From an uncultured Desulfovibrio sp. (GTDB taxonomy: Bacteria; Desulfobacterota; Desulfovibrionia; Desulfovibrionales; Desulfovibrionaceae): a stretch of 51,537 nt of DNA. The notes under the pieces are model-generated. The model did not search any database. It worked only from the letters and a program-made list of their open reading frames with translations, and was not told the DNA's origin. Each line of letters begins with the position of its first letter. Position 1 is the stretch's first letter. Positions 1-51,537 of this stretch are shown here, one piece after another. The stretch is from assembly GCA_905235595.1 (NCBI GenBank), contig CAJOMG010000013.1, positions 1 to 51,537 of the forward strand, given 5' to 3'. A program made the translations under genes and the position numbers.

Positions 1-117
1 GATGAACGTCGAGAAATAGCCCAGAATCTTCTTCATCTTGGGCTGCCTATTGCCCAGATTTCAGAGGCAACTGGCCTTTCTGTCGCAGCAATTGAGGCGT
101 TGCGCAATGTGCAATAA
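1..117 (+). pseudogene. C-terminal end of an Rpn/PD-(D/E)XK-family transposase-like protein
   Basis: The first 38 codons run in frame 1 to a TAA at 115-117. They read as a hydrophobic repeat-like tail containing NLLHLGLPIAQISEATGLS, the typical C-terminal signature of Rpn-like PD-(D/E)XK nuclease/transposase family proteins. The start lies outside the window, so it is unknown whether the gene is complete. A decayed relative lies at 17733-18032. The neighbouring DNA is full of gene fragments, so a relic is as likely as a working gene. The family assignment rests on the tail only. Confidence 0.6.
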
Positions 118-825
118 GTCTGGAGCTTGACAGCATAGTGCAGGCGTTATTTTCACCCAGTAACGACGTAACCGTCCCAAGAATTGCTCTTCCCCTTGGG
201 GATGTGGTCTGGATAGGCCGGTCCATCTTACAGCTTGTACCAGGCTGCCAGAGAACGTGCTCGTGGGTATAGTCAATACGAGGACCCTCATAACCATGAT
301 TTATCTGATAGCGGCACCCATCAAGGAGATTCTATTCTAGGTGTAGAATTCCACGTTAAACGTCGAGGAACCATTTTTTTGTGGTATCAGGTCATACACC
401 TCTGCCTGAATTGTTTATCCTTTGTCCTAATGGCATTACACTTGACCGGAGCTATAAACACAAGATGGCTGCTGAAATCCGACCAGCAGGTAATGGGCAA
501 CCCGCAACGGTAAGATTTATTACCACAAAATGTAATGGGTATAGAAAAGAAGTAAGCAGCATGGAAACAAGGTCGGTGCGCAGGGCTCAGTAAACCTGTT
601 TTGATGACGGATTATCAAATTTTATACGAACAGAATACAATTTATCTCATATCCTTGCCGCAGAATAGTAAACTCTTTGCCCTGAAACCTTGTTTTGATG
701 TTTTGCGTCGTCTTCAGGGGGGCAATTTTGCATGCTTACGTACAGGGTTGTAAGGGCGGCAAAAGATAGCTACGGGGATGCGCTATAGACCGTGTTCGGC
801 AGCTTTTTTCTAGTGATGGCAAAAT
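118..825. other. Gene-poor degenerate DNA
   Basis: No convincing gene is seen. Short open frames exist (for example 604-753, 49 codons beginning MTDYQILYEQN), but none has a good ribosome site or a family I recognise. One copy of a dispersed 57-bp repeat lies at 316-372. Together with the integrase tail and tRNA scar just downstream, this looks like the worn end of an integrated element. Confidence 0.5.
316..372 (+). repeat. 57-bp dispersed repeat, copy A
   Basis: This segment begins acccatcaaggag and ends aaacgtcgaggaacc. The reverse complement of 16081-16137 matches it at about 46 of 57 positions by hand alignment. The first 13 and last 15 bases are identical, and the middle is diverged. 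Both copies border decayed mobile or truncated DNA. The function is unknown. Confidence 0.6.
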
Positions 826-903
826 ATGGAACTTGCGTTACCCTTGCACAGTGGGCAGCATGAAAAAATGGGGGCAACTATGGGGGCAACTCAAAAAAGG
901 TGA
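826..903 (+). pseudogene. C-terminal remnant of a tyrosine integrase
   Basis: An open stretch ends in EKMGATMGATQKR followed by TGA. This Met-Gly-Ala-Thr duplicated tail is characteristic of tyrosine-recombinase integrases found next to tRNA genes in Desulfovibrio elements. A stop lies just upstream in the same frame, so the catalytic R-H-R-Y part is gone. A tRNA 3' fragment 44 bases downstream completes an attachment-end picture. The assignment rests on the tail motif and the context. Confidence 0.6.
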
Positions 904-946
904 TTTATACATTATAAAATATCCTAAATAGGTATAGTCAATTTTA

Positions 947-965
947 GAGTCCCGCCCTCGCACCA
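947..965 (+). other. tRNA 3'-end scar, probable attachment site
   Basis: The 19 bases gagtcccgccctcgcacca look like the second half of a T arm, an acceptor strand and an encoded CCA. No tRNA body lies upstream: the preceding bases are AT-rich and do not fold as a D or anticodon arm. This is what is left when an element inserts at a tRNA gene and duplicates its 3' end. The parent tRNA is not in this window. Confidence 0.6.
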
Positions 966-980
966 GAAAAGAATTTCAGA

Positions 981-1017
981 AAGCCCCGTAAGACCTAAAA
1001 AGCCTTGCGGGGCTTAG
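981..1017 (+). terminator. Intrinsic terminator-like hairpin after the tRNA scar
   Basis: AAGCCCCGTAAG at 981-992 pairs with CTTGCGGGGCTT at 1004-1015 (one G-T), closing an 11-base loop. The U tract is short. It is probably the terminator that followed the original tRNA, carried along with the scar. Confidence 0.65.
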
Positions 1018-1054
1018 CTTTTGTGGGATTTACATGTCCCATATTGGGGGGAGC

Positions 1055-1180
1055 ATCTCAGTTCAAAAAAACCTTCAGGCTGGGTTAAACGCACATCTTT
1101 CCAAGCCGGTACAGCCGGATGTCCCTTTTGAAACACTGGAAAATATGGTTCAGGTTGATGAAGCTGACAGAACAGGATAG
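1055..1180 (+). pseudogene. C-terminal receiver-domain remnant of a hybrid histidine kinase
   Basis: The frame ending at the TAG at 1178-1180 reads LQAGLNAHLSKPVQPDV followed by a short helix and tail. This is the end of a response-regulator receiver domain: the conserved Lys-Pro sits in LSKPV and is followed by the alpha-5 region. The phosphoacceptor Asp and everything upstream are missing, because the frame soon runs back into the tRNA scar and terminator. It is best read as the 3' end of a hybrid kinase gene cut off by element insertion. Confidence 0.6.
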
Positions 1181-1268
1181 GGGATGTTTTTCCAGTTTCT
1201 AGATAATTTTTAGATATTATATTTTTTAACTTGGCGAAATGACAGATTTTCTTTTGTTGACATAAAAA

Positions 1269-1308
1269 AATGCCTTGGGGTATATTTTTTTAAATACGAA
1301 AAGGCATT
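1269..1308 (+). terminator. AATGCCTT/AAGGCATT hairpin upstream of rlpA
   Basis: AATGCCTT at 1269-1276 pairs with AAGGCATT at 1301-1308 around an AT-rich loop containing a T run. A second small GC hairpin (gtcgc-gggc-gcgac, near 1381-1394) followed by a T run lies between this and rlpA. They may be terminators or a structured leader. No known riboswitch consensus was recognised. Confidence 0.35.
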
Positions 1309-1445
1309 CCTCTGGGGAGTCGATGTGTGGCCAACGCAAGGCGCGTCTGCCATCATCAGCGTAGGGCTCCTGGGGTCAGGGTCGCGGGCGCGACTCGTCC
1401 GGCTTTTTTTGTCGGCCAGCCTCGAACAGCAACCAAGGAAGCATC

Positions 1446-2228
1446 ATGAAGGATATACGCTGGCCTTTTTTGCTTGCGGCTGCAGCATTCTGCATGCTTG
1501 TTGTCTCACCTGTTCTCGGCAATGCGGCATCTTCCAAACGTTCTTCTGCCTCTCCGAAAATTTCTGTTGAAAAACGGCATTCTGTCAAAAGTAGTATGCG
1601 TATCTCCCCGCGTGATACACCGCGAAAAAAAAAGATTTCTGCTCATTCACGCAAACATCGCAAAGATGGTACCCACAGTACAAAGCAGGCAGTTCGAAAT
1701 CAACGCAATGCTGAAAGCCAGCTTGTAGACAACCGTGAACTGTGGCTGCAACGTGCCAAGGAGAGTGAACTCATGACCGGCAAGGCGTCCTGGTATGGCC
1801 TGGACGCCCACGGCGGGGCTACTGCCAGCGGTGTAGATTATGATATGTATACCTTTACCGCTGCCCATCGAACCTTGCCCATGGGTACTGTGGTACGCGT
1901 GACAGCGCAGGAGAATGGCAAAAGTGTTATGGTATGTGTGACTGACCGTGGCCCTTACATACATGGTCGAATTATTGATCTCTCCTACGCAGCGGCTCAG
2001 CAGATAGATATTGACGACCGTGGCATTGGTACAGTAGCCCTTGAAGTCGTCAGTGACGAGAATGGTACGCCGCTTAAGGCAGATGAAGCTTTTTATGTGC
2101 GCTACAAGGCTGCCATGGGCGATGAACGCATAGGTCCTTTCCGTGCTTTTTCCGATGCCGCTGCCATGCACGAGGCGTTGCGCCAAGCACACCCTGAGGC
2201 CGAAGTTGTTCTGGGGCAGGAGCAGTAA
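1446..2228 (+). CDS. rlpA: RlpA-like septal ring lytic transglycosylase (260 aa)
   Basis: This is a periplasmic protein of the rare-lipoprotein-A family; characterised members cleave glycan strands lacking stem peptides at the division site. Residues 1-28 form a signal peptide without a clear lipobox. Residues 30-90 are a strongly basic, Lys/Arg/Ser-rich linker. The double-psi beta-barrel follows, with GKASWYG at 112-118, the VTDRGP motif at 165-170 and RIIDLS at 175-180. The last 50 residues look like a degenerate SPOR-type fold (inference). AAGGAAG precedes the ATG. It stands alone and converges on leuB across a terminator. Confidence 0.85.
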   Translation: MKDIRWPFLLAAAAFCMLVVSPVLGNAASSKRSSASPKISVEKRHSVKSSMRISPRDTPRKKKISAHSRKHRKDGTHSTKQAVRNQRNAESQLVDNRELWLQRAKESELMTGKASWYGLDAHGGATASGVDYDMYTFTAAHRTLPMGTVVRVTAQENGKSVMVCVTDRGPYIHGRIIDLSYAAAQQIDIDDRGIGTVALEVVSDENGTPLKADEAFYVRYKAAMGDERIGPFRAFSDAAAMHEALRQAHPEAEVVLGQEQ

Positions 2229-2260
2229 GCCCGCGTTAGATTTAGTAGATAGCAACAAAG

Positions 2261-2297
2261 AAGGCACTCCGGTGTTTAAAACTGGCGTGCCTTTTTT
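2261..2297 (+). terminator. Terminator after rlpA
   Basis: AAGGCACTCC at 2261-2270 pairs with GGCGTGCCTT at 2284-2293 with one mismatch, and six T residues follow. It sits between rlpA and the convergent leuB. Confidence 0.8.
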
Positions 2298-2357
2298 GTG
2301 TTTCAGCAAGTGGAAAAAAGAAACCTCTTGAAAAAGTACCTGCAAGTAGGGTGAGGT

Positions 2358-3431
2358 CTACAGTCGTTCCAGCACTTTTTCGCCCATTTCCTGGCAACCT
2401 ACAAGGGTTTTGCCGTTTTCCATGATATCTCCGGTACGGAAGCCATCGGCAAGTGCCGTACGTACGGCCTTTTCTACGGCGTTAGCTTCCGTATCCATGT
2501 TGAAACCTAAGCGCAGAAGCATGGCTGCCGAAAGGATGGTTGCCAGGGGGTTGGCTTTGTCCTGTCCGGCAATATCGGGGGCAGAGCCGTGGATCGGCTC
2601 GAATAGGCCAGGGCCTGAGGCCCCTAGCGAGGCTGAAGGGAGCATGCCCAACGAACCGGTGATTACCGAGGCCTCGTCAGAGAGAATGTCGCCGAAGATA
2701 TTGCCAGTAAGAATAACGTCAAATTGGGAAGGATCGCGAACCAGCTGCATGGCCGCGTTATCTATATACATATGGGTCAATGTCACATCGCTGTACTGTT
2801 TGTGGGTTTCCAGCACTACTTCTTTCCACAGACGTGAGGTCTCCAGTACATTGCTCTTTTCCACAGAGCAGACCTTGTTGCGTCGTTTGCGCGCAGTTTC
2901 AAAAGCTACTATTGCAATACGCTGAACTTCTTCTTCACTGTACAACATAGTATTGAAGCCAACACGCTGACCTTCGCGTACTTCTTGACCACGGGGCACA
3001 CCAAAATACACATCGCCTGTGAGCTCTCGTACCACTATGAGGTCAAGCCCTCTGGCGGCAATATCGGATCGTAGCAGGCATGCTCCAGCCAGTTCCGGCA
3101 GCAGCAGGGCAGGGCGGAGGTTGGCAAAGAGCTTCAGTTCCTTGCGTATGCCCAGTATACCGCGTTCAGGTCGTTTCTCTGGAGCAAGATTGTCCCACTT
3201 GGGGCCACCTACAGCGGCCAGAAAGACTGCATCTGCCTCACGGCACATACGTACGGTTTCCGCAGGAAGCGGTTCGCCTGTGGCATCTATGGCCGCTCCT
3301 CCCAGCAAGGCTTCGGAAAAGAGGAATTCATGACCGAACTTTTTCCCTACAGCCTTGAGTACGTTGATACCCTGTACAATAATTTCCGGGCCGATACCGT
3401 CACCCGGCAAGAGACAGATGTTTTTTTTCAT
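2358..3431 (-). CDS. leuB: 3-isopropylmalate dehydrogenase (357 aa)
   Basis: The enzyme oxidatively decarboxylates 3-isopropylmalate with NAD, the third committed step of leucine synthesis. Full length for the family. The N terminus carries [11 protein letters not shown]. The metal and substrate region [16 protein letters not shown] and the late [15 protein letters not shown] nucleotide-binding motif are intact. A ribosome site (AAGGA) precedes the ATG. It is the last gene of psd-pssA-leuA-leuC-leuD-leuB, 24 bases after leuD. Confidence 0.97.
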
Positions 3432-3455
3432 GGCAGTTTTCCTTGTTACCAGGTA

Positions 3456-3953
3456 TTAGCGATGTGCCAGGCGCTCTTTTACATAGCCCACAAGTCCACC
3501 CTTGGCGAGAATGGCCGCCATGGAGTTGGGCAGGGGAGGGCAAGTGATGGTAGTTCCGTTGGTCAGATCACGGATATTACCTGTAGTAGCGTCAATAGTC
3601 AGCTCATCGCCATCGTTGATGCTGTCTACATGGTCGCCCACCTCCATGAGCAGTAGCCCCATATTAAATGCGTTGCGGTAGAAGATACGTGCAAAACTGT
3701 GCCCGATGACAACCGGCATGCCAGCACCCAAAATGGCGATGGGAGCGTGTTCGCGTGAGGAACCACAGCCAAAGTTGCGACCGGCCACCATAATATCACC
3801 TGGATGTACGCGTTTCACCCAGTCCGGTTCAAGACCAGCCATACAGTTGGCACCCAGTTTGACAGGATCGCTGGTCACAAGAAAACGCGCCGGTATGATG
3901 GCGTCGGTATCAATATGTTCGCCCACCTTGTGGGCTTTTCCCTTGTAGTTCAT
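3456..3953 (-). CDS. leuD: 3-isopropylmalate dehydratase small subunit (165 aa)
   Basis: This is the small, swivelling subunit of isopropylmalate isomerase, which pairs with LeuC. The start at 3953 gives [19 protein letters not shown] and has a strong GGGAGAG site. The longer frame from 4031 would run into leuC and was not used. Family motifs [12 protein letters not shown] and [10 protein letters not shown] are present. The 165-residue length fits the archaeal/HacB-like short class rather than the roughly 200-residue enterobacterial class. Ten bases separate it from leuC. Confidence 0.95.
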
Positions 3954-3963
3954 GCGTCTCTCC

Positions 3964-5226
3964 CTACAACTGGTCAGGGCCAGCAATAATCCCCGCCACG
4001 GCGGTGGCGGCAGCAACGATGGGGCTTGCAAGGTACACTTCTGAATTGAGGCTACCCATACGGCCTTTGAAATTGCGGTTGGTAGTGGTTACAGCGCGTT
4101 CGCCGTCACCCAGTATGCCCATGTGTCCACCCAGGCACGGTCCACATGTGCAGGGCCCCACAATGCAGCCCGCATCCATAAAGATTTCCAACAGGCCTTC
4201 TTTCATGGCCTGACGCCATACCGTGGGCGTGGAAGGCAGGATAATACAGCGCACCCCTGCAGCTACCTTGCGGCCGCGCAACACGATGGCGGCGTCTCGC
4301 ATGTCGCTGATACGTCCATTGGTACAGGAACCAATAATCACCTGTTGTACGGACAGATTGCCCAGCGAACTGACGGGCTTTACGTTGGAGGGCAGGTGCG
4401 GACAGGCTACGACTGGTTCTTTGCCCGTGATATCCAGCTCTACAACGCGTTCGTAGTAAGCGCCGGAATCGGCAGCCAGATCAGGTATGGCTTTTGTGCA
4501 CTGATGCTCTGTGCAATAGGCCCGTGTCAGGTCGTCTACAGCAAACAATCCCACTTTAGCCCCTGCCTCAATGGCCATATTGGCCATGCACAGACGACCT
4601 TCGACGGGCAGTTTATCCACTACAGAACCGCCGAATTCCAGGGCCTTGTACAGTGCCCCATCCACACCGATGGTGCCAATGAGCATGAGCATAAGATCCT
4701 TGGCACGCAGCCATTGCGGCATCTCTCCTATGATATTCACGCGTATGGTGGATGGTACTTTAAACCAGGTTTCTCCCAGTGCCATGGCAGCAGCAATATC
4801 CGTGGAACCCATGCCTGTAGCAAAGGCTCCTATGCCACCGTAGGTGCAGGTATGACTGTCAGCACCAATCACTACGTCACCAGGTCCCACCAGGCCTTGT
4901 TCGGGTAGAAGCGTATGCTCCACACCACAGTTGCCGCCTTCATAGTAGTGCGTTATGTGCTGTTCTTGAGCAAAACGACGGCTGATCATGACCTGGTTGG
5001 CGGAATCAATATCCTTCTGTGGGGTAAAGTGGTCCATGACAAGAGCAATCTTGTCTCTGTCAAAAACCTTTTCAGCGCCCATGCCTTTAAAAGACTTGAT
5101 GGCAAGCGGTCCTGTAATGTCATTGGCGAGTACCATGTCCACACGACACTGGACGATCTGACCATCCCGTTCCACGGTGTCGTCGGTATGAGACTGTAAA
5201 AGTTTTTGCGCAAGCGTTTGCGGCAT
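3964..5226 (-). CDS. leuC: 3-isopropylmalate dehydratase large subunit (420 aa)
   Basis: This aconitase-family subunit holds the 4Fe-4S cluster that isomerises 2- to 3-isopropylmalate. Cluster cysteines are visible in IIGSCTNGR and in [14 protein letters not shown]. The [20 protein letters not shown] motif is intact. The 420-residue length and paired short LeuD mark it as HacA/LeuC2 type. The homologous homoaconitase reaction cannot be excluded by sequence, but clustering with leuA, leuD and leuB makes leucine synthesis the natural reading. It sits 22 bases after leuA. Confidence 0.95.
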
Positions 5227-5248
5227 ATATCTCTCCTTTTGCTCTGCA

Positions 5249-6796
5249 CTAGTCGTGCTGGCAGTGCAGGCGCGGGCCTTCTTGTTCCTTTTTGCTCAGG
5301 TGGTTCAGCGCATTAACATACGCACGGGCACTAGCCACGAAAATATCGGGGTGTGTACCGCGCCCCACGGCAGTGATGTCTTTTTCGCGCAATCGTACAG
5401 TTACTTCACCTAGTGCGTCAGTACCTCCGGTTATGGCGTTGATGGCATACTGCTCCAGCTCCGGTTCACGTCCTACTAGATCACTTATGACATTGAAAAG
5501 CGCGTCTATAGGGCCAGCGCCGAAACCTGCGCCGCTGCATTCAATACCGTCCACATCCATGAGCACGGCTGCTGTGGGCGGCACACCGCCAGCATCTGTG
5601 CTTTGAACGCTCACATGGCGTAGGCGGAAACGGTCTGGCATGCGGTATACCTCTTCCTGCACTAATGCCATGAGATCGTCATCGTGCAAGGTTTTCTTGC
5701 GGTCTGCAAGGTGTTTCACCGCCTCGAACACAAGATTGAGCTGCTCGTCATCCAGCTTGTAACCCAGGCTTTCAAATTTGCTACGCACAGCGTTGCGGCC
5801 GGAATGCTTGCCTATGACAAGATTGCTTAACGTACGACCCACTGATTGTGGTGTCATGATTTCATAGGTTTCGCGATTCTTGATCATGCCATCCTGGTGA
5901 ATGCCGGATTCGTGGGCAAAGGCATTGGCACCAACAATGGATTTGTTGTTGGCGATGGGTTGGCCAATGGTCATGGAGAGCAGGCGGCATGAGGGATAGA
6001 GTTGTTCGGTAACGATATTATGCGTGAGGTGGAAAAAATCGTGACGTACACGCAAATTCATGACCACTTCTTCCAGAGAGGCATTGCCGGCACGTTCGCC
6101 AATGCCACACAGTGTTACTTCAGCCTGTCGCACTCCCACCTGGAAGGCAGCCAGCGTGTTGGCTACTGCCAGCCCGAGATCGTCGTGGCAATGAACGCTG
6201 AAGATGGCTTTATCACTGTTAGGGGTGTTTTTGATCACGTAATCCAATTTGGAAGCAAATTCTTCAGGCTCGGCATACCCTACGGTATCCGGCAGATTGA
6301 TGGTAGTTGCGCCGGCCTTGATTACAGCTTCCAGCACCTGGCAGACAAAATCTCCCTCTGAACGAGAAAAGTCTTCACACGAAAATTCCACATTGGAGGT
6401 ATAGCCTGCACTGCGCCTCACACCCTCTACAGCCATGGCGAGGACGTCTTCCGGTTTTTTGCGAAGTTTGTGCTGCATGTGCAAGGGAGAGGTTGACACA
6501 AATACATGGATACGGGGATTCTTTGCATTCTTTATGGCTTCCCAGCATTTGTCGATATCACTGGCCACACAGCGTGCCAGTCCCGCCACCTGAATATCAC
6601 CCGCTTGGTCGGCAATACGGCGAACAGCTTCAAAATCTCCCGGGCTGGAGGCAGGAAAGCCTGCTTCCATAATGTCCACACCCAGCATCTCCAGCTGGTG
6701 GGCAATACGGAGCTTTTCTTGCAAATTCATGGTGCAGCCAGGCGACTGTTCGCCATCACGTAGGGTGGTATCAAAAAAATAGACGTGATTGTTCAT
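5249..6796 (-). CDS. leuA: 2-isopropylmalate synthase (515 aa)
   Basis: The enzyme condenses acetyl-CoA with 2-oxoisovalerate. The N-terminal TIM barrel starts with [13 protein letters not shown] (DRE-TIM signature), and the metal-binding HxH lies in [15 protein letters not shown]. The C-terminal third (after about residue 390) is the leucine-sensing regulatory domain, so allosteric feedback by leucine is expected. About 110 bases separate it from pssA upstream. No leucine-rich attenuator peptide was noticed there. Confidence 0.97.
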
Positions 6797-6908
6797 GGGC
6801 TTCTCCTCCAGGTTTCATACGGGCCTGCTCTATCCTTGCATGCCGGCAGCAGTAAAATCAGTTTTTATGGAGCGCCTTTGCGCAAAGGAAGATGACATAT
6901 TCGCGGTG

Positions 6909-7670
6909 TTATTCACTCTGAGGGGACAGAGCGCGTAAAAGCTGACGGTTGCGACGGGGAAGGATGATAAACGAGTACACGAGTCCGCCAGCAATGTAGA
7001 CAAGACAGAGCACAAAACCCATGAAGCGCGGTTCGGAAATAACCGTACCCAGCACCAGTAGAAAGGTTAGCATGGTACGGATGGGGTGGGCCCGTAAAAA
7101 ATCATATTCCTTAAAAGAAAAATAACGTACCCGACTGACCATGAGAACTCCCACACCCACAGTAATTAAAAGCGCAGCATAGGGCAACACTACATTGGTA
7201 GCGCTGGGGAGTAGAGAGGCAAAGAAAACAAGGGTTACCACAGTACATCCGGCTGCGGGAATAGGCAGACCGATAAAAAATCGCTTGCCCACGGCTGCAG
7301 TGCTCACATTGAAACGAGCCAGGCGTAATGCTCCACAGGCCGTGTAGATAAAAGCGGCAGCCACCCCTACACGCCCCAGAGTCGAAAGCTGCCATTGCCA
7401 TAGCAGCATAGCAGGGGCAATACCAAAGGCCACAAGGTCTGAAAGGGAGTCGTACTGTACACCAAATTCGCTGGAGGTGTGTGTGAGACGGGCTACTTTG
7501 CCGTCCAATCCATCCATGACAGCAGAGAGCAGAATGGCGAAACAGGCAGGTTCAAAACGTCCCTGTGTTGCCCATACCATGGAAATAAAACCAAGAAACA
7601 TGCTCAACGTTGTGATCATGTTTGGCAGGAGATATACCCCTTTATGTGGGTTTTTGGGCTCTGAACTCAT
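6909..7670 (-). CDS. pssA: CDP-diacylglycerol-serine O-phosphatidyltransferase (253 aa)
   Basis: This inner-membrane enzyme makes phosphatidylserine from CDP-diacylglycerol and serine. The CDP-alcohol phosphotransferase signature is complete: DGLDGKVARLTHTSSEFGV followed by QYDSLSD, giving the DG...AR...G...D...D pattern. Several hydrophobic segments follow, and the C terminus is basic. It lies 64 bases downstream of psd, so the two steps of phosphatidylethanolamine synthesis are adjacent, and it is followed by the leucine genes. Confidence 0.93.
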   Translation of the reverse strand: MSSEPKNPHKGVYLLPNMITTLSMFLGFISMVWATQGRFEPACFAILLSAVMDGLDGKVARLTHTSSEFGVQYDSLSDLVAFGIAPAMLLWQWQLSTLGRVGVAAAFIYTACGALRLARFNVSTAAVGKRFFIGLPIPAAGCTVVTLVFFASLLPSATNVVLPYAALLITVGVGVLMVSRVRYFSFKEYDFLRAHPIRTMLTFLLVLGTVISEPRFMGFVLCLVYIAGGLVYSFIILPRRNRQLLRALSPQSE

Positions 7671-7734
7671 ACTCCACCATCAGTGCCTGGACTGTGCGTT
7701 CTGTTGGCAGTTTTGTCATGCACGTATCTCCGCT

Positions 7735-8376
7735 TTACCCCTTTCTCGCCACAATACTTTGGCCGGCAAAAACTTGTTGCCCAATACGCGCTGCGGCAGC
7801 ATAGCCTCGCGGCAGGTAAAGGTCAACACGTGAACCAAAGCGTATCATGCCAAAGCGTTGACCGCGCGAAAGAGTGTCACCTTCTTCGGTTCGGCAGACA
7901 ATGCGGCGAGCTACCAGTCCGGCAATCTGTACCATGGTCCAGTAGTTATTTTCGTGATCACGCAGATGATAGGCGCAACGTTCGTTATCCTCAGAGGCCT
8001 TGTCTAAGGCAGCATTGAAAAATTTTCCGGGGAAATAGCGTATGCTCTCTACCGTGCAGGCCACGGGTGACCTGTTTACATGCACGCTGAACACGTTCAT
8101 GAAAATGCTTATGCACAGACATGGATTCTCTGTAAAGGGGTCTGGTCGTTCCTCTATGCGTACAACTTTGCCGTCGGCAGGGCTGACAGCAAGCCCCGGT
8201 GCCTGAGGGGTCACGCGTTCAGGATCGCGGAAAAAATGGAGAGAAAACCAGCATAGTACAAGAAAGACAAGAGCGGGCAGCCACCATGCAAGAATGGCAA
8301 ATATGAGTGAGGCAAAAGCCATGAGCCCAATGCAGGGCCAGCCTTCGGGGGTAATGCCTGAATGAGCAGGGCGCAT
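7735..8376 (-). CDS. psd: Phosphatidylserine decarboxylase proenzyme (213 aa)
   Basis: The enzyme converts phosphatidylserine to phosphatidylethanolamine using a pyruvoyl group made by self-cleavage. The short form (about 210 residues) is the Psd-A type. Two N-terminal membrane segments (about 12-45) are followed by the catalytic domain. The cleavage pair is Gly181-Ser182 in [11 protein letters not shown]. The [13 protein letters not shown] motif is present. It is the first gene of the psd-pssA-leuACDB run. Confidence 0.93.
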
Positions 8377-8535
8377 GGATACTCCTTTGCCGGTGTTACG
8401 AGTACGGCCGGCGAAATCGGAATGCTTACTGTAAAAATATAATAATATGCTGCATGGCGGAGTAAGGCAAGGTGCTGATTAATGCGTTTTCTGTTGCCCC
8501 TTGCAGGCTTGCACTGAGGCAGCTATACTTATGCA

Positions 8536-8862
8536 ATGGATACTATCTTCATGCGTATTCCACTGTTGCTGCTGCTACTTGGCGGCGTCGGCGGCTGTGG
8601 GCCAAAGGACATCGGCGAGGGAACTTCTGCGGATACGGCGCAACCGCAAGGAGTCAGCGTGGAAGATCAACTACGCTATCCTGTCTTTGGGGCAAGCAAT
8701 ACCCAGCGTATGCTCTATTGGCAGAACAGGCCAGATGTCATGGCCAATGTGCAGCAATGGCAGCGCATGCATCTGCTGAGAAATGACGGGCAGACCTCGG
8801 TGAGCCCTGAAGATCCGCAATACCGTGCCATACCCAAAGAGCGCAGCCCTTTCAGGCAGTGA
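8536..8862 (+). CDS. Small predicted lipoprotein, function unknown (108 aa)
   Basis: A leucine-rich signal peptide ends in GGVGGC, an acceptable lipobox, so the mature protein would begin at a lipidated Cys about 21 residues in. The rest is soluble and hydrophilic, with no domain I recognise. An alternative ATG at 8551 (MRIPLLLLL) would shorten the signal peptide to a more usual length. The next gene starts three bases after the stop, and lgt, the enzyme that would lipidate it, lies two genes downstream. Confidence 0.7.
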   Translation: MDTIFMRIPLLLLLLGGVGGCGPKDIGEGTSADTAQPQGVSVEDQLRYPVFGASNTQRMLYWQNRPDVMANVQQWQRMHLLRNDGQTSVSPEDPQYRAIPKERSPFRQ

Positions 8863-8865
8863 GAG

Positions 8866-10014
8866 ATGGATCCGTTGACCCATGCTGCCTCAGGCGCAGT
8901 GGCCATGCTGGCCTTGCCGGCCCGTCCGGCAAGTCGTCTTGCGGTGCCGCTGGCTGCTTTGGCTGCCGCTGCGCCTGATGTAGATGTGCTTTTGGGTCAA
9001 GGACCTCTGGAATTCCTCTTGCTGCACAGAGGTATTACCCATTCCTTGGCTTTTTTGCCTTTGTTCAGTCTGGCCCTTACCTTGGTGGCACGACCGCTCT
9101 GGCGGACGACAACACCAGCGCACTGGAGCTTTGGCAAGGTCTGGCTGTGTATGTCTGGCATGCTGCTGCTGCATCTATGGCTGGACTGCATTACCACATA
9201 TGGCACTATGATTTTTTTGCCATTCTCGCATCTGCGGGTGCGACTCAATGCCGTATATATCATTGATATGTGTCTCACCTTGCCCCTGCTGTGGGCGCTG
9301 TGGCGTTGGCGTGCGCGTCGTGGCTGCTTGCTGTTGACCCTGGCATGGCTATTTTTCTACCCAGGGTTTAATATGGGCATGAATGCCCTGCATACTATCC
9401 GCATGCAGTCAGTGCTTGCAGCGAATGGGCAGGAACCCGCACACCTTGTGGTACTGCCGGATGCTTTTGCTCCTTTGTTCTGGAGAGTGCTCTACGAGGA
9501 GCACGGAGCACATGGCATGCAGGTATGCGCGTTGAGCCTGAATGTATGGGGAAAGGCCCGTGGTCCTGCAGAAATACATACGGCCCTGCCATCGTCTATG
9601 GGGCGGGCGCTGTCTGTGCAGTCTGTAGCAGCAGATACCTTTTTGCAGTTTATGCAACTGCCAGTTGTGGCTCCCCTACCACCGTCATTATGGCCGGCAG
9701 ATGTTGCAACCGGGCTGCCTTCAAGATCAGGTCCCACCGATGTGCCAGGCTATGTGCAGGTGTATGATTTGCGGTTTGGCAGTGGCCTTGCATGGGTTCG
9801 CAAGCTCATAGATATACGACCCCATGCAGACATCCCTTTCAAATATATGGCCGAAATCATACTTGACTCTGCACCTGGTGTTGGGGGTGAACCGGTGCCG
9901 TGTTTATTGCGTGAGCGATTGCGTTTTTCTGACAGCGGCAGGGATTCTCTTTGGCAACGTCCGCGACAAGTGGAACGGGTATCCTGGCCGCAACGGCTGG
10001 CTGGTTTACGTTGA
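8866..10014 (+). CDS. YdjM/DUF457-like membrane-bound metal-dependent hydrolase (382 aa)
   Basis: The N-terminal half is a multi-pass membrane domain with the family's His/Asp motifs: MDPLTHAASGAVA at the start, HRGITHSLAFLP at about residue 54, and WLDCITTYGT at about 105. The C-terminal half (about 180-382) is largely soluble and contains no recognised domain. The family is loosely called membrane-bound metal-dependent hydrolase, and its true substrate is not settled. It is tightly coupled to the lipoprotein gene upstream (three-base gap). Confidence 0.75.
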   Translation: MDPLTHAASGAVAMLALPARPASRLAVPLAALAAAAPDVDVLLGQGPLEFLLLHRGITHSLAFLPLFSLALTLVARPLWRTTTPAHWSFGKVWLCMSGMLLLHLWLDCITTYGTMIFLPFSHLRVRLNAVYIIDMCLTLPLLWALWRWRARRGCLLLTLAWLFFYPGFNMGMNALHTIRMQSVLAANGQEPAHLVVLPDAFAPLFWRVLYEEHGAHGMQVCALSLNVWGKARGPAEIHTALPSSMGRALSVQSVAADTFLQFMQLPVVAPLPPSLWPADVATGLPSRSGPTDVPGYVQVYDLRFGSGLAWVRKLIDIRPHADIPFKYMAEIILDSAPGVGGEPVPCLLRERLRFSDSGRDSLWQRPRQVERVSWPQRLAGLR

Positions 10015-10071
10015 GCATGTAGACCAATACAGGGAATAAGTGCGGTAGAGAACTATTTATGACGGAATGTG

Positions 10072-10908
10072 ATGATGAATTTGCCCTACATTGACCCAGT
10101 TGCTCTTTCCATCGGTACGGTGCAGTTGCGCTGGTATGGCCTTATGTATCTGGCGGGCTTTGCCCTTGGCTGGGTGCTTGGCCGCTGGCGTGCTGCCCGC
10201 CCAGGTTCCGGCTGGACAGCACCAGATGTGGATGATCTGCTGACCTGTGTTATGATTGGCATTATCCTCGGTGGCAGGCTCGGCTATGTGCTCTTTTACG
10301 ATCTGCCTGTCTACTTGTCAGACCCCATGGAGGTAGTGCGCATCTGGAATGGGGGTATGTCCTTTCACGGCGGGTTGCTCGGCGTGCTGGTTGCCTTTTG
10401 GTATTTTGCAAAGACACGGGACAGATCCTTTCTGGATGTCTCGGACTTTATTGCGCCACTCATCCCTCAAGGATTGTTTTTTGGCCGGCTGGGCAATTTC
10501 ATTAACGGCGAGCTATGGGGTAAGGTCAGTGACGTGCCCTGGGCCATGATTTTTCCCGGCGCTGGCCCTTTGCCGCGACACCCTTCGCAACTCTATGAGG
10601 CATTGCTGGAAGGTATTGTCCTTTTTATTCTGCTTTGGGCTTTTTCAGCCAGAAAGCGTAAGCAGGGGGCCGTTTCAGGCCTGTTTGCCGTGGGCTACGC
10701 CGTATTTCGCTTTGCCGTGGAATTTGTGCGAGTGCCTGACGCTCAGCTGGGTTACCTGGCCTTTGGCTGGTTGACCATGGGACAGCTCTTATGCTTGCCG
10801 CTGCTACTTGTCGGTTTGTGGTTGCTGTTCCGGCGAGCGCCTGATATCAGCTATAGCGGGCAAGAGAGGTCCTCTATATCAAGGACGCGCCATCGTGGTA
10901 AAAAATGA
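10072..10908 (+). CDS. lgt: Prolipoprotein diacylglyceryl transferase
   Basis: This membrane enzyme transfers diacylglycerol from phosphatidylglycerol to the lipobox Cys of prolipoproteins. The family signature GRLGNFINGELWGK is intact, as are SFHGGLLGV and the C-terminal membrane helices. Three starts overlap (GTG 10069, ATG 10072, ATG 10075). The ATG at 10072 is chosen because a weak GGA lies five bases upstream, but 10075 is equally possible. The C-terminal tail is basic. Confidence 0.95.
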   Translation: MMNLPYIDPVALSIGTVQLRWYGLMYLAGFALGWVLGRWRAARPGSGWTAPDVDDLLTCVMIGIILGGRLGYVLFYDLPVYLSDPMEVVRIWNGGMSFHGGLLGVLVAFWYFAKTRDRSFLDVSDFIAPLIPQGLFFGRLGNFINGELWGKVSDVPWAMIFPGAGPLPRHPSQLYEALLEGIVLFILLWAFSARKRKQGAVSGLFAVGYAVFRFAVEFVRVPDAQLGYLAFGWLTMGQLLCLPLLLVGLWLLFRRAPDISYSGQERSSISRTRHRGKK

Positions 10909-11015
10909 TGGATGCGCCATGCGCACTGCATTGTTTGGTACAGTGGCAATATTGACAGAAAGGCGCTTTTTTGTGATGGTGAACGCCGTTTAGTTTTTGT
11001 AGAGAGGGAGTGCGC

Positions 11016-11234
11016 ATGGCAAAGGAAGGATCTATTGAAGTTGACGGCGTGGTGCAGGAAGCCCTGCCCAATGCCATGTTCCGAGTAGAGCTGGAAAACG
11101 GGCACGAAGTGTTGGCCCATATTTCCGGTAAGATGCGCAAGTTTTATATTCGCATTCTGCCTGGTGATCGCGTCAAGGTGGAACTCTCACCCTATGACCT
11201 TACACGCGGGCGCATTACCTATCGTATGAAGTAG
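11016..11234 (+). CDS. infA: Translation initiation factor IF-1 (72 aa)
   Basis: A single S1/OB-fold protein that binds the ribosomal A site during initiation. [13 protein letters not shown] and the [20 protein letters not shown] core are near-canonical. The start at 11016 has a GGGAG site five bases upstream and gives the usual 72 residues. A frame extending six bases further upstream has no support. It converges on pgpA. Confidence 0.97.
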
Positions 11235-11302
11235 GGCATACTTTCAAAGCATGCGCGTGCTGTGGGTGTTCCTAAGATCATAGGTACAGATCTTGTGGCC
11301 TG

Positions 11303-11773
11303 TTAGCAAAGTCCTCCCCAGTGTAGCAGGGCCACGCAGATAAGGGCCCATACCCCGGCCACGACATCGTCGATCATCACGCCAAAACCATCGGGCAGCC
11401 AGTTTTCTGCCGCATGTACTGGCCATGGTTTCCATATATCGAACAGCCGAAAGAATACAAAAGCGGCCAGAACAAGTCCAAATCCTGGTTCGGTGAAGGG
11501 CAGCAGCACCAGCCAGACGCCTACCAGTTCGTCAATGACAATCTCTCCAGGGTCCTTACGTGCGAGCAAATGTTCGGCGCGGGTAGCAGCGATCCCACCA
11601 AGAACAAAGAGAGCGATCAGCAACAGACAGCGAAGACCCTGTGTAAGAGGCAGAAACACATAGGGGGCCAGCAGACAGGCCATGGCCGTACCCCAAGTGC
11701 CCGGTGCTTTGGGCGCAAGCCCTGCCACTCCCAGCCGACAAAAAGACAGTATCCATGTATCCAATGTGCGCAT
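11303..11773 (-). CDS. pgpA: Phosphatidylglycerophosphatase A (156 aa)
   Basis: This inner-membrane phosphatase produces phosphatidylglycerol, the donor used by Lgt nearby. Conserved acidic motifs are visible: APGTWGT near residue 25, DPGEIVIDELVGVW in the middle and LPDGFGVMIDDVVAG near the C terminus. Three to four hydrophobic segments and the length fit the family. Its gene is 43 bases upstream (in transcription terms) of infA's convergent end. Confidence 0.93.
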   Translation of the reverse strand: MRTLDTWILSFCRLGVAGLAPKAPGTWGTAMACLLAPYVFLPLTQGLRCLLLIALFVLGGIAATRAEHLLARKDPGEIVIDELVGVWLVLLPFTEPGFGLVLAAFVFFRLFDIWKPWPVHAAENWLPDGFGVMIDDVVAGVWALICVALLHWGGLC

Positions 11774-11816
11774 GCTGCCTCCACTGTCACCACATTGCTA
11801 TCCTGAATGCAGGCAA

Positions 11817-13376
11817 TTATTGTTCCCGAACGGCTTTCATGGCCTTTTTGTGGGCATACATGGCCTTGTCTGCCCTTTTAAAGACGTTATCCACGCTGTC
11901 ATCCTTAATGGGATCAAAAAAAGCCATGCCAATAGCTGCAGAAACCCGTTCCCACTGTTCTAGCGTTGTATCCTGGGCCAGTGAGTCAAGAATGGCGTGG
12001 AACTGGTTTTCCAGGTCTTGGGCGTTGGCATAGTCGGTGTTTTCAAGAATAACGGCAAATTCATCGCCACCGATACGGAAAACAGGTGAATGCTTGAACA
12101 CCGTACAGACGATGTGACACAGTTTTTTGATGGAAATATTGCCCTGCTCATGACCATAGGTATCGTTGATGCGCTTGAGAAAGTTCAGGTCGATGACAGC
12201 AATGCCAAACTGTGCGCTTTTGTCTTCAATGGCCCAAGTAAGACGTTTGGTTTCCTTATCGTACGCAGTTTTATTGCGGATGCCTGTGAGTGCGTCCTCA
12301 TTGGCAAGCTTATTCATAGCCTCAGCGCGCTCCTTCTCCTTGTCGAGGGCCAGTGTGGTATCCTTGAGATTTCTCATGTAGTTTTCAAGTTCAAGGATCA
12401 TGGCGGCCGTTTGTATGGACAGGGAAGATATTTCGTCTTTGCCTTCCGCATTGTTTTCAATGGAAGTCACAACGGCGGGATCTTTTTCCTGTGTGTACTG
12501 CATGACGCTGTTTTGCAGCCGTATCAGTTTTAGAATGTATTTCTTGTAGATCAAGATTAACAGTCCGGCGACGCAAAGGACTAGAATGCTGCCCAGGCCG
12601 GCCATCTGAATAAGCGTATTTTTGAGAATTGCGGTATCCACATCGGCAATGTTAATTTCTGTGCCGATTACGCCGGTCTTTTTCCCGCCAAGGTGCACGG
12701 CCGTGTAGTAGGCATAGGTCTTGCCATATTCATTGTCAAAAGTGTCATAGCCGAGGGCAGGAGCGCCTGTGGTCCAAGCCTGCCACATCTTTTGATGCCT
12801 TTCCAACGGTTCAAGGACTTCCGTGCAGAGGTCAATGTATTTTTTGCCGTTGACGACTTTTTCTTCACGGACACAGTCAATAACCCAGAACATGTATAGA
12901 GGTTTTTCAGAGGGCATGAGATAGTAGATGTACTTTATATGGAAATCCTTGGTTGCTTCCTCGAAAATGGCCAGCCATTTTCTGTGCATATAAATGGCAC
13001 AGGTTCTCTGGAGATCTGCATCCATATCTGTAAAGTTCATATCGATGCCGAGTGTCTTGCCGGGATATTTCGTTCGAAAGCCAGTTATGAAGTCATGCCA
13101 GAAGGGTTGCCAGTTGCCATCGTAGTCGATGGGTACAAGAATGTCGTCCTTGTGCTGGACAAAGTAGTGCATTGCGTCATCAAAGACTTTGCCTTCAGTC
13201 TTGAGCAGGTGTTCCATGTGTTGGGCAATATGCACAAGATGTTCCTCGCACTGTGTCTTGTAGATGGCCCGCTGGTTGAAGTAGGCATTTACGCCGCTCA
13301 ACGTCAGTGTCACAATGACGAAGAGGAGGAAAATCACGGCAAATTTGAAAATGAGACTGTCGGTTTTGTTGTCCAC
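11817..13376 (-). CDS. Membrane diguanylate cyclase with a Cache-type sensor (519 aa)
   Basis: A transmembrane helix (about 10-30) leads into a large periplasmic domain of about 220 residues that looks like a double Cache sensor. A second helix (about 255-278) follows, then a HAMP-like/coiled-coil stretch and a GGDEF domain. The active-site motif RIGGDEFAVIL is intact at about 434-444, so c-di-GMP synthesis is expected. The usual RxxD inhibitory site five residues before GGDEF is absent (HSPVF instead), suggesting no product inhibition at that site. The ligand is unknown. It is divergent from the small sigma-54-driven gene at 13580. Confidence 0.9.
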   Translation of the reverse strand: MDNKTDSLIFKFAVIFLLFVIVTLTLSGVNAYFNQRAIYKTQCEEHLVHIAQHMEHLLKTEGKVFDDAMHYFVQHKDDILVPIDYDGNWQPFWHDFITGFRTKYPGKTLGIDMNFTDMDADLQRTCAIYMHRKWLAIFEEATKDFHIKYIYYLMPSEKPLYMFWVIDCVREEKVVNGKKYIDLCTEVLEPLERHQKMWQAWTTGAPALGYDTFDNEYGKTYAYYTAVHLGGKKTGVIGTEINIADVDTAILKNTLIQMAGLGSILVLCVAGLLILIYKKYILKLIRLQNSVMQYTQEKDPAVVTSIENNAEGKDEISSLSIQTAAMILELENYMRNLKDTTLALDKEKERAEAMNKLANEDALTGIRNKTAYDKETKRLTWAIEDKSAQFGIAVIDLNFLKRINDTYGHEQGNISIKKLCHIVCTVFKHSPVFRIGGDEFAVILENTDYANAQDLENQFHAILDSLAQDTTLEQWERVSAAIGMAFFDPIKDDSVDNVFKRADKAMYAHKKAMKAVREQ

Positions 13377-13518
13377 TGTCTCCCTCCGTTGTCACGTGTT
13401 AGCATTGTGTGCTCTTTATCACTTGCAGTATATACATACCATTCCTGCATGAAAATACAATACTGCCACTTCATTGGCGTCGCCGTGTTTGACAAAAGCA
13501 GGGCTCAGTGGAAAGCCA

Positions 13519-13534
13519 TGGCACATTGCTTGCG
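13519..13534 (+). promoter_or_regulatory. Sigma-54 (-24/-12) promoter for the 13580 gene
   Basis: TGGCACATTGCTTGCG matches the consensus TGGCAC-N5-TTGCA with the obligatory GG and GC ten bases apart. Its transcription start would fall near 13546, about 34 bases before the ATG at 13580. Two other small genes (21409 and 36618) have equally good sites. Confidence 0.75.
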
Positions 13535-13579
13535 TATTCACGCTCTTGCCTCCGGACATTCATTGGAATATAGTCATGT

Positions 13580-14002
13580 ATGGACAAAAATCACAGCGAG
13601 CTTTTTGGGCATTTCACCTATGACGACAGCCTGACGTACGAGGCATTGCTGGCGGCGGAAGAGTTATTAATTGATGAAATAGAACCTCTGTTGCAGCGGG
13701 GCGGTGCGGAACATCTTGACTTTACGCCCTTGGGCGATGCACTTATGCTTGAATGTGTCTTTGAGGAGCACAGGCTGTACGTATACCGAAAGATCGCTAT
13801 GGAAATTGCCGCAATGCTACCGGATGGCGTGAATGGACGGTTGTTGTGTCTGCATAAGGATTTCAGCTCATTGCATGTTTTTTGGCTGAGACCTGGAGCG
13901 TGGGTAGAAGAGGAACGTCCCTTGCCTGAAACACCGTCTGAAACGCTCAAGGTGCATCACGTAAGCCCAAAGGATACGGTGAGCTCGTCTGACGAAGAGT
14001 AG
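13580..14002 (+). CDS. Small acidic protein of unknown function (140 aa)
   Basis: A soluble, acidic protein with no signal peptide or membrane segment. It opens MDKNHSELFGHFTYDD, has two predicted helical regions around 20-40 and 70-90, and ends in a Ser/Asp/Glu-rich tail. I do not recognise a family. A near-consensus sigma-54 promoter lies 46 bases upstream and tRNA-Leu follows 30 bases after the stop. The ribosome site is weak. It is divergent from a diguanylate cyclase, so a link to motility or surface behaviour is possible but is inference only. Confidence 0.65.
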   Translation: MDKNHSELFGHFTYDDSLTYEALLAAEELLIDEIEPLLQRGGAEHLDFTPLGDALMLECVFEEHRLYVYRKIAMEIAAMLPDGVNGRLLCLHKDFSSLHVFWLRPGAWVEEERPLPETPSETLKVHHVSPKDTVSSSDEE

Positions 14003-14032
14003 GTTTGAGTGTCTTTTGGGAGTGGACAACGT

Positions 14033-14118
14033 GCCCGGATGGTGGAATTGGTAGACACAAGGGACTTAAAATCCCTGGCTCATTGAGTGTGCGGGTTCAA
14101 CTCCCGCTCCGGGTACCA
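14033..14118 (+). tRNA. tRNA-Leu (anticodon UAA)
   Basis: The acceptor strands GCCCGGA and TCCGGGT pair fully and the CCA end is encoded. The anticodon loop CTTAAAA, closed by AGGGA/TCCCT, gives anticodon TAA at 14067-14069. The long variable arm typical of class II tRNA lies between the anticodon and T arms, and GGTTCAACTCC forms the T loop region. Accessory DNA follows it on the right. Confidence 0.97.
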
Positions 14119-14130
14119 TATAAGGGACTT

Positions 14131-14166
14131 AGGGCTTCTTGGAAATTCCAAGAAGCTCTAATTTTT
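14131..14166 (+). terminator. Terminator after tRNA-Leu
   Basis: AGGGCTTCTTGGAA pairs with TTCCAAGAAGCTCT almost perfectly (two mismatches near the base), with a minimal loop, and a short T run follows at 14162-14166. Confidence 0.75.
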
Positions 14167-14171
14167 CTGGT

Positions 14172-14564
14172 TCATTCAGTAAAAGCGTACTTTGCCTCAT
14201 GAATGGCCAATATTCTGAGCTTGAAAAATTCAAGGTCTCTGTAGCCATATGCCATCCGCTTGAGTACTTTTATCTTGTTGTTTGTGCCTTCGAGCCTGCC
14301 AGAGGACAAAGGATGCTTTTGCGCGGTTGTGCGATCACAGTATTGATTTATCTCACACAATCACATTTCGAGTAGAATATCCTTGGAATCTTCACCTCCA
14401 GCCATATTGGCTTCTGGCCGATCGGTACGGTGTGTAATCTTCTTATAACACCCTTTACGAATAACCTTCCTCGATTTGCATACAGGACATCGAACAATGC
14501 GCCATTTGGGATGCACATGGAAAATAGTACAACCAGCATGAAATTTTTGGTTTAACATACTCAT
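14172..14564 (-). pseudogene. Internally deleted, frameshifted ISL3-family transposase
   Basis: The 5' part (from about 14564, MSMLNQKFHAG) encodes the ISL3-type N-terminal zinc finger, with VRCPVCKSRKVIRKG. The frame then shifts, and the homologous reading continues as HTVPIGQKPIWLEVKIPR in another frame. After KCDCVR it jumps directly to the family's C terminus, with SGRLEGTNNKIKVLKRMAYG and a closing helix ending at 14172. About 280 central residues, including the DDE core, are missing. It therefore cannot be active. A gtggacatgg/ccatgtccac inverted repeat lies upstream at 14600-14663. Confidence 0.8.
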
Positions 14565-14599
14565 AGCCAGACAACCCCAACGCATGGTAAATGAAACTT

Positions 14600-14663
14600 G
14601 TGGACATGGTGATTCCGCCTTATCGAGAGTTAAACGATTTCCTCAATTAGAACCCATGTCCAC
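14600..14663. repeat. Short inverted repeat beside the ISL3 remnant
   Basis: GTGGACATGG at 14600-14609 is repeated inverted as CCATGTCCAC at 14654-14663. It may be part of the former insertion-sequence end or an operator for it. No matching repeat was found at the other end of the transposase remnant. Confidence 0.4.
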
Positions 14664-14957
14664 TTTTTTGTCATCCCCCCAAGTACACAAGATGGGGATG
14701 AACCGGAATTTATCCGCGCCGGTCTGTGCATGGGCGGCACAACTGCCAGTGTGAGCTAGGATCTCACTTGGTGCAGGATGCTGGATGAGCTGAACAGCAG
14801 GAACCGTCGTGCGAGCGGCAGGGGAATCATAACTTGATCAGGCTTGTCACCGCAGGGCATGTGGAGGCTATGTGTATACGTTAACTAGCGCATATAAGGT
14901 CACTCCTGTCCTGAATTGTACAAGGCTCTGACTGTCTGGGCGGAGTAGGATTGCATT
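14664..14957. other. Non-coding gap with a possible gene tail
   Basis: The plus-strand frame ending at the TAG at 14757-14759 reads GDEPEFIRAGLCMGGTTAS, which looks like the end of a real protein but which I cannot place. Upstream it runs into the insertion-sequence end, so it may be a gene truncated by that insertion. GTGAG/CTCAC around 14751-14767 forms a small hairpin. The rest, to the start of the next gene, shows nothing recognisable. Confidence 0.35.
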
Positions 14958-16073
14958 ATGCAAAACAAGTGGACGCGACGCATGGTAATCGGGGCACTGT
15001 TTGGCGGTGGGCTGGGAGCAGGTGGATATGGATTCTGTCACAGTGCCAGGTTCGGGAATCTGCCTGAAGGAGAGGATCTCGCACGGATATCGCAGTCCGT
15101 ACATTGTGTGGATGGCGTGTTTTACAATACCCAGGTCACCCCGTTGATGGTTGGCAAGCAAAGTATTGTCAGGGGCTGGATGGATTTCTTTTTTAATGAT
15201 CAGCCGCGCCTGCGTCCCGAAGTACCTTTGCCAACCATGAAGATTTCTTTGCTGAATATTGATAGGACTCGGGACTGTGTTGTCTGGTTCGGGCATTCTT
15301 CATTCTATCTGCAGCTTGCGGGCAAGAGGATACTGCTTGATCCTGTGCTGAGTTCGTATGCAGCGCCTGTACCTTTTGTTGTCAGATCATTTGCCGGCAC
15401 GGATAGTTATAGTCCTTCGGACATGCCGGATATTGATCTCCTGCTGCTATCACATGACCACTGGGATCATCTGGATTATCCGACGCTGGTCGCGCTTGAA
15501 CCACGCATAAAGGCTGTTGTCTGCGGCCTTGGCGTGGGTTCCCATCTGAAGCGATTTGGATTTGCCAAGGAGAAGATTTATGAGGGGGACTGGGGAGACA
15601 GGCTTATCTTTGAGGCTATTCAGGTCATTGTGACCGAGTCCAGGCATTTTTCAGGCAGGCTGTTTACGCGTGATCACACGCTCTGGAATGGCTTTGTCAT
15701 ACAGACAGAGCAGCGTAGAGTGTATTTCAGCGGCGACGGCGGGTATGGCGCACATTTTGTCAGGATAGGCAATGAGTATGGGCCTATGGATCTGGCATTG
15801 CTTGATATGGGGCAGTATAATGATCGTTGGCCCTATGTGCATATGAATCCCGAGGAAGCGGCCAAGGCTGCGGCAGATGTTGGAGCCGGTGCCCTTATGC
15901 CGACGCATGTGGGCAGATTCTGTATATCGCGGCATCCCTGGGATGAGCCGTTCATCCGCATAGCTAAAGCCGCCACAAGATATCAGTGGAAACTGTTGAC
16001 ACCGATAATTGGGCAATCCGTATTTCTTGATGAGGATATGCGCTTTACAGCATGGTGGAAGAACATGGTCTAA
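14958..16073 (+). CDS. Metallo-beta-lactamase-fold hydrolase of the UlaG/NAPE-PLD type (371 aa)
   Basis: The metal-binding HDHWDH motif is intact at about 166-171, preceded by WFGHSSFYLQL and LLDPVLSS, which are typical of the UlaG/N-acylphosphatidylethanolamine phospholipase D-like branch. Further ligands lie in ESRHFSGR, YFSGDGGYG and PTHVGRF. The N terminus (TRRMVIGALFGGGLGAGGYG) resembles a twin-arginine or membrane anchor, so an exported phospholipid- or sugar-phosphate-type hydrolase is plausible. The substrate is unknown. It sits alone in the accessory patch, and the repeat B copy begins eight bases after its stop. Confidence 0.8.
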   Translation: MQNKWTRRMVIGALFGGGLGAGGYGFCHSARFGNLPEGEDLARISQSVHCVDGVFYNTQVTPLMVGKQSIVRGWMDFFFNDQPRLRPEVPLPTMKISLLNIDRTRDCVVWFGHSSFYLQLAGKRILLDPVLSSYAAPVPFVVRSFAGTDSYSPSDMPDIDLLLLSHDHWDHLDYPTLVALEPRIKAVVCGLGVGSHLKRFGFAKEKIYEGDWGDRLIFEAIQVIVTESRHFSGRLFTRDHTLWNGFVIQTEQRRVYFSGDGGYGAHFVRIGNEYGPMDLALLDMGQYNDRWPYVHMNPEEAAKAAADVGAGALMPTHVGRFCISRHPWDEPFIRIAKAATRYQWKLLTPIIGQSVFLDEDMRFTAWWKNMV

Positions 16074-16080
16074 AAATACT

Positions 16081-16137
16081 GGTTCCTCGACGTTTGATAT
16101 GGAATTTTACAAAGGGAACACAAGCTCCTTGATGGGT
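16081..16137 (-). repeat. 57-bp dispersed repeat, copy B
   Basis: Read on the minus strand, this matches 316-372 at about 46 of 57 positions, with the 13 first and 15 last bases identical. It lies exactly between the end of the metallo-hydrolase gene and the broken end of the TRAP permease, where base composition also jumps. It therefore marks a recombination or insertion boundary. Confidence 0.6.
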
Positions 16138-16605
16138 ATTGAACAAACCGTCGTCGAGAGCGCGGCTCTGATCATGTTTCTCATGGGCACGGCCAACCTT
16201 TTCGGCTTTATCATCACGGCAGAACAGTTGCCGCAGCATCTTGCGCAGTTCATCATAACGGTCACCGACAGCAAGATACTCGTCATGTTCATGGTGCTGG
16301 GCATGCTGCTTCTTTTGGGCACCTTCCTCGACAATGTGGCGGCTCTGGTACTCTTTGTGCCCTCAATGATGGGCGTGGTGCAGGCCTTGAAGATTGACCC
16401 TATCTTCTTTGGCGTGTTCACCATCATCGCCCTGGCTGTTGGGCAATTCACCCCGCCTGTGGGGTTGAACCTCTTCATCGCCTCCAATATTGCCGGGGAA
16501 AAGTTCGAGCGTGTCGTGAGCGCCACGATTCCCTATCTGCTGGCGTATTTTGTCATGCTTGTCCTGTTTATCGTTTTCCCCGGCCTGCTGACGGTCTTCA
16601 GGTAG
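16130..16605 (+). pseudogene. C-terminal third of a TRAP transporter large permease (DctM)
   Basis: About 155 residues match the end of the TRAP large membrane subunit, which moves dicarboxylates or related acids using an ion gradient. Diagnostic stretches are LGTFLDNVAALVLFVPSM, the VGQFTPPVGLNLFIAS loop and a final hydrophobic helix. A full DctM has about 425 residues, and the first two thirds are missing. The open frame begins inside repeat B, with codons that do not belong to the family. No small permease or binding protein is nearby. It is 25 bases before ansA and shares its high GC. Confidence 0.85.
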
Positions 16606-16630
16606 ATCAAGGCCTGTGCGGAGTGAGCGT

Positions 16631-17602
16631 ATGCAAAAAGTTGTTGTTTTCACCACAGGCGGCACCATTGCCATGAAACCCGACCCTGCGGGCTGCGGCG
16701 TGGTGCCCGCCGTGTCTGGCGCTGACCTGCTGGAGGCCGTGCCCGGGCTGAAAGACCTGTGCAACGTGGAAGTGCGTGAATTTTCAAATATCCCAAGCTG
16801 CCAGATGACGCCACAGCGCATGCTGGAGCTGGCGTGTCAGGTGGCCCGTGCGCAAAAGGAAGGCGACGTGCAGGGCGTTGTCATCACGCACGGCACGGAC
16901 ACCATAGAGGAGAGCGCCTACCTGCTCGACACGGTGCTCTGCGATGAGAAACCCGTGGTGTTCACGGCCGCGATGCGTGCAGCCTCAGACACCAGCGCTG
17001 ACGGCCCTGCCAATATCGCCTGCGCCGTCAGAACGGCTCTGGATGATGCGGCCCGTGGGCTTGGCGTCGTTGTGGTTCTCAACGAACAGATCCACGCTGC
17101 CGCCGAAGTGACCAAGACCCATGCGGCCAACCCCGCAGCCTTTGCCTCGCCCTGGTGGGGGCCGTTGGGCTATGTGGACGCCGATCGCGTTATTATTGCC
17201 AGACGCCCTGCAGTACGCAGGCATTTTTGCCCACCCGCGCTGGGCGGCGAGGTGTACCTGCTCAAAATGTGCGCAGGCTGCGACGCCAGCGTGCTGGACA
17301 TGCTGATCGAACGCCGGGCTGCCGGATTTGTGGTGGAAGGCTTTGGCAGGGGCAATGTTCCCCCGCTGGTGCAGCAGGCAATGCTTCGGGCAGTGCGCTT
17401 GGGCATACCTGTGGTGCTCACTACGCGCTGCGGCGCCGGCCGCCCATACTATGCCTATGGGTATGAGGGCGGGGGGAAAATCTTCCACGAGAACGGCATC
17501 ATCTTTGCCGGAGATACCAGCGGCCCCAAAGCGCGCCTGCGGCTCATGCTGGCATTGGGCATGACAAGCGACATGCAGGCCCTGCACAGCTTTTTTGACT
17601 GA
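16631..17602 (+). CDS. Type II-like L-asparaginase (323 aa)
   Basis: The enzyme hydrolyses asparagine to aspartate and ammonia. Both threonine motifs are intact: FTTGGTIAM with Thr12, and THGTDT with the Thr89-Asp90 pair, numbered from the ATG at 16631, which has a GGAG seven bases upstream. A GTG at 16616 in the same frame lacks a site. No signal peptide is seen, so the protein is probably cytoplasmic. GC is far above the rest of the window (some 60-base lines exceed 75%), which points to transfer from a GC-rich relative together with the TRAP fragment. Confidence 0.9.
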   Translation: MQKVVVFTTGGTIAMKPDPAGCGVVPAVSGADLLEAVPGLKDLCNVEVREFSNIPSCQMTPQRMLELACQVARAQKEGDVQGVVITHGTDTIEESAYLLDTVLCDEKPVVFTAAMRAASDTSADGPANIACAVRTALDDAARGLGVVVVLNEQIHAAAEVTKTHAANPAAFASPWWGPLGYVDADRVIIARRPAVRRHFCPPALGGEVYLLKMCAGCDASVLDMLIERRAAGFVVEGFGRGNVPPLVQQAMLRAVRLGIPVVLTTRCGAGRPYYAYGYEGGGKIFHENGIIFAGDTSGPKARLRLMLALGMTSDMQALHSFFD

Positions 17603-17732
17603 TTTGGGCAAATCCCCCCATGTTCTTTGCGGGCAGCGGCCTGTCCTGAAGAAAGGCAAAACTGACTTGAAAAAACGGCAGCTACCAGTCGTGCTTTTTC
17701 AGCCTGATCATAGGCAGTGACAGGGGTAGGTC

Positions 17733-18032
17733 TTACATGAAGCGCTGCTCGGCCTGCAGTGCGTCCTGGATTAAAACTTCACTCATGGCGAGCTCCTCCA
17801 TTTGCTCCGGCGTGGTGGAGCGGGAGAAGTATGCCAGCCATTTATCTATAGCTGTATATTCTGTTGTCTTGCGCCGTAACCGTTACCATTTAGGCAATTC
17901 CAGAAAGTGCATCTCAAGATCTTCAGTAACCAGTTGATTATACAGGCGACTAATGTGCAGGATACCTGGGCATTGTTCAATAAAAAGTCCGAAAGTGCGT
18001 GCACACCGGGCATCCGGTCACATCCAACTGTG
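17733..18032 (-). pseudogene. Decayed Rpn/PD-(D/E)XK-family transposase-like gene
   Basis: The minus strand reads LVTEDLEMHFLELPKW, an in-frame TAA, then WLAYFSRSTTPEQMEELAM and a short tail ending at 17733. Both parts are typical of the middle and C-terminal half of Rpn-like PD-(D/E)XK nuclease/transposase proteins. Another in-frame stop lies further upstream and no N-terminal nuclease domain is found. It may share ancestry with the gene tail at 1-117. The DNA between ansA and here (17603-17732) shows nothing else. Confidence 0.7.
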
Positions 18033-18057
18033 CAGATTTTCTTTGAGGATGAGCATA

Positions 18058-19134
18058 TTAGCGTTGCGAGGACTTTTTCCTTGGAACTTTCGTAGCAGAT
18101 CTGGCCGGTCTGTTGCGGCGATGGGTCACAGTTGCCGCGTCTGATGGCACGGGCTTGTGTTCCACAACATCGGCTAGGGCCAGGATGGTATTGGCATAAA
18201 CCGTCGCATGGTTGTATGTCATAAGTATTTTGTGCTGCCGTTCACGCGACAGGCCGGGCCGCCAGCCATGACGGGCAAGATAGTTGGAGAGGCTGGCTAC
18301 TGCGTCGGGGATTTCGAAGAGATCCACACGATTGTCATCATTGCCATCAGCACCATAGACGGTAATATTTGAAGGCATGAATTGACATAGTCCCACTGCA
18401 CCGTAGATAGAACCTGGCAAATGTTCCGGGGGAACATTGTCGCGAAGCATGTGCTCCACCAGTGCCCGTGTTTCCTTGTATGCCCAGTCTGCACGTTTTG
18501 ACATGGTTTCGGCAAACCAGTTGGCATGCTTTTCATGACCTGGCATACGTGGCAGCCAGTCGGCGATATCCTCTGTGCGGCGACTGACGGACATGCTGGC
18601 CAAAGTGTAGAAGGCATTTTCGGGCACATCACCCAGTACTGTGCCGAGGCGCGTTTCCACAAATAACAGCGCTACCGCTATGGATGCGGGCACACCATAG
18701 TGCTTTTCCGCCAGCGTAAAGGCTGTGCGGTTATCGGCCACAAAACGCCTGCATATTGCAGCATTTGCTTGAGTTACAACCCCTTTGTAATACAAGCTGC
18801 GTTTTTTGACAGAAGGTTTTGGAAAAAATTTGCGTTGATAGAGTTCGCGTATCTTTCTTCCCATGGGTGATTGTGTTGGGTTCTGAGGCAGGGTTGCCAG
18901 CAGAGCATCCACAGCAGGGCCTGAAATGCCATCTGTAGCGAGGCGTTCTCGCAATGGTAGCCATACAGGTGCTATGACCACCTGCGCGTGCGGAGCAGCC
19001 GCCTCCTGACGGGGCAGAGATGGATTGGGCGCCTGTGCGCCACTACATGCCGGTAATGACAGACACAGAGTCAGGCATAATAGAGAGCACACAGCGGTTT
19101 TTTGACAAAAAGCGGCCCAAAAAGACGGTCTCAT
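18058..19134 (-). CDS. mltB: MltB-type lytic murein transglycosylase lipoprotein (358 aa)
   Basis: This outer-membrane lipoprotein would cleave peptidoglycan strands to give anhydromuropeptides. The signal peptide ends in the lipobox LPAC with Cys30. The catalytic Glu is Glu160 in LLFVETRLGTVLG, followed by the family motif YGAVGLCQFMPSN and a C-terminal NYLARHGWRPG helix. The C-terminal tail is basic. It is 87 bases downstream of hflC on the same strand and could belong to the hflK-hflC transcript. Confidence 0.92.
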   Translation of the reverse strand: MRPSFWAAFCQKTAVCSLLCLTLCLSLPACSGAQAPNPSLPRQEAAAPHAQVVIAPVWLPLRERLATDGISGPAVDALLATLPQNPTQSPMGRKIRELYQRKFFPKPSVKKRSLYYKGVVTQANAAICRRFVADNRTAFTLAEKHYGVPASIAVALLFVETRLGTVLGDVPENAFYTLASMSVSRRTEDIADWLPRMPGHEKHANWFAETMSKRADWAYKETRALVEHMLRDNVPPEHLPGSIYGAVGLCQFMPSNITVYGADGNDDNRVDLFEIPDAVASLSNYLARHGWRPGLSRERQHKILMTYNHATVYANTILALADVVEHKPVPSDAATVTHRRNRPARSATKVPRKKSSQR

Positions 19135-19221
19135 GCGGCTACAGCCTTATCAACAGTAGTGGTACCCTAGCCGACAGTCGTGCAGTGTATAGAAAACAAA
19201 GGGGCATAGTCATACAGCGCA

Positions 19222-20070
19222 TCAGCGTTGCAGGTTGAGAAGCGGGGTTTCGTTGGTGAGAACCATTTTGCTGTTTTCCTTTAACGATTTCCGCATGGCT
19301 TCAAGATACCGTTGGTACGTGTAGAATTGTGGAGACTTATTATATGCCTGGGCATAAATGCCTGCAGCCGAGGCATCTCCCTGGCCACGTTCTATCTGGG
19401 CTGCCCGTGCAGCTTCTGCCAGGATAACAGCCTTTTGCCGATCAGCATCCGACCGGATACGTGTAGATTCTTCATCACCTTCAGAACGGTATTGTTTGGC
19501 CTGCCGTTCACGTTCAGCCCGCATGCGGTCAAAAATTGCCCTTTGGTTTTCGGGAGGCAAATCTGTGCGCTTGATGCGGACATCCAGAACTTCAACCCCG
19601 TAGTTGTGCATGAGCGCAGACACCTTGTCTGTTACTTCCTTCATAATGGTTGCACGGTGAGATGAAACAACCTGGGTCAGTGTATATGCGCCTACTAATG
19701 CACGAAGTTGTGAATAGACCACATCGTCCAGTCTCGCCTGAGCACCTGGTATCGTGCGCATGGTGCGGTAGAATTGCAGCGGATCAATAATTTTCCAGCG
19801 GGCATAGTTGTCGAGAACAATGGCCTTTTTATCTACCGTAAAGGCTTCACGAGAGCGTGCTTCATAATCCAGCACTCGTGCATCGAAATAGACAACATTT
19901 TGAATAAAGGGCACTTTGAGATGAAGCCCAGGGCCATATATCTCCGAGAGAGGGTCTCCCAGTTGCAGTACCAGTGCCTTCTGTGTCTGATGTACAGTAA
20001 AGAAACTTTGGCTGGCACCAACAATGAGCAATAGAGCCACAACTGCCAGCATGAGTGGATTCCTGGACAT
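19222..20070 (-). CDS. hflC: HflC, SPFH-domain modulator of FtsH (282 aa)
   Basis: One half of the HflKC cage that surrounds and restrains the FtsH membrane protease. An N-terminal membrane anchor (about 5-22) is followed by the SPFH/band-7 domain, with VHQTQKALVLQLGDP at its start, and a charged helical stretch rich in Arg, Glu and Ala (about 180-245). The family hallmark DVRIKRTDLPPENQRAIFDR is present. It overlaps the stop of hflK by one base. Confidence 0.95.
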   Translation of the reverse strand: MSRNPLMLAVVALLLIVGASQSFFTVHQTQKALVLQLGDPLSEIYGPGLHLKVPFIQNVVYFDARVLDYEARSREAFTVDKKAIVLDNYARWKIIDPLQFYRTMRTIPGAQARLDDVVYSQLRALVGAYTLTQVVSSHRATIMKEVTDKVSALMHNYGVEVLDVRIKRTDLPPENQRAIFDRMRAERERQAKQYRSEGDEESTRIRSDADRQKAVILAEAARAAQIERGQGDASAAGIYAQAYNKSPQFYTYQRYLEAMRKSLKENSKMVLTNETPLLNLQR

Positions 20071-21230
20071 TATTTTTTCTCCAGCTGCTTGGGTGAAACC
20101 GGCACACTCAAGCTCGGCAGGTTGAGATAGGGGAGGGCACGCCCTGCTGTGGGATTGTCCATGAGAACTTTTTCTGCAGATCGGGAAAGAATGTCCTCAA
20201 TGGCTTCATAATAGAGTCGCTGTTCCGTAACTTTAGGAGCTTTTTCATATTCCACGCGTAAGGCGTCAAAACGGGCAGCTTCACCTTCGGCATTGCGTAC
20301 CCGCGTGGTACTGTATGCTTCAGCTTCGTTGCGCATTGCCGCAGCTTGACCGCGTGCCCTTGGTAAAAGTTCGTTACGGTACGCCTCTGCCTCATTGATG
20401 ATACGGCTTTTGTCTTCCCGTGCGCTGGCTACATCCTTAAAAGCGTCAATCACTTCATGTGGTGGATGCACATCCTGCAACTGAACGGCAAGTACTTGTA
20501 TGCCAGCGCCGTATCTGTTGAGCACAGCCTGAAGTAACTGCGTTGCTTCGCTCTGGATTTTTAATTTGCCATCAGTGATGGCGGAATCAATCTGACTGTT
20601 GCCAATAACTTCCCGCATGGCGGCTTCAGCAGCGTTGCGCACCAGGGCAGTCGGTGCGCTAACATTGAACAGGTAGGCAACCGCGTCGCTGATCTTATAC
20701 TGAACGCTGAATTGCACATTGACGATATTTTCATCGCCGGTCAGCATGGAGGCCTCTTCAGGGATAGTGCGTACCTGCCCCTGTTGAAATGTTGCACTTT
20801 GGCCAACAGAACGAAATCCCACTTCGCTGCGAAGTACTTGTGTTACTTGAGGCTTGTATACGGATTCTATGGGGATAGGCCAGGCATAATGTGGCCCGGG
20901 GCCTTCAGTACGATTGTATTCTCCAAAGCGGAGCACTACCCCTTGTTCATCTGGATTAACAATATAGATTCCAGAGAGCAGCCACAACAGCAGCCCCGCG
21001 CCGGCAACCAGCCCGAGCGCCTTGCCGCCGGGGAAGCGTATGCGCGATAATCTGTCAAATGGGTTTCCGCCGTTATCACCCCCACCGCCGCGCCCGCCAT
21101 CGAAAGGTGAACGTCGTGCCCGCCTGGGCTCAGTATCTCTCCTGTCCTCATTGGCGTCAGGTAGAGGCGCTGGCGAGTTTTTAGTCTGTTTTTGCCGTTT
21201 TTCCTGCAGTTTATCCCAGTCCCAGTTCAT
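20070..21230 (-). CDS. hflK: HflK, SPFH-domain modulator of FtsH (386 aa)
   Basis: The partner of HflC. The N-terminal cytoplasmic tail is basic and Gly-rich (FDGGRGGGGDNGGNPFDR). A single membrane helix (about 73-92) follows, then the SPFH domain beginning IVNPDEQGVVLRFGEY, and a long Ala/Glu/Arg helix before a Pro-rich end. Length and order match HflK. Translation is coupled to hflC by the one-base overlap. Confidence 0.95.
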   Translation of the reverse strand: MNWDWDKLQEKRQKQTKNSPAPLPDANEDRRDTEPRRARRSPFDGGRGGGGDNGGNPFDRLSRIRFPGGKALGLVAGAGLLLWLLSGIYIVNPDEQGVVLRFGEYNRTEGPGPHYAWPIPIESVYKPQVTQVLRSEVGFRSVGQSATFQQGQVRTIPEEASMLTGDENIVNVQFSVQYKISDAVAYLFNVSAPTALVRNAAEAAMREVIGNSQIDSAITDGKLKIQSEATQLLQAVLNRYGAGIQVLAVQLQDVHPPHEVIDAFKDVASAREDKSRIINEAEAYRNELLPRARGQAAAMRNEAEAYSTTRVRNAEGEAARFDALRVEYEKAPKVTEQRLYYEAIEDILSRSAEKVLMDNPTAGRALPYLNLPSLSVPVSPKQLEKK

Positions 21231-21408
21231 GACGAAAGGCTTACCTTTGGTTACTCAATGCACTATCCTTATTTGATCTTCAGTTCGCCCGTGATCCATA
21301 ACAATAGATGATACAACGTGCGACTGCATACCTCTACAGACAATGGTACGCAATGTACGAAAAGCGTAAGATCAAGTCAATATCATTCAATGAATGGAAA
21401 GCACGGGC

Positions 21409-21738
21409 TTACTTCAGTAAACCAAGCAGACGGGCGACACGTTGCTCTGTAAGGCCCGAATGCGCACGGATGAGTTCCTGATTGTGGGCTTCTGCTTCCT
21501 GTTCCACTTGGGCCAGTGCCAGCTGCATTTCTTCAGAGTTAAGCATGTGCGGGCTTCCGGGTGATGTGTTTGCTATGACAGGAGCAGCCGAACTGGCGAG
21601 AAGCGTGGCAGACTGCGTCCTTTCAGGCAGAGAAGGGTAATCTGTGCTGTTGGCGGGGAGCATAGTGTTTACACGCTCTTGAAATGTGGGGAAAATATGT
21701 CCCATATCGTTATTGCGAGATCGAAATTCCAGTTCCAT
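21409..21738 (-). CDS. Small protein of unknown function behind a sigma-54 promoter (109 aa)
   Basis: The start at 21738 (MELEFRSRNND) is fixed by an AGGAG seven bases upstream. A longer frame exists but crosses the promoter's transcript start. The middle is low-complexity (Ala, Ser, Pro, Thr) and the last 40 residues are a charged amphipathic helix ending RVARLLGLLK. I recognise no family. A near-consensus sigma-54 promoter lies at 21803-21818. Such regulation is common for flagellar and nitrogen genes, but nothing in the protein proves either. Confidence 0.65.
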   Translation of the reverse strand: MELEFRSRNNDMGHIFPTFQERVNTMLPANSTDYPSLPERTQSATLLASSAAPVIANTSPGSPHMLNSEEMQLALAQVEQEAEAHNQELIRAHSGLTEQRVARLLGLLK

Positions 21739-21802
21739 AGTGCTACTCCTATCTACCAGAACACAGCGATCTGGATAAATTTGACAGATTTTGTTGAATT
21801 TA

Positions 21803-21818
21803 TGCAAATTACATGCCA
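21803..21818 (-). promoter_or_regulatory. Sigma-54 (-24/-12) promoter for the 21409-21738 gene
   Basis: On the minus strand the site is TGGCATGTAATTTGCA, with the invariant GG and GC exactly ten bases apart. The predicted transcript would start about 50 bases before the ATG. Confidence 0.75.
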
Positions 21819-21921
21819 TTAATATTCTTCATTGACTTTGAGCTATAGCGCAGCGTAATTTTACCATGATGGCAGTATGATGCGTTTACAAGACGAGCAG
21901 ATGGAGTGAAAGGAGCACGAT

Positions 21922-23838
21922 TTGACAAAAAACCGCGCATTACAGCAGTGGCGGGTTGAAGATTCTATTGAACTCTATGGTATCCGCAACTGGGGGGCTG
22001 GCTATTTTGGCGTGTCAGAAAAGGGTGAGGTGGTAATCTGCCCCAATGGCCCTAGCGGGCCGCAGGTATCCATTCCCGAGGTCATTGCTGGTTTGCGGGA
22101 GCGTGGCTATGATATGCCAGTATTGTTGCGTGTAGAAAATATTTTGGATTCGCGTATTTCCAACATTCATGAATCGTTCAGCAGAGCTATTGCATCCCTT
22201 AATTATAGCGGTTCATATCGTGGTGTTTTTCCCGTCAAAGTTAATCAGCAACAGCAGGTAATAGAAATGATTGCCCGCTTTGGACCCACCTACCATCATG
22301 GACTTGAGGTCGGTTCCAAAGCAGAGCTCATTGCCGCAGTGTCTCTCATGCAAGACCGTGAAGCCTGCATCATCTGCAATGGCTACAAAGACGGCGAATT
22401 TTTGGATCTGGGTTTGCAGGCCCTGCGTCTGGGATTCAATATTTTTTTTGTGCTGGAGATGCCCAGCGAGCTGGATGTATTGCTGGAGCGAAGCAAAGCC
22501 TTAGGAGTGCGTCCAAATATTGGCGTTCGCGCTAAATTGTCGGTGAAGGCAAGCGGGCATTGGACTGACTCAGGGGGAGAGCGTTCCACTTTCGGGCTCT
22601 CTCCTGCGCAGATAGTCGATGTACTGGATACGCTTAAGGCCCATGAAATGCTGGACTGCTTTCGGCTGCTGCACTACCACCTGGGGTCACAAGTCTCCAA
22701 TATACGAGACATTCGCACTGGCGTTATGGAGGGGGCACGGCTCTATGTCGGTCTTGTACAGGAGGGCGCTCCCATGGGCTATCTTGATCTGGGTGGCGGC
22801 CTAGCTGTGGATTATGACGGATCGCACACAAATTATATCTCTTCTCGTAACTATACACTGGACGAATACTGTATGGATGTGGTGGAAGCCATCATGAGTA
22901 TCCTTGATGAAGAGCAGGTGCCACATCCCCATATTATTACGGAGTCCGGTCGCGCAACAGTTGCTTATTATTCTGTGCTGCTTTTCAATGTGCTTGACGT
23001 TAGTATGGTTGAAGAGGTGCAGTTGCCTGACAATTTGCCTGAGGATACGCCTGAGCCAGTGTTGAACCTGCGTGACACTTTGACAAATATCAGTCTGCGT
23101 AATTTGCAGGAATGCTATAACGATGCGGTATATTATCGAGATGAAATGCGCCAGCTTTTTTCTACTGGCAGGGTGACATTGCGGCAGCGCACGCAAGCTG
23201 AACGTTTTTTTTGGGCCATTATCATGCGTATAGCCCAGGAAAAGACACGTCTTAAGACAGTCCCTCGTGATCTTGAGGATATTGATATCAGTCTGGCCGA
23301 CATTTATTATGGCAATTTCAGTGTGTTCCAGTCATTGCCGGATTCTTGGGCCATAGACCAGCTTTTCCCCATCATGCCCGTGCATCGGCTTTGGGAATTC
23401 CCTTCACGGCAGGCCATCATTTCTGACATAACATGCGATTCCGATGGACGCATTGATCATTTTATTGATCCTCAAGGCATGAAGTCTACGTTGGAATTAC
23501 ATCCTTTGCGTGAAGGGGAAGAATACTACTTGGGTGTTTTTCTCGTAGGTGCCTATCAGGAAACATTGGGCGATATGCACAACCTTATGGGTGATACAAA
23601 CGTGGTCTCCATCCGCGTTTCGGAAGACGGAACATACGAGTATGTACGCGAAATACGTGGAGATTCCGTTGCTGATATCCTGAGCTATGTGGAATACGAT
23701 CCAAGACGTATCCTAGAGGACTTACGCAGCACAGCAGAACAGGCGGTTCGTCAGGGCCGTATTTCGCCCAGCGAACGTTTTGCCATCATGCAGGCTTTTG
23801 AAGACGGCTTGCGGGGATATACCTATTTTGAACGATGA
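21922..23838 (+). CDS. speA: Biosynthetic arginine decarboxylase (638 aa)
   Basis: This PLP enzyme makes agmatine from arginine, the first step of one polyamine route. The PLP lysine is Lys106 in GVFPVKVNQQQQVI. HYHLGSQVSNIRDI, LDLGGGLAVDYDGS and ITESGRATVAYYSVL are all present, and the length fits the SpeA family. The start is TTG, chosen because AGGAG lies six bases upstream and the N terminus (RALQQWRVEDSIELYGIRNW) is canonical. No agmatine-processing gene is adjacent. It is divergent from the 21409 gene. Confidence 0.96.
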   Translation: MTKNRALQQWRVEDSIELYGIRNWGAGYFGVSEKGEVVICPNGPSGPQVSIPEVIAGLRERGYDMPVLLRVENILDSRISNIHESFSRAIASLNYSGSYRGVFPVKVNQQQQVIEMIARFGPTYHHGLEVGSKAELIAAVSLMQDREACIICNGYKDGEFLDLGLQALRLGFNIFFVLEMPSELDVLLERSKALGVRPNIGVRAKLSVKASGHWTDSGGERSTFGLSPAQIVDVLDTLKAHEMLDCFRLLHYHLGSQVSNIRDIRTGVMEGARLYVGLVQEGAPMGYLDLGGGLAVDYDGSHTNYISSRNYTLDEYCMDVVEAIMSILDEEQVPHPHIITESGRATVAYYSVLLFNVLDVSMVEEVQLPDNLPEDTPEPVLNLRDTLTNISLRNLQECYNDAVYYRDEMRQLFSTGRVTLRQRTQAERFFWAIIMRIAQEKTRLKTVPRDLEDIDISLADIYYGNFSVFQSLPDSWAIDQLFPIMPVHRLWEFPSRQAIISDITCDSDGRIDHFIDPQGMKSTLELHPLREGEEYYLGVFLVGAYQETLGDMHNLMGDTNVVSIRVSEDGTYEYVREIRGDSVADILSYVEYDPRRILEDLRSTAEQAVRQGRISPSERFAIMQAFEDGLRGYTYFER

Positions 23839-23852
23839 TGCTTGCCGATACA

Positions 23853-23872
23853 GCTCCTTATTTTTGGGGAGC
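23853..23872. terminator. Small hairpin between convergent speA and the branching enzyme gene
   Basis: GCTCC and GGAGC close a ten-base T-rich loop between two convergent stop codons. The stem is short and no clear U tract follows, so a terminator role is only possible. Confidence 0.35.
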
Positions 23873-23879
23873 AGCGTTG

Positions 23880-25913
23880 TTACTCTGCTCTGTAGAGAAC
23901 CAGTGCCACCATGGGGGGTAGGTACAATTGTATGTCCCCTTCGTTGCGATATGGCAGGGGGGAGGTAAAATGTTCCTGTGGCGGGTGTGTTACATGTAAA
24001 TTGCCATGCCCGGCGAAGGCCGTTTCGTCGGAAGAGAGTATCTCAACATACTTCCCAGGAGTGACGGCGAAAATCAGATCGTTTTGAGCCTGAGTCTCAT
24101 GCATGTTGACGACAACCAACAGCCGCCCCCGTTCAAAAGCCAGCAGCCTTTTGTCTTCATGAATAAAGCGAAAGAGTGGGTGCTGCTGAAAATCTGCCAG
24201 AAAGCGCTGTACGAGCCCCAGGAGTTGTGCTTTGTCCCATTGCGCAAGTGCGGCATATTTGAGCTGCGTATCATCTGCGAGCCGCCATTGGCGGTGGGCG
24301 TGTTCCTCTGCATCTAACCACTCAGGGTGGCCAAATTCGCAGCCCATGAAGTTAAGGTAGCCGGCATCTGCCGTGGTCAATGTAAGCAGACGCATCAGTC
24401 GATAGAACGCCAGACCGCGTGAAACATTCCATGTGTCAGTACCCACAGCCATATATTGGTACATATCGTCATGCAGCAGGCGCCAGATCATGGAATCTTC
24501 ACCGTTAATACTCTGATCGTGGCACTCCACATAGCTGATGGTACGATCATAGGGCCTGTGGTTGGTCATCTCATACCACAGGCTGCCCATGTCTTTGGGG
24601 GCAGCTATACATTTTGCCCAATAGTCAGGAATGCCCATGGCGAAGCGAAAGTCAAATCCCAGGCCGCCGGTCTCCGGAGGACATGTAAGACCGGGCATAC
24701 CTGAAAATTCTTCAGCGATGGTTATGGCATTGGGATAAATCTCATGAATGAGGGCGTTAGCAAGATTCAGATAGAGTTCTCCTGCCACGTTAGACCGTGG
24801 CTGATTGTCTTTACCATAAAAACAGCGTCCTACATGTGAAAAATCATCATTCAGTCCGTGGTCCAGGTAGAGCATATTGCCCACTGCATCAAAACGGAAA
24901 CCGTCTATGTGATATTCTTCAAGCCAGTAGCGGCAGTTGGAGAGGAGAAACCGACGTGTCATGTCCTGGCGAAAATCAAAGGATGGCGTACCCCACTGAT
25001 TAAGTTCCGGCATAAAGAAGTAGTTGCTGCCGTCATAGCGTGCCGGGCCCTGTTCCGTATTTGCAGCAGCGTGTCCGTGGGGTATATCCAGAATTATCAC
25101 TAATCCGAGACCATGGGCTGCATCAATCAGCGCTTTGAATTCGTCCGGTGTTCCATAGCGCGAGGATGGGGCAAAGTATCCACTGACCTGGTAGCCAAAT
25201 GAGCGGTACAGCGGGTGCTCAAGAATGCCCATGAGCTGTACGGCAGTATAGCCATCCGCCTTGATACGCGGCAGTACATGGCACATAAACTGTGCGTAGC
25301 TTCCTACACTCTTGCCGTGATGTTCCTCTGCTGGCTGGGCCATGCCGACATGTGCTTCATAAATGCGAGGGAAAGCGGACGGTTTGGGCCGAGGATGGCG
25401 GAAGTGATAGGGGGTGTCAGGCTTCCAGATGCGTGCGCACCATTGCTCGGGCACATTTACATCTTGCAGGACCCATTGGGAAAAGATAGGGACGCGACGT
25501 TCTGCTCTTGGGACCCGATCTGACACGTTCTCTTTTTGTGGCGTCATCCTGAACTCAACGTACGTGCCATGTTCCAGTGCATCTCCTGGAATTTCTAATT
25601 CAAATATACCGTTGGCTTTTCGTACAAAGCGAAATTTTGCATGCCGTTGGAAATTCAGCTTGTCGGTGGTTAGCCACAGTGTTTCTGCATGTGGCATATA
25701 TTCGCGCCAGCGCCAAAAAAAACCGTTGCGTTCATTGATATAATGCAGCCCGAGGAAGGTATGCAGATTTGCGTAAGCACGCAGAGAGCCAAACATGCTC
25801 ACAATCCGTTCCATTTCAGCAGTAAAGGCACGGTAGCGGCGTTGCAGAAAAGGGACATAAACCTCCAGGGCCGGGTCTTTGAGAGGCCCGTCAAGGACTG
25901 TATTCGGCCACAT
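23880..25913 (-). CDS. 1,4-alpha-glucan branching enzyme, eukaryote-like GH13_8 type (677 aa)
   Basis: The enzyme cuts alpha-1,4-glucan and re-attaches the piece by an alpha-1,6 bond. An N-terminal helical stretch and CBM48-like domain lead into the barrel, where RIYEAHVGMAQPAEEHHGK matches the eukaryotic-type branch. The nucleophile is the Asp of GFRFDAVGNML, the acid is the Glu of TIAEEFSGMP, and SYVECHDQSI supplies the third catalytic carboxylate region. The C-terminal beta domain is complete. It lies 27 bases after the reductase gene at 25941 on the same strand. No glycogen synthase is nearby. Confidence 0.88.
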   Translation of the reverse strand: MWPNTVLDGPLKDPALEVYVPFLQRRYRAFTAEMERIVSMFGSLRAYANLHTFLGLHYINERNGFFWRWREYMPHAETLWLTTDKLNFQRHAKFRFVRKANGIFELEIPGDALEHGTYVEFRMTPQKENVSDRVPRAERRVPIFSQWVLQDVNVPEQWCARIWKPDTPYHFRHPRPKPSAFPRIYEAHVGMAQPAEEHHGKSVGSYAQFMCHVLPRIKADGYTAVQLMGILEHPLYRSFGYQVSGYFAPSSRYGTPDEFKALIDAAHGLGLVIILDIPHGHAAANTEQGPARYDGSNYFFMPELNQWGTPSFDFRQDMTRRFLLSNCRYWLEEYHIDGFRFDAVGNMLYLDHGLNDDFSHVGRCFYGKDNQPRSNVAGELYLNLANALIHEIYPNAITIAEEFSGMPGLTCPPETGGLGFDFRFAMGIPDYWAKCIAAPKDMGSLWYEMTNHRPYDRTISYVECHDQSINGEDSMIWRLLHDDMYQYMAVGTDTWNVSRGLAFYRLMRLLTLTTADAGYLNFMGCEFGHPEWLDAEEHAHRQWRLADDTQLKYAALAQWDKAQLLGLVQRFLADFQQHPLFRFIHEDKRLLAFERGRLLVVVNMHETQAQNDLIFAVTPGKYVEILSSDETAFAGHGNLHVTHPPQEHFTSPLPYRNEGDIQLYLPPMVALVLYRAE

Positions 25914-25940
25914 GCTGCAGCTCCTGATAGTTGTGGTTGT

Positions 25941-26843
25941 CTATTGGCCGCCACGCCAATGTTTGGCCGAGAGCTCGGCCAGGCTGGCGATAAGTGTCTG
26001 GGTACCTTGCTTGCCTAAGCCCTTGGCTTGTATAGATCGGTAGAGTTCGTCTGCAAGCGTGATACCCGGCAATATCAACCCCATACGGCGGCACTCTTCC
26101 AGGCACAGCCCCAGATCCTTGATGAAGTGGTCAATGAAAAAGCCGGGTGCAAAGTCATTTTTAAGGATTCGCCGGCCAAGAGTGTTCATGGCTGTACTGC
26201 CTGCAGCCCCTGCCACAACCAGCTCCATCCATTGGGTTACATCCAGTCCGGCTTCCTGTGCAAAGAGAAGTGATTCACAGGTGCTGAACATGACACCGGC
26301 TATGGCAACCTGATTGGCGAGTTTGGCCTTTTGGCCAAAACCGGCACCGCCGCAGTGCAGTATTTTTGTGCCCATTTTTTGAAAACAGGGCAACAGGCGC
26401 TCAAAAGCAGCAGTATTCCCTCCTACGAAGATGGAGAGTTTCGCTTCACGTGCTCCAACATCACCGCCTGTTACAGGAGCATCAAGTGCCTCACAACCCT
26501 GTTTGCGGGCTTCATCAAAAATGCGTTCTGCAAGTGCCGGGCTTGAGGTGCTCATGTCACAGAGTATTCCCCCCTTGCCAAGACCACGCAATGCCCCTTT
26601 ATCACCGATCATAACTTCTTCAACATCTGCGGGATAGCCAACAATGGAAAAGACCGCATCTGACACTTGCGCTACTGCGCAGGGAGAGTCGGCCCAATGT
26701 GCGCCCTTAGTCAGAAGCTGTTCAGCTTTTGCTTTCGTACGGGTATAGACAGTAAGTTTATATCCGGCGTCCAAAAGATGGTTGGCCATGGAAAAACCCA
26801 TGACACCCGTGCCGATCCAGCCAATCCGCAGATCCTTTGACAT
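25941..26843 (-). CDS. NAD(P)-dependent 3-hydroxyisobutyrate-dehydrogenase-family reductase (300 aa)
   Basis: A beta-hydroxyacid dehydrogenase. The Rossmann motif is GWIGTGVMGFSMANHLLDAG at the N terminus. The substrate motif DAPVTGGDVGAREAKLSIFV and the catalytic-lysine helix GQKAKLANQVAIAG are present. Substrates in the family include 3-hydroxyisobutyrate, tartronate semialdehyde and succinic semialdehyde, and the sequence does not decide between them. It precedes the branching enzyme gene by 27 bases, an odd pairing. Confidence 0.88.
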   Translation of the reverse strand: MSKDLRIGWIGTGVMGFSMANHLLDAGYKLTVYTRTKAKAEQLLTKGAHWADSPCAVAQVSDAVFSIVGYPADVEEVMIGDKGALRGLGKGGILCDMSTSSPALAERIFDEARKQGCEALDAPVTGGDVGAREAKLSIFVGGNTAAFERLLPCFQKMGTKILHCGGAGFGQKAKLANQVAIAGVMFSTCESLLFAQEAGLDVTQWMELVVAGAAGSTAMNTLGRRILKNDFAPGFFIDHFIKDLGLCLEECRRMGLILPGITLADELYRSIQAKGLGKQGTQTLIASLAELSAKHWRGGQ

Positions 26844-26972
26844 GGTATGCTCCTTGAGGGGGAGAGTTGCAGCTTCGTGCGCCTGTACGTTGCCTCTTAC
26901 ACATGAGTATTGCCTAGCATTGTCTATTTTGTGGATTTTATCAAGGGATGCACTGCAGGCGGGCAGTGCCCT

Positions 26973-27731
26973 TCATTGATGTTCATGAGGGATATTGCCC
27001 AGGGGATGCGCATGCAGATGTGCATGTGTGAGTGAGGGAGCGAAGGGATGTAGGCGGCCGTGGTCAATAGTGGTAAAGTCATCGGATACTTGAGTGAGAA
27101 AATCCCAGTCATGAGAAACGGTAATACGTGCGGTATGCAGGTTATCTAAAATTTCAATAATGCGTTGACGTGCCGTAGCGTCCAGATCATTGGTTGGTTC
27201 GTCCAATAACAAAGCTTCGGGTTGCATTGCGAGAACGGTTGCCAGTGAAACAAGTTTTTTTTCCCCACCGGATAAACGATGTGTAAGCCTGTCTTCAAAA
27301 CCGGTGAGGCCAAGATCTTTCAGGGTCTCTAGTGCCCGTTGCTTTGCAGCATCTTCAGACATGCCAAGATTTAGCGGCCCAAAAGCCACGTCTTCCAGCA
27401 CGTTGGGGAAGAAGAGCTGATCGTCCGCATGCTGCAGCACAAAACCGACACGACAGCGTAGCATATGAAAATCTTTTTCACTTTCTAGGGGAATGCCATG
27501 GAATAATATATGTCCATGCTGTGGATGTAATAAGCCAGTAATACAACGGAAAAGAGTGGTCTTGCCACTGCCGTTAGGGCCATATAAGCCAATGCGCTGC
27601 CCCGGTTTTAGAGAAAATGTGATATCATGTAGCACAGGATGCGAATTCTTAACATCTGCTGTGTAGCTGAAAGAAAGATTTTTCAGACTGATGATGGCGG
27701 TATCTTTCATGGTATCTGTATTTTCAGACAT
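26973..27731 (-). CDS. cbiO: Energy-coupling ABC transporter ATPase with a His-rich tail (252 aa)
   Basis: This is the ATPase of a cobalt/nickel-type importer. Walker A is GPNGSGKTT at 51-59, the signature is RLSGGEKKLVSLA and Walker B is ALLLDEPTNDLD. The last 17 residues, HAHLHAHPLGNIPHEHQ, contain six histidines and suggest metal binding. The start at 27731 has GGAG six bases upstream and overlaps the cbiQ stop by eight bases. Two upstream ATGs in frame lack that spacing. The substrate-binding membrane component is not adjacent. Confidence 0.88.
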   Translation of the reverse strand: MSENTDTMKDTAIISLKNLSFSYTADVKNSHPVLHDITFSLKPGQRIGLYGPNGSGKTTLFRCITGLLHPQHGHILFHGIPLESEKDFHMLRCRVGFVLQHADDQLFFPNVLEDVAFGPLNLGMSEDAAKQRALETLKDLGLTGFEDRLTHRLSGGEKKLVSLATVLAMQPEALLLDEPTNDLDATARQRIIEILDNLHTARITVSHDWDFLTQVSDDFTTIDHGRLHPFAPSLTHAHLHAHPLGNIPHEHQ

Positions 27732-28497
27732 ATGTATCTCCATAATATTCTGCAAAAAATACAGCCATTACACAGAATACTACTGCTAATAAAAAGTATA
27801 AATCAATAAGATGTGTTTGAAATGTTGTTATGGTACGAAAATGACCTGTAAAACCGCGAAGCAGCATAGCATCATGTACACGTTGCGCACGCATGTAGCT
27901 GCGTACAAGCAAAAGTCCCATTAGAGATGCGATGGTTCGATAGGTGTGAATATTCGTACGAGGAATAAAGCCACGCAATTTTGCAGATGTAAAAAGGACG
28001 CCCCATTCTTTTGCAATAACATGTAGGTAACGTGCAGTGAACAGAAAAAGAAAGATGAGTTTGCTCGGGCACCGCAGACATTTCAATGCATGCCCTGCCT
28101 CTGTTATACTCATGGTACAAATAAGAGTTAGAAAAATGCAAGCTATAGCATTGGCTTTAAGGGTTACTAACAGAGCTAGCTGCATACCTTCAAGGCTGAC
28201 GTTGATTGCCCCATATTGTATCAACGCAGTGCCAGGTGTTGTCAATGGGGTGATACACCAGAGAAAAAGAACAAAAATGTTGATTGTCACTAAACGACGT
28301 CGTATGGGACGCCACTGAGGACGTGATAGAACAAGAAACACTCCCCCTATGAACAATCCAGCGAGACAACCTGCGGGGCTGCGTAACAATGAGAGAAATA
28401 TGGCAAGACACATCGCACAACTAATGCGCAGCCGAGGATCAAGACGATGTATGCAGGATGCACGGAACAGGGATTGTTCAATCATATTATGAAGCAC
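27724..28497 (-). CDS. cbiQ: Energy-coupling factor transmembrane protein, CbiQ family (257 aa)
   Basis: This is the T component that links the ATPase to a substrate-binding S component. Five or six hydrophobic segments are seen. The C-terminal cytoplasmic region carries the two coupling motifs typical of the family (SLMGLLLVRSYMRAQRVHDA and the following MLLRGF). The start at 28497 is plausible, and an internal ATG at 28485 is possible. CbiM/NikM-type partners normally precede this gene, but here the divergent gmd begins 125 bases away. Confidence 0.87.
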   Translation of the reverse strand: MLHNMIEQSLFRASCIHRLDPRLRISCAMCLAIFLSLLRSPAGCLAGLFIGGVFLVLSRPQWRPIRRRLVTINIFVLFLWCITPLTTPGTALIQYGAINVSLEGMQLALLVTLKANAIACIFLTLICTMSITEAGHALKCLRCPSKLIFLFLFTARYLHVIAKEWGVLFTSAKLRGFIPRTNIHTYRTIASLMGLLLVRSYMRAQRVHDAMLLRGFTGHFRTITTFQTHLIDLYFLLAVVFCVMAVFFAEYYGDTYV

Positions 28498-28554
28498 TCC
28501 AGTAATGTGTTACAATACGTGTTGTGTTGGATAGATGGAGGTACGTCATCTCCC

Positions 28555-28583
28555 TTGGCTAAGAGTTGAGAGTTACATAAAAT
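28555..28583 (+). promoter_or_regulatory. Possible sigma-70 promoter for gmd
   Basis: TTGGCT and TAAAAT are spaced 17 bases apart, 40 bases upstream of the gmd ATG, in AT-rich DNA between two divergent genes. Confidence 0.45.
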
Positions 28584-28622
28584 ATTCTTATCAAATTTTT
28601 TAGCAGGAATAAAGGAAGAGAA

Positions 28623-29774
28623 ATGAAAAGAGCCCTTATCACCGGAGTCACTGGTCAGGACGGCGCTTACCTTGCAGAGTTCTTGCTTTCCAAAGGATAT
28701 GAAGTACACGGTATTAAACGGCGTACTTCACTGTTCAATACAGATCGAATTGATCATCTCTATCAGGACCCCCATGCTGCTGATGTACATTTTGTTTTGC
28801 ACTATGGAGACTTGAGCGATTCAAGCAGCCTTGTACGCATCATACAGGAAGTACAGCCTGAAGAAGTGTATAATCTTGCTGCACAGAGTCATGTGCAGGT
28901 ATCGTTTGAGTCACCGGAATATACTGCCGATGTGAATGCCTTGGGCACACTGCGACTGTTGGAAGCCATTCGTATCACAGGGCAGGCCGCCCGGACGCGT
29001 TTTTACCAAGCATCCACTTCAGAACTCTTCGGAAAGGTTCAAGAAACACCCCAAGCGGAAAAAACTCCTTTTTATCCGCGTTCTCCGTACGCCTGTGCCA
29101 AGCTGTATGCGTACTGGATTACTGTCAATTACCGTGAAGCGTACGGAATGTACGCATGCAATGGCATCTTGTTTAATCATGAGTCGCCTGCGAGGGGCGA
29201 GACATTTGTGACCCGTAAAATAACTCGTGCGCTATCGCGGATTGTTCTTGGTTTACAGGATTGTCTGTGGCTAGGTAATTTGAATGCCAAACGGGACTGG
29301 GGGCATGCCCGTGATTATGTGCAGATGCAGTGGCTTATGCTGCAGCAAGAACGTGCAGAGGATTTTGTTATCGCTACAGGGCGGCAGTTTTCTGTACGTG
29401 ATTTTGTCAATACAGCTGCGAAGGAGCTGGGGGTAACGCTTTATTGGCAGGGTAACGGTAGCGAGGAAATCGGTAGTGTCGCAGAAGTGGATCCAGAGCA
29501 GTTGCGCAGAATCGCCGGTAATTGTATGGGCCTTGACTGTCATGTGAAACCGGGGGATGTCATTGTGCGGGTAGACCCGCGATATTTTCGACCTGCCGAA
29601 GTGGAGACCCTGCTGGGCGATGCCACGAAAGCAAGAAAAAAACTCCACTGGAACCCTGCCATTTCCTTTGAAGATATGGTGGCTGAAATGACGAGAGAAG
29701 ATCTTGCATTGAGTATGCGTGATGCCGTGTGCAAAGTGGCAGGGTTTAGAACATTCAGTCATGGCGGTGAATAA
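28623..29774 (+). CDS. gmd: GDP-mannose 4,6-dehydratase (383 aa)
   Basis: The enzyme converts GDP-mannose to GDP-4-keto-6-deoxymannose. The nucleotide motif [14 protein letters not shown] is near the N terminus. The catalytic set is Thr132 and Glu134 in ASTSELFG, then Tyr156 and Lys160 in [21 protein letters not shown] is also typical. The C terminus runs about 30 residues past the usual end and reaches the fcl start, from which it is separated by one base. An AAGGAAGAG site precedes the ATG. Confidence 0.96.
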
Positions 29775-29775
29775 G

Positions 29776-30726
29776 ATGCTGCACAAAGGCGATCATATAT
29801 ATGTTGCAGGCCATAACGGTCTTGTGGGCAGTGCCCTTTGCCGTGCTTTACGACGTGCAGGGTACTGTAACCTACTCACTCGAAGTCATGCTGCACTTGA
29901 TCTGTGTGATCAAGGGGCAGTGCGTGATTTTTTCAATCGTCAACAGCCAGATGTGGTTATTCTTGCTGCTGCCAAAGTTGGAGGAATTCACGCTAATTTG
30001 ACATATCCTGCAGAATTTATTTACGAAAATTTGCAAATCCAAAATAATGTCATTGATTGTGCACACCGTTGCCATGTAAAAAAATTTCTTTTTTTAGGTT
30101 CCTCCTGTATTTATCCAAAACATTGCCCGCAACCAATCAAAGAGGAATATTTACTCACCGGGCCACTGGAATCTACGAACGAACCTTACGCACTTGCCAA
30201 GATTGCTGGTATACGGATGTGCCAGGCATACAGAAAACAGTATGGTTTTGATGCCATAAGTGTCATGCCGACGAATCTTTATGGCCCCGGTGATAACTAC
30301 GATCCAGCGAACAGTCATGTTATCCCTGCTTTACTACGCAAATTCCATGAGGCAAAAATGCAGCATGCCCAGAGAGTAACAATTTGGGGCTCTGGCACAG
30401 CAATGCGAGAATTTATGCATGTGGATGATATGGCTGAAGCCTGTGTTTTTTTATTGGAAAACTATTCAGCCTATGAACATGTCAATGTGGGATGCGGCAA
30501 GGAATGTTCAATTCTTGATGTAGCTAGGCGTATTGCACGTATAGTTGGTTTTACAGGGGAAATTTGCACGGATCCGCAGTATCCCGATGGAACTCCCCGC
30601 AAGCTTATGGATTCGAGCAAGTTGTTTGCATTGGGGTGGCATCCACGTATTGATTTAGAAGATGGGTTGCAGGCTGTCTATGTGGATTTTGTGCGACATC
30701 TAGAAACCAGGGATATCCGCGAGTAA
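29776..30726 (+). CDS. fcl: GDP-L-fucose synthase (316 aa)
   Basis: This epimerase-reductase completes GDP-L-fucose from the Gmd product. The Rossmann motif is [20 protein letters not shown] carries the catalytic Ser, and Tyr138-Lys142 lie in EPYALAK. The start at 29776 is chosen because GGTGA sits just upstream inside the gmd end and the N terminus is canonical. Longer starts at 29719 or 29761 would overlap gmd and lack a site. With gmd it forms a two-gene operon ended by a strong hairpin. Confidence 0.95.
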
Positions 30727-30750
30727 CTGTGTTACGAGCTCTGCTTGCAG

Positions 30751-30785
30751 AACCGTCGGTAGTAGTCACAAGCCGACGGTTTTTG
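30751..30785 (+). terminator. Terminator after fcl
   Basis: AACCGTCGG pairs perfectly with CCGACGGTT across a 13-base loop, and the stem runs into a T tract at 30780-30784. Confidence 0.9.
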
Positions 30786-30809
30786 CGTTAAGAGCTACGA
30801 AAAAAATTA

Positions 30810-30838
30810 TTGACATTGAAAATGGATTTCAATATTTA
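30810..30838 (+). promoter_or_regulatory. Promoter with an overlapping Fur-like operator
   Basis: TTGACA (30810-30815) and TATTTA (30833-30838) are 17 bases apart. Between and over them lies the inverted repeat ATTGAAA-ATGGA-TTTCAAT (30815-30833), which resembles the TTGAAAAT-type Fur boxes known from Desulfovibrio. Fur bound here would cover the RNA polymerase site, giving repression when iron is plentiful. The flavodoxin gene downstream fits that reading. Confidence 0.7.
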
Positions 30839-30873
30839 TAAGTCACATTAACGAAATTTACTGGAGATATACC

Positions 30874-31158
30874 ATGTGTGTAACCCTTATTGGCGGAATG
30901 GACAGGTTGGAAAAGGAATATATGACCGTTGCGGCTGATGCTGGTTTTTCATTGCGTTTCATCAAAAGAAATGAACGCAATTTTACACAGAAAATCGGCA
31001 ATCCTGATACACTCATTGTGTTTACCAATAAAGTCTCGCATGAAGCCAAAAGGAAGGCTGTTCTAGTGGCACGATCCAAGAATATACCCTTGCAGCTTGT
31101 GCATGCATGCGGCGTGTCTTCCTTGCGTGAATGTCTTTTCAAAGCGCAAGTTCGCTAA
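30874..31158 (+). CDS. DUF2325-family protein (94 aa)
   Basis: A small cytoplasmic protein with the DUF2325 pattern: CVTLIGGMDRLEKEYMTVA at the N terminus, LIVFTNKVSHEAKR in the middle and VHACGVSSLRECL near the end. Two or three cysteines are conserved-looking. The biochemical function of this family is not known to me. It is the first gene of the Fur-type operon, with GGAG seven bases before the ATG. Confidence 0.85.
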   Translation: MCVTLIGGMDRLEKEYMTVAADAGFSLRFIKRNERNFTQKIGNPDTLIVFTNKVSHEAKRKAVLVARSKNIPLQLVHACGVSSLRECLFKAQVR

Positions 31159-31211
31159 TCTGCTGCCAGCCCGGCGCGTGAACTTACAGTCGGAGTACAT
31201 GGAGGTTCGTC

Positions 31212-31607
31212 ATGGAACACGGCACACATGCATCACATGGACTATCACACTATTTCAGTCATGATAATTTGCATATTGTCCTTGATGGTCAGTTTGAACA
31301 GATTCAGGCTGATACTCTCATGGAAGTGTTGCGGGGTAATCAGGAGCATTGCAAACGCATCTTTATAGATGTACGCAGGGTAGCTCATTCGCAGCCTTCG
31401 GCGGTTACATCCTTCAAATCTTCATTGCGTTTACAGGGCGTAGGGCCTGAGCGAGTATATTTTAAAGGAAATCTTGGCTTTGATCTTGCCATCAATGGCA
31501 ACAAGGTGCTCATAGTCAAGAAGGAAGATGCAATACTACGGCATGAAAAAAAATATGTCTGCAAGGGGAACTGCGCACATTGCACCTGCGGGCATCACCA
31601 TCATTGA
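31212..31607 (+). CDS. Unknown protein with His-rich N terminus and Cys/His metal-binding tail (131 aa)
   Basis: The first 21 residues hold six regularly spaced histidines. The core (about 22-110) looks like a small alpha/beta, STAS-like fold (inference), with RIFIDVRRVAHSQP and VYFKGNLGFDLAI. The tail is CKGNCAHCTCGHHHH (residues 117-131), four cysteines and five histidines, a clear metal-binding signature. It is placed between a DUF2325 gene and flavodoxin under a Fur-like operator, so a role in iron or other metal handling during iron shortage is likely but unproven. No family name is recognised. Confidence 0.8.
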   Translation: MEHGTHASHGLSHYFSHDNLHIVLDGQFEQIQADTLMEVLRGNQEHCKRIFIDVRRVAHSQPSAVTSFKSSLRLQGVGPERVYFKGNLGFDLAINGNKVLIVKKEDAILRHEKKYVCKGNCAHCTCGHHHH

Positions 31608-32087
<480 letters not shown>

Positions 32088-32117
32088 TTATGCTCAGATA
32101 GGAATACTCAGGCAGTA

Positions 32118-32155
32118 GGAGCGCTCGCTTTTGACCATGTCAGGGCGGGCGCTCC
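32118..32155 (+). terminator. Hairpin after flavodoxin
   Basis: GGAGCGCTCGC at 32118-32128 pairs with GCGGGCGCTCC at 32145-32155 (one mismatch) about 30 bases after the stop. The T tract is weak. Confidence 0.55.
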
Positions 32156-32206
32156 TTGCATATCATAATATTTGCCCAATGAGCTTACACAAGGGCATAC
32201 TCAAAC

Positions 32207-33190
32207 CTAGAGAAATGTCTGCCGGAGTTCTGCGTCTGACATATGGCTCAGGTAGGCTGGAGGCACGTCAAAAAGAGTGCGGCAGCCTGTGGCTCCTTCT
32301 TCTGCAAGACGATAGACGGCACGTGCGCAGGCAGTGAGCACGCTACCTGTGAATTCCGGGTTGGAATCCAGAGTGAGGCGGTATTCAATAACGTGGGTAT
32401 GCTCCCGCTGCTGCCCGGTTGTGCCAGAGCGGAATACCATGCCACCGTGGGCCATGCCGCTGTGGTTTTTGCGCAGTTCCTCCTCACTGACGAAGTGTAC
32501 CGTAGTGTCGTAATCGGCGAAATAGTTGGGCATGGTTTTAATGGCCTGAGCCACAGCTTGTGCGTTGGCCCCATCTTCCAGCACAACAAAGCATTCCCTA
32601 GTATGTTTCTGACGAGTCGTGAGCCTGGGGTGTGTACCGGCGCGCACGGCTGCAAGAGCCTCTTCCACTGGCACGGTGTACTGTTTTGCGTTGCGTACTC
32701 CTGGAATACGGCGAATAGCGTCAGAATGACCCTGGCTTACTCCTCGCCCCCAGAAGGTGTAGTCCGAACCTTGGGGAAGAATGGCATTGGCATAAAGCCG
32801 GTTAAGGGAGAACATGCCGGGGTCCCATCCGCAGGAGATGAGGGCCAGATGACCTCCTGCCTTTGCAGCCGCATCCACCTTGGCAAAGTGATTCGGAATA
32901 TTGGCATGGGTGTCAAAGCTGTCTACAATGTTAAACTGCGCAGAGTAAGCGGGGGTTTGCGTGGGCAGGTCTGTGGCGCTGCCGCCACAGAGAATCATGA
33001 CATCGATTTTATCTTGCCAGTTGGTGATATCGTCCAGAGAGCATGAGATGGCATCCCCCGGTACAGCTATTGAAGAAGGGTCGCGTCGGGTGAAGACGGC
33101 GGTCAGGGTCATGTCAGGAGAACTCTGGAGAGCCAGGGCTACACCGCGGCCAAGATTGCCGTATCCAATAATGCCAATATGTTTTTTCAT
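32207..33190 (-). CDS. ddh: meso-Diaminopimelate dehydrogenase (327 aa)
   Basis: This NADPH enzyme makes meso-diaminopimelate in one step from tetrahydrodipicolinate, a shortcut of lysine and cell-wall synthesis. The start MKKHIGIIGYGNLGRGVA at 33190 has AGGAA upstream. A longer frame to 33910 lies over tag and is not real. Family motifs SCGWDPGMFSLNR, GRGVSQGHSDAIR and EYRLTLDSNPEFT are intact. It is alone on its strand and divergent from tag. Confidence 0.95.
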   Translation of the reverse strand: MKKHIGIIGYGNLGRGVALALQSSPDMTLTAVFTRRDPSSIAVPGDAISCSLDDITNWQDKIDVMILCGGSATDLPTQTPAYSAQFNIVDSFDTHANIPNHFAKVDAAAKAGGHLALISCGWDPGMFSLNRLYANAILPQGSDYTFWGRGVSQGHSDAIRRIPGVRNAKQYTVPVEEALAAVRAGTHPRLTTRQKHTRECFVVLEDGANAQAVAQAIKTMPNYFADYDTTVHFVSEEELRKNHSGMAHGGMVFRSGTTGQQREHTHVIEYRLTLDSNPEFTGSVLTACARAVYRLAEEGATGCRTLFDVPPAYLSHMSDAELRQTFL

Positions 33191-33316
33191 TTCTGTTCCT
33201 TTGTGGTTGGAGTTATTCCTGCGTGGCAGCAGGGTTCCCCTCCATCTTGGAGTATGATAGGTGACAAAAATAACAGGCAATGAAGCGGCAGGCAATGTAT
33301 ATACTGAGGAGAAAAA

Positions 33317-33958
33317 ATGGAATTGCAAAGCTCGGTACAACCCCCTGAAAAAATTAAAGAACAGCAGCGTTGCCTCTGGTACAAACATTCCGCTGAAAAT
33401 ATGCTGCGCTATCACGACACGGAGTGGGGTGTGCCTTGTCATGACGACAGGGGGCAGTTTGAGTTCCTCGTGCTGGAAGCGGCTCAGGCGGGCCTTGCCT
33501 GGCGCACTATATTGGATCGGCGGGAGGGCTACCGCCGTTGCTTTGCCGACTTTGACCCGCATAGGGTTGCCACCTTCACCGAGGACGATGTGGCACGGCT
33601 TATGACGGATGCGGGCATTATACGTAACCGGGCCAAGATCGTGAGCGCCATCAACAATGCCCGGGTATTTCTGGAAATTTCGGCAAAATATGGCAGCTTC
33701 TGCAACTGGTTCTGGGCTTTCACCGACGGGTGGAGTATACAAAACGCCTGGCGGACCATGGACGAGGTGCCCGCCACCAGCCAGCTTTCCGATACCATTG
33801 CCAAGGAGATGAAACGTCTTGGTTTCCGTTTTATGGGAAGCACTGTGGTGTATGCACACATGCAGGCCACGGGAATGGTCAATGACCATATCACACGCTG
33901 CTTCCGTCATGCAGAGCTGCGCAGTTGGCCCAGCTATGATTTCCAGTGCCCCTTATAG
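33317..33958 (+). CDS. tag: DNA-3-methyladenine glycosylase I (213 aa)
   Basis: A base-excision enzyme that removes 3-methyladenine. The zinc ligands of Tag are visible as Cys19 (RCLWY) and His33 (RYHDTEWG) near the N terminus, and as the His and Cys of NDHITRCFRH near the C terminus. WGVPCHDDRGQFEFLVLEA and LAWRTILDRREGYR are typical. An AGGAG-like site lies upstream. No LexA or Ada-type operator was recognised. Confidence 0.94.
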   Translation: MELQSSVQPPEKIKEQQRCLWYKHSAENMLRYHDTEWGVPCHDDRGQFEFLVLEAAQAGLAWRTILDRREGYRRCFADFDPHRVATFTEDDVARLMTDAGIIRNRAKIVSAINNARVFLEISAKYGSFCNWFWAFTDGWSIQNAWRTMDEVPATSQLSDTIAKEMKRLGFRFMGSTVVYAHMQATGMVNDHITRCFRHAELRSWPSYDFQCPL

Positions 33959-33981
33959 CGCATAACCTTGGAAGGTAATTG

Positions 33982-34662
33982 TTACACTATGCCACCATGC
34001 ACCTGAATGTGGTGCAGGATGACTCCCAGCACCCCCTCAATATCAAGAGACCCTGTGTCCACCACCAGAGCGTCGGGGGCAGGGCGAAGAGGTGCAATGG
34101 CTCGGTTGCGGTCTAGGGCGTCGCGTTTACGTATCTGTTCGGTCAGGGTGGTGAGGTCTGCATTTTGCCCCTGATTTTCCAGATCATGAAGACGGCGTAG
34201 GGCACGCACCTCAGGTGCGGCATCTAGAAAAAATTTGTAGTGTGCCATGGGAAAGACTACTGTGCCCATGTCACGTCCTTCGGCTACCAGGGGGGAGCGT
34301 GTTCCTAGCTCACGTTGTATGGCACAAAGGATGTCGCGTACAACGGGTACAGTGGCAATGCGTGCGGCAAGCATGCCTACTTCTTCAGTACGCACTTCCC
34401 CGCGTACGGGTACGTTGTTACAAAGAAGTGCGGTATGAGCCCCCTGTCCGGCAAGGTTGAAGGTCCATTGGCTACAGCGTTCTTTGAGTTCTGCCTCAGG
34501 CAGGTATTCTGCGCCTGGTCCTAGCTTGAGGGCCAGACAGCGGAACATGGCTCCCGTATCCAGATAGGAGATACCCAGGCTTTGGGCCACACGTCTGGCC
34601 AATGTGGTTTTACCTACGCCGGCAGGTCCATCCAGGGTAACAATGGGCAGGTATGAGCTCAT
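33982..34662 (-). CDS. cmk: Cytidylate kinase (226 aa)
   Basis: The enzyme phosphorylates CMP and dCMP. The P-loop is LDGPAGVGKTTLARRV and the substrate region GRDMGTVVFPMAHYKFFLDA is typical. The start at 34662 (MSSYLPIVTLDG) overlaps the hisC stop as ATGA, giving translational coupling. A longer frame starting at 34698 lies inside hisC and was not used. Confidence 0.93.
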   Translation of the reverse strand: MSSYLPIVTLDGPAGVGKTTLARRVAQSLGISYLDTGAMFRCLALKLGPGAEYLPEAELKERCSQWTFNLAGQGAHTALLCNNVPVRGEVRTEEVGMLAARIATVPVVRDILCAIQRELGTRSPLVAEGRDMGTVVFPMAHYKFFLDAAPEVRALRRLHDLENQGQNADLTTLTEQIRKRDALDRNRAIAPLRPAPDALVVDTGSLDIEGVLGVILHHIQVHGGIV

Positions 34663-35801
34663 ACGTCTTCTCCATGGACGCTTTGTTCTGCCAGACATTG
34701 GGCCAGCGCATCAAGAAATGCCTGGTTTTCCTGCATGGTGCCTACGCTCACACGCAGATGCTGTGGCAAGCCGTAACTCTTGAGAGGACGGATAATAATG
34801 CCGTGCGTTAGAAGATACTCAAAGCAAACGTGCGCCGCGGGGCCACCTTCGGGTAGGCGGAACATGAGAAAATTCGCTGCACTGGGCCAGACCGTACATC
34901 CCAGATTCGTGAGCCCATCCTGCAACTTTTTACGGCCAACAGCCACAGCGGAGAGTGTGGCTTCGTAAAAGGCTGTGTCGTTGAAGGCGGCAAGGGCTGC
35001 CTCTTCCGCTAGAATGTTAACAGAGAAGGGGAGACGTGCCCGCCAAAGATATTCTGCCAGTTCGCCAGGCAGTACGGCATAGCCCAGACGCAGCCCAGCA
35101 AGGCCAAAGCTTTTGGAAAAGGTGCGCGTAACGGCCACATTATCCGGCATGTGACCCGAGGCAAGTAGAGAAGTGGCAGCCTCATTGGTGGAAAAGTCCA
35201 TGTATGCCTCATCCACTACCAGCAGACAGTGAGGGAATTGCATGGCTAGAGTACGGGCTAGGCTTTCTATCTCCACAAGAGGAGGGCAATAACCTGAAGG
35301 ATTGTCAGGCATAGTCACAAAGACAAGACGGGTATTATTATCCACATGGGTGAGTAGCTGTACAAAGTCGAAGGAAAAATCATCTCGCAGTGGTTGACGA
35401 CGTATCTCTACCCCACAGATATGCGCCTGTATGGGGTAGATGCTGAAGCAGGGCTCAAAGCAGACCATATTATGCTGTCCAGGCTCGGCCAGCACACGGA
35501 TGCACAGGTCGATTATTTCGTCCGAACCGTTGCCTACAACTATACGGCGTGCATCTACTCCATGCCGGACAGCCAAGGCACTGGTGAGGCGGGGATTGCC
35601 ACCCTGCGGGTAGCGGAATGCCTCTGCTGCATGGCGTGCAATAGCTTCCTGAACCAAGGGAGATGTGCCGAGAGGATTTTCATTACTGGCCATCTTGATG
35701 ACCTGTGACAAGTGGTATTTTTGCTGTATCTCGGCAATGGAAAGGCCTGGAACATAGGCCGCAAGATTTTGAATTTCCCGGCGTACGGTCAGTTTTGGCA
35801 T
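34659..35801 (-). CDS. hisC: Histidinol-phosphate aminotransferase (380 aa)
   Basis: This PLP enzyme acts in histidine synthesis. The PLP lysine lies in TRTFSKSFGLAGLRLGY. ASNENPLGTSP, VGNGSDEIIDLCIRV and MPDNPSGYCPP are family motifs. The start at 35801 (MPKLTVRREIQ) has GGAG five bases upstream. It is the first gene of the hisC-cmk pair. A 15-bp perfect hairpin lies 30 bases before its start. Confidence 0.94.
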   Translation of the reverse strand: MPKLTVRREIQNLAAYVPGLSIAEIQQKYHLSQVIKMASNENPLGTSPLVQEAIARHAAEAFRYPQGGNPRLTSALAVRHGVDARRIVVGNGSDEIIDLCIRVLAEPGQHNMVCFEPCFSIYPIQAHICGVEIRRQPLRDDFSFDFVQLLTHVDNNTRLVFVTMPDNPSGYCPPLVEIESLARTLAMQFPHCLLVVDEAYMDFSTNEAATSLLASGHMPDNVAVTRTFSKSFGLAGLRLGYAVLPGELAEYLWRARLPFSVNILAEEAALAAFNDTAFYEATLSAVAVGRKKLQDGLTNLGCTVWPSAANFLMFRLPEGGPAAHVCFEYLLTHGIIIRPLKSYGLPQHLRVSVGTMQENQAFLDALAQCLAEQSVHGEDV

Positions 35802-35829
35802 GGCTTCTCCATGGCAATTGTCGGTACAT

Positions 35830-35867
35830 ACGTCATGCAACCCGCTGATGGACGGGTTGCATGACGT
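35830..35867. repeat. 15-bp perfect hairpin between usp and hisC
   Basis: ACGTCATGCAACCCG and its exact complement CGGGTTGCATGACGT flank an eight-base loop. No U tract follows on either strand, so it is not a standard terminator. It lies 12 bases after the usp stop and 29 bases before the hisC start, where it could stabilise the upstream mRNA end or regulate read-through. Confidence 0.75.
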
Positions 35868-35878
35868 CTTACGCATAA

Positions 35879-36337
35879 TTAAACTTCTTTGAATGGTTCG
35901 GTGGGGCGTATGGTCAGTACGGGCATGGTGGCGTTCTTCACGACCTTTTCTGCTACAGAGCCGAAGAGAATGCGGTCAATCCCCTTGCGCCCGTGGGTGC
36001 CCATGACGATGAGATCGGCTTTTTCTTCGTTGGCGCGGTTGAGAATCTCTTCAGCAGCGTAGCCAATGAGCACCTGCCCCTTGGCTTCCACACCTGAAAA
36101 ATGCTCCGTCACAAAGGATTCCATGGATTTTTCCGCACCAGTCACGATTTCGCCCACGAAGTTTTCAATGGTGTTGGGCGGTACATGGAAGCCAACATAC
36201 TGGCTGAGCGAGGGGGCAGTGTAGACCACGATCACGCTCGCGCCAAGGTTCTTGGCAAGTAGCACTGCGTACTCGGCGACCTCCTTGCTGTGATCGGAAA
36301 GGTCTACGGCGCAGAGAATCTTCTTGATGGATTTCAT
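35879..36337 (-). CDS. Universal stress protein, UspA family (152 aa)
   Basis: A single Usp domain of the ATP-binding type: the G2xG9xGS motif is visible as MGTHGRKGIDRILFGSVAEK, and the N terminus KKILCAVDLSDHSKEVAEYA is typical. Its exact role cannot be read from sequence. It is upstream of hisC-cmk on the same strand but separated by the hairpin at 35830-35867. Confidence 0.93.
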   Translation of the reverse strand: MKSIKKILCAVDLSDHSKEVAEYAVLLAKNLGASVIVVYTAPSLSQYVGFHVPPNTIENFVGEIVTGAEKSMESFVTEHFSGVEAKGQVLIGYAAEEILNRANEEKADLIVMGTHGRKGIDRILFGSVAEKVVKNATMPVLTIRPTEPFKEV

Positions 36338-36569
36338 TGCAGACTCCTATTCCACACGCGCGCGGAATGGTTGAAAGATGAGGAAATATGGTGCTAATAC
36401 TACTTGGCACCCCCCTTTGCCTTTGTTCCTTAATAATGGTAAAAATTTTTGAGTGGTTAGACAAGTCCCTTTGACCTTCTTATACTTTGTAATCTACGGA
36501 TGAGGAAAATTTTTCCTTGATAACAGAAAAATTGTAAATAAAATTAGTGCATTGTAAAATCTAGACTTT

Positions 36570-36585
36570 TGGCAGCATTCTTGCA
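36570..36585 (+). promoter_or_regulatory. Sigma-54 (-24/-12) promoter for the 36618 gene
   Basis: TGGCAGCATTCTTGCA has the invariant GG and GC exactly ten bases apart. The start of transcription would be near 36597 and the ATG is at 36618, behind CTGGAGG. Confidence 0.78.
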
Positions 36586-36617
36586 GGGTGTAGCGCAGGT
36601 ATAACCCTGGAGGCAAT

Positions 36618-37139
36618 ATGAAGATCAATAATGAACAACTAGAGGCTCTGTACCGGCAACAAAATCAGGCCATGGGCATCAAGAGCCAGCAAACCCGGCA
36701 AGAGGGCACCTTTGACGCCATGTTGGGCATGCAGATGGGCATTGCCGACGGCCCGGCTGCGGCTTCTTCTGCGGCAGCTGCAGGGCAGACTGGTTCTGCG
36801 GCACAGGCGTCCATGATAAGTCAGATGCTGCTGGCCTCGCAGACAGAGAACGTTAATCCCGTTGAAGATGTTATTCAGAATGCCTTTACCATGGCGTCTG
36901 GGACACTAGATATGTGGGATTCGTATGTGCATGTCCTCAATGCCTCTGGCCAGGATGGTTCATTGCGTGAAGCCTATGCCTTGCTGCAGGGCATAGACGG
37001 ACAGGTGGCCGGGCTCAAGGCAGGTGCGGCTGGCGTGCGTGGCCAGAATGCCGGTCTCGACGCCCTGATTAACGAATTAGATGTAATGACCACTACGGAG
37101 AAGTTCAAGTTTAATCGGGGGGACTATAACACTGTGTAG
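36618..37139 (+). CDS. Unknown Ala/Gly/Met-rich protein behind a sigma-54 promoter (173 aa)
   Basis: No signal peptide or membrane segment is seen. The N terminus (MKINNEQLEALYRQQNQAMG) is helical, the region 40-75 is low-complexity Ala/Ser/Gly, and the rest is predicted helical with NAFTMASGTLDMWDSYVHVL. I recognise no family, though the composition recalls flagellar or secretion-associated accessory proteins (inference only). It is monocistronic, with a sigma-54 promoter before it and a strong terminator after it. A sigma-54 activator of the NtrC class is encoded two genes downstream. Confidence 0.7.
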   Translation: MKINNEQLEALYRQQNQAMGIKSQQTRQEGTFDAMLGMQMGIADGPAAASSAAAAGQTGSAAQASMISQMLLASQTENVNPVEDVIQNAFTMASGTLDMWDSYVHVLNASGQDGSLREAYALLQGIDGQVAGLKAGAAGVRGQNAGLDALINELDVMTTTEKFKFNRGDYNTV

Positions 37140-37179
37140 TTGCAGGCAGTTTCCTCCCTCACAGAGGGGGCAGATGTGC

Positions 37180-37226
37180 ATGCAAACCAGCCGCGGGAAC
37201 AGGGCCTGCGGCTGGTTTGCATTTGA
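37180..37226 (+). terminator. Strong terminator after the 36618 gene
   Basis: ATGCAAACCAGCCGC and GCGGCTGGTTTGCAT form a perfect 15-bp stem with a 13-base loop, followed by TTTG. Confidence 0.88.
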
Positions 37227-37288
37227 TTGTCGTAAAGAACTTGCACCTTGATCCAAAAAGTTCCATAGGAATGGGAAGGAGAAGCGTT

Positions 37289-38788
37289 ATGCACATCTCT
37301 CCCCTTTCTGTCTTCCGCTTGTCACGGTCGGGTTTTTCGCCCTGGATGCTGGCAGGTGTGGCTTGTATTCTGCTGGTGGCTATGATGGGCTTGTCAGAGC
37401 GTAGCAACGAGCGGGAACGAGCCTTCATGGTGCGAAACCTCACTGACAGGGCTGAGGCTCTTATATGGGCGCTGGAGGCCGGAACTCGAACTGGCATGCG
37501 TCATGCCGGTCTTGTTTTGGGGCTGGGCCCCCTGCTGACAGAGACGGCCCGTCAGCCGGGTATCGTATATATGGCTGTGGCCGATACGGAAGGGCGTGTG
37601 CTTGCCCTGAGCGGTACGGCCAGAGATGACAGAGAGGAAAGTGCTATGTTGCCGCTGATGACAGGGGAGGATCTTGACCTGCCCCTGTTCAGCCAGGTGA
37701 CGGATAAACCTTCATGGCGCATGCGCAGACATGTAGATGGCACTACGGTGTTTGAAGTGTATCGTACGTTTGCGCCTTTGAGGCGTCCCTATGGCCGGCA
37801 CGGCATGGGCATGCATGGTATGGAAATGGCACAACCCGGAATGTCAGGTATGCCTGGCAGTGTCGGTGGCGTTGCGCCGACCGGTGCTACTCGGCCCGTC
37901 GTGGGTGTGGCTCTGGTAGCCTTTGATGCCCATCCTTATCAGGATGCTCTCAAGCGGGATGTGCGCAACAATTTGCTTTGGGCGGCACTGGCTGCCGTGC
38001 TGGCGTTGGCAGGTGTTGTCTCTCTTTCCTGGGTGCAGCACTACCGCCGCTGGCGGCGTATGCTGCGTACGGAGGTTACGCGTCTCAGGGCTGAAGTGGC
38101 ACGCAATGAGCGACTGGCTGCTCTGGGGCATTTGGCAGCGGGTGTGGCACACGAGATTCGCAATCCCCTGAGTACCATCAAGGGGGTGGCTCTGTATATT
38201 GCACAGCGCGTACCCGCCGGTGGTCGCGAAGAGATAGCCGCCAAGCGCATGATCGATGAGGTGGACAGGCTTGATCGCGTGGTTTCCTCTCTGTTGGATT
38301 TTGCCAAACCCGACGATTTTACAACTGCCCCTGCCTGTGTGGGTGAAATTATTGACAGGGCCTTACGCCTTGCTGAAGCAGATGTGCAGGCCAAAAATAT
38401 TATAGTACTATGTGACGTGCCTGAAAACTTTCCACAGGTATGCGTCAATGGTGAACGTCTGACGCAGGCGCTACTCAATCTTGTGCTCAATGCCGTACAG
38501 GCCATGGGACAGGGGGGAACGTTGCGTGTGTGTGTGCGTCTTGCCGCAGAGGGGATGTTCAGTCTTGAGGTCAGCGATAACGGGCCGGGCATTGCGCCGG
38601 AGGCACGGGCCGCCATATTCACACCCTATTTTACAACCAAGCCTTCGGGTATGGGCTTGGGGCTGGCCATTGTTCACCGCATTGCTGAGGGACATGGCGG
38701 CAGCGTGCGAGCGGATAATGCTCCGTCAGGTGGTGCGGTGTTCACTCTCACCTTGCCTGTGCAGGGTCCGGTGTCAAAGAAGGACTGA
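37289..38788 (+). CDS. Membrane sensor histidine kinase with a Met/His-rich periplasmic loop (499 aa)
   Basis: A ZraS/AtoS-like kinase. Membrane helices lie at about 18-35 and 229-250. The periplasmic sensor between them includes RHGMGMHGMEMAQPGMSGM near residues 168-186, with six Met and two His, a soft-metal (copper or silver) binding composition. The cytoplasmic part has the H box HEIRNPLSTIKG, the N box NLVLNAVQAMGQGG and the G boxes DNGPGIAPE and GMGLGLAI. The start at 37289 has AAGGAG seven bases upstream, and earlier in-frame ATGs lack a site. Its partner regulator follows 57 bases later. Confidence 0.9.
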   Translation: MHISPLSVFRLSRSGFSPWMLAGVACILLVAMMGLSERSNERERAFMVRNLTDRAEALIWALEAGTRTGMRHAGLVLGLGPLLTETARQPGIVYMAVADTEGRVLALSGTARDDREESAMLPLMTGEDLDLPLFSQVTDKPSWRMRRHVDGTTVFEVYRTFAPLRRPYGRHGMGMHGMEMAQPGMSGMPGSVGGVAPTGATRPVVGVALVAFDAHPYQDALKRDVRNNLLWAALAAVLALAGVVSLSWVQHYRRWRRMLRTEVTRLRAEVARNERLAALGHLAAGVAHEIRNPLSTIKGVALYIAQRVPAGGREEIAAKRMIDEVDRLDRVVSSLLDFAKPDDFTTAPACVGEIIDRALRLAEADVQAKNIIVLCDVPENFPQVCVNGERLTQALLNLVLNAVQAMGQGGTLRVCVRLAAEGMFSLEVSDNGPGIAPEARAAIFTPYFTTKPSGMGLGLAIVHRIAEGHGGSVRADNAPSGGAVFTLTLPVQGPVSKKD

Positions 38789-38845
38789 GGGTAAAGCCTG
38801 TTTTCATTGCAGAGTATCCGTACGCTTACATATGGTGGAGGTTTC

Positions 38846-40201
38846 ATGAGTGCAAGCACGCCCATACATCTGCTGGTTGTGGACGACGACCATAACCACC
38901 GCGAAATGTTGCGCGATCTACTGGAGGAATGGGGATATGCCGTCAGCCTGGCTGAAGGAGGCGAAGCAGCAGCAGCCCTGTGCCACGAGCGTCCTTATGA
39001 TCTTATTCTGATGGATCTGCGTATGCGCGGCATGAACGGAATAGAGGCCATGCGTGCCATCAAGGCATACAATCCGGCCATTCCCATCCTGCTTATGACC
39101 GCTTTTTCAGATGTAGCCAGTGCGGTTGAGGCACTTAAGGCCGGCGCTTATGACTATCTGACCAAGCCTCTCGCTTTTGACGCCCTCAGGCTGACCCTGG
39201 AGCGGGCGTTAGATCATGCGGGTCTGCGACGCGAAGTACACGCCTTGCGTCGCGAACTAGCAGACGGCGCTAAGGCCGGCAATGTCATAGGGCAGAGCCT
39301 GGCAATGCGGCAGTTATTGGATATGGTCGCCACCATAGCCCCGTCGGAGGCCACGGTGCTCATTTCCGGAGAATCCGGCACGGGCAAGGAGGTTATTGCC
39401 CGCAGCATCCACGAAGGCAGTAATCGTCGGAAAGGTCCTTATGTAGCCGTGAACTGTGCTGCTCTTGCGGAAACCCTGCTTGAAAGTGAACTCTTTGGTC
39501 ATGAGAAAGGAGCCTTCACCGGTGCGGAAAAAAAACGGGAAGGGCGTTTTCTGGCGGCCAACAAGGGTACCATCTTTCTGGACGAGATCGGCGAAATAGC
39601 CCCGGCCATGCAGGTGAAGCTGCTGCGTGTGCTGCAGGAGCGTGAGGTTCAGCCAGTAGGGAGTGACCGTACGTTTACGGTGGATGTACGCATCCTGGCC
39701 GCCACCAACAGAAATTTGGCGGAAGAAGTGGCGCAGGGGCGTTTTCGCCAGGATCTTTATTATCGTCTCAATGTGGTGTCACTACAGTTGCCGTCATTGC
39801 GTGAGCGTCGGGAAGATATCCCCCTTCTGGCCATGCATTTTATGCGGCAGTTCGCAGCGCGCAATAATAAGACGGTCAAGGGCTTTACACCAGCGGCCAT
39901 GGATCGTTTGCTAAAGCACGACTGGCCTGGCAACGTGCGGGAGCTGGAAAACGCTGTGGAGCGTGCGGTAGTGCTGTTGGTCGGCGACTATATCAGTGAA
40001 CGTGAGCTACCCCCCACCATCACAACCCAAGGGAAGGAACAGGGGGGGCGTCCTGATTTTGCCAACATGACACTGGATGAGATAGAGCGAATGGCCGTAC
40101 AGGACACACTGGCCCAAGTCGGCGGTAACAAGAGCGAAGCTGCGCGTAGGTTGGGCATCAACCGCAAGACCCTACAGGCTAAGCTGGGGGAAGGGCGGTG
40201 A
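38846..40201 (+). CDS. Sigma-54-dependent response regulator, NtrC/ZraR type (451 aa)
   Basis: A receiver domain with Asp57 as phosphoacceptor (LILMDLRM) and the Lys of LTKPLAF is followed by an AAA+ domain: Walker A GESGTGKEV, the sigma-54 contact loop as KGAFTGAEKK, and Walker B TIFLDEIGEI. A Fis-type helix-turn-helix ends the protein (GGNKSEAARRLGINRKTLQ). The start at 38846 has GGAG five bases upstream. It would activate -24/-12 promoters when phosphorylated by the adjacent kinase. The promoter at 36570 is the nearest candidate target. Confidence 0.93.
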   Translation: MSASTPIHLLVVDDDHNHREMLRDLLEEWGYAVSLAEGGEAAAALCHERPYDLILMDLRMRGMNGIEAMRAIKAYNPAIPILLMTAFSDVASAVEALKAGAYDYLTKPLAFDALRLTLERALDHAGLRREVHALRRELADGAKAGNVIGQSLAMRQLLDMVATIAPSEATVLISGESGTGKEVIARSIHEGSNRRKGPYVAVNCAALAETLLESELFGHEKGAFTGAEKKREGRFLAANKGTIFLDEIGEIAPAMQVKLLRVLQEREVQPVGSDRTFTVDVRILAATNRNLAEEVAQGRFRQDLYYRLNVVSLQLPSLRERREDIPLLAMHFMRQFAARNNKTVKGFTPAAMDRLLKHDWPGNVRELENAVERAVVLLVGDYISERELPPTITTQGKEQGGRPDFANMTLDEIERMAVQDTLAQVGGNKSEAARRLGINRKTLQAKLGEGR

Positions 40202-40257
40202 GCCAGGGCAAGGCGGAGACGAAGAATATACCCTCATAATACTTCCTTTTCCTTTTT

Positions 40258-41868
40258 TTAAGGATGCGCTCCTAGCTCATGAAGCCGCAAATATGCCTGC
40301 GGGACAGCTGCTCTATCAAAATAGAGAATGATGGTGTCTCCAATAATCCCAATGCTATCTTTTGCGGGAAAGGGGGCTTTGCCATGGACATATTCAAGCG
40401 CTTTGGCCATCAATTCAGGTCGGGTGCTCACTTCCTCATTGATTCTGTCTCCAAGAAGTAAGTATTTAGACAATAACCACAATTCAAAGCCCGGATTCCA
40501 CGTCTGGGAGACTGTCTGTTTTGTCAGTGGATTGTCAACACCCATACTGGGAGCGTCCTTCAGGTATGGGGTAATGCTTCCCAATTGGACAAGGTTATAT
40601 CTTTTATCTGGCTGGTAGTTCGGATGAACTTCAATGCGTCCAATTACGCGATTGAGTATGGCCATGTCGTGATTGACCTGACGAACGTGCCGTACTTGTT
40701 GATCAAGGCAATTAATTGCCATACATGGAAACAGGAAAAGAAGGAGAACAAAACCCACGTTGCGTACAAGAATAACGTGGGAGGCAAGCAAAATCAGGAC
40801 AAAAAAGAGATATGTATAGCTGAGCCCCAGTGCGAGAAATGCATAGCGATACCATTCTGTGCTGGCGCTTAAAAGAAATTGAGATTTGGCAACCAGCGGG
40901 AACAGCAGTATACCTGAACCAATCAGGCATACCCGCAGCCATTTTCGTTCATTGTGCAGAGCTTGGCACAGCATACATATGGCACCGCAAGCCATACATG
41001 CCAGCAAAAGCAGCTTAAGCCATAGTGACATAAAGCCTTGCGGCACCAAGAGGTGCAGCCAGGCCATTTTTGCCAGTTCTAGAAACCTTTCTGGAAGCTT
41101 GCAGAGCGATGTTGTTTGGAACTGATATAATTCAAGCGAAAGGCCGACCATGGGATACAGCTGCAGGCTGATGTAATAGAGACCCCCTGCAAGCAAAAAA
41201 CTGGCCAGTGCCGGCAACACTTCCCTGCAACACACTCGTAGAGCAGCCCCAGTGCCATCCCAATTTTGGCATTGTGTGAGTGCGTATCCCCAGAAACAGA
41301 CGGTCCACGTCATGATAGAGGACTGATAAGTTGCCATTGCCGATGTACAGAGTCCAATGGCTATACCATATTTGAGCACATTGTGAAGGTTACTGCGCAG
41401 GCTGACGTGCAGGGCAAGAATCATGAAGAGCTGTGCACAAGAAAACGTCGGGGCCTGCCAATGATAGTAGTAAAATTCCGTCACTGCTGGCATGCACGAA
41501 ACAAACACCCCACCCACAAAAAGCAACCATGCTCCGGCAGTTGGAAACCACAGCAGCACTGCGGCCATGCCCGCCGCTATCTGCCCCATAAAGGCCAGTA
41601 TCTGTGTGTACACAGGAATCTGGACATTACCGCTTAACAAATACAGGATGGGCGCAAACCATCGTCCGGAACGTCCACCACTGAGAAGGGGAACGCCATC
41701 TTGATAGCCCACGTCGTGGTCGCCGAGTGGAAATTGGGCTAAATCAAAGAAAAAAACAAAAATGTTGACAGCAAGCGCAGCCAGAAATGCCTTCTTCCAC
41801 GCATGAGGCAGTTTTTCATATTTGGCAAGAAGACTTTTTCGTAATTCTTGGGAAAAAAGTGTATTCAT
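40258..41868 (-). CDS. GtrII-family membrane glucosyltransferase-like protein (536 aa)
   Basis: A polytopic membrane protein with about ten hydrophobic segments and a soluble C-terminal part. The N-terminal pattern FPLGDHDVGYQDGVPLLSGG (acidic residues in the first periplasmic loop) and the length fit Glucos_trans_II (GtrII), which adds glucose to O-antigen from a lipid-linked donor. The start at 41868 overlaps the upstream gene's stop as ATGA, so the two are translationally coupled. No gtrA/gtrB pair is next to it. It is the last gene of the sugar operon. Confidence 0.75.
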   Translation of the reverse strand: MNTLFSQELRKSLLAKYEKLPHAWKKAFLAALAVNIFVFFFDLAQFPLGDHDVGYQDGVPLLSGGRSGRWFAPILYLLSGNVQIPVYTQILAFMGQIAAGMAAVLLWFPTAGAWLLFVGGVFVSCMPAVTEFYYYHWQAPTFSCAQLFMILALHVSLRSNLHNVLKYGIAIGLCTSAMATYQSSIMTWTVCFWGYALTQCQNWDGTGAALRVCCREVLPALASFLLAGGLYYISLQLYPMVGLSLELYQFQTTSLCKLPERFLELAKMAWLHLLVPQGFMSLWLKLLLLACMACGAICMLCQALHNERKWLRVCLIGSGILLFPLVAKSQFLLSASTEWYRYAFLALGLSYTYLFFVLILLASHVILVRNVGFVLLLFLFPCMAINCLDQQVRHVRQVNHDMAILNRVIGRIEVHPNYQPDKRYNLVQLGSITPYLKDAPSMGVDNPLTKQTVSQTWNPGFELWLLSKYLLLGDRINEEVSTRPELMAKALEYVHGKAPFPAKDSIGIIGDTIILYFDRAAVPQAYLRLHELGAHP

Positions 41869-42980
41869 ACATCGGATTGCAATGGAGCAAGGATATTTTG
41901 CACAACATCCTGCCAAGTATGCACTTCTTGTGCGTATTCGGGGTTGCGGCCATTCTGCAAGGCGCTACGCAGGGCATTGCCACAGGAAAGAGGGTCGCCA
42001 GCCTTATAATAAAAAACTCCGTCCCTGCGTAGATCTATATAATCTGGAGAAACTATAGGGAGTCCACAATAACGGTATTGGATAATTTTAAGAGAATCCG
42101 TCATGGTGGTGGCATAGCCCTTGTGGTAGGTTCGGTTGAGAAGTCCAACATTCGCATATTTAATGTACGGTATTGTCTCGGCAAAGGGCATTTCACCCAA
42201 AAAGAACACATTTGCCTGGTGCAGGGTATCCTTGAAAGGTCCAATTACTGTGATATTACAATTGGTATTGCCCCATGCTGCATCACGTAAAAACGCGTAA
42301 TCCATACGCCCTGTACCAACGAAGATGGCATTGGATGTCCCCTCGTTATAAGGAGAGCGTGTGCATGCATCAAAATCCCGCACATTGAGGCCATGACGAT
42401 CCAGTTGCATGGGAATTCCCGGAAACTTGTGCAGCATGGTATAGCTGGGCACACTGATGCGGTCGAACTGAGGGGCGATACGTTGCTCGACTTCCAGAAG
42501 ACGCGGGTGTGTAGAACCCAGAAAGCGAAGATCGTCGGAGACTCTGTATATCATATGGGCCTGAGGGTTTTCTCGTTTGATTCTGTCAAAAAGAAATAAC
42601 CCCGGTCCGTTTTCAAAAATGAAGATATCGGTTTCTTTGATGATGGAAAGCAAGTCTTTTAGATTTCCCTGTCCGTATGTGTCCATCCAGTGCATACTCA
42701 ATCTGTTAAGCCAGGGGAACAACAACGTCATTGGATGCCAGAGTGTAAAGTAGACGTAGGAATAAAAATTATCACGTTGTCGGATAATCCTGTTGAAAAC
42801 TCGGCTTATACCAGGAATGCGTGTCCGGTAATCACGACGCAGATAGGAAAGTAAGCTCAAACCGACTGTGACAAAGTTGACCCTGTACCCCAAGCTAGAG
42901 GTCGCATCAGCCAGATGATGAAAACCTGCGCGTCGTTTGGATGGATAGTAGTGCCCGGTGATGAAAGTTACAGTTTGCAT
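41865..42980 (-). CDS. GumK-like glycosyltransferase (371 aa)
   Basis: A cytoplasmic, membrane-associated GT-B transferase. The N terminus VTFITGHYYPSKRRAGFHHL and DRISVPSYTMLHKFPGIP followed by LDRHGLN resemble the GumK (glucuronosyltransferase) group. The C-terminal half has MTDSLKIIQYRYCGLPIVSP, a donor-binding region. The sugar it transfers cannot be read from sequence. It is coupled to the GtrII-like gene by ATGA. Confidence 0.7.
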   Translation of the reverse strand: MQTVTFITGHYYPSKRRAGFHHLADATSSLGYRVNFVTVGLSLLSYLRRDYRTRIPGISRVFNRIIRQRDNFYSYVYFTLWHPMTLLFPWLNRLSMHWMDTYGQGNLKDLLSIIKETDIFIFENGPGLFLFDRIKRENPQAHMIYRVSDDLRFLGSTHPRLLEVEQRIAPQFDRISVPSYTMLHKFPGIPMQLDRHGLNVRDFDACTRSPYNEGTSNAIFVGTGRMDYAFLRDAAWGNTNCNITVIGPFKDTLHQANVFFLGEMPFAETIPYIKYANVGLLNRTYHKGYATTMTDSLKIIQYRYCGLPIVSPDYIDLRRDGVFYYKAGDPLSCGNALRSALQNGRNPEYAQEVHTWQDVVQNILAPLQSDV

Positions 42981-43032
42981 CGAATGTTCTCTGAATGTTC
43001 AAGTATGGCAAAAATGTTGTGCCGGGAGAAGG

Positions 43033-43599
43033 TCAAGTGGCGTTAATGAGTACTAAACCTTGTTCTTGGTGCTCATACCTACGCGAACATTCTGGACAGA
43101 TGAGAGAATCGTCTATCTTATGGCCGCAAACACAAACCCATCCAGAGAATATGGCAGGATTGCCGTACACAATTGCGTGATCAGGCACGTTATGCGTTAC
43201 TACGGCGCCAGCGCCCACAAAGGCATAGCGGCCAACAGAATTTCCGCACACTATGGTACAGTTCGCTCCAAGCCTTGCTCCCTCCTTTATCAGCGTTGGT
43301 CGGGCATGATCCATTTTTTTGATCTGCGCACGAGGATTCCACACGTTGGTAAAGACAACACTTGACCCGCAAAATACTTGAGACTCCAGCGTAACATGCC
43401 GATATACGCTGACATTGTTTTGTAGGTTGCAGTTATTGCCAATGGATACATATGCATCCACATATACATTTTGTCCGAGCTGGCAATCTCTTCCGATTAT
43501 CGCAGTTCCCATAATGTGGCAGAAACGCCCGATCGCCGTGCCGTTTCCAATTTGGGCCCCAGAGTCCACATAGGAGCTTTCATGAACGGAATAGTCCAT
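43033..43599 (-). CDS. WbpD-like sugar N-acetyltransferase with a zinc-ribbon tail (188 aa)
   Basis: A left-handed beta-helix acyltransferase. Hexapeptide repeats run from about residue 11 to 145 (VDSGAQIGNGTAIG, YAFVGAGAVVTHNV). The family would acetylate the 3-amino group of UDP-2-acetamido-3-amino-uronate. Residues 153-172 add a CxC...CxxC zinc ribbon (Cys156, 158, 168, 171) absent from minimal WbpD. The start at 43599 comes one base after the wbpB-like stop. A close paralogue with the same tail lies at 46140. Confidence 0.82.
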   Translation of the reverse strand: MDYSVHESSYVDSGAQIGNGTAIGRFCHIMGTAIIGRDCQLGQNVYVDAYVSIGNNCNLQNNVSVYRHVTLESQVFCGSSVVFTNVWNPRAQIKKMDHARPTLIKEGARLGANCTIVCGNSVGRYAFVGAGAVVTHNVPDHAIVYGNPAIFSGWVCVCGHKIDDSLICPECSRRYEHQEQGLVLINAT

Positions 43600-43600
43600 G

Positions 43601-44668
43601 TTATCTTTTATGACCCAGACGGCACAGTTGTGGCTGAAAACGCAAGAAAACTTCTTTACCTGTTTCAATCGATTCGTAAATGGCAATGATAAGCTCTAGA
43701 CTCTTGCGTCCTTCTAAACCGTCAACGAGCTGGTGACTCCCCTGTTCCAGACATGCAACGACATGTTCATAGTAGGCTTTGTGCCCGAATCCATATACAT
43801 CTGGAGGGTTAACAGAAAATTTTTCCATGACTTCGCTGTCACCGGGGAGTTCTGGGTCAAACTGCCACGTTTCCATCTTGTTAACGGCAAAACCTCCAAT
43901 GACAACACTGCCTTTTTCTCCAAGGATGGAAATGGAACCCTCAAGATCCTTAGGCCGGGTAGCAGTTGTAGCCTCAATGATGCCTAGTGCACCGCTGCGA
44001 AATTTGAGTACAACAACGGCAGTGTCTTCCGTTTCAATATCGGCCAGGGCTGTACGACTTTTTGCAAAGACACTTTCAACATCGCCAAGCATCCATTCCA
44101 GAAGATCTACATGGTGACTGGCCTGGTTGGTTAGAACCCCGCCATCTAGTGCCCATGTTCCACGCCAGGGATCCTGGTCATAGTAGTTTTGTTTACGACA
44201 CCATCGGACACGCACAGTCCCCAAGACAATTTTACCGAATCGTCCAGTTTCCAGCGCCTGGCGCAGTTTTTGTACTGGCACATTAAATCTGTTTTGTTTT
44301 ACGACAAAAAGCTTTACCCCGGATTTATCACAAGCATGGATCATGGCGTCAGCATCATCCAATGTCAGCGCCATGGGTTTTTCTACAAGTACATGTTTTT
44401 TGTGTTGTGCTACTTCAATGACATGCCTAGCGTGATTGCCGCTTTCTGTAAGCACACTTACAAGGTCAATGCGTTCTTCCATGTCACGCATCATGGTGTT
44501 CATATCGGTGAACCACGGAACATGCCAGCGTTCCCCACATGCTTTAGCACGTTCACGCTTGATATCGCAAACGCAAGTAAGGCAGGCATTATTGATGTGA
44601 CCGTCGCCTAGGAGTTCACTATGTCGTTTGGAAATACGGCCACAGCCTAACAGGGCAACGTGGATCAT
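43601..44668 (-). CDS. Gfo/Idh/MocA-family sugar oxidoreductase, WbpB-like (355 aa)
   Basis: The Rossmann motif is LLGCGRISKRHSELLG, and HVLVEKPMALT holds the catalytic-region Lys of the EKP motif. In the UDP-ManNAc3NAcA pathway such enzymes oxidise C3 of UDP-GlcNAcA before transamination. The start at 44668 overlaps the aminotransferase stop as ATGA and has GGAGAG upstream. The order aminotransferase, oxidoreductase, acetyltransferase supports this role. Confidence 0.87.
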   Translation of the reverse strand: MIHVALLGCGRISKRHSELLGDGHINNACLTCVCDIKRERAKACGERWHVPWFTDMNTMMRDMEERIDLVSVLTESGNHARHVIEVAQHKKHVLVEKPMALTLDDADAMIHACDKSGVKLFVVKQNRFNVPVQKLRQALETGRFGKIVLGTVRVRWCRKQNYYDQDPWRGTWALDGGVLTNQASHHVDLLEWMLGDVESVFAKSRTALADIETEDTAVVVLKFRSGALGIIEATTATRPKDLEGSISILGEKGSVVIGGFAVNKMETWQFDPELPGDSEVMEKFSVNPPDVYGFGHKAYYEHVVACLEQGSHQLVDGLEGRKSLELIIAIYESIETGKEVFLRFQPQLCRLGHKR

Positions 44669-45867
44669 GTGTATTCTCTCCATTCTATACTCTGTATGAG
44701 CACATCCACAATAGTTTTTTGGTCGTCTTCCGTTAGATAGGGATGCATGGGCAGAGAGAGGACACGGGAACATACTTCTTGCACATGCGGAAAATCATGT
44801 GGGGTGTACCCCAGATATCGCAGACAGCCCTGAGTGTGCATTCCTTTGGGGTAGTTGATGGCCGTGGGAATACCCTGTTCACGCAGTTTTTTCATGAGTG
44901 CAGAACGATCAACACCTTGCGGCAGTTTGATAGTATACTGAGCCCAGATACTGTCTCCCTCTGCTGTTACGGTTGGTGTAACAATACCGGGGGAGTTCCT
45001 GTATGGTAAGAGCAATTCCGTGTATCGTTGCCCTGCTTTGGCACGCAACATAATCTCTTCTGGAAAGATTTCCAGCTTTGCCAGCAAGATGGCCGCCTGC
45101 AAGGTATCGATCCTGCCGTTGTATCCCAGACGAATATTATCATTTTTATTCTGGGCGTTAATGCGACCGTGATAGCGCAGGGAATCAACAATGTTTGCCA
45201 GTTCTCTGTCGTTGCAGAAAACCGCTCCACCATCTCCATAGCAACCAAGGGGTTTGGCAGGAAAAAAACTCGTGGTTGCTGCATCGCAGCCACAATTGCA
45301 ACAGTGACGCCCCTTGTACATACTTCCAAAACTTTGCGCACCGTCTTCCAGAGTTAGAAGATTGTATGCATGAGCCACCTCAAGTATGGGATCATAGTCC
45401 ACAGGATTGCCGAACAAGTCCACCAACACTACTGCGCGAGGTGTTAGCTGTTTGTGCAAGGCTATGCGCGGCAGAGGATGCCGTGAAGGATTCCGGCATG
45501 AAACTGCCATGACAGCAGCATTAAGGCTGGCAGGATCAATGTTGTAAGAGTTTGGGTCAATATCCACGAAGATGGGTGTGGCCCCGGTTTTGGCGATAGC
45601 CTCGGCCGTGGCAATGAAAGAGAGAGGTGTCGTGAAGACCGCATCTCCTGTGCCAATACCCCAGGCTGAAAGAACAAGTTCTAGGGCCGTGGTGCCTGAA
45701 GCACAAGTGATACAATGCCTGGCTCCTGTAAACTTGGCGAGAGCGTGCTCCAACTCTGATACTTCCGGCCCCATAATATACTGGCCGTGGGTCAATACGT
45801 TAGCTATGCGGGCGTCGATGCGCTGTTTAATACGTTGCTGCTGCGCCTTGAGGTCAATGAATTCCAT
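44665..45867 (-). CDS. DegT/DnrJ/EryC1-type sugar aminotransferase, WbpE-like (400 aa)
   Basis: A PLP enzyme that would install the 3-amino group. The PLP lysine is Lys205 in FFPAKPLGCYGDGG, with the Asp175 partner in LTLEDGAQSFG. TCASGTTALELVLSAWGIG is typical. The start at 45867 (MEFIDLKAQQQR) is canonical; a longer frame upstream has no site and non-homologous sequence. Oddities are an insert around residues 123-145 and a Cys cluster (CCNCGC, 189-194) just before the PLP lysine. Confidence 0.88.
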   Translation of the reverse strand: MEFIDLKAQQQRIKQRIDARIANVLTHGQYIMGPEVSELEHALAKFTGARHCITCASGTTALELVLSAWGIGTGDAVFTTPLSFIATAEAIAKTGATPIFVDIDPNSYNIDPASLNAAVMAVSCRNPSRHPLPRIALHKQLTPRAVVLVDLFGNPVDYDPILEVAHAYNLLTLEDGAQSFGSMYKGRHCCNCGCDAATTSFFPAKPLGCYGDGGAVFCNDRELANIVDSLRYHGRINAQNKNDNIRLGYNGRIDTLQAAILLAKLEIFPEEIMLRAKAGQRYTELLLPYRNSPGIVTPTVTAEGDSIWAQYTIKLPQGVDRSALMKKLREQGIPTAINYPKGMHTQGCLRYLGYTPHDFPHVQEVCSRVLSLPMHPYLTEDDQKTIVDVLIQSIEWREYT

Positions 45868-46139
45868 GAAGTACCAATCCTTGAGGCTGCTTCCATGTGG
45901 CAACGGTTCTTTAGGTAAGCGAAGTACAGCAAAATGGGAAGGGCATATAGATGCCCTGCTGGTTTGATTGATAGCGACATGCATGCATATAAATTTGTTA
46001 CACTTGCCACTGGATGTCAAATTTAGTGTATGTTTTGAGGATACGTTGACATGCGAACACAGTGTATTTCTTAATGCTTTGCTATGCAATCGCCAGATGG
46101 TGGATGCTTACCTTGTGCGGTGAAGTATACCATGGTTGT
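45868..46139 (-). other. 272-base spacer with a hairpin inside the sugar operon
   Basis: No gene is seen. AGGGCAT (45940-45946) and ATGCCCT (45951-45957) form a seven-bp hairpin with a four-base loop. A TTGACA lies on the minus strand near 46015 but no good -10 follows it. The gap may hold an internal promoter or processing site that separates wbpG-wbpA-wbpD from wbpE-wbpB and the rest. Confidence 0.4.
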
Positions 46140-46775
46140 TTAACAGAACAATGCCTCTTGCATAGTACCGTCAGGGTTGGCCGGTTGTAGCCTTTCGTGG
46201 TACAGGGCGTAGCGTTGTCCACAGGCTGAACACATAAGGCGAGCAGTCAGCTTTTCGCCGCATGCGCACACCCAGCCGTGCGTTCGTGCCGGATTGCCGT
46301 AAACAAGGGCGTAGTCGGGTACGTCTTGTGTGACTACCGCCCCTGCTCCTACAAAGGCGTATTGGCCTACAGTCACCCCACAGACTACGGTGCAGTTGGC
46401 TCCGAGGGTTGCCCCTCGTCTTATCAAAGTGGGGAGAAGCTGATTCGTCTTGCAGCTTATCCCCCTGAGATTCTGTACGTGGGAAAACACCATGCTCGGT
46501 CCGCAGAAGACATCGTCTTCCAATGTGACCCCTTGGTAGATGCTGACGTTGTTCTGAATTTTGCAGCCATTTCCTATGGAAACATGGGGGCCGATGACCA
46601 CATTTTGACCGATATTGCATCCTGTTCCGATAACTGAATCAGACATGACATGCGAAAAATGCCAGATTCTGGTGCCGTGTCCTATACTGACATCTGCATC
46701 AATGCAGGCACTTTCATGGGTGAAGTAGCCTTCATTAATGGCAGTGTAATCAGTAGACCCAAACGCCTGGCGCAC
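46140..46775 (-). CDS. Second WbpD-like N-acetyltransferase with a zinc-ribbon tail (211 aa)
   Basis: The same fold as the protein at 43033: hexapeptide repeats from about residue 25, with the shared segments GANCTVVCGVTVGQYAFVGA and AVVTQDVPDYALVYGNPA. The tail HGWVCACGEKLTARLMC has the matching CxC...CxxC zinc ribbon, and the C terminus is longer. The start is GTG at 46775 with GAGG five bases upstream. The two paralogues flank the aminotransferase and oxidoreductase genes. One may be redundant or act on another position or sugar. Confidence 0.82.
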   Translation of the reverse strand: MRQAFGSTDYTAINEGYFTHESACIDADVSIGHGTRIWHFSHVMSDSVIGTGCNIGQNVVIGPHVSIGNGCKIQNNVSIYQGVTLEDDVFCGPSMVFSHVQNLRGISCKTNQLLPTLIRRGATLGANCTVVCGVTVGQYAFVGAGAVVTQDVPDYALVYGNPARTHGWVCACGEKLTARLMCSACGQRYALYHERLQPANPDGTMQEALFC

Positions 46776-46813
46776 AATTACCTCGTTTTACAGTTGCTGC
46801 TCGTCCGCAGTGA

Positions 46814-48124
46814 TTACAGACGCCAGAGGTCAAACCCAGCGTCAAGGAACACCTGCTTGTTCCAGAAACTCTTAATGTCCAGTAATGTGATCCGTGGGCT
46901 TGCAAACATGGTGCGTATAGCAGCAACATCAAGTTGTCTGAATTTTTCGTGAGCCACGGCAAGAATAAGCGCGTCCAGATTTCTAAGTGCGTCCAAGGGA
47001 AGCAGCTGCTGTCCGTATTCGCGTATGGCCTCTTCCTGATCTGCCTCAGGGTCATGCACCAGGGGAGTAACCCCATATTCCATGAGCTCAGCAATAATAT
47101 CCACTACGCGGGTATTACGGATGTCAGGCACATTCTCTTTGAACGTGAAACCAAGCAGGCCAACGCGTGCTCCCTTGACGTGCTTGCCGGCATTGATCAG
47201 GCGCTTAACGCATGTTTCGGCCACATACTTGCCCATGCCGTCATTGATGCGACGGCCAGCAAGGATGACTTCCGGGTGGCAGCCGATTTCCTCGGCTTTA
47301 TAAGTAAGGTAGTATGGGTCCACGCCGATGCAGTGCCCGCCCACCAGACCGGGTCTGAAGGGGAGGAAATTCCATTTGCTGCCTGCGGCTTCCAGCACTT
47401 CCAGCGTGTCGATGCCAAGTTTGTTAAAGATGATGGCGAGTTCATTCATCAAGGCGATGTTGATGTCGCGCTGGGTGTTTTCAATGACCTTGGCTGCTTC
47501 GGCGACCTTGATGCTGGAGGCCCTGTGTATGCCAGCTTCAACTACGGCCCCATAGACTTGCGTCAGCAGGTCTGCGGTTGCAGAGTCTGAGCCTGCGACG
47601 ATTTTACGTATGCTTTCCAGCCTGTGCACTTTGTCCCCGGGGTTAATGCGCTCGGGTGAATAGCCCATGGTAAAGTCTTCAGGAAAGCGCAGATGCGATT
47701 CCTGCTCAAGAATGGGGATGCATTCATCTTCAGTGACTCCAGGATATACCGTGGATTCATAGCAGACAACGCATCCACGGCACATATGGCGACCCACCGT
47801 GCGACTGGCCCCGATGACGGGAGTGAGATCGGGGCGTCGGTGGCTGTCTACCGGTGTGGGTACTGCCACAATAATTACACCAGCTCTGCTGAGTTCTGCT
47901 GGATCGTGGGTGAGTTTAGCTGTACTTGCTGCAAGGGCCTCGTCGTCCACTTCATTGGTTGCGTCGTGACCGGCAATCAATGCGGCTATCCGCGCTTTGT
48001 TGATGTCAAAACCGATGACGTCGAAATGGCGTGAAAGTGATACCGCCAGCGGCAGCCCCACGTAGCCCAGGCCAACAATGGCCACGGCGGTTTTTTTTTG
48101 TTTGAGATCATCAAAAGAAAACAT
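46814..48124 (-). CDS. Nucleotide-sugar dehydrogenase, TviB/WbpO-like UDP-HexNAc 6-dehydrogenase (436 aa)
   Basis: The enzyme oxidises C6 of a UDP-N-acetylhexosamine to the uronate. The NAD motif is AIVGLGYVGLPLAVSLSRHF. The catalytic Cys lies in GLVGGHCIGVDPYYL, and VAVPTPVDSHRRPDLTP followed by the FTFKENVPDIRNTR region is intact. The N terminus and PTPVD region look closer to TviB/WbpO than to P. aeruginosa WbpA, so UDP-GlcNAc or UDP-GalNAc could be the substrate. The start at 48124 is preferred over a TTG at 48139 that overlaps the ribosome site. Confidence 0.9.
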   Translation of the reverse strand: MFSFDDLKQKKTAVAIVGLGYVGLPLAVSLSRHFDVIGFDINKARIAALIAGHDATNEVDDEALAASTAKLTHDPAELSRAGVIIVAVPTPVDSHRRPDLTPVIGASRTVGRHMCRGCVVCYESTVYPGVTEDECIPILEQESHLRFPEDFTMGYSPERINPGDKVHRLESIRKIVAGSDSATADLLTQVYGAVVEAGIHRASSIKVAEAAKVIENTQRDINIALMNELAIIFNKLGIDTLEVLEAAGSKWNFLPFRPGLVGGHCIGVDPYYLTYKAEEIGCHPEVILAGRRINDGMGKYVAETCVKRLINAGKHVKGARVGLLGFTFKENVPDIRNTRVVDIIAELMEYGVTPLVHDPEADQEEAIREYGQQLLPLDALRNLDALILAVAHEKFRQLDVAAIRTMFASPRITLLDIKSFWNKQVFLDAGFDLWRL

Positions 48125-48338
48125 GTGGTGTGTCCTCAATATTCCAGGGGCAGGGAAATGTTTCTGTTATCATAAGCACTGCGGTAGGCGGGGATGAATT
48201 TGGCCTAGGATAACAGAGGAATTCATGTCCATCTGTCTCCGATTCGATCGAGTCACGCAGCGTATCCATAACATTTTTTAGTAGCACGTTGGACTTGTAC
48301 AGGCAAGAAGGTGAAAGTGCCCTGTGAGCCTGTTTCCT

Positions 48339-49457
48339 CTAGTGGCGAAACATGTGTTTTATCTTGCGGGCCAGGTTGATATAAAAACCCCAGTTGGGGT
48401 AATCCTGCCAGTATTTCTTGGGCGTCGCTATAAGAGCGTCCCATGCATCGCGAGAGAGATTGAGGCGTTTGCACATATAGGCGATATCTGCCTCCAGCTC
48501 TTCCGGAGAAGAGTAGGCCGGTTCGCTTATGGCCGCCATGGCAGCATCACGCGTCATCAGGCCGGAGACAATGAGGCTGGAGTAGTGGGGACGGCGTTTA
48601 TCGTAGCCGAAGCGGTGTGGCAGAATGTAGCTTTGGAAGAGTTTGGTGAAGCGTGACTCCTCGTGTTTGCGGCCATAGTTGTGCCAGCCCACTTCTTCAG
48701 CTAGGGTTTTGCGTGCGGCAAAAACGTCGTAGGGCAGATTGTTCAGGGGCGTGTGTACATGGATAGAGCTGAAACAAGGGATATTGCCGTAAAACTTGGC
48801 ACAGTCCCAAAACGAAATGACAGGGAATGTCCTGAGGGGAGTATGGCCAAAAAGCCTGTGCACTGCACGAAGCTGTTTGCCGTCCAGCGCGGGGTGTTCC
48901 CAGGATATGGGGAGAATACATTCTGAAACCAGGTTCATGCCCGAGAGCCAATGATGAATGCCGTATTCCTCGCATTTTTTGAAGAGCACGGCAAAAAAAG
49001 CATGGTCCTGAGGCACGTCCAAATTGGCCAGTCCGGATTTGAAATAGGCTATCTGAAGATCGCGCATCTCTTCCCAGTCAATGGTGTGTATGTGCAGATC
49101 GTAGCCCAGTTTTTGGGCCAGAGCTTGGACGTTATGTGTGGATTCCTTGGTGTTCCAGCCACCGTCCACATGAAAAAGCAGAATGCGCAGGCCCCATTCC
49201 CGCGATTTCCAAGCCAAATACGAGCTGTCTACACCACCGGAAAGACCGAGGATGCAGTCGTATTTACCGTCTTTGCCGTCGTGTCTGATACGTTCGACCA
49301 TGGCGTCAATGTGGCGTTGGCCTTCCGCATTGGGCCGATATTCCGTCGCCATGCGTTGCAGAGCCGTGCTGCAGTGGTTGCAATGTCCGTCACGGTCAAA
49401 CTGGATGTCCGGGTCGGAAGTATCCATGATACAGCGGGTGCAAATTTGATAGGGCAT
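48339..49457 (-). CDS. WbpG/PseA-type sugar amidotransferase (372 aa)
   Basis: An ATP-PPi (PP-loop) enzyme: LGLSGGVDSSYLAWK at about 70-84, with an N-terminal zinc site (Cys6, Cys9, Cys26, Cys29 in CTRCIMD and CNHC). Homologues convert an N-acetyl group of uronic or nonulosonic sugars to acetamidino, using ammonia from HisH-like and HisF-like partners. No such partners are in this window. It is the first gene of the minus-strand operon, with a 214-base gap before the dehydrogenase. Confidence 0.9.
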   Translation of the reverse strand: MPYQICTRCIMDTSDPDIQFDRDGHCNHCSTALQRMATEYRPNAEGQRHIDAMVERIRHDGKDGKYDCILGLSGGVDSSYLAWKSREWGLRILLFHVDGGWNTKESTHNVQALAQKLGYDLHIHTIDWEEMRDLQIAYFKSGLANLDVPQDHAFFAVLFKKCEEYGIHHWLSGMNLVSECILPISWEHPALDGKQLRAVHRLFGHTPLRTFPVISFWDCAKFYGNIPCFSSIHVHTPLNNLPYDVFAARKTLAEEVGWHNYGRKHEESRFTKLFQSYILPHRFGYDKRRPHYSSLIVSGLMTRDAAMAAISEPAYSSPEELEADIAYMCKRLNLSRDAWDALIATPKKYWQDYPNWGFYINLARKIKHMFRH

Positions 49458-49700
49458 AGGGCCTCCTTGGGGTTAGGCATGCATTGTTGCAACGCAAACT
49501 AACGCATGCTGTGTACCATTTCAAATAATAGCACCAAGCGTTGTGACAGACAATAACGAGGTCCAATATTGATTTTGACTGAGCATACGTCTATGCAAAT
49601 GTATAAATTCCCTTAAGCGTTCAGGGAATTGATGGTCTTTTCTCTTTTTCATCTTTTTTTATCGCAGCTGTGTATTCCCGAATAGATGAACGGGGAGCGT

Positions 49701-50972
49701 ATGCAGGCTAATCTTATCTATATCACAGACGGGTATCCTTTTGTTAAGGAAGATAATTTTTCTGGGGATGAGCTTCCCTATCTGACGGCGCAGCCGTGGA
49801 ATCTGGTGGTACTGCCTAAACTCCGTGGCCTTCCTCCCAAGCCACTACCCCATTATGACTTTGCATTACACACATGTCTTACGGTGCCTGATTGGCAGAG
49901 GGTGCGATTTCTTATGCACTGGCGAAGCCTTCCTATTATGGCTGCGGAAGTGGCTAACAGCTTTGCGCATGGCATATTGCCTCGCCCTGTCGCACTATGC
50001 AAGGCCACTGCTGTGGCCCTGCATGCACGGGCAGCACTCAAAAAATTGATTTTGACACAGAAATTGCATCGGAAAGCGCTTGTCGTGTATGCTTTCTGGT
50101 TTCTGCCCGTTGTCGTGGGGGCTTGGATGCTACGGAAAGAGTTTCCCCATATGCGCATTGTGAGTAGGCTGCACGGCATAGATTTGTATGCTTTTCAGTC
50201 AAAAGGTGGATATTTGCCCTTTAGGTACGGTCGAGCCCATATGGTCGATGTTTTTGCACCTTGCTCCCAACGCGGATATGCCTATCTCAGGGAAGAGGGT
50301 GTGCCGGAAGACAAATTGACTTGCCAGTATTTGGGCGTGCCCGAGGCGTCAGGTACGGCACTTGCGTCACAGGGTGATGGTCTTAATTTAGTGAGTTGCA
50401 GTTTCGCCCAGCCCGTCAAACGGTTACCCCTCCTAGGGCGCTCCCTTATTGCCCTCGCGCGCAGCAGGCCAGGGTTGCGCGTGCATTGGCATCATGTGGG
50501 AGATGGCCCGCAATTCGAGGTGTTGAGGAATATCGTGTCTCGAATTCCTCCCAATTTGCGTTGTACATTGCACGGTCGTATGAGCGTGGAAGAAGCACGT
50601 CATTTTTTTTCAGGCGACACAGTGGGCGGTCTCGACGGTTTGCTGTGTGTGAGTGCTTCAGAAGGGTTGCCAGTGAGTATGATGGAAGCGCAGCAAGCCG
50701 GACTGCCAATTGTCAGCACTGACGTGGGGGGCGTATCAGAAATTGTCACTTCGGATACTGGAGTGCTTCTACCCGCGCAGTTCAGTCAGCAACAGTTTGA
50801 TGATGCTGTGTTGGCCTTGTGCAACTGGAAGCAGAGGGCTCTGCGCGAACACATTGCACGGCAGGGAAGGAAGCTGTTTTCGTTGGAAAACTACAAAACA
50901 TTTATCAGACAAGTGCTAGAACCGCAGATGTGCATATCAGAAGCATTGCTACGTGCCTTTTCGCGAACGTAG
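49701..50972 (+). CDS. GT4-like glycosyltransferase (423 aa)
   Basis: A GT-B transferase. The N-terminal domain opens LIYITDGYPFVKEDNFSGDE. The C-terminal donor domain has VSCSFAQPVKRLPLLGRSL, FSGDTVGGLDGLLCVSASEG followed by LPVSMMEAQQAGLPIVSTDV, the E(x7)E pattern of retaining enzymes. The start at 49701 has GGGG five bases upstream; an ATG at 49686 lacks a site. It is divergent from the wbpG-like operon and probably acts in the same surface polysaccharide. Confidence 0.82.
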   Translation: MQANLIYITDGYPFVKEDNFSGDELPYLTAQPWNLVVLPKLRGLPPKPLPHYDFALHTCLTVPDWQRVRFLMHWRSLPIMAAEVANSFAHGILPRPVALCKATAVALHARAALKKLILTQKLHRKALVVYAFWFLPVVVGAWMLRKEFPHMRIVSRLHGIDLYAFQSKGGYLPFRYGRAHMVDVFAPCSQRGYAYLREEGVPEDKLTCQYLGVPEASGTALASQGDGLNLVSCSFAQPVKRLPLLGRSLIALARSRPGLRVHWHHVGDGPQFEVLRNIVSRIPPNLRCTLHGRMSVEEARHFFSGDTVGGLDGLLCVSASEGLPVSMMEAQQAGLPIVSTDVGGVSEIVTSDTGVLLPAQFSQQQFDDAVLALCNWKQRALREHIARQGRKLFSLENYKTFIRQVLEPQMCISEALLRAFSRT

Positions 50973-51161
50973 CAGTACCCCAGATAACACCCCACTAAAA
51001 TGCGTTGAATAATGCAACATCATGGTATTTTATACCCATGTGCGCTCATGTTCTATTGACAGGTAACGCTGGCATACTTACTTAACATTGGTACGTCATT
51101 CTTGAGGTGGCAGGGTGTTGTTATGCCACGCCCTGTTGTCAGATGATGGGTAGGAGGAAGC

Positions 51162-51537
51162 ATGCAGCGTCATAAACCACACCGTATGTGCGGTCAGCAA
51201 TCCAACTCTGCTTTAGGACAGCAGGAGCATCCTTTCCTGAAAGATGAAGCCATGCTGTTTGGGCAAGAAGCCACGCCCACGGAAGGAGAGGCTACTGAAG
51301 TGGAATCTACTTTATCTGAACAGGAACAAGCCTCTTTGAATACTCCCAACGTGGATGTTGCGGAGCTCTGTAAGGCAGAAATAGCCGAAATACGCCTACG
51401 CGCCGCAGCAGAAATGGAAAATTTCAAAAAGCGTTTGGCCCGAGAGCATGCTGAGCAAATGCGCTATGCTGCAGAAAAGGTCATGGGAGATCTCCTGCCA
51501 ACCTTGGATAACTTGGACCTTGCCCTGCAGTACGGGA
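51162..51537 (+). CDS. grpE: GrpE nucleotide-exchange factor, 5' part
   Basis: The reading frame from the ATG at 51162 (AGGAGG four bases upstream) stays open to the window end, giving 125 codons. After an acidic, Gln-rich N terminus comes EMENFKKRLAREHAEQMRYA, then GDLLPTLDNLDLALQYG, the long-helix and head-domain motifs of GrpE, which releases ADP from DnaK. No CIRCE element was seen upstream. A GGCAGGG...CCACGCCCTG-like inverted repeat lies between 51108 and 51136. dnaK would be expected just beyond the window. Confidence 0.93.
   Translation, partial: MQRHKPHRMCGQQSNSALGQQEHPFLKDEAMLFGQEATPTEGEATEVESTLSEQEQASLNTPNVDVAELCKAEIAEIRLRAAAEMENFKKRLAREHAEQMRYAAEKVMGDLLPTLDNLDLALQYG

Follow-up and report, generated by a model that had tools for sequence, protein, structure and literature searches.

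The window, that is, the whole 51,537-nucleotide stretch of DNA from a gut Desulfovibrio analysed here, carries three small genes, each preceded by a sequence of the sigma-54 −24/−12 type. The genes, the sites and the remaining features considered in this work are provided in Table 1. The three sites lie where the initial annotation had placed them, with the GG and the GC ten bases apart in all of them, and each shows one mismatch with respect to TGGCACN5TTGCW. Regarding the monocistronic organization attributed to the three genes, it agrees with gene 1, which is followed by a tRNA-Leu gene (14033-14118), and is less certain for the other two, since same-strand genes lie downstream of both: a frame at 20070-21230, 178 bp after gene 2, and a histidine kinase/response regulator pair, 77 bp after gene 3.

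Table 1. Genes and sequence features of the window, with positions counted from its first nucleotide.
Feature	Position	Strand	Basis or remark
Site before gene 1, TGGCACATTGCTTGCG	13519..13534	+	Likely a chance match, or else limited to this genome
Gene 1, 140 aa, conserved protein	13580..14002	+	82 homologues; in 83 of 247 genomes
Gene 2, 109 aa, nearly genus-confined	21409..21738	-	No family over cut-off in Pfam/NCBIfam
TGTCAAATTTATCC, corresponding in altered form to the downstream GG-N7-T[TG]CC box	21773..21786	-	Comparison with other gene 2 orthologues
−24/−12 site of gene 2, TGGCATGTAATTTGCA	21803..21818	-	64 bp before ATG at 21738
GGAA-N5-TTCC inverted repeat, probable enhancer box of FlbD type	36504..36516		53 bp upstream of −24/−12 site
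−24/−12 site of gene 3, TGGCAGCATTCTTGCA	36570..36585	+	32 bp before ATG; conserved in orthologues
Gene 3, 173 aa, apparent remote FliX homologue	36618..37139	+	Via orthologue matches to FliX models
Histidine kinase (37217-38788) and NtrC-type response regulator (38807-40201)	37217..40201	+	Pfam; tblastn synteny

In the window, 48 sites with at most two mismatches were found, versus 46.7 expected. Four sites reached at least the lowest weighted score of the three, versus a mean of 1.2 and a maximum of 4 in 30 first-order Markov sequences, the score having been built for this analysis. The fourth of these high-scoring sites (9777-9792) is located within coding sequence. In the assembly to which the window belongs, TGGCACN5TTGC with at most one mismatch occurred 393 times, versus 127 for the reversed pattern, and 18 times without mismatch, the site of gene 1 included. 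Ten of these 18 perfect sites lay inside the frame that follows them, for three a frame of 60 aa was lacking within 260 bp, and five were free-standing ahead of a frame. With so many perfect sites in frames or lacking one, this sequence is by itself a poor predictor. Judged from the window alone, the three sites are weak evidence, and they were decided by their conservation in orthologues.

For each family, the 30 best-scoring loci were taken from among the 198, 32, and 83 genomes bearing genes 3, 2, and 1, respectively, and 40 further gene 3 loci were hand-picked to spread over the genera, making 70 of the 198 gene 3 orthologues. It must be considered that many of these genomes are closely related and the counts are therefore not independent. 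The site of gene 3 was kept in all 30 best-scoring orthologues and in all 40 from 22 other genera, the 70 together spanning the genus and 24 further genera. At a threshold of p ≤ 0.02, that of gene 2 was kept in 24 of 30 orthologues, and that of gene 1 in two of 30, namely the window itself and genome G169. Conservation in orthologues had been named beforehand as a test able to refute the proposal that the three genes share sigma-54 promoters; by this test, the proposal stands for genes 3 and 2 and falls for gene 1. The window counts, being near expectation, would agree with all three sites being chance matches to a loose consensus, an explanation that the conservation found for genes 3 and 2 contradicts and to which we give practically no credit.

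A further three orthologues of gene 1 show sites with p 0.035-0.045. The sister genome, G218, reads AC (TTACG) in place of the −12 GC of the gene 1 site. Gene 1 was ruled out as a third regulon member on account of this lack of conservation, and its site is probably a chance match.

Co-occurrence with the flagellar protein FliF was determined by taking genomes with a strong match as FliF-positive and those with a weak, T3SS-like or no match as negative. Under this division, whose E-value boundary was of our choosing and in which three genomes were set as negative by elimination, gene 3 was present in 185 of the 198 FliF-positive genomes versus 13 of the 49 FliF-negative ones; the exceptions were, therefore, 13 genomes in each direction. 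Within the genus, it was found in 27/27 FliF-positive genomes versus 1/11 FliF-negative ones, the single exception being the assembly of the window. Gene 2 co-occurred with FliF within the genus and showed no tracking of it across all 247 genomes (p = 0.35). The suggestion that the genes belong to a sigma-54 regulon tied to motility is thus supported, through conserved promoters and FliF co-occurrence, in the case of gene 3 and, as far as the genus is concerned, in that of gene 2, and fails for gene 1.

The three genes could still constitute a single sigma-54 regulon in which the promoter of gene 1 would be a recent, lineage-specific gain, and some observations point in that direction. The gene 1 site is perfect in the window's own assembly (TGGCACATTGCTTGC), weaker sites are present in G169 and G200, 58 bp ahead of the gene start, and gene 1 tracks FliF within the genus (26/27 FliF-positive versus 2/11 FliF-negative genomes) and also, weakly, when the genomes with a completeness of about 90% or more are taken (63/163 versus 3/26, p = 0.007). 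Nevertheless, the −12 GC is altered in the sister genome, 28 of the 30 orthologues have no site at p ≤ 0.02, and outside the genus gene 1 does not track FliF (46/171 versus 9/38, p = 0.84). A late promoter gain by gene 1, and with it a single regulon of all three genes, is therefore improbable in our opinion.

In FlbD and in DVU1063, its counterpart in Desulfovibrio, both of them sigma-54 activators, the phosphorylation residues are missing from the receiver. Upstream of the gene 3 site, the inverted repeat GG[CA]A-N5-T[TG]CC, counted when wholly within 40-80 bp before the −24/−12 site, was found in 62 of the 70 orthologues (28 of the 30 best-scoring and 34 of the 40 from other genera) versus 0.13 expected from single-base shuffles, the pattern having been fixed after inspection of the sequences and admitting the GGAA/TTCC half-sites that the window copy has. 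In 57 of these 62 orthologues the box is located 52-58 bp upstream of the site; in addition, a perfect box lies at 93-94 bp, beyond the counted range, in G066, G085, and G100. PMC3333781 gives CCCGGCAxxxxxTGCCGGG as the motif of Caulobacter FlbD and GGCAxxxxTGCC for DVU1063; the gene 3 box has a spacer of five, as in the former, while the latter has four. At the level of sequence, the gene 3 box resembles the published box of both flagellar activators, which adds support to the link of gene 3 with motility. In the passages on the DVU1063 regulon of D. vulgaris Hildenborough, sigma-54 promoters (tGGcacg / tTGCt) accompany a GGCA...TGCC box, and DVU1032 is contained in the target list (PMC3333781; PMC4641369). 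Gene 3 likewise has a sigma-54-type promoter with a box of the GGCA...TGCC type, the latter at a near-fixed distance, as expected for a member of the FlbD (DVU1063) regulon.

The box could alternatively be used by the NtrC-type regulator encoded downstream, which would place gene 3 in a two-component stress or envelope response. Neighbours were read by tblastn with the window genes, longest-ORF calling having been dropped given the spurious genes it yields in GC-rich relatives. In seven of eight loci, gene 3 is followed by the kinase/regulator pair, either whole or truncated where the locus stops, and activator genes often adjoin their targets (PMC4641369). On the other hand, box and promoter persist in other genera, where seven loci gave no regulator match except for a stretch at 36%, on the opposite strand, in L152, and the regulator was also unmatched in two loci of the same genus (L007 and L154). 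In view of this, and of the resemblance of the box to the FlbD type and the tracking of FliF by gene 3, we consider control by the downstream regulator rather improbable.

In the case of gene 2, a loose box (GG-N7-T[TG]CC) was found downstream of the promoter in 21 of 27 orthologues versus 0.78 expected, three of the 30 loci, from other genera, having been excluded. It was absent from the window genome and from its sister, and the strict box was present near gene 2 in none of the 27. Gene 2 would have a related, less perfect box. Its predicted structural model had a mean pLDDT of 67.5 and a pTM of 0.30. Within the genus, gene 2 is a second flagellum-linked gene with a predicted sigma-54 promoter.

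FliX is a trans-acting partner of the sigma-54 activator FlbD described from alphaproteobacteria, and its family (PF10768; NCBIfam NF009426, NF009427, and NF050808) comprises proteins from Caulobacter crescentus and further alphaproteobacteria with polar flagella. None of the three window proteins passed a Pfam or NCBIfam cut-off, in agreement with the lack of recognised domains previously noted for them, but orthologues of gene 3 do match FliX. Five of the 247 genomes passed the PF10768 cut-off, in each case at the gene 3 locus, and the eight best matches across the 247 genomes were all located there as well (coordinates compared; G091 checked). Four of eight gene 3 orthologues, most of them picked for their score in that scan, were over the cut-off, with matches spanning residues 8 to 139-148 of 149-159. 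Among 28 gene 3 family proteins, of which at least four (L273-L276) had been retrieved on account of the same scan, more members matched FliX than any other family, with Pfam FliX in nine, NF009426 in nine and NF009427 in six. No FliX appeared among the families listed for 81 gene 2 family members (25 of 32) and 22 gene 1 family members (6 of 6).

These matches have low bit scores (28-32), only five of the 198 gene-3-bearing genomes reach the FliX cut-off, and the window protein itself had no FliX match at E ≤ 1 in Pfam and NCBIfam, nor did its assembly in the PF10768 scan. For this reason gene 3 is called a homologue through its orthologues and not a certified family member. In addition, one orthologue matched YlqD at 1.5e-5, which calls for caution given that helical proteins yield stray matches, and the predicted structure of gene 3 is short and largely helical. 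Foldseek with this model gave no match at E ≤ 0.001 and weak ones to, e.g., designed three-helix bundles; a PDB sequence search gave nothing at E ≤ 0.001, and tblastn against plasmids with the best-scoring gene 3 orthologue gave no FliX. The C-terminus KFNRGDY, noted from the gene 3 alignment alone, is near-invariant in this family.

It could accordingly be argued that the FliX matches are stray and that gene 3 encodes some other flagellum-associated helical protein, such as an export chaperone or a rod/hook accessory, under a sigma-54/FlbD-type activator. Since FliX recurs near full length, in two libraries and in more members than any other family, at precisely this locus and not among the families listed for genes 2 and 1, we find such an identity unlikely, though less so than control by the downstream regulator. 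The gene 3 protein looks like a distant FliX homologue outside the alphaproteobacteria.

An FlbD-like activator, whose receiver lacks the usual aspartates as read by eye, was found in G212 and in the sister genome. Matches to this activator were obtained in 2471 plasmid records, and among the 40 listed, the annotated one that ranked highest in both bits and identity (48.3% over residues 144-500) was an Azospirillum gene situated between fliN/motA-like genes and flhA. The window's own assembly has 12 activators with a full sigma-54 domain, FlbD not being one of them, and its contig C1 stops about 1.9 kb before the expected FlbD position. The company in which FliX-type proteins occur, a flagellum and an FlbD without phosphorylation residues, was therefore found for gene 3, the former through FliF co-occurrence and the latter in these two genomes.

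Taken as a whole, we consider it probable that gene 3 is a FliX homologue under sigma-54/FlbD-type control, with gene 2 as a second flagellum-linked sigma-54 gene and the site of gene 1 as a chance match. Gene 3 would be transcribed from its −24/−12 promoter, most likely through an FlbD-type activator of the DVU1063 kind, with a degenerate receiver, bound some 55 bp upstream at the inverted repeat. If the Caulobacter case serves as a guide, the gene 3 product would have the function of FliX and bind FlbD, whose activity would thereby depend on the progress of flagellar basal body assembly. Given that gene 3 has an FlbD-type box of its own, its protein and FlbD would form a feedback loop.

According to PMC3096577, the FliX of Caulobacter binds to FlbD and ties the transcription of late flagellar genes to assembly. 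Like alphaproteobacterial FliX, the gene 3 protein is short, largely helical and co-occurs with FliF; the FliX models match some of its orthologues almost from end to end, and an FlbD-like activator with a degenerate receiver is present in two related genomes. Unlike it, gene 3 is found in a host that is not an alphaproteobacterium, and its neighbours in the loci examined are usp, hisC, and a kinase-like gene. In D. vulgaris Hildenborough, DVU1032 is next to DVU1030, a universal stress protein gene. As regards expression, Caulobacter fliX appears in the relevant part of PMC3930126 as an early gene activated by CtrA, whereas the gene 3 promoter has predicted sigma-54 and FlbD-type sites. For the tags DVU1030 and DVU1032, nothing was found in the literature beyond PMC4641369.

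As the DVU1063 receiver has no phosphorylation residues, the question becomes which signal tells this activator that the basal body is ready. A family-wide, flagellum-linked FliX homologue behind an FlbD-type promoter makes this input directly testable in a sulfate reducer that laboratories work with. We give roughly even chances to the FliX-FlbD checkpoint existing also in Desulfovibrionaceae in a rewired form, with fliX itself as an FlbD/sigma-54 target and the assembly sensor feeding back on its own synthesis. If so, DVU1063 would receive the input it lacks from the FliX homologue, additional and new outputs of the FliX-FlbD switch would be found in the gene 2 family with its paralogues, and an assembly checkpoint would be common to two distant bacterial groups, with different wiring in each.

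The −24/−12 (sigma-54) elements that the initial annotation had placed upstream of genes 1, 2 and 3 were all found at the positions claimed. By number, such sites are unremarkable in the window (48 with ≤2 mismatches vs. 46.7 expected). By weighted score, four window sites matched or exceeded the lowest-scoring of the three, against a simulated mean of 1.2 and a maximum of 4 in 30 runs; three of them lie directly before genes 1–3 and the remaining one within coding sequence. Alignments of the three proteins were used as queries against 247 genomes of the family Desulfovibrionaceae, in which gene 3 occurred in 198, gene 2 in 32 and gene 1 in 83, and the 250 bp upstream of the 30 best loci per gene were scanned for sites better than those of shuffles (p ≤ 0.02). 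The proposal of a promoter shared by the three genes was borne out in the orthologues of gene 3 (30/30, with the start codon 32–44 bp further on) and of gene 2 (24/30, the other six at p 0.025–0.13) and not in those of gene 1 (2/30, with three further at p 0.035–0.045). In the sister genome, the stretch equivalent to the gene 1 site is present with the GC of its −12 element altered. The gene 3 site was also found in 40/40 additional orthologues from 22 other genera, at 27–59 bp from the start codon in 37 and at 143–154 bp in 3.

Features of the window considered in this analysis
Feature	Position (strand)	Remarks
Gene 1	13580–14002 (+)	140 aa
Gene 1 −24/−12 site	13519–13534	
tRNA-Leu (taa)	14033–14118	30 bp past gene 1; sole tRNA found in the window
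Gene 2	21409–21738 (−)	109 aa
Gene 2 −24/−12 site	21803–21818	
Universal-stress-protein gene	35879–36337	divergent from gene 3
Gene 3 box	36504–36516	GGAAAATTTTTCC
Gene 3 −24/−12 site	36570–36585	
Gene 3	36618–37139 (+)	173 aa

A conspicuous inverted repeat, a likely enhancer box, lies upstream of gene 3. The box pattern GG[CA]A-N5-T[TG]CC, set after inspecting the sequences and sought entirely within 40–80 bp before the −24 site, was present in 28/30 and 34/40 orthologues, vs. 0.13 expected from shuffles. The gap between box and site was 52–58 bp in 57 of the 62 cases and 65–67 bp in the other five, and in several genera the box takes the form of a perfect palindrome, GGCA-N5-TGCC. According to the excerpted text of PMC3333781, the published box of DVU1063, the FlbD-like flagellar activator of Desulfovibrio vulgaris Hildenborough, is GGCAxxxxTGCC, and that of its homologue, Caulobacter FlbD, has five spacer bases, as does the gene 3 box. 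In one genome (G034), a −24/−12-like site lies upstream of a fliF cluster, where fliF was the only gene identified by Pfam; GGAAAAATTTTCC follows this site after 21 bp. Two Desulfovibrio genomes carry a sigma-54-like site, TGGCATGGCA[AT]TTGCT, directly upstream of fliF (L282:3543 and L284:8351). The universal-stress-protein gene was divergent from gene 3 in 15/15 loci reaching it (L001–L007, L150–L157), and a ATAGACAAG-like motif was seen between both genes in all nine gene 3 regions inspected.

The gene 3 protein of the window, whose nearest record found came from a goat-rumen Desulfovibrio assembly (96% identity), matched no family above cut-off. Its distant orthologues matched PF10768 (FliX): in the 247 genomes, the five matches that passed the curated threshold, like the eight highest-ranking overall, were all at the gene 3 locus, that of G091 being confirmed separately, while most of the remaining listed matches were weaker and outside it. 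Four above-cut-off matches of single proteins span nearly the whole protein. In a set of 28 proteins, the NCBIfam matches were likewise headed by FliX models (NF009426 in 9/28, NF009427 in 6/28 and NF050808 in 3/28). FliX was not among the families listed for 81 gene 2 members (25 of 32 families) or 22 gene 1 members. AlphaFold2 predicted a helical C-terminal part (81–167) with fair confidence and the preceding part with low confidence, and a fold search with this model gave no specific match.

When the 247 genomes were divided by a strong match to flagellar FliF, gene 3 was found in 185/198 positive and 13/49 negative genomes, and inside the genus in 27/27 and 1/11, respectively. The lone exception is the window's own genome (2.45 Mb, 135 contigs, 98.97% complete; the window is its contig C13), which has flagellar rod and hook genes, with five Flg_bb_rod matches, and no strong FliF match, the single hit being a 261-aa frame of weak score. 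On its contig C28 (L280, 2139–6063), flgFGAH-like genes are followed, at the place where flgI would be expected, by one gene resembling an antiporter and one for a phage-type integrase (names by eye). Flagellar gene loss is described in termite-gut Desulfovibrio in the part of PMC7608387 consulted. Gene 2 occurred inside the genus in 26/27 positive and 1/11 negative genomes; because of the counts outside it (2/171 vs. 3/38), gene 2 was not associated with FliF across the whole set (p 0.35). For gene 1, the counts inside the genus were 26/27 and 2/11, one of the latter two being a stop-containing remnant in a 1.4 Mb genome (G216:C1:908097–908240). Outside the genus there was no association for gene 1 (p 0.84); when only genomes of at least about 90% completeness were counted, p was 0.007. 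All these co-occurrence p-values exaggerate the evidence because the genomes are kin.

No strict box was found near gene 2 among 27 orthologues. The form GG-N7-T[TG]CC was present 13–26 bp downstream of the site in 21/27, vs. 0.78 expected, and an intact downstream box was absent from gene 2 of the window and of the sister genome. Downstream boxes at 40–70 bp from the promoter, mostly of DVU1063, are on record in the available portion of PMC4641369. Paralogues of the C-terminal part of gene 2 (HxGLxxxRVxxLLGL) were found at seven places, four of which, all in the genus (L171, L173, L174, L176), have sigma-54-like sites 71–75 bp ahead of the start, together with what looks by eye like a GG-N7-T[TG]CC-type element in reverse orientation. 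Several NCBI records call relatives of gene 2 "pseudouridine synthase"; no such domain was found in gene 2 (Pfam, NCBIfam) or among the families listed for its relatives, and the label is probably a propagated misannotation.

With regard to the activator, the sister genome (G218) and G212 encode a FlbD-like protein whose receiver appears, by eye, to be without the usual aspartates. Its 48.3% match in Azospirillum thermophilum belongs to a cluster of fliF, fliH-like, fliN, motA-like, activator and flhA genes. None of the 12 full-domain activators of the window's genome was FlbD-like. Contig C1 of this genome ends about 1.9 kb short of where the FlbD-like gene would lie, and the matching stretch of the sister genome runs on towards it; its absence would be explained most simply by a gap in the assembly.

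Judging tentatively from gene order, DVU1032 may be the gene 3 orthologue. In the excerpts of PMC4641369, the only open-licence paper in which DVU1032 was found, it is a target of DVU1063 and its sigma-54 promoter agrees with mapped RNA ends. Under the names Desulfovibrio and Deltaproteobacteria, FliX was not found in the open-licence literature, and it is reported in polarly flagellated alphaproteobacteria in the extract of PMC3096577. As far as listed, PMC3333781, in its excerpted text, alone ties FlbD to Desulfovibrio as a flagellar activator homologue. Partial texts on Caulobacter describe that FliX binds FlbD and ties its activity to basal-body assembly without phosphorylation (PMC3096577, PMC7064773), and that fliX is an early gene controlled by CtrA (PMC3930126). 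In contrast to this CtrA control, the fliX-like gene 3 has its own sigma-54 promoter and a FlbD-type box. Active FlbD would increase the synthesis of its own controller, the gene 3 protein, in what may be a feedback circuit.
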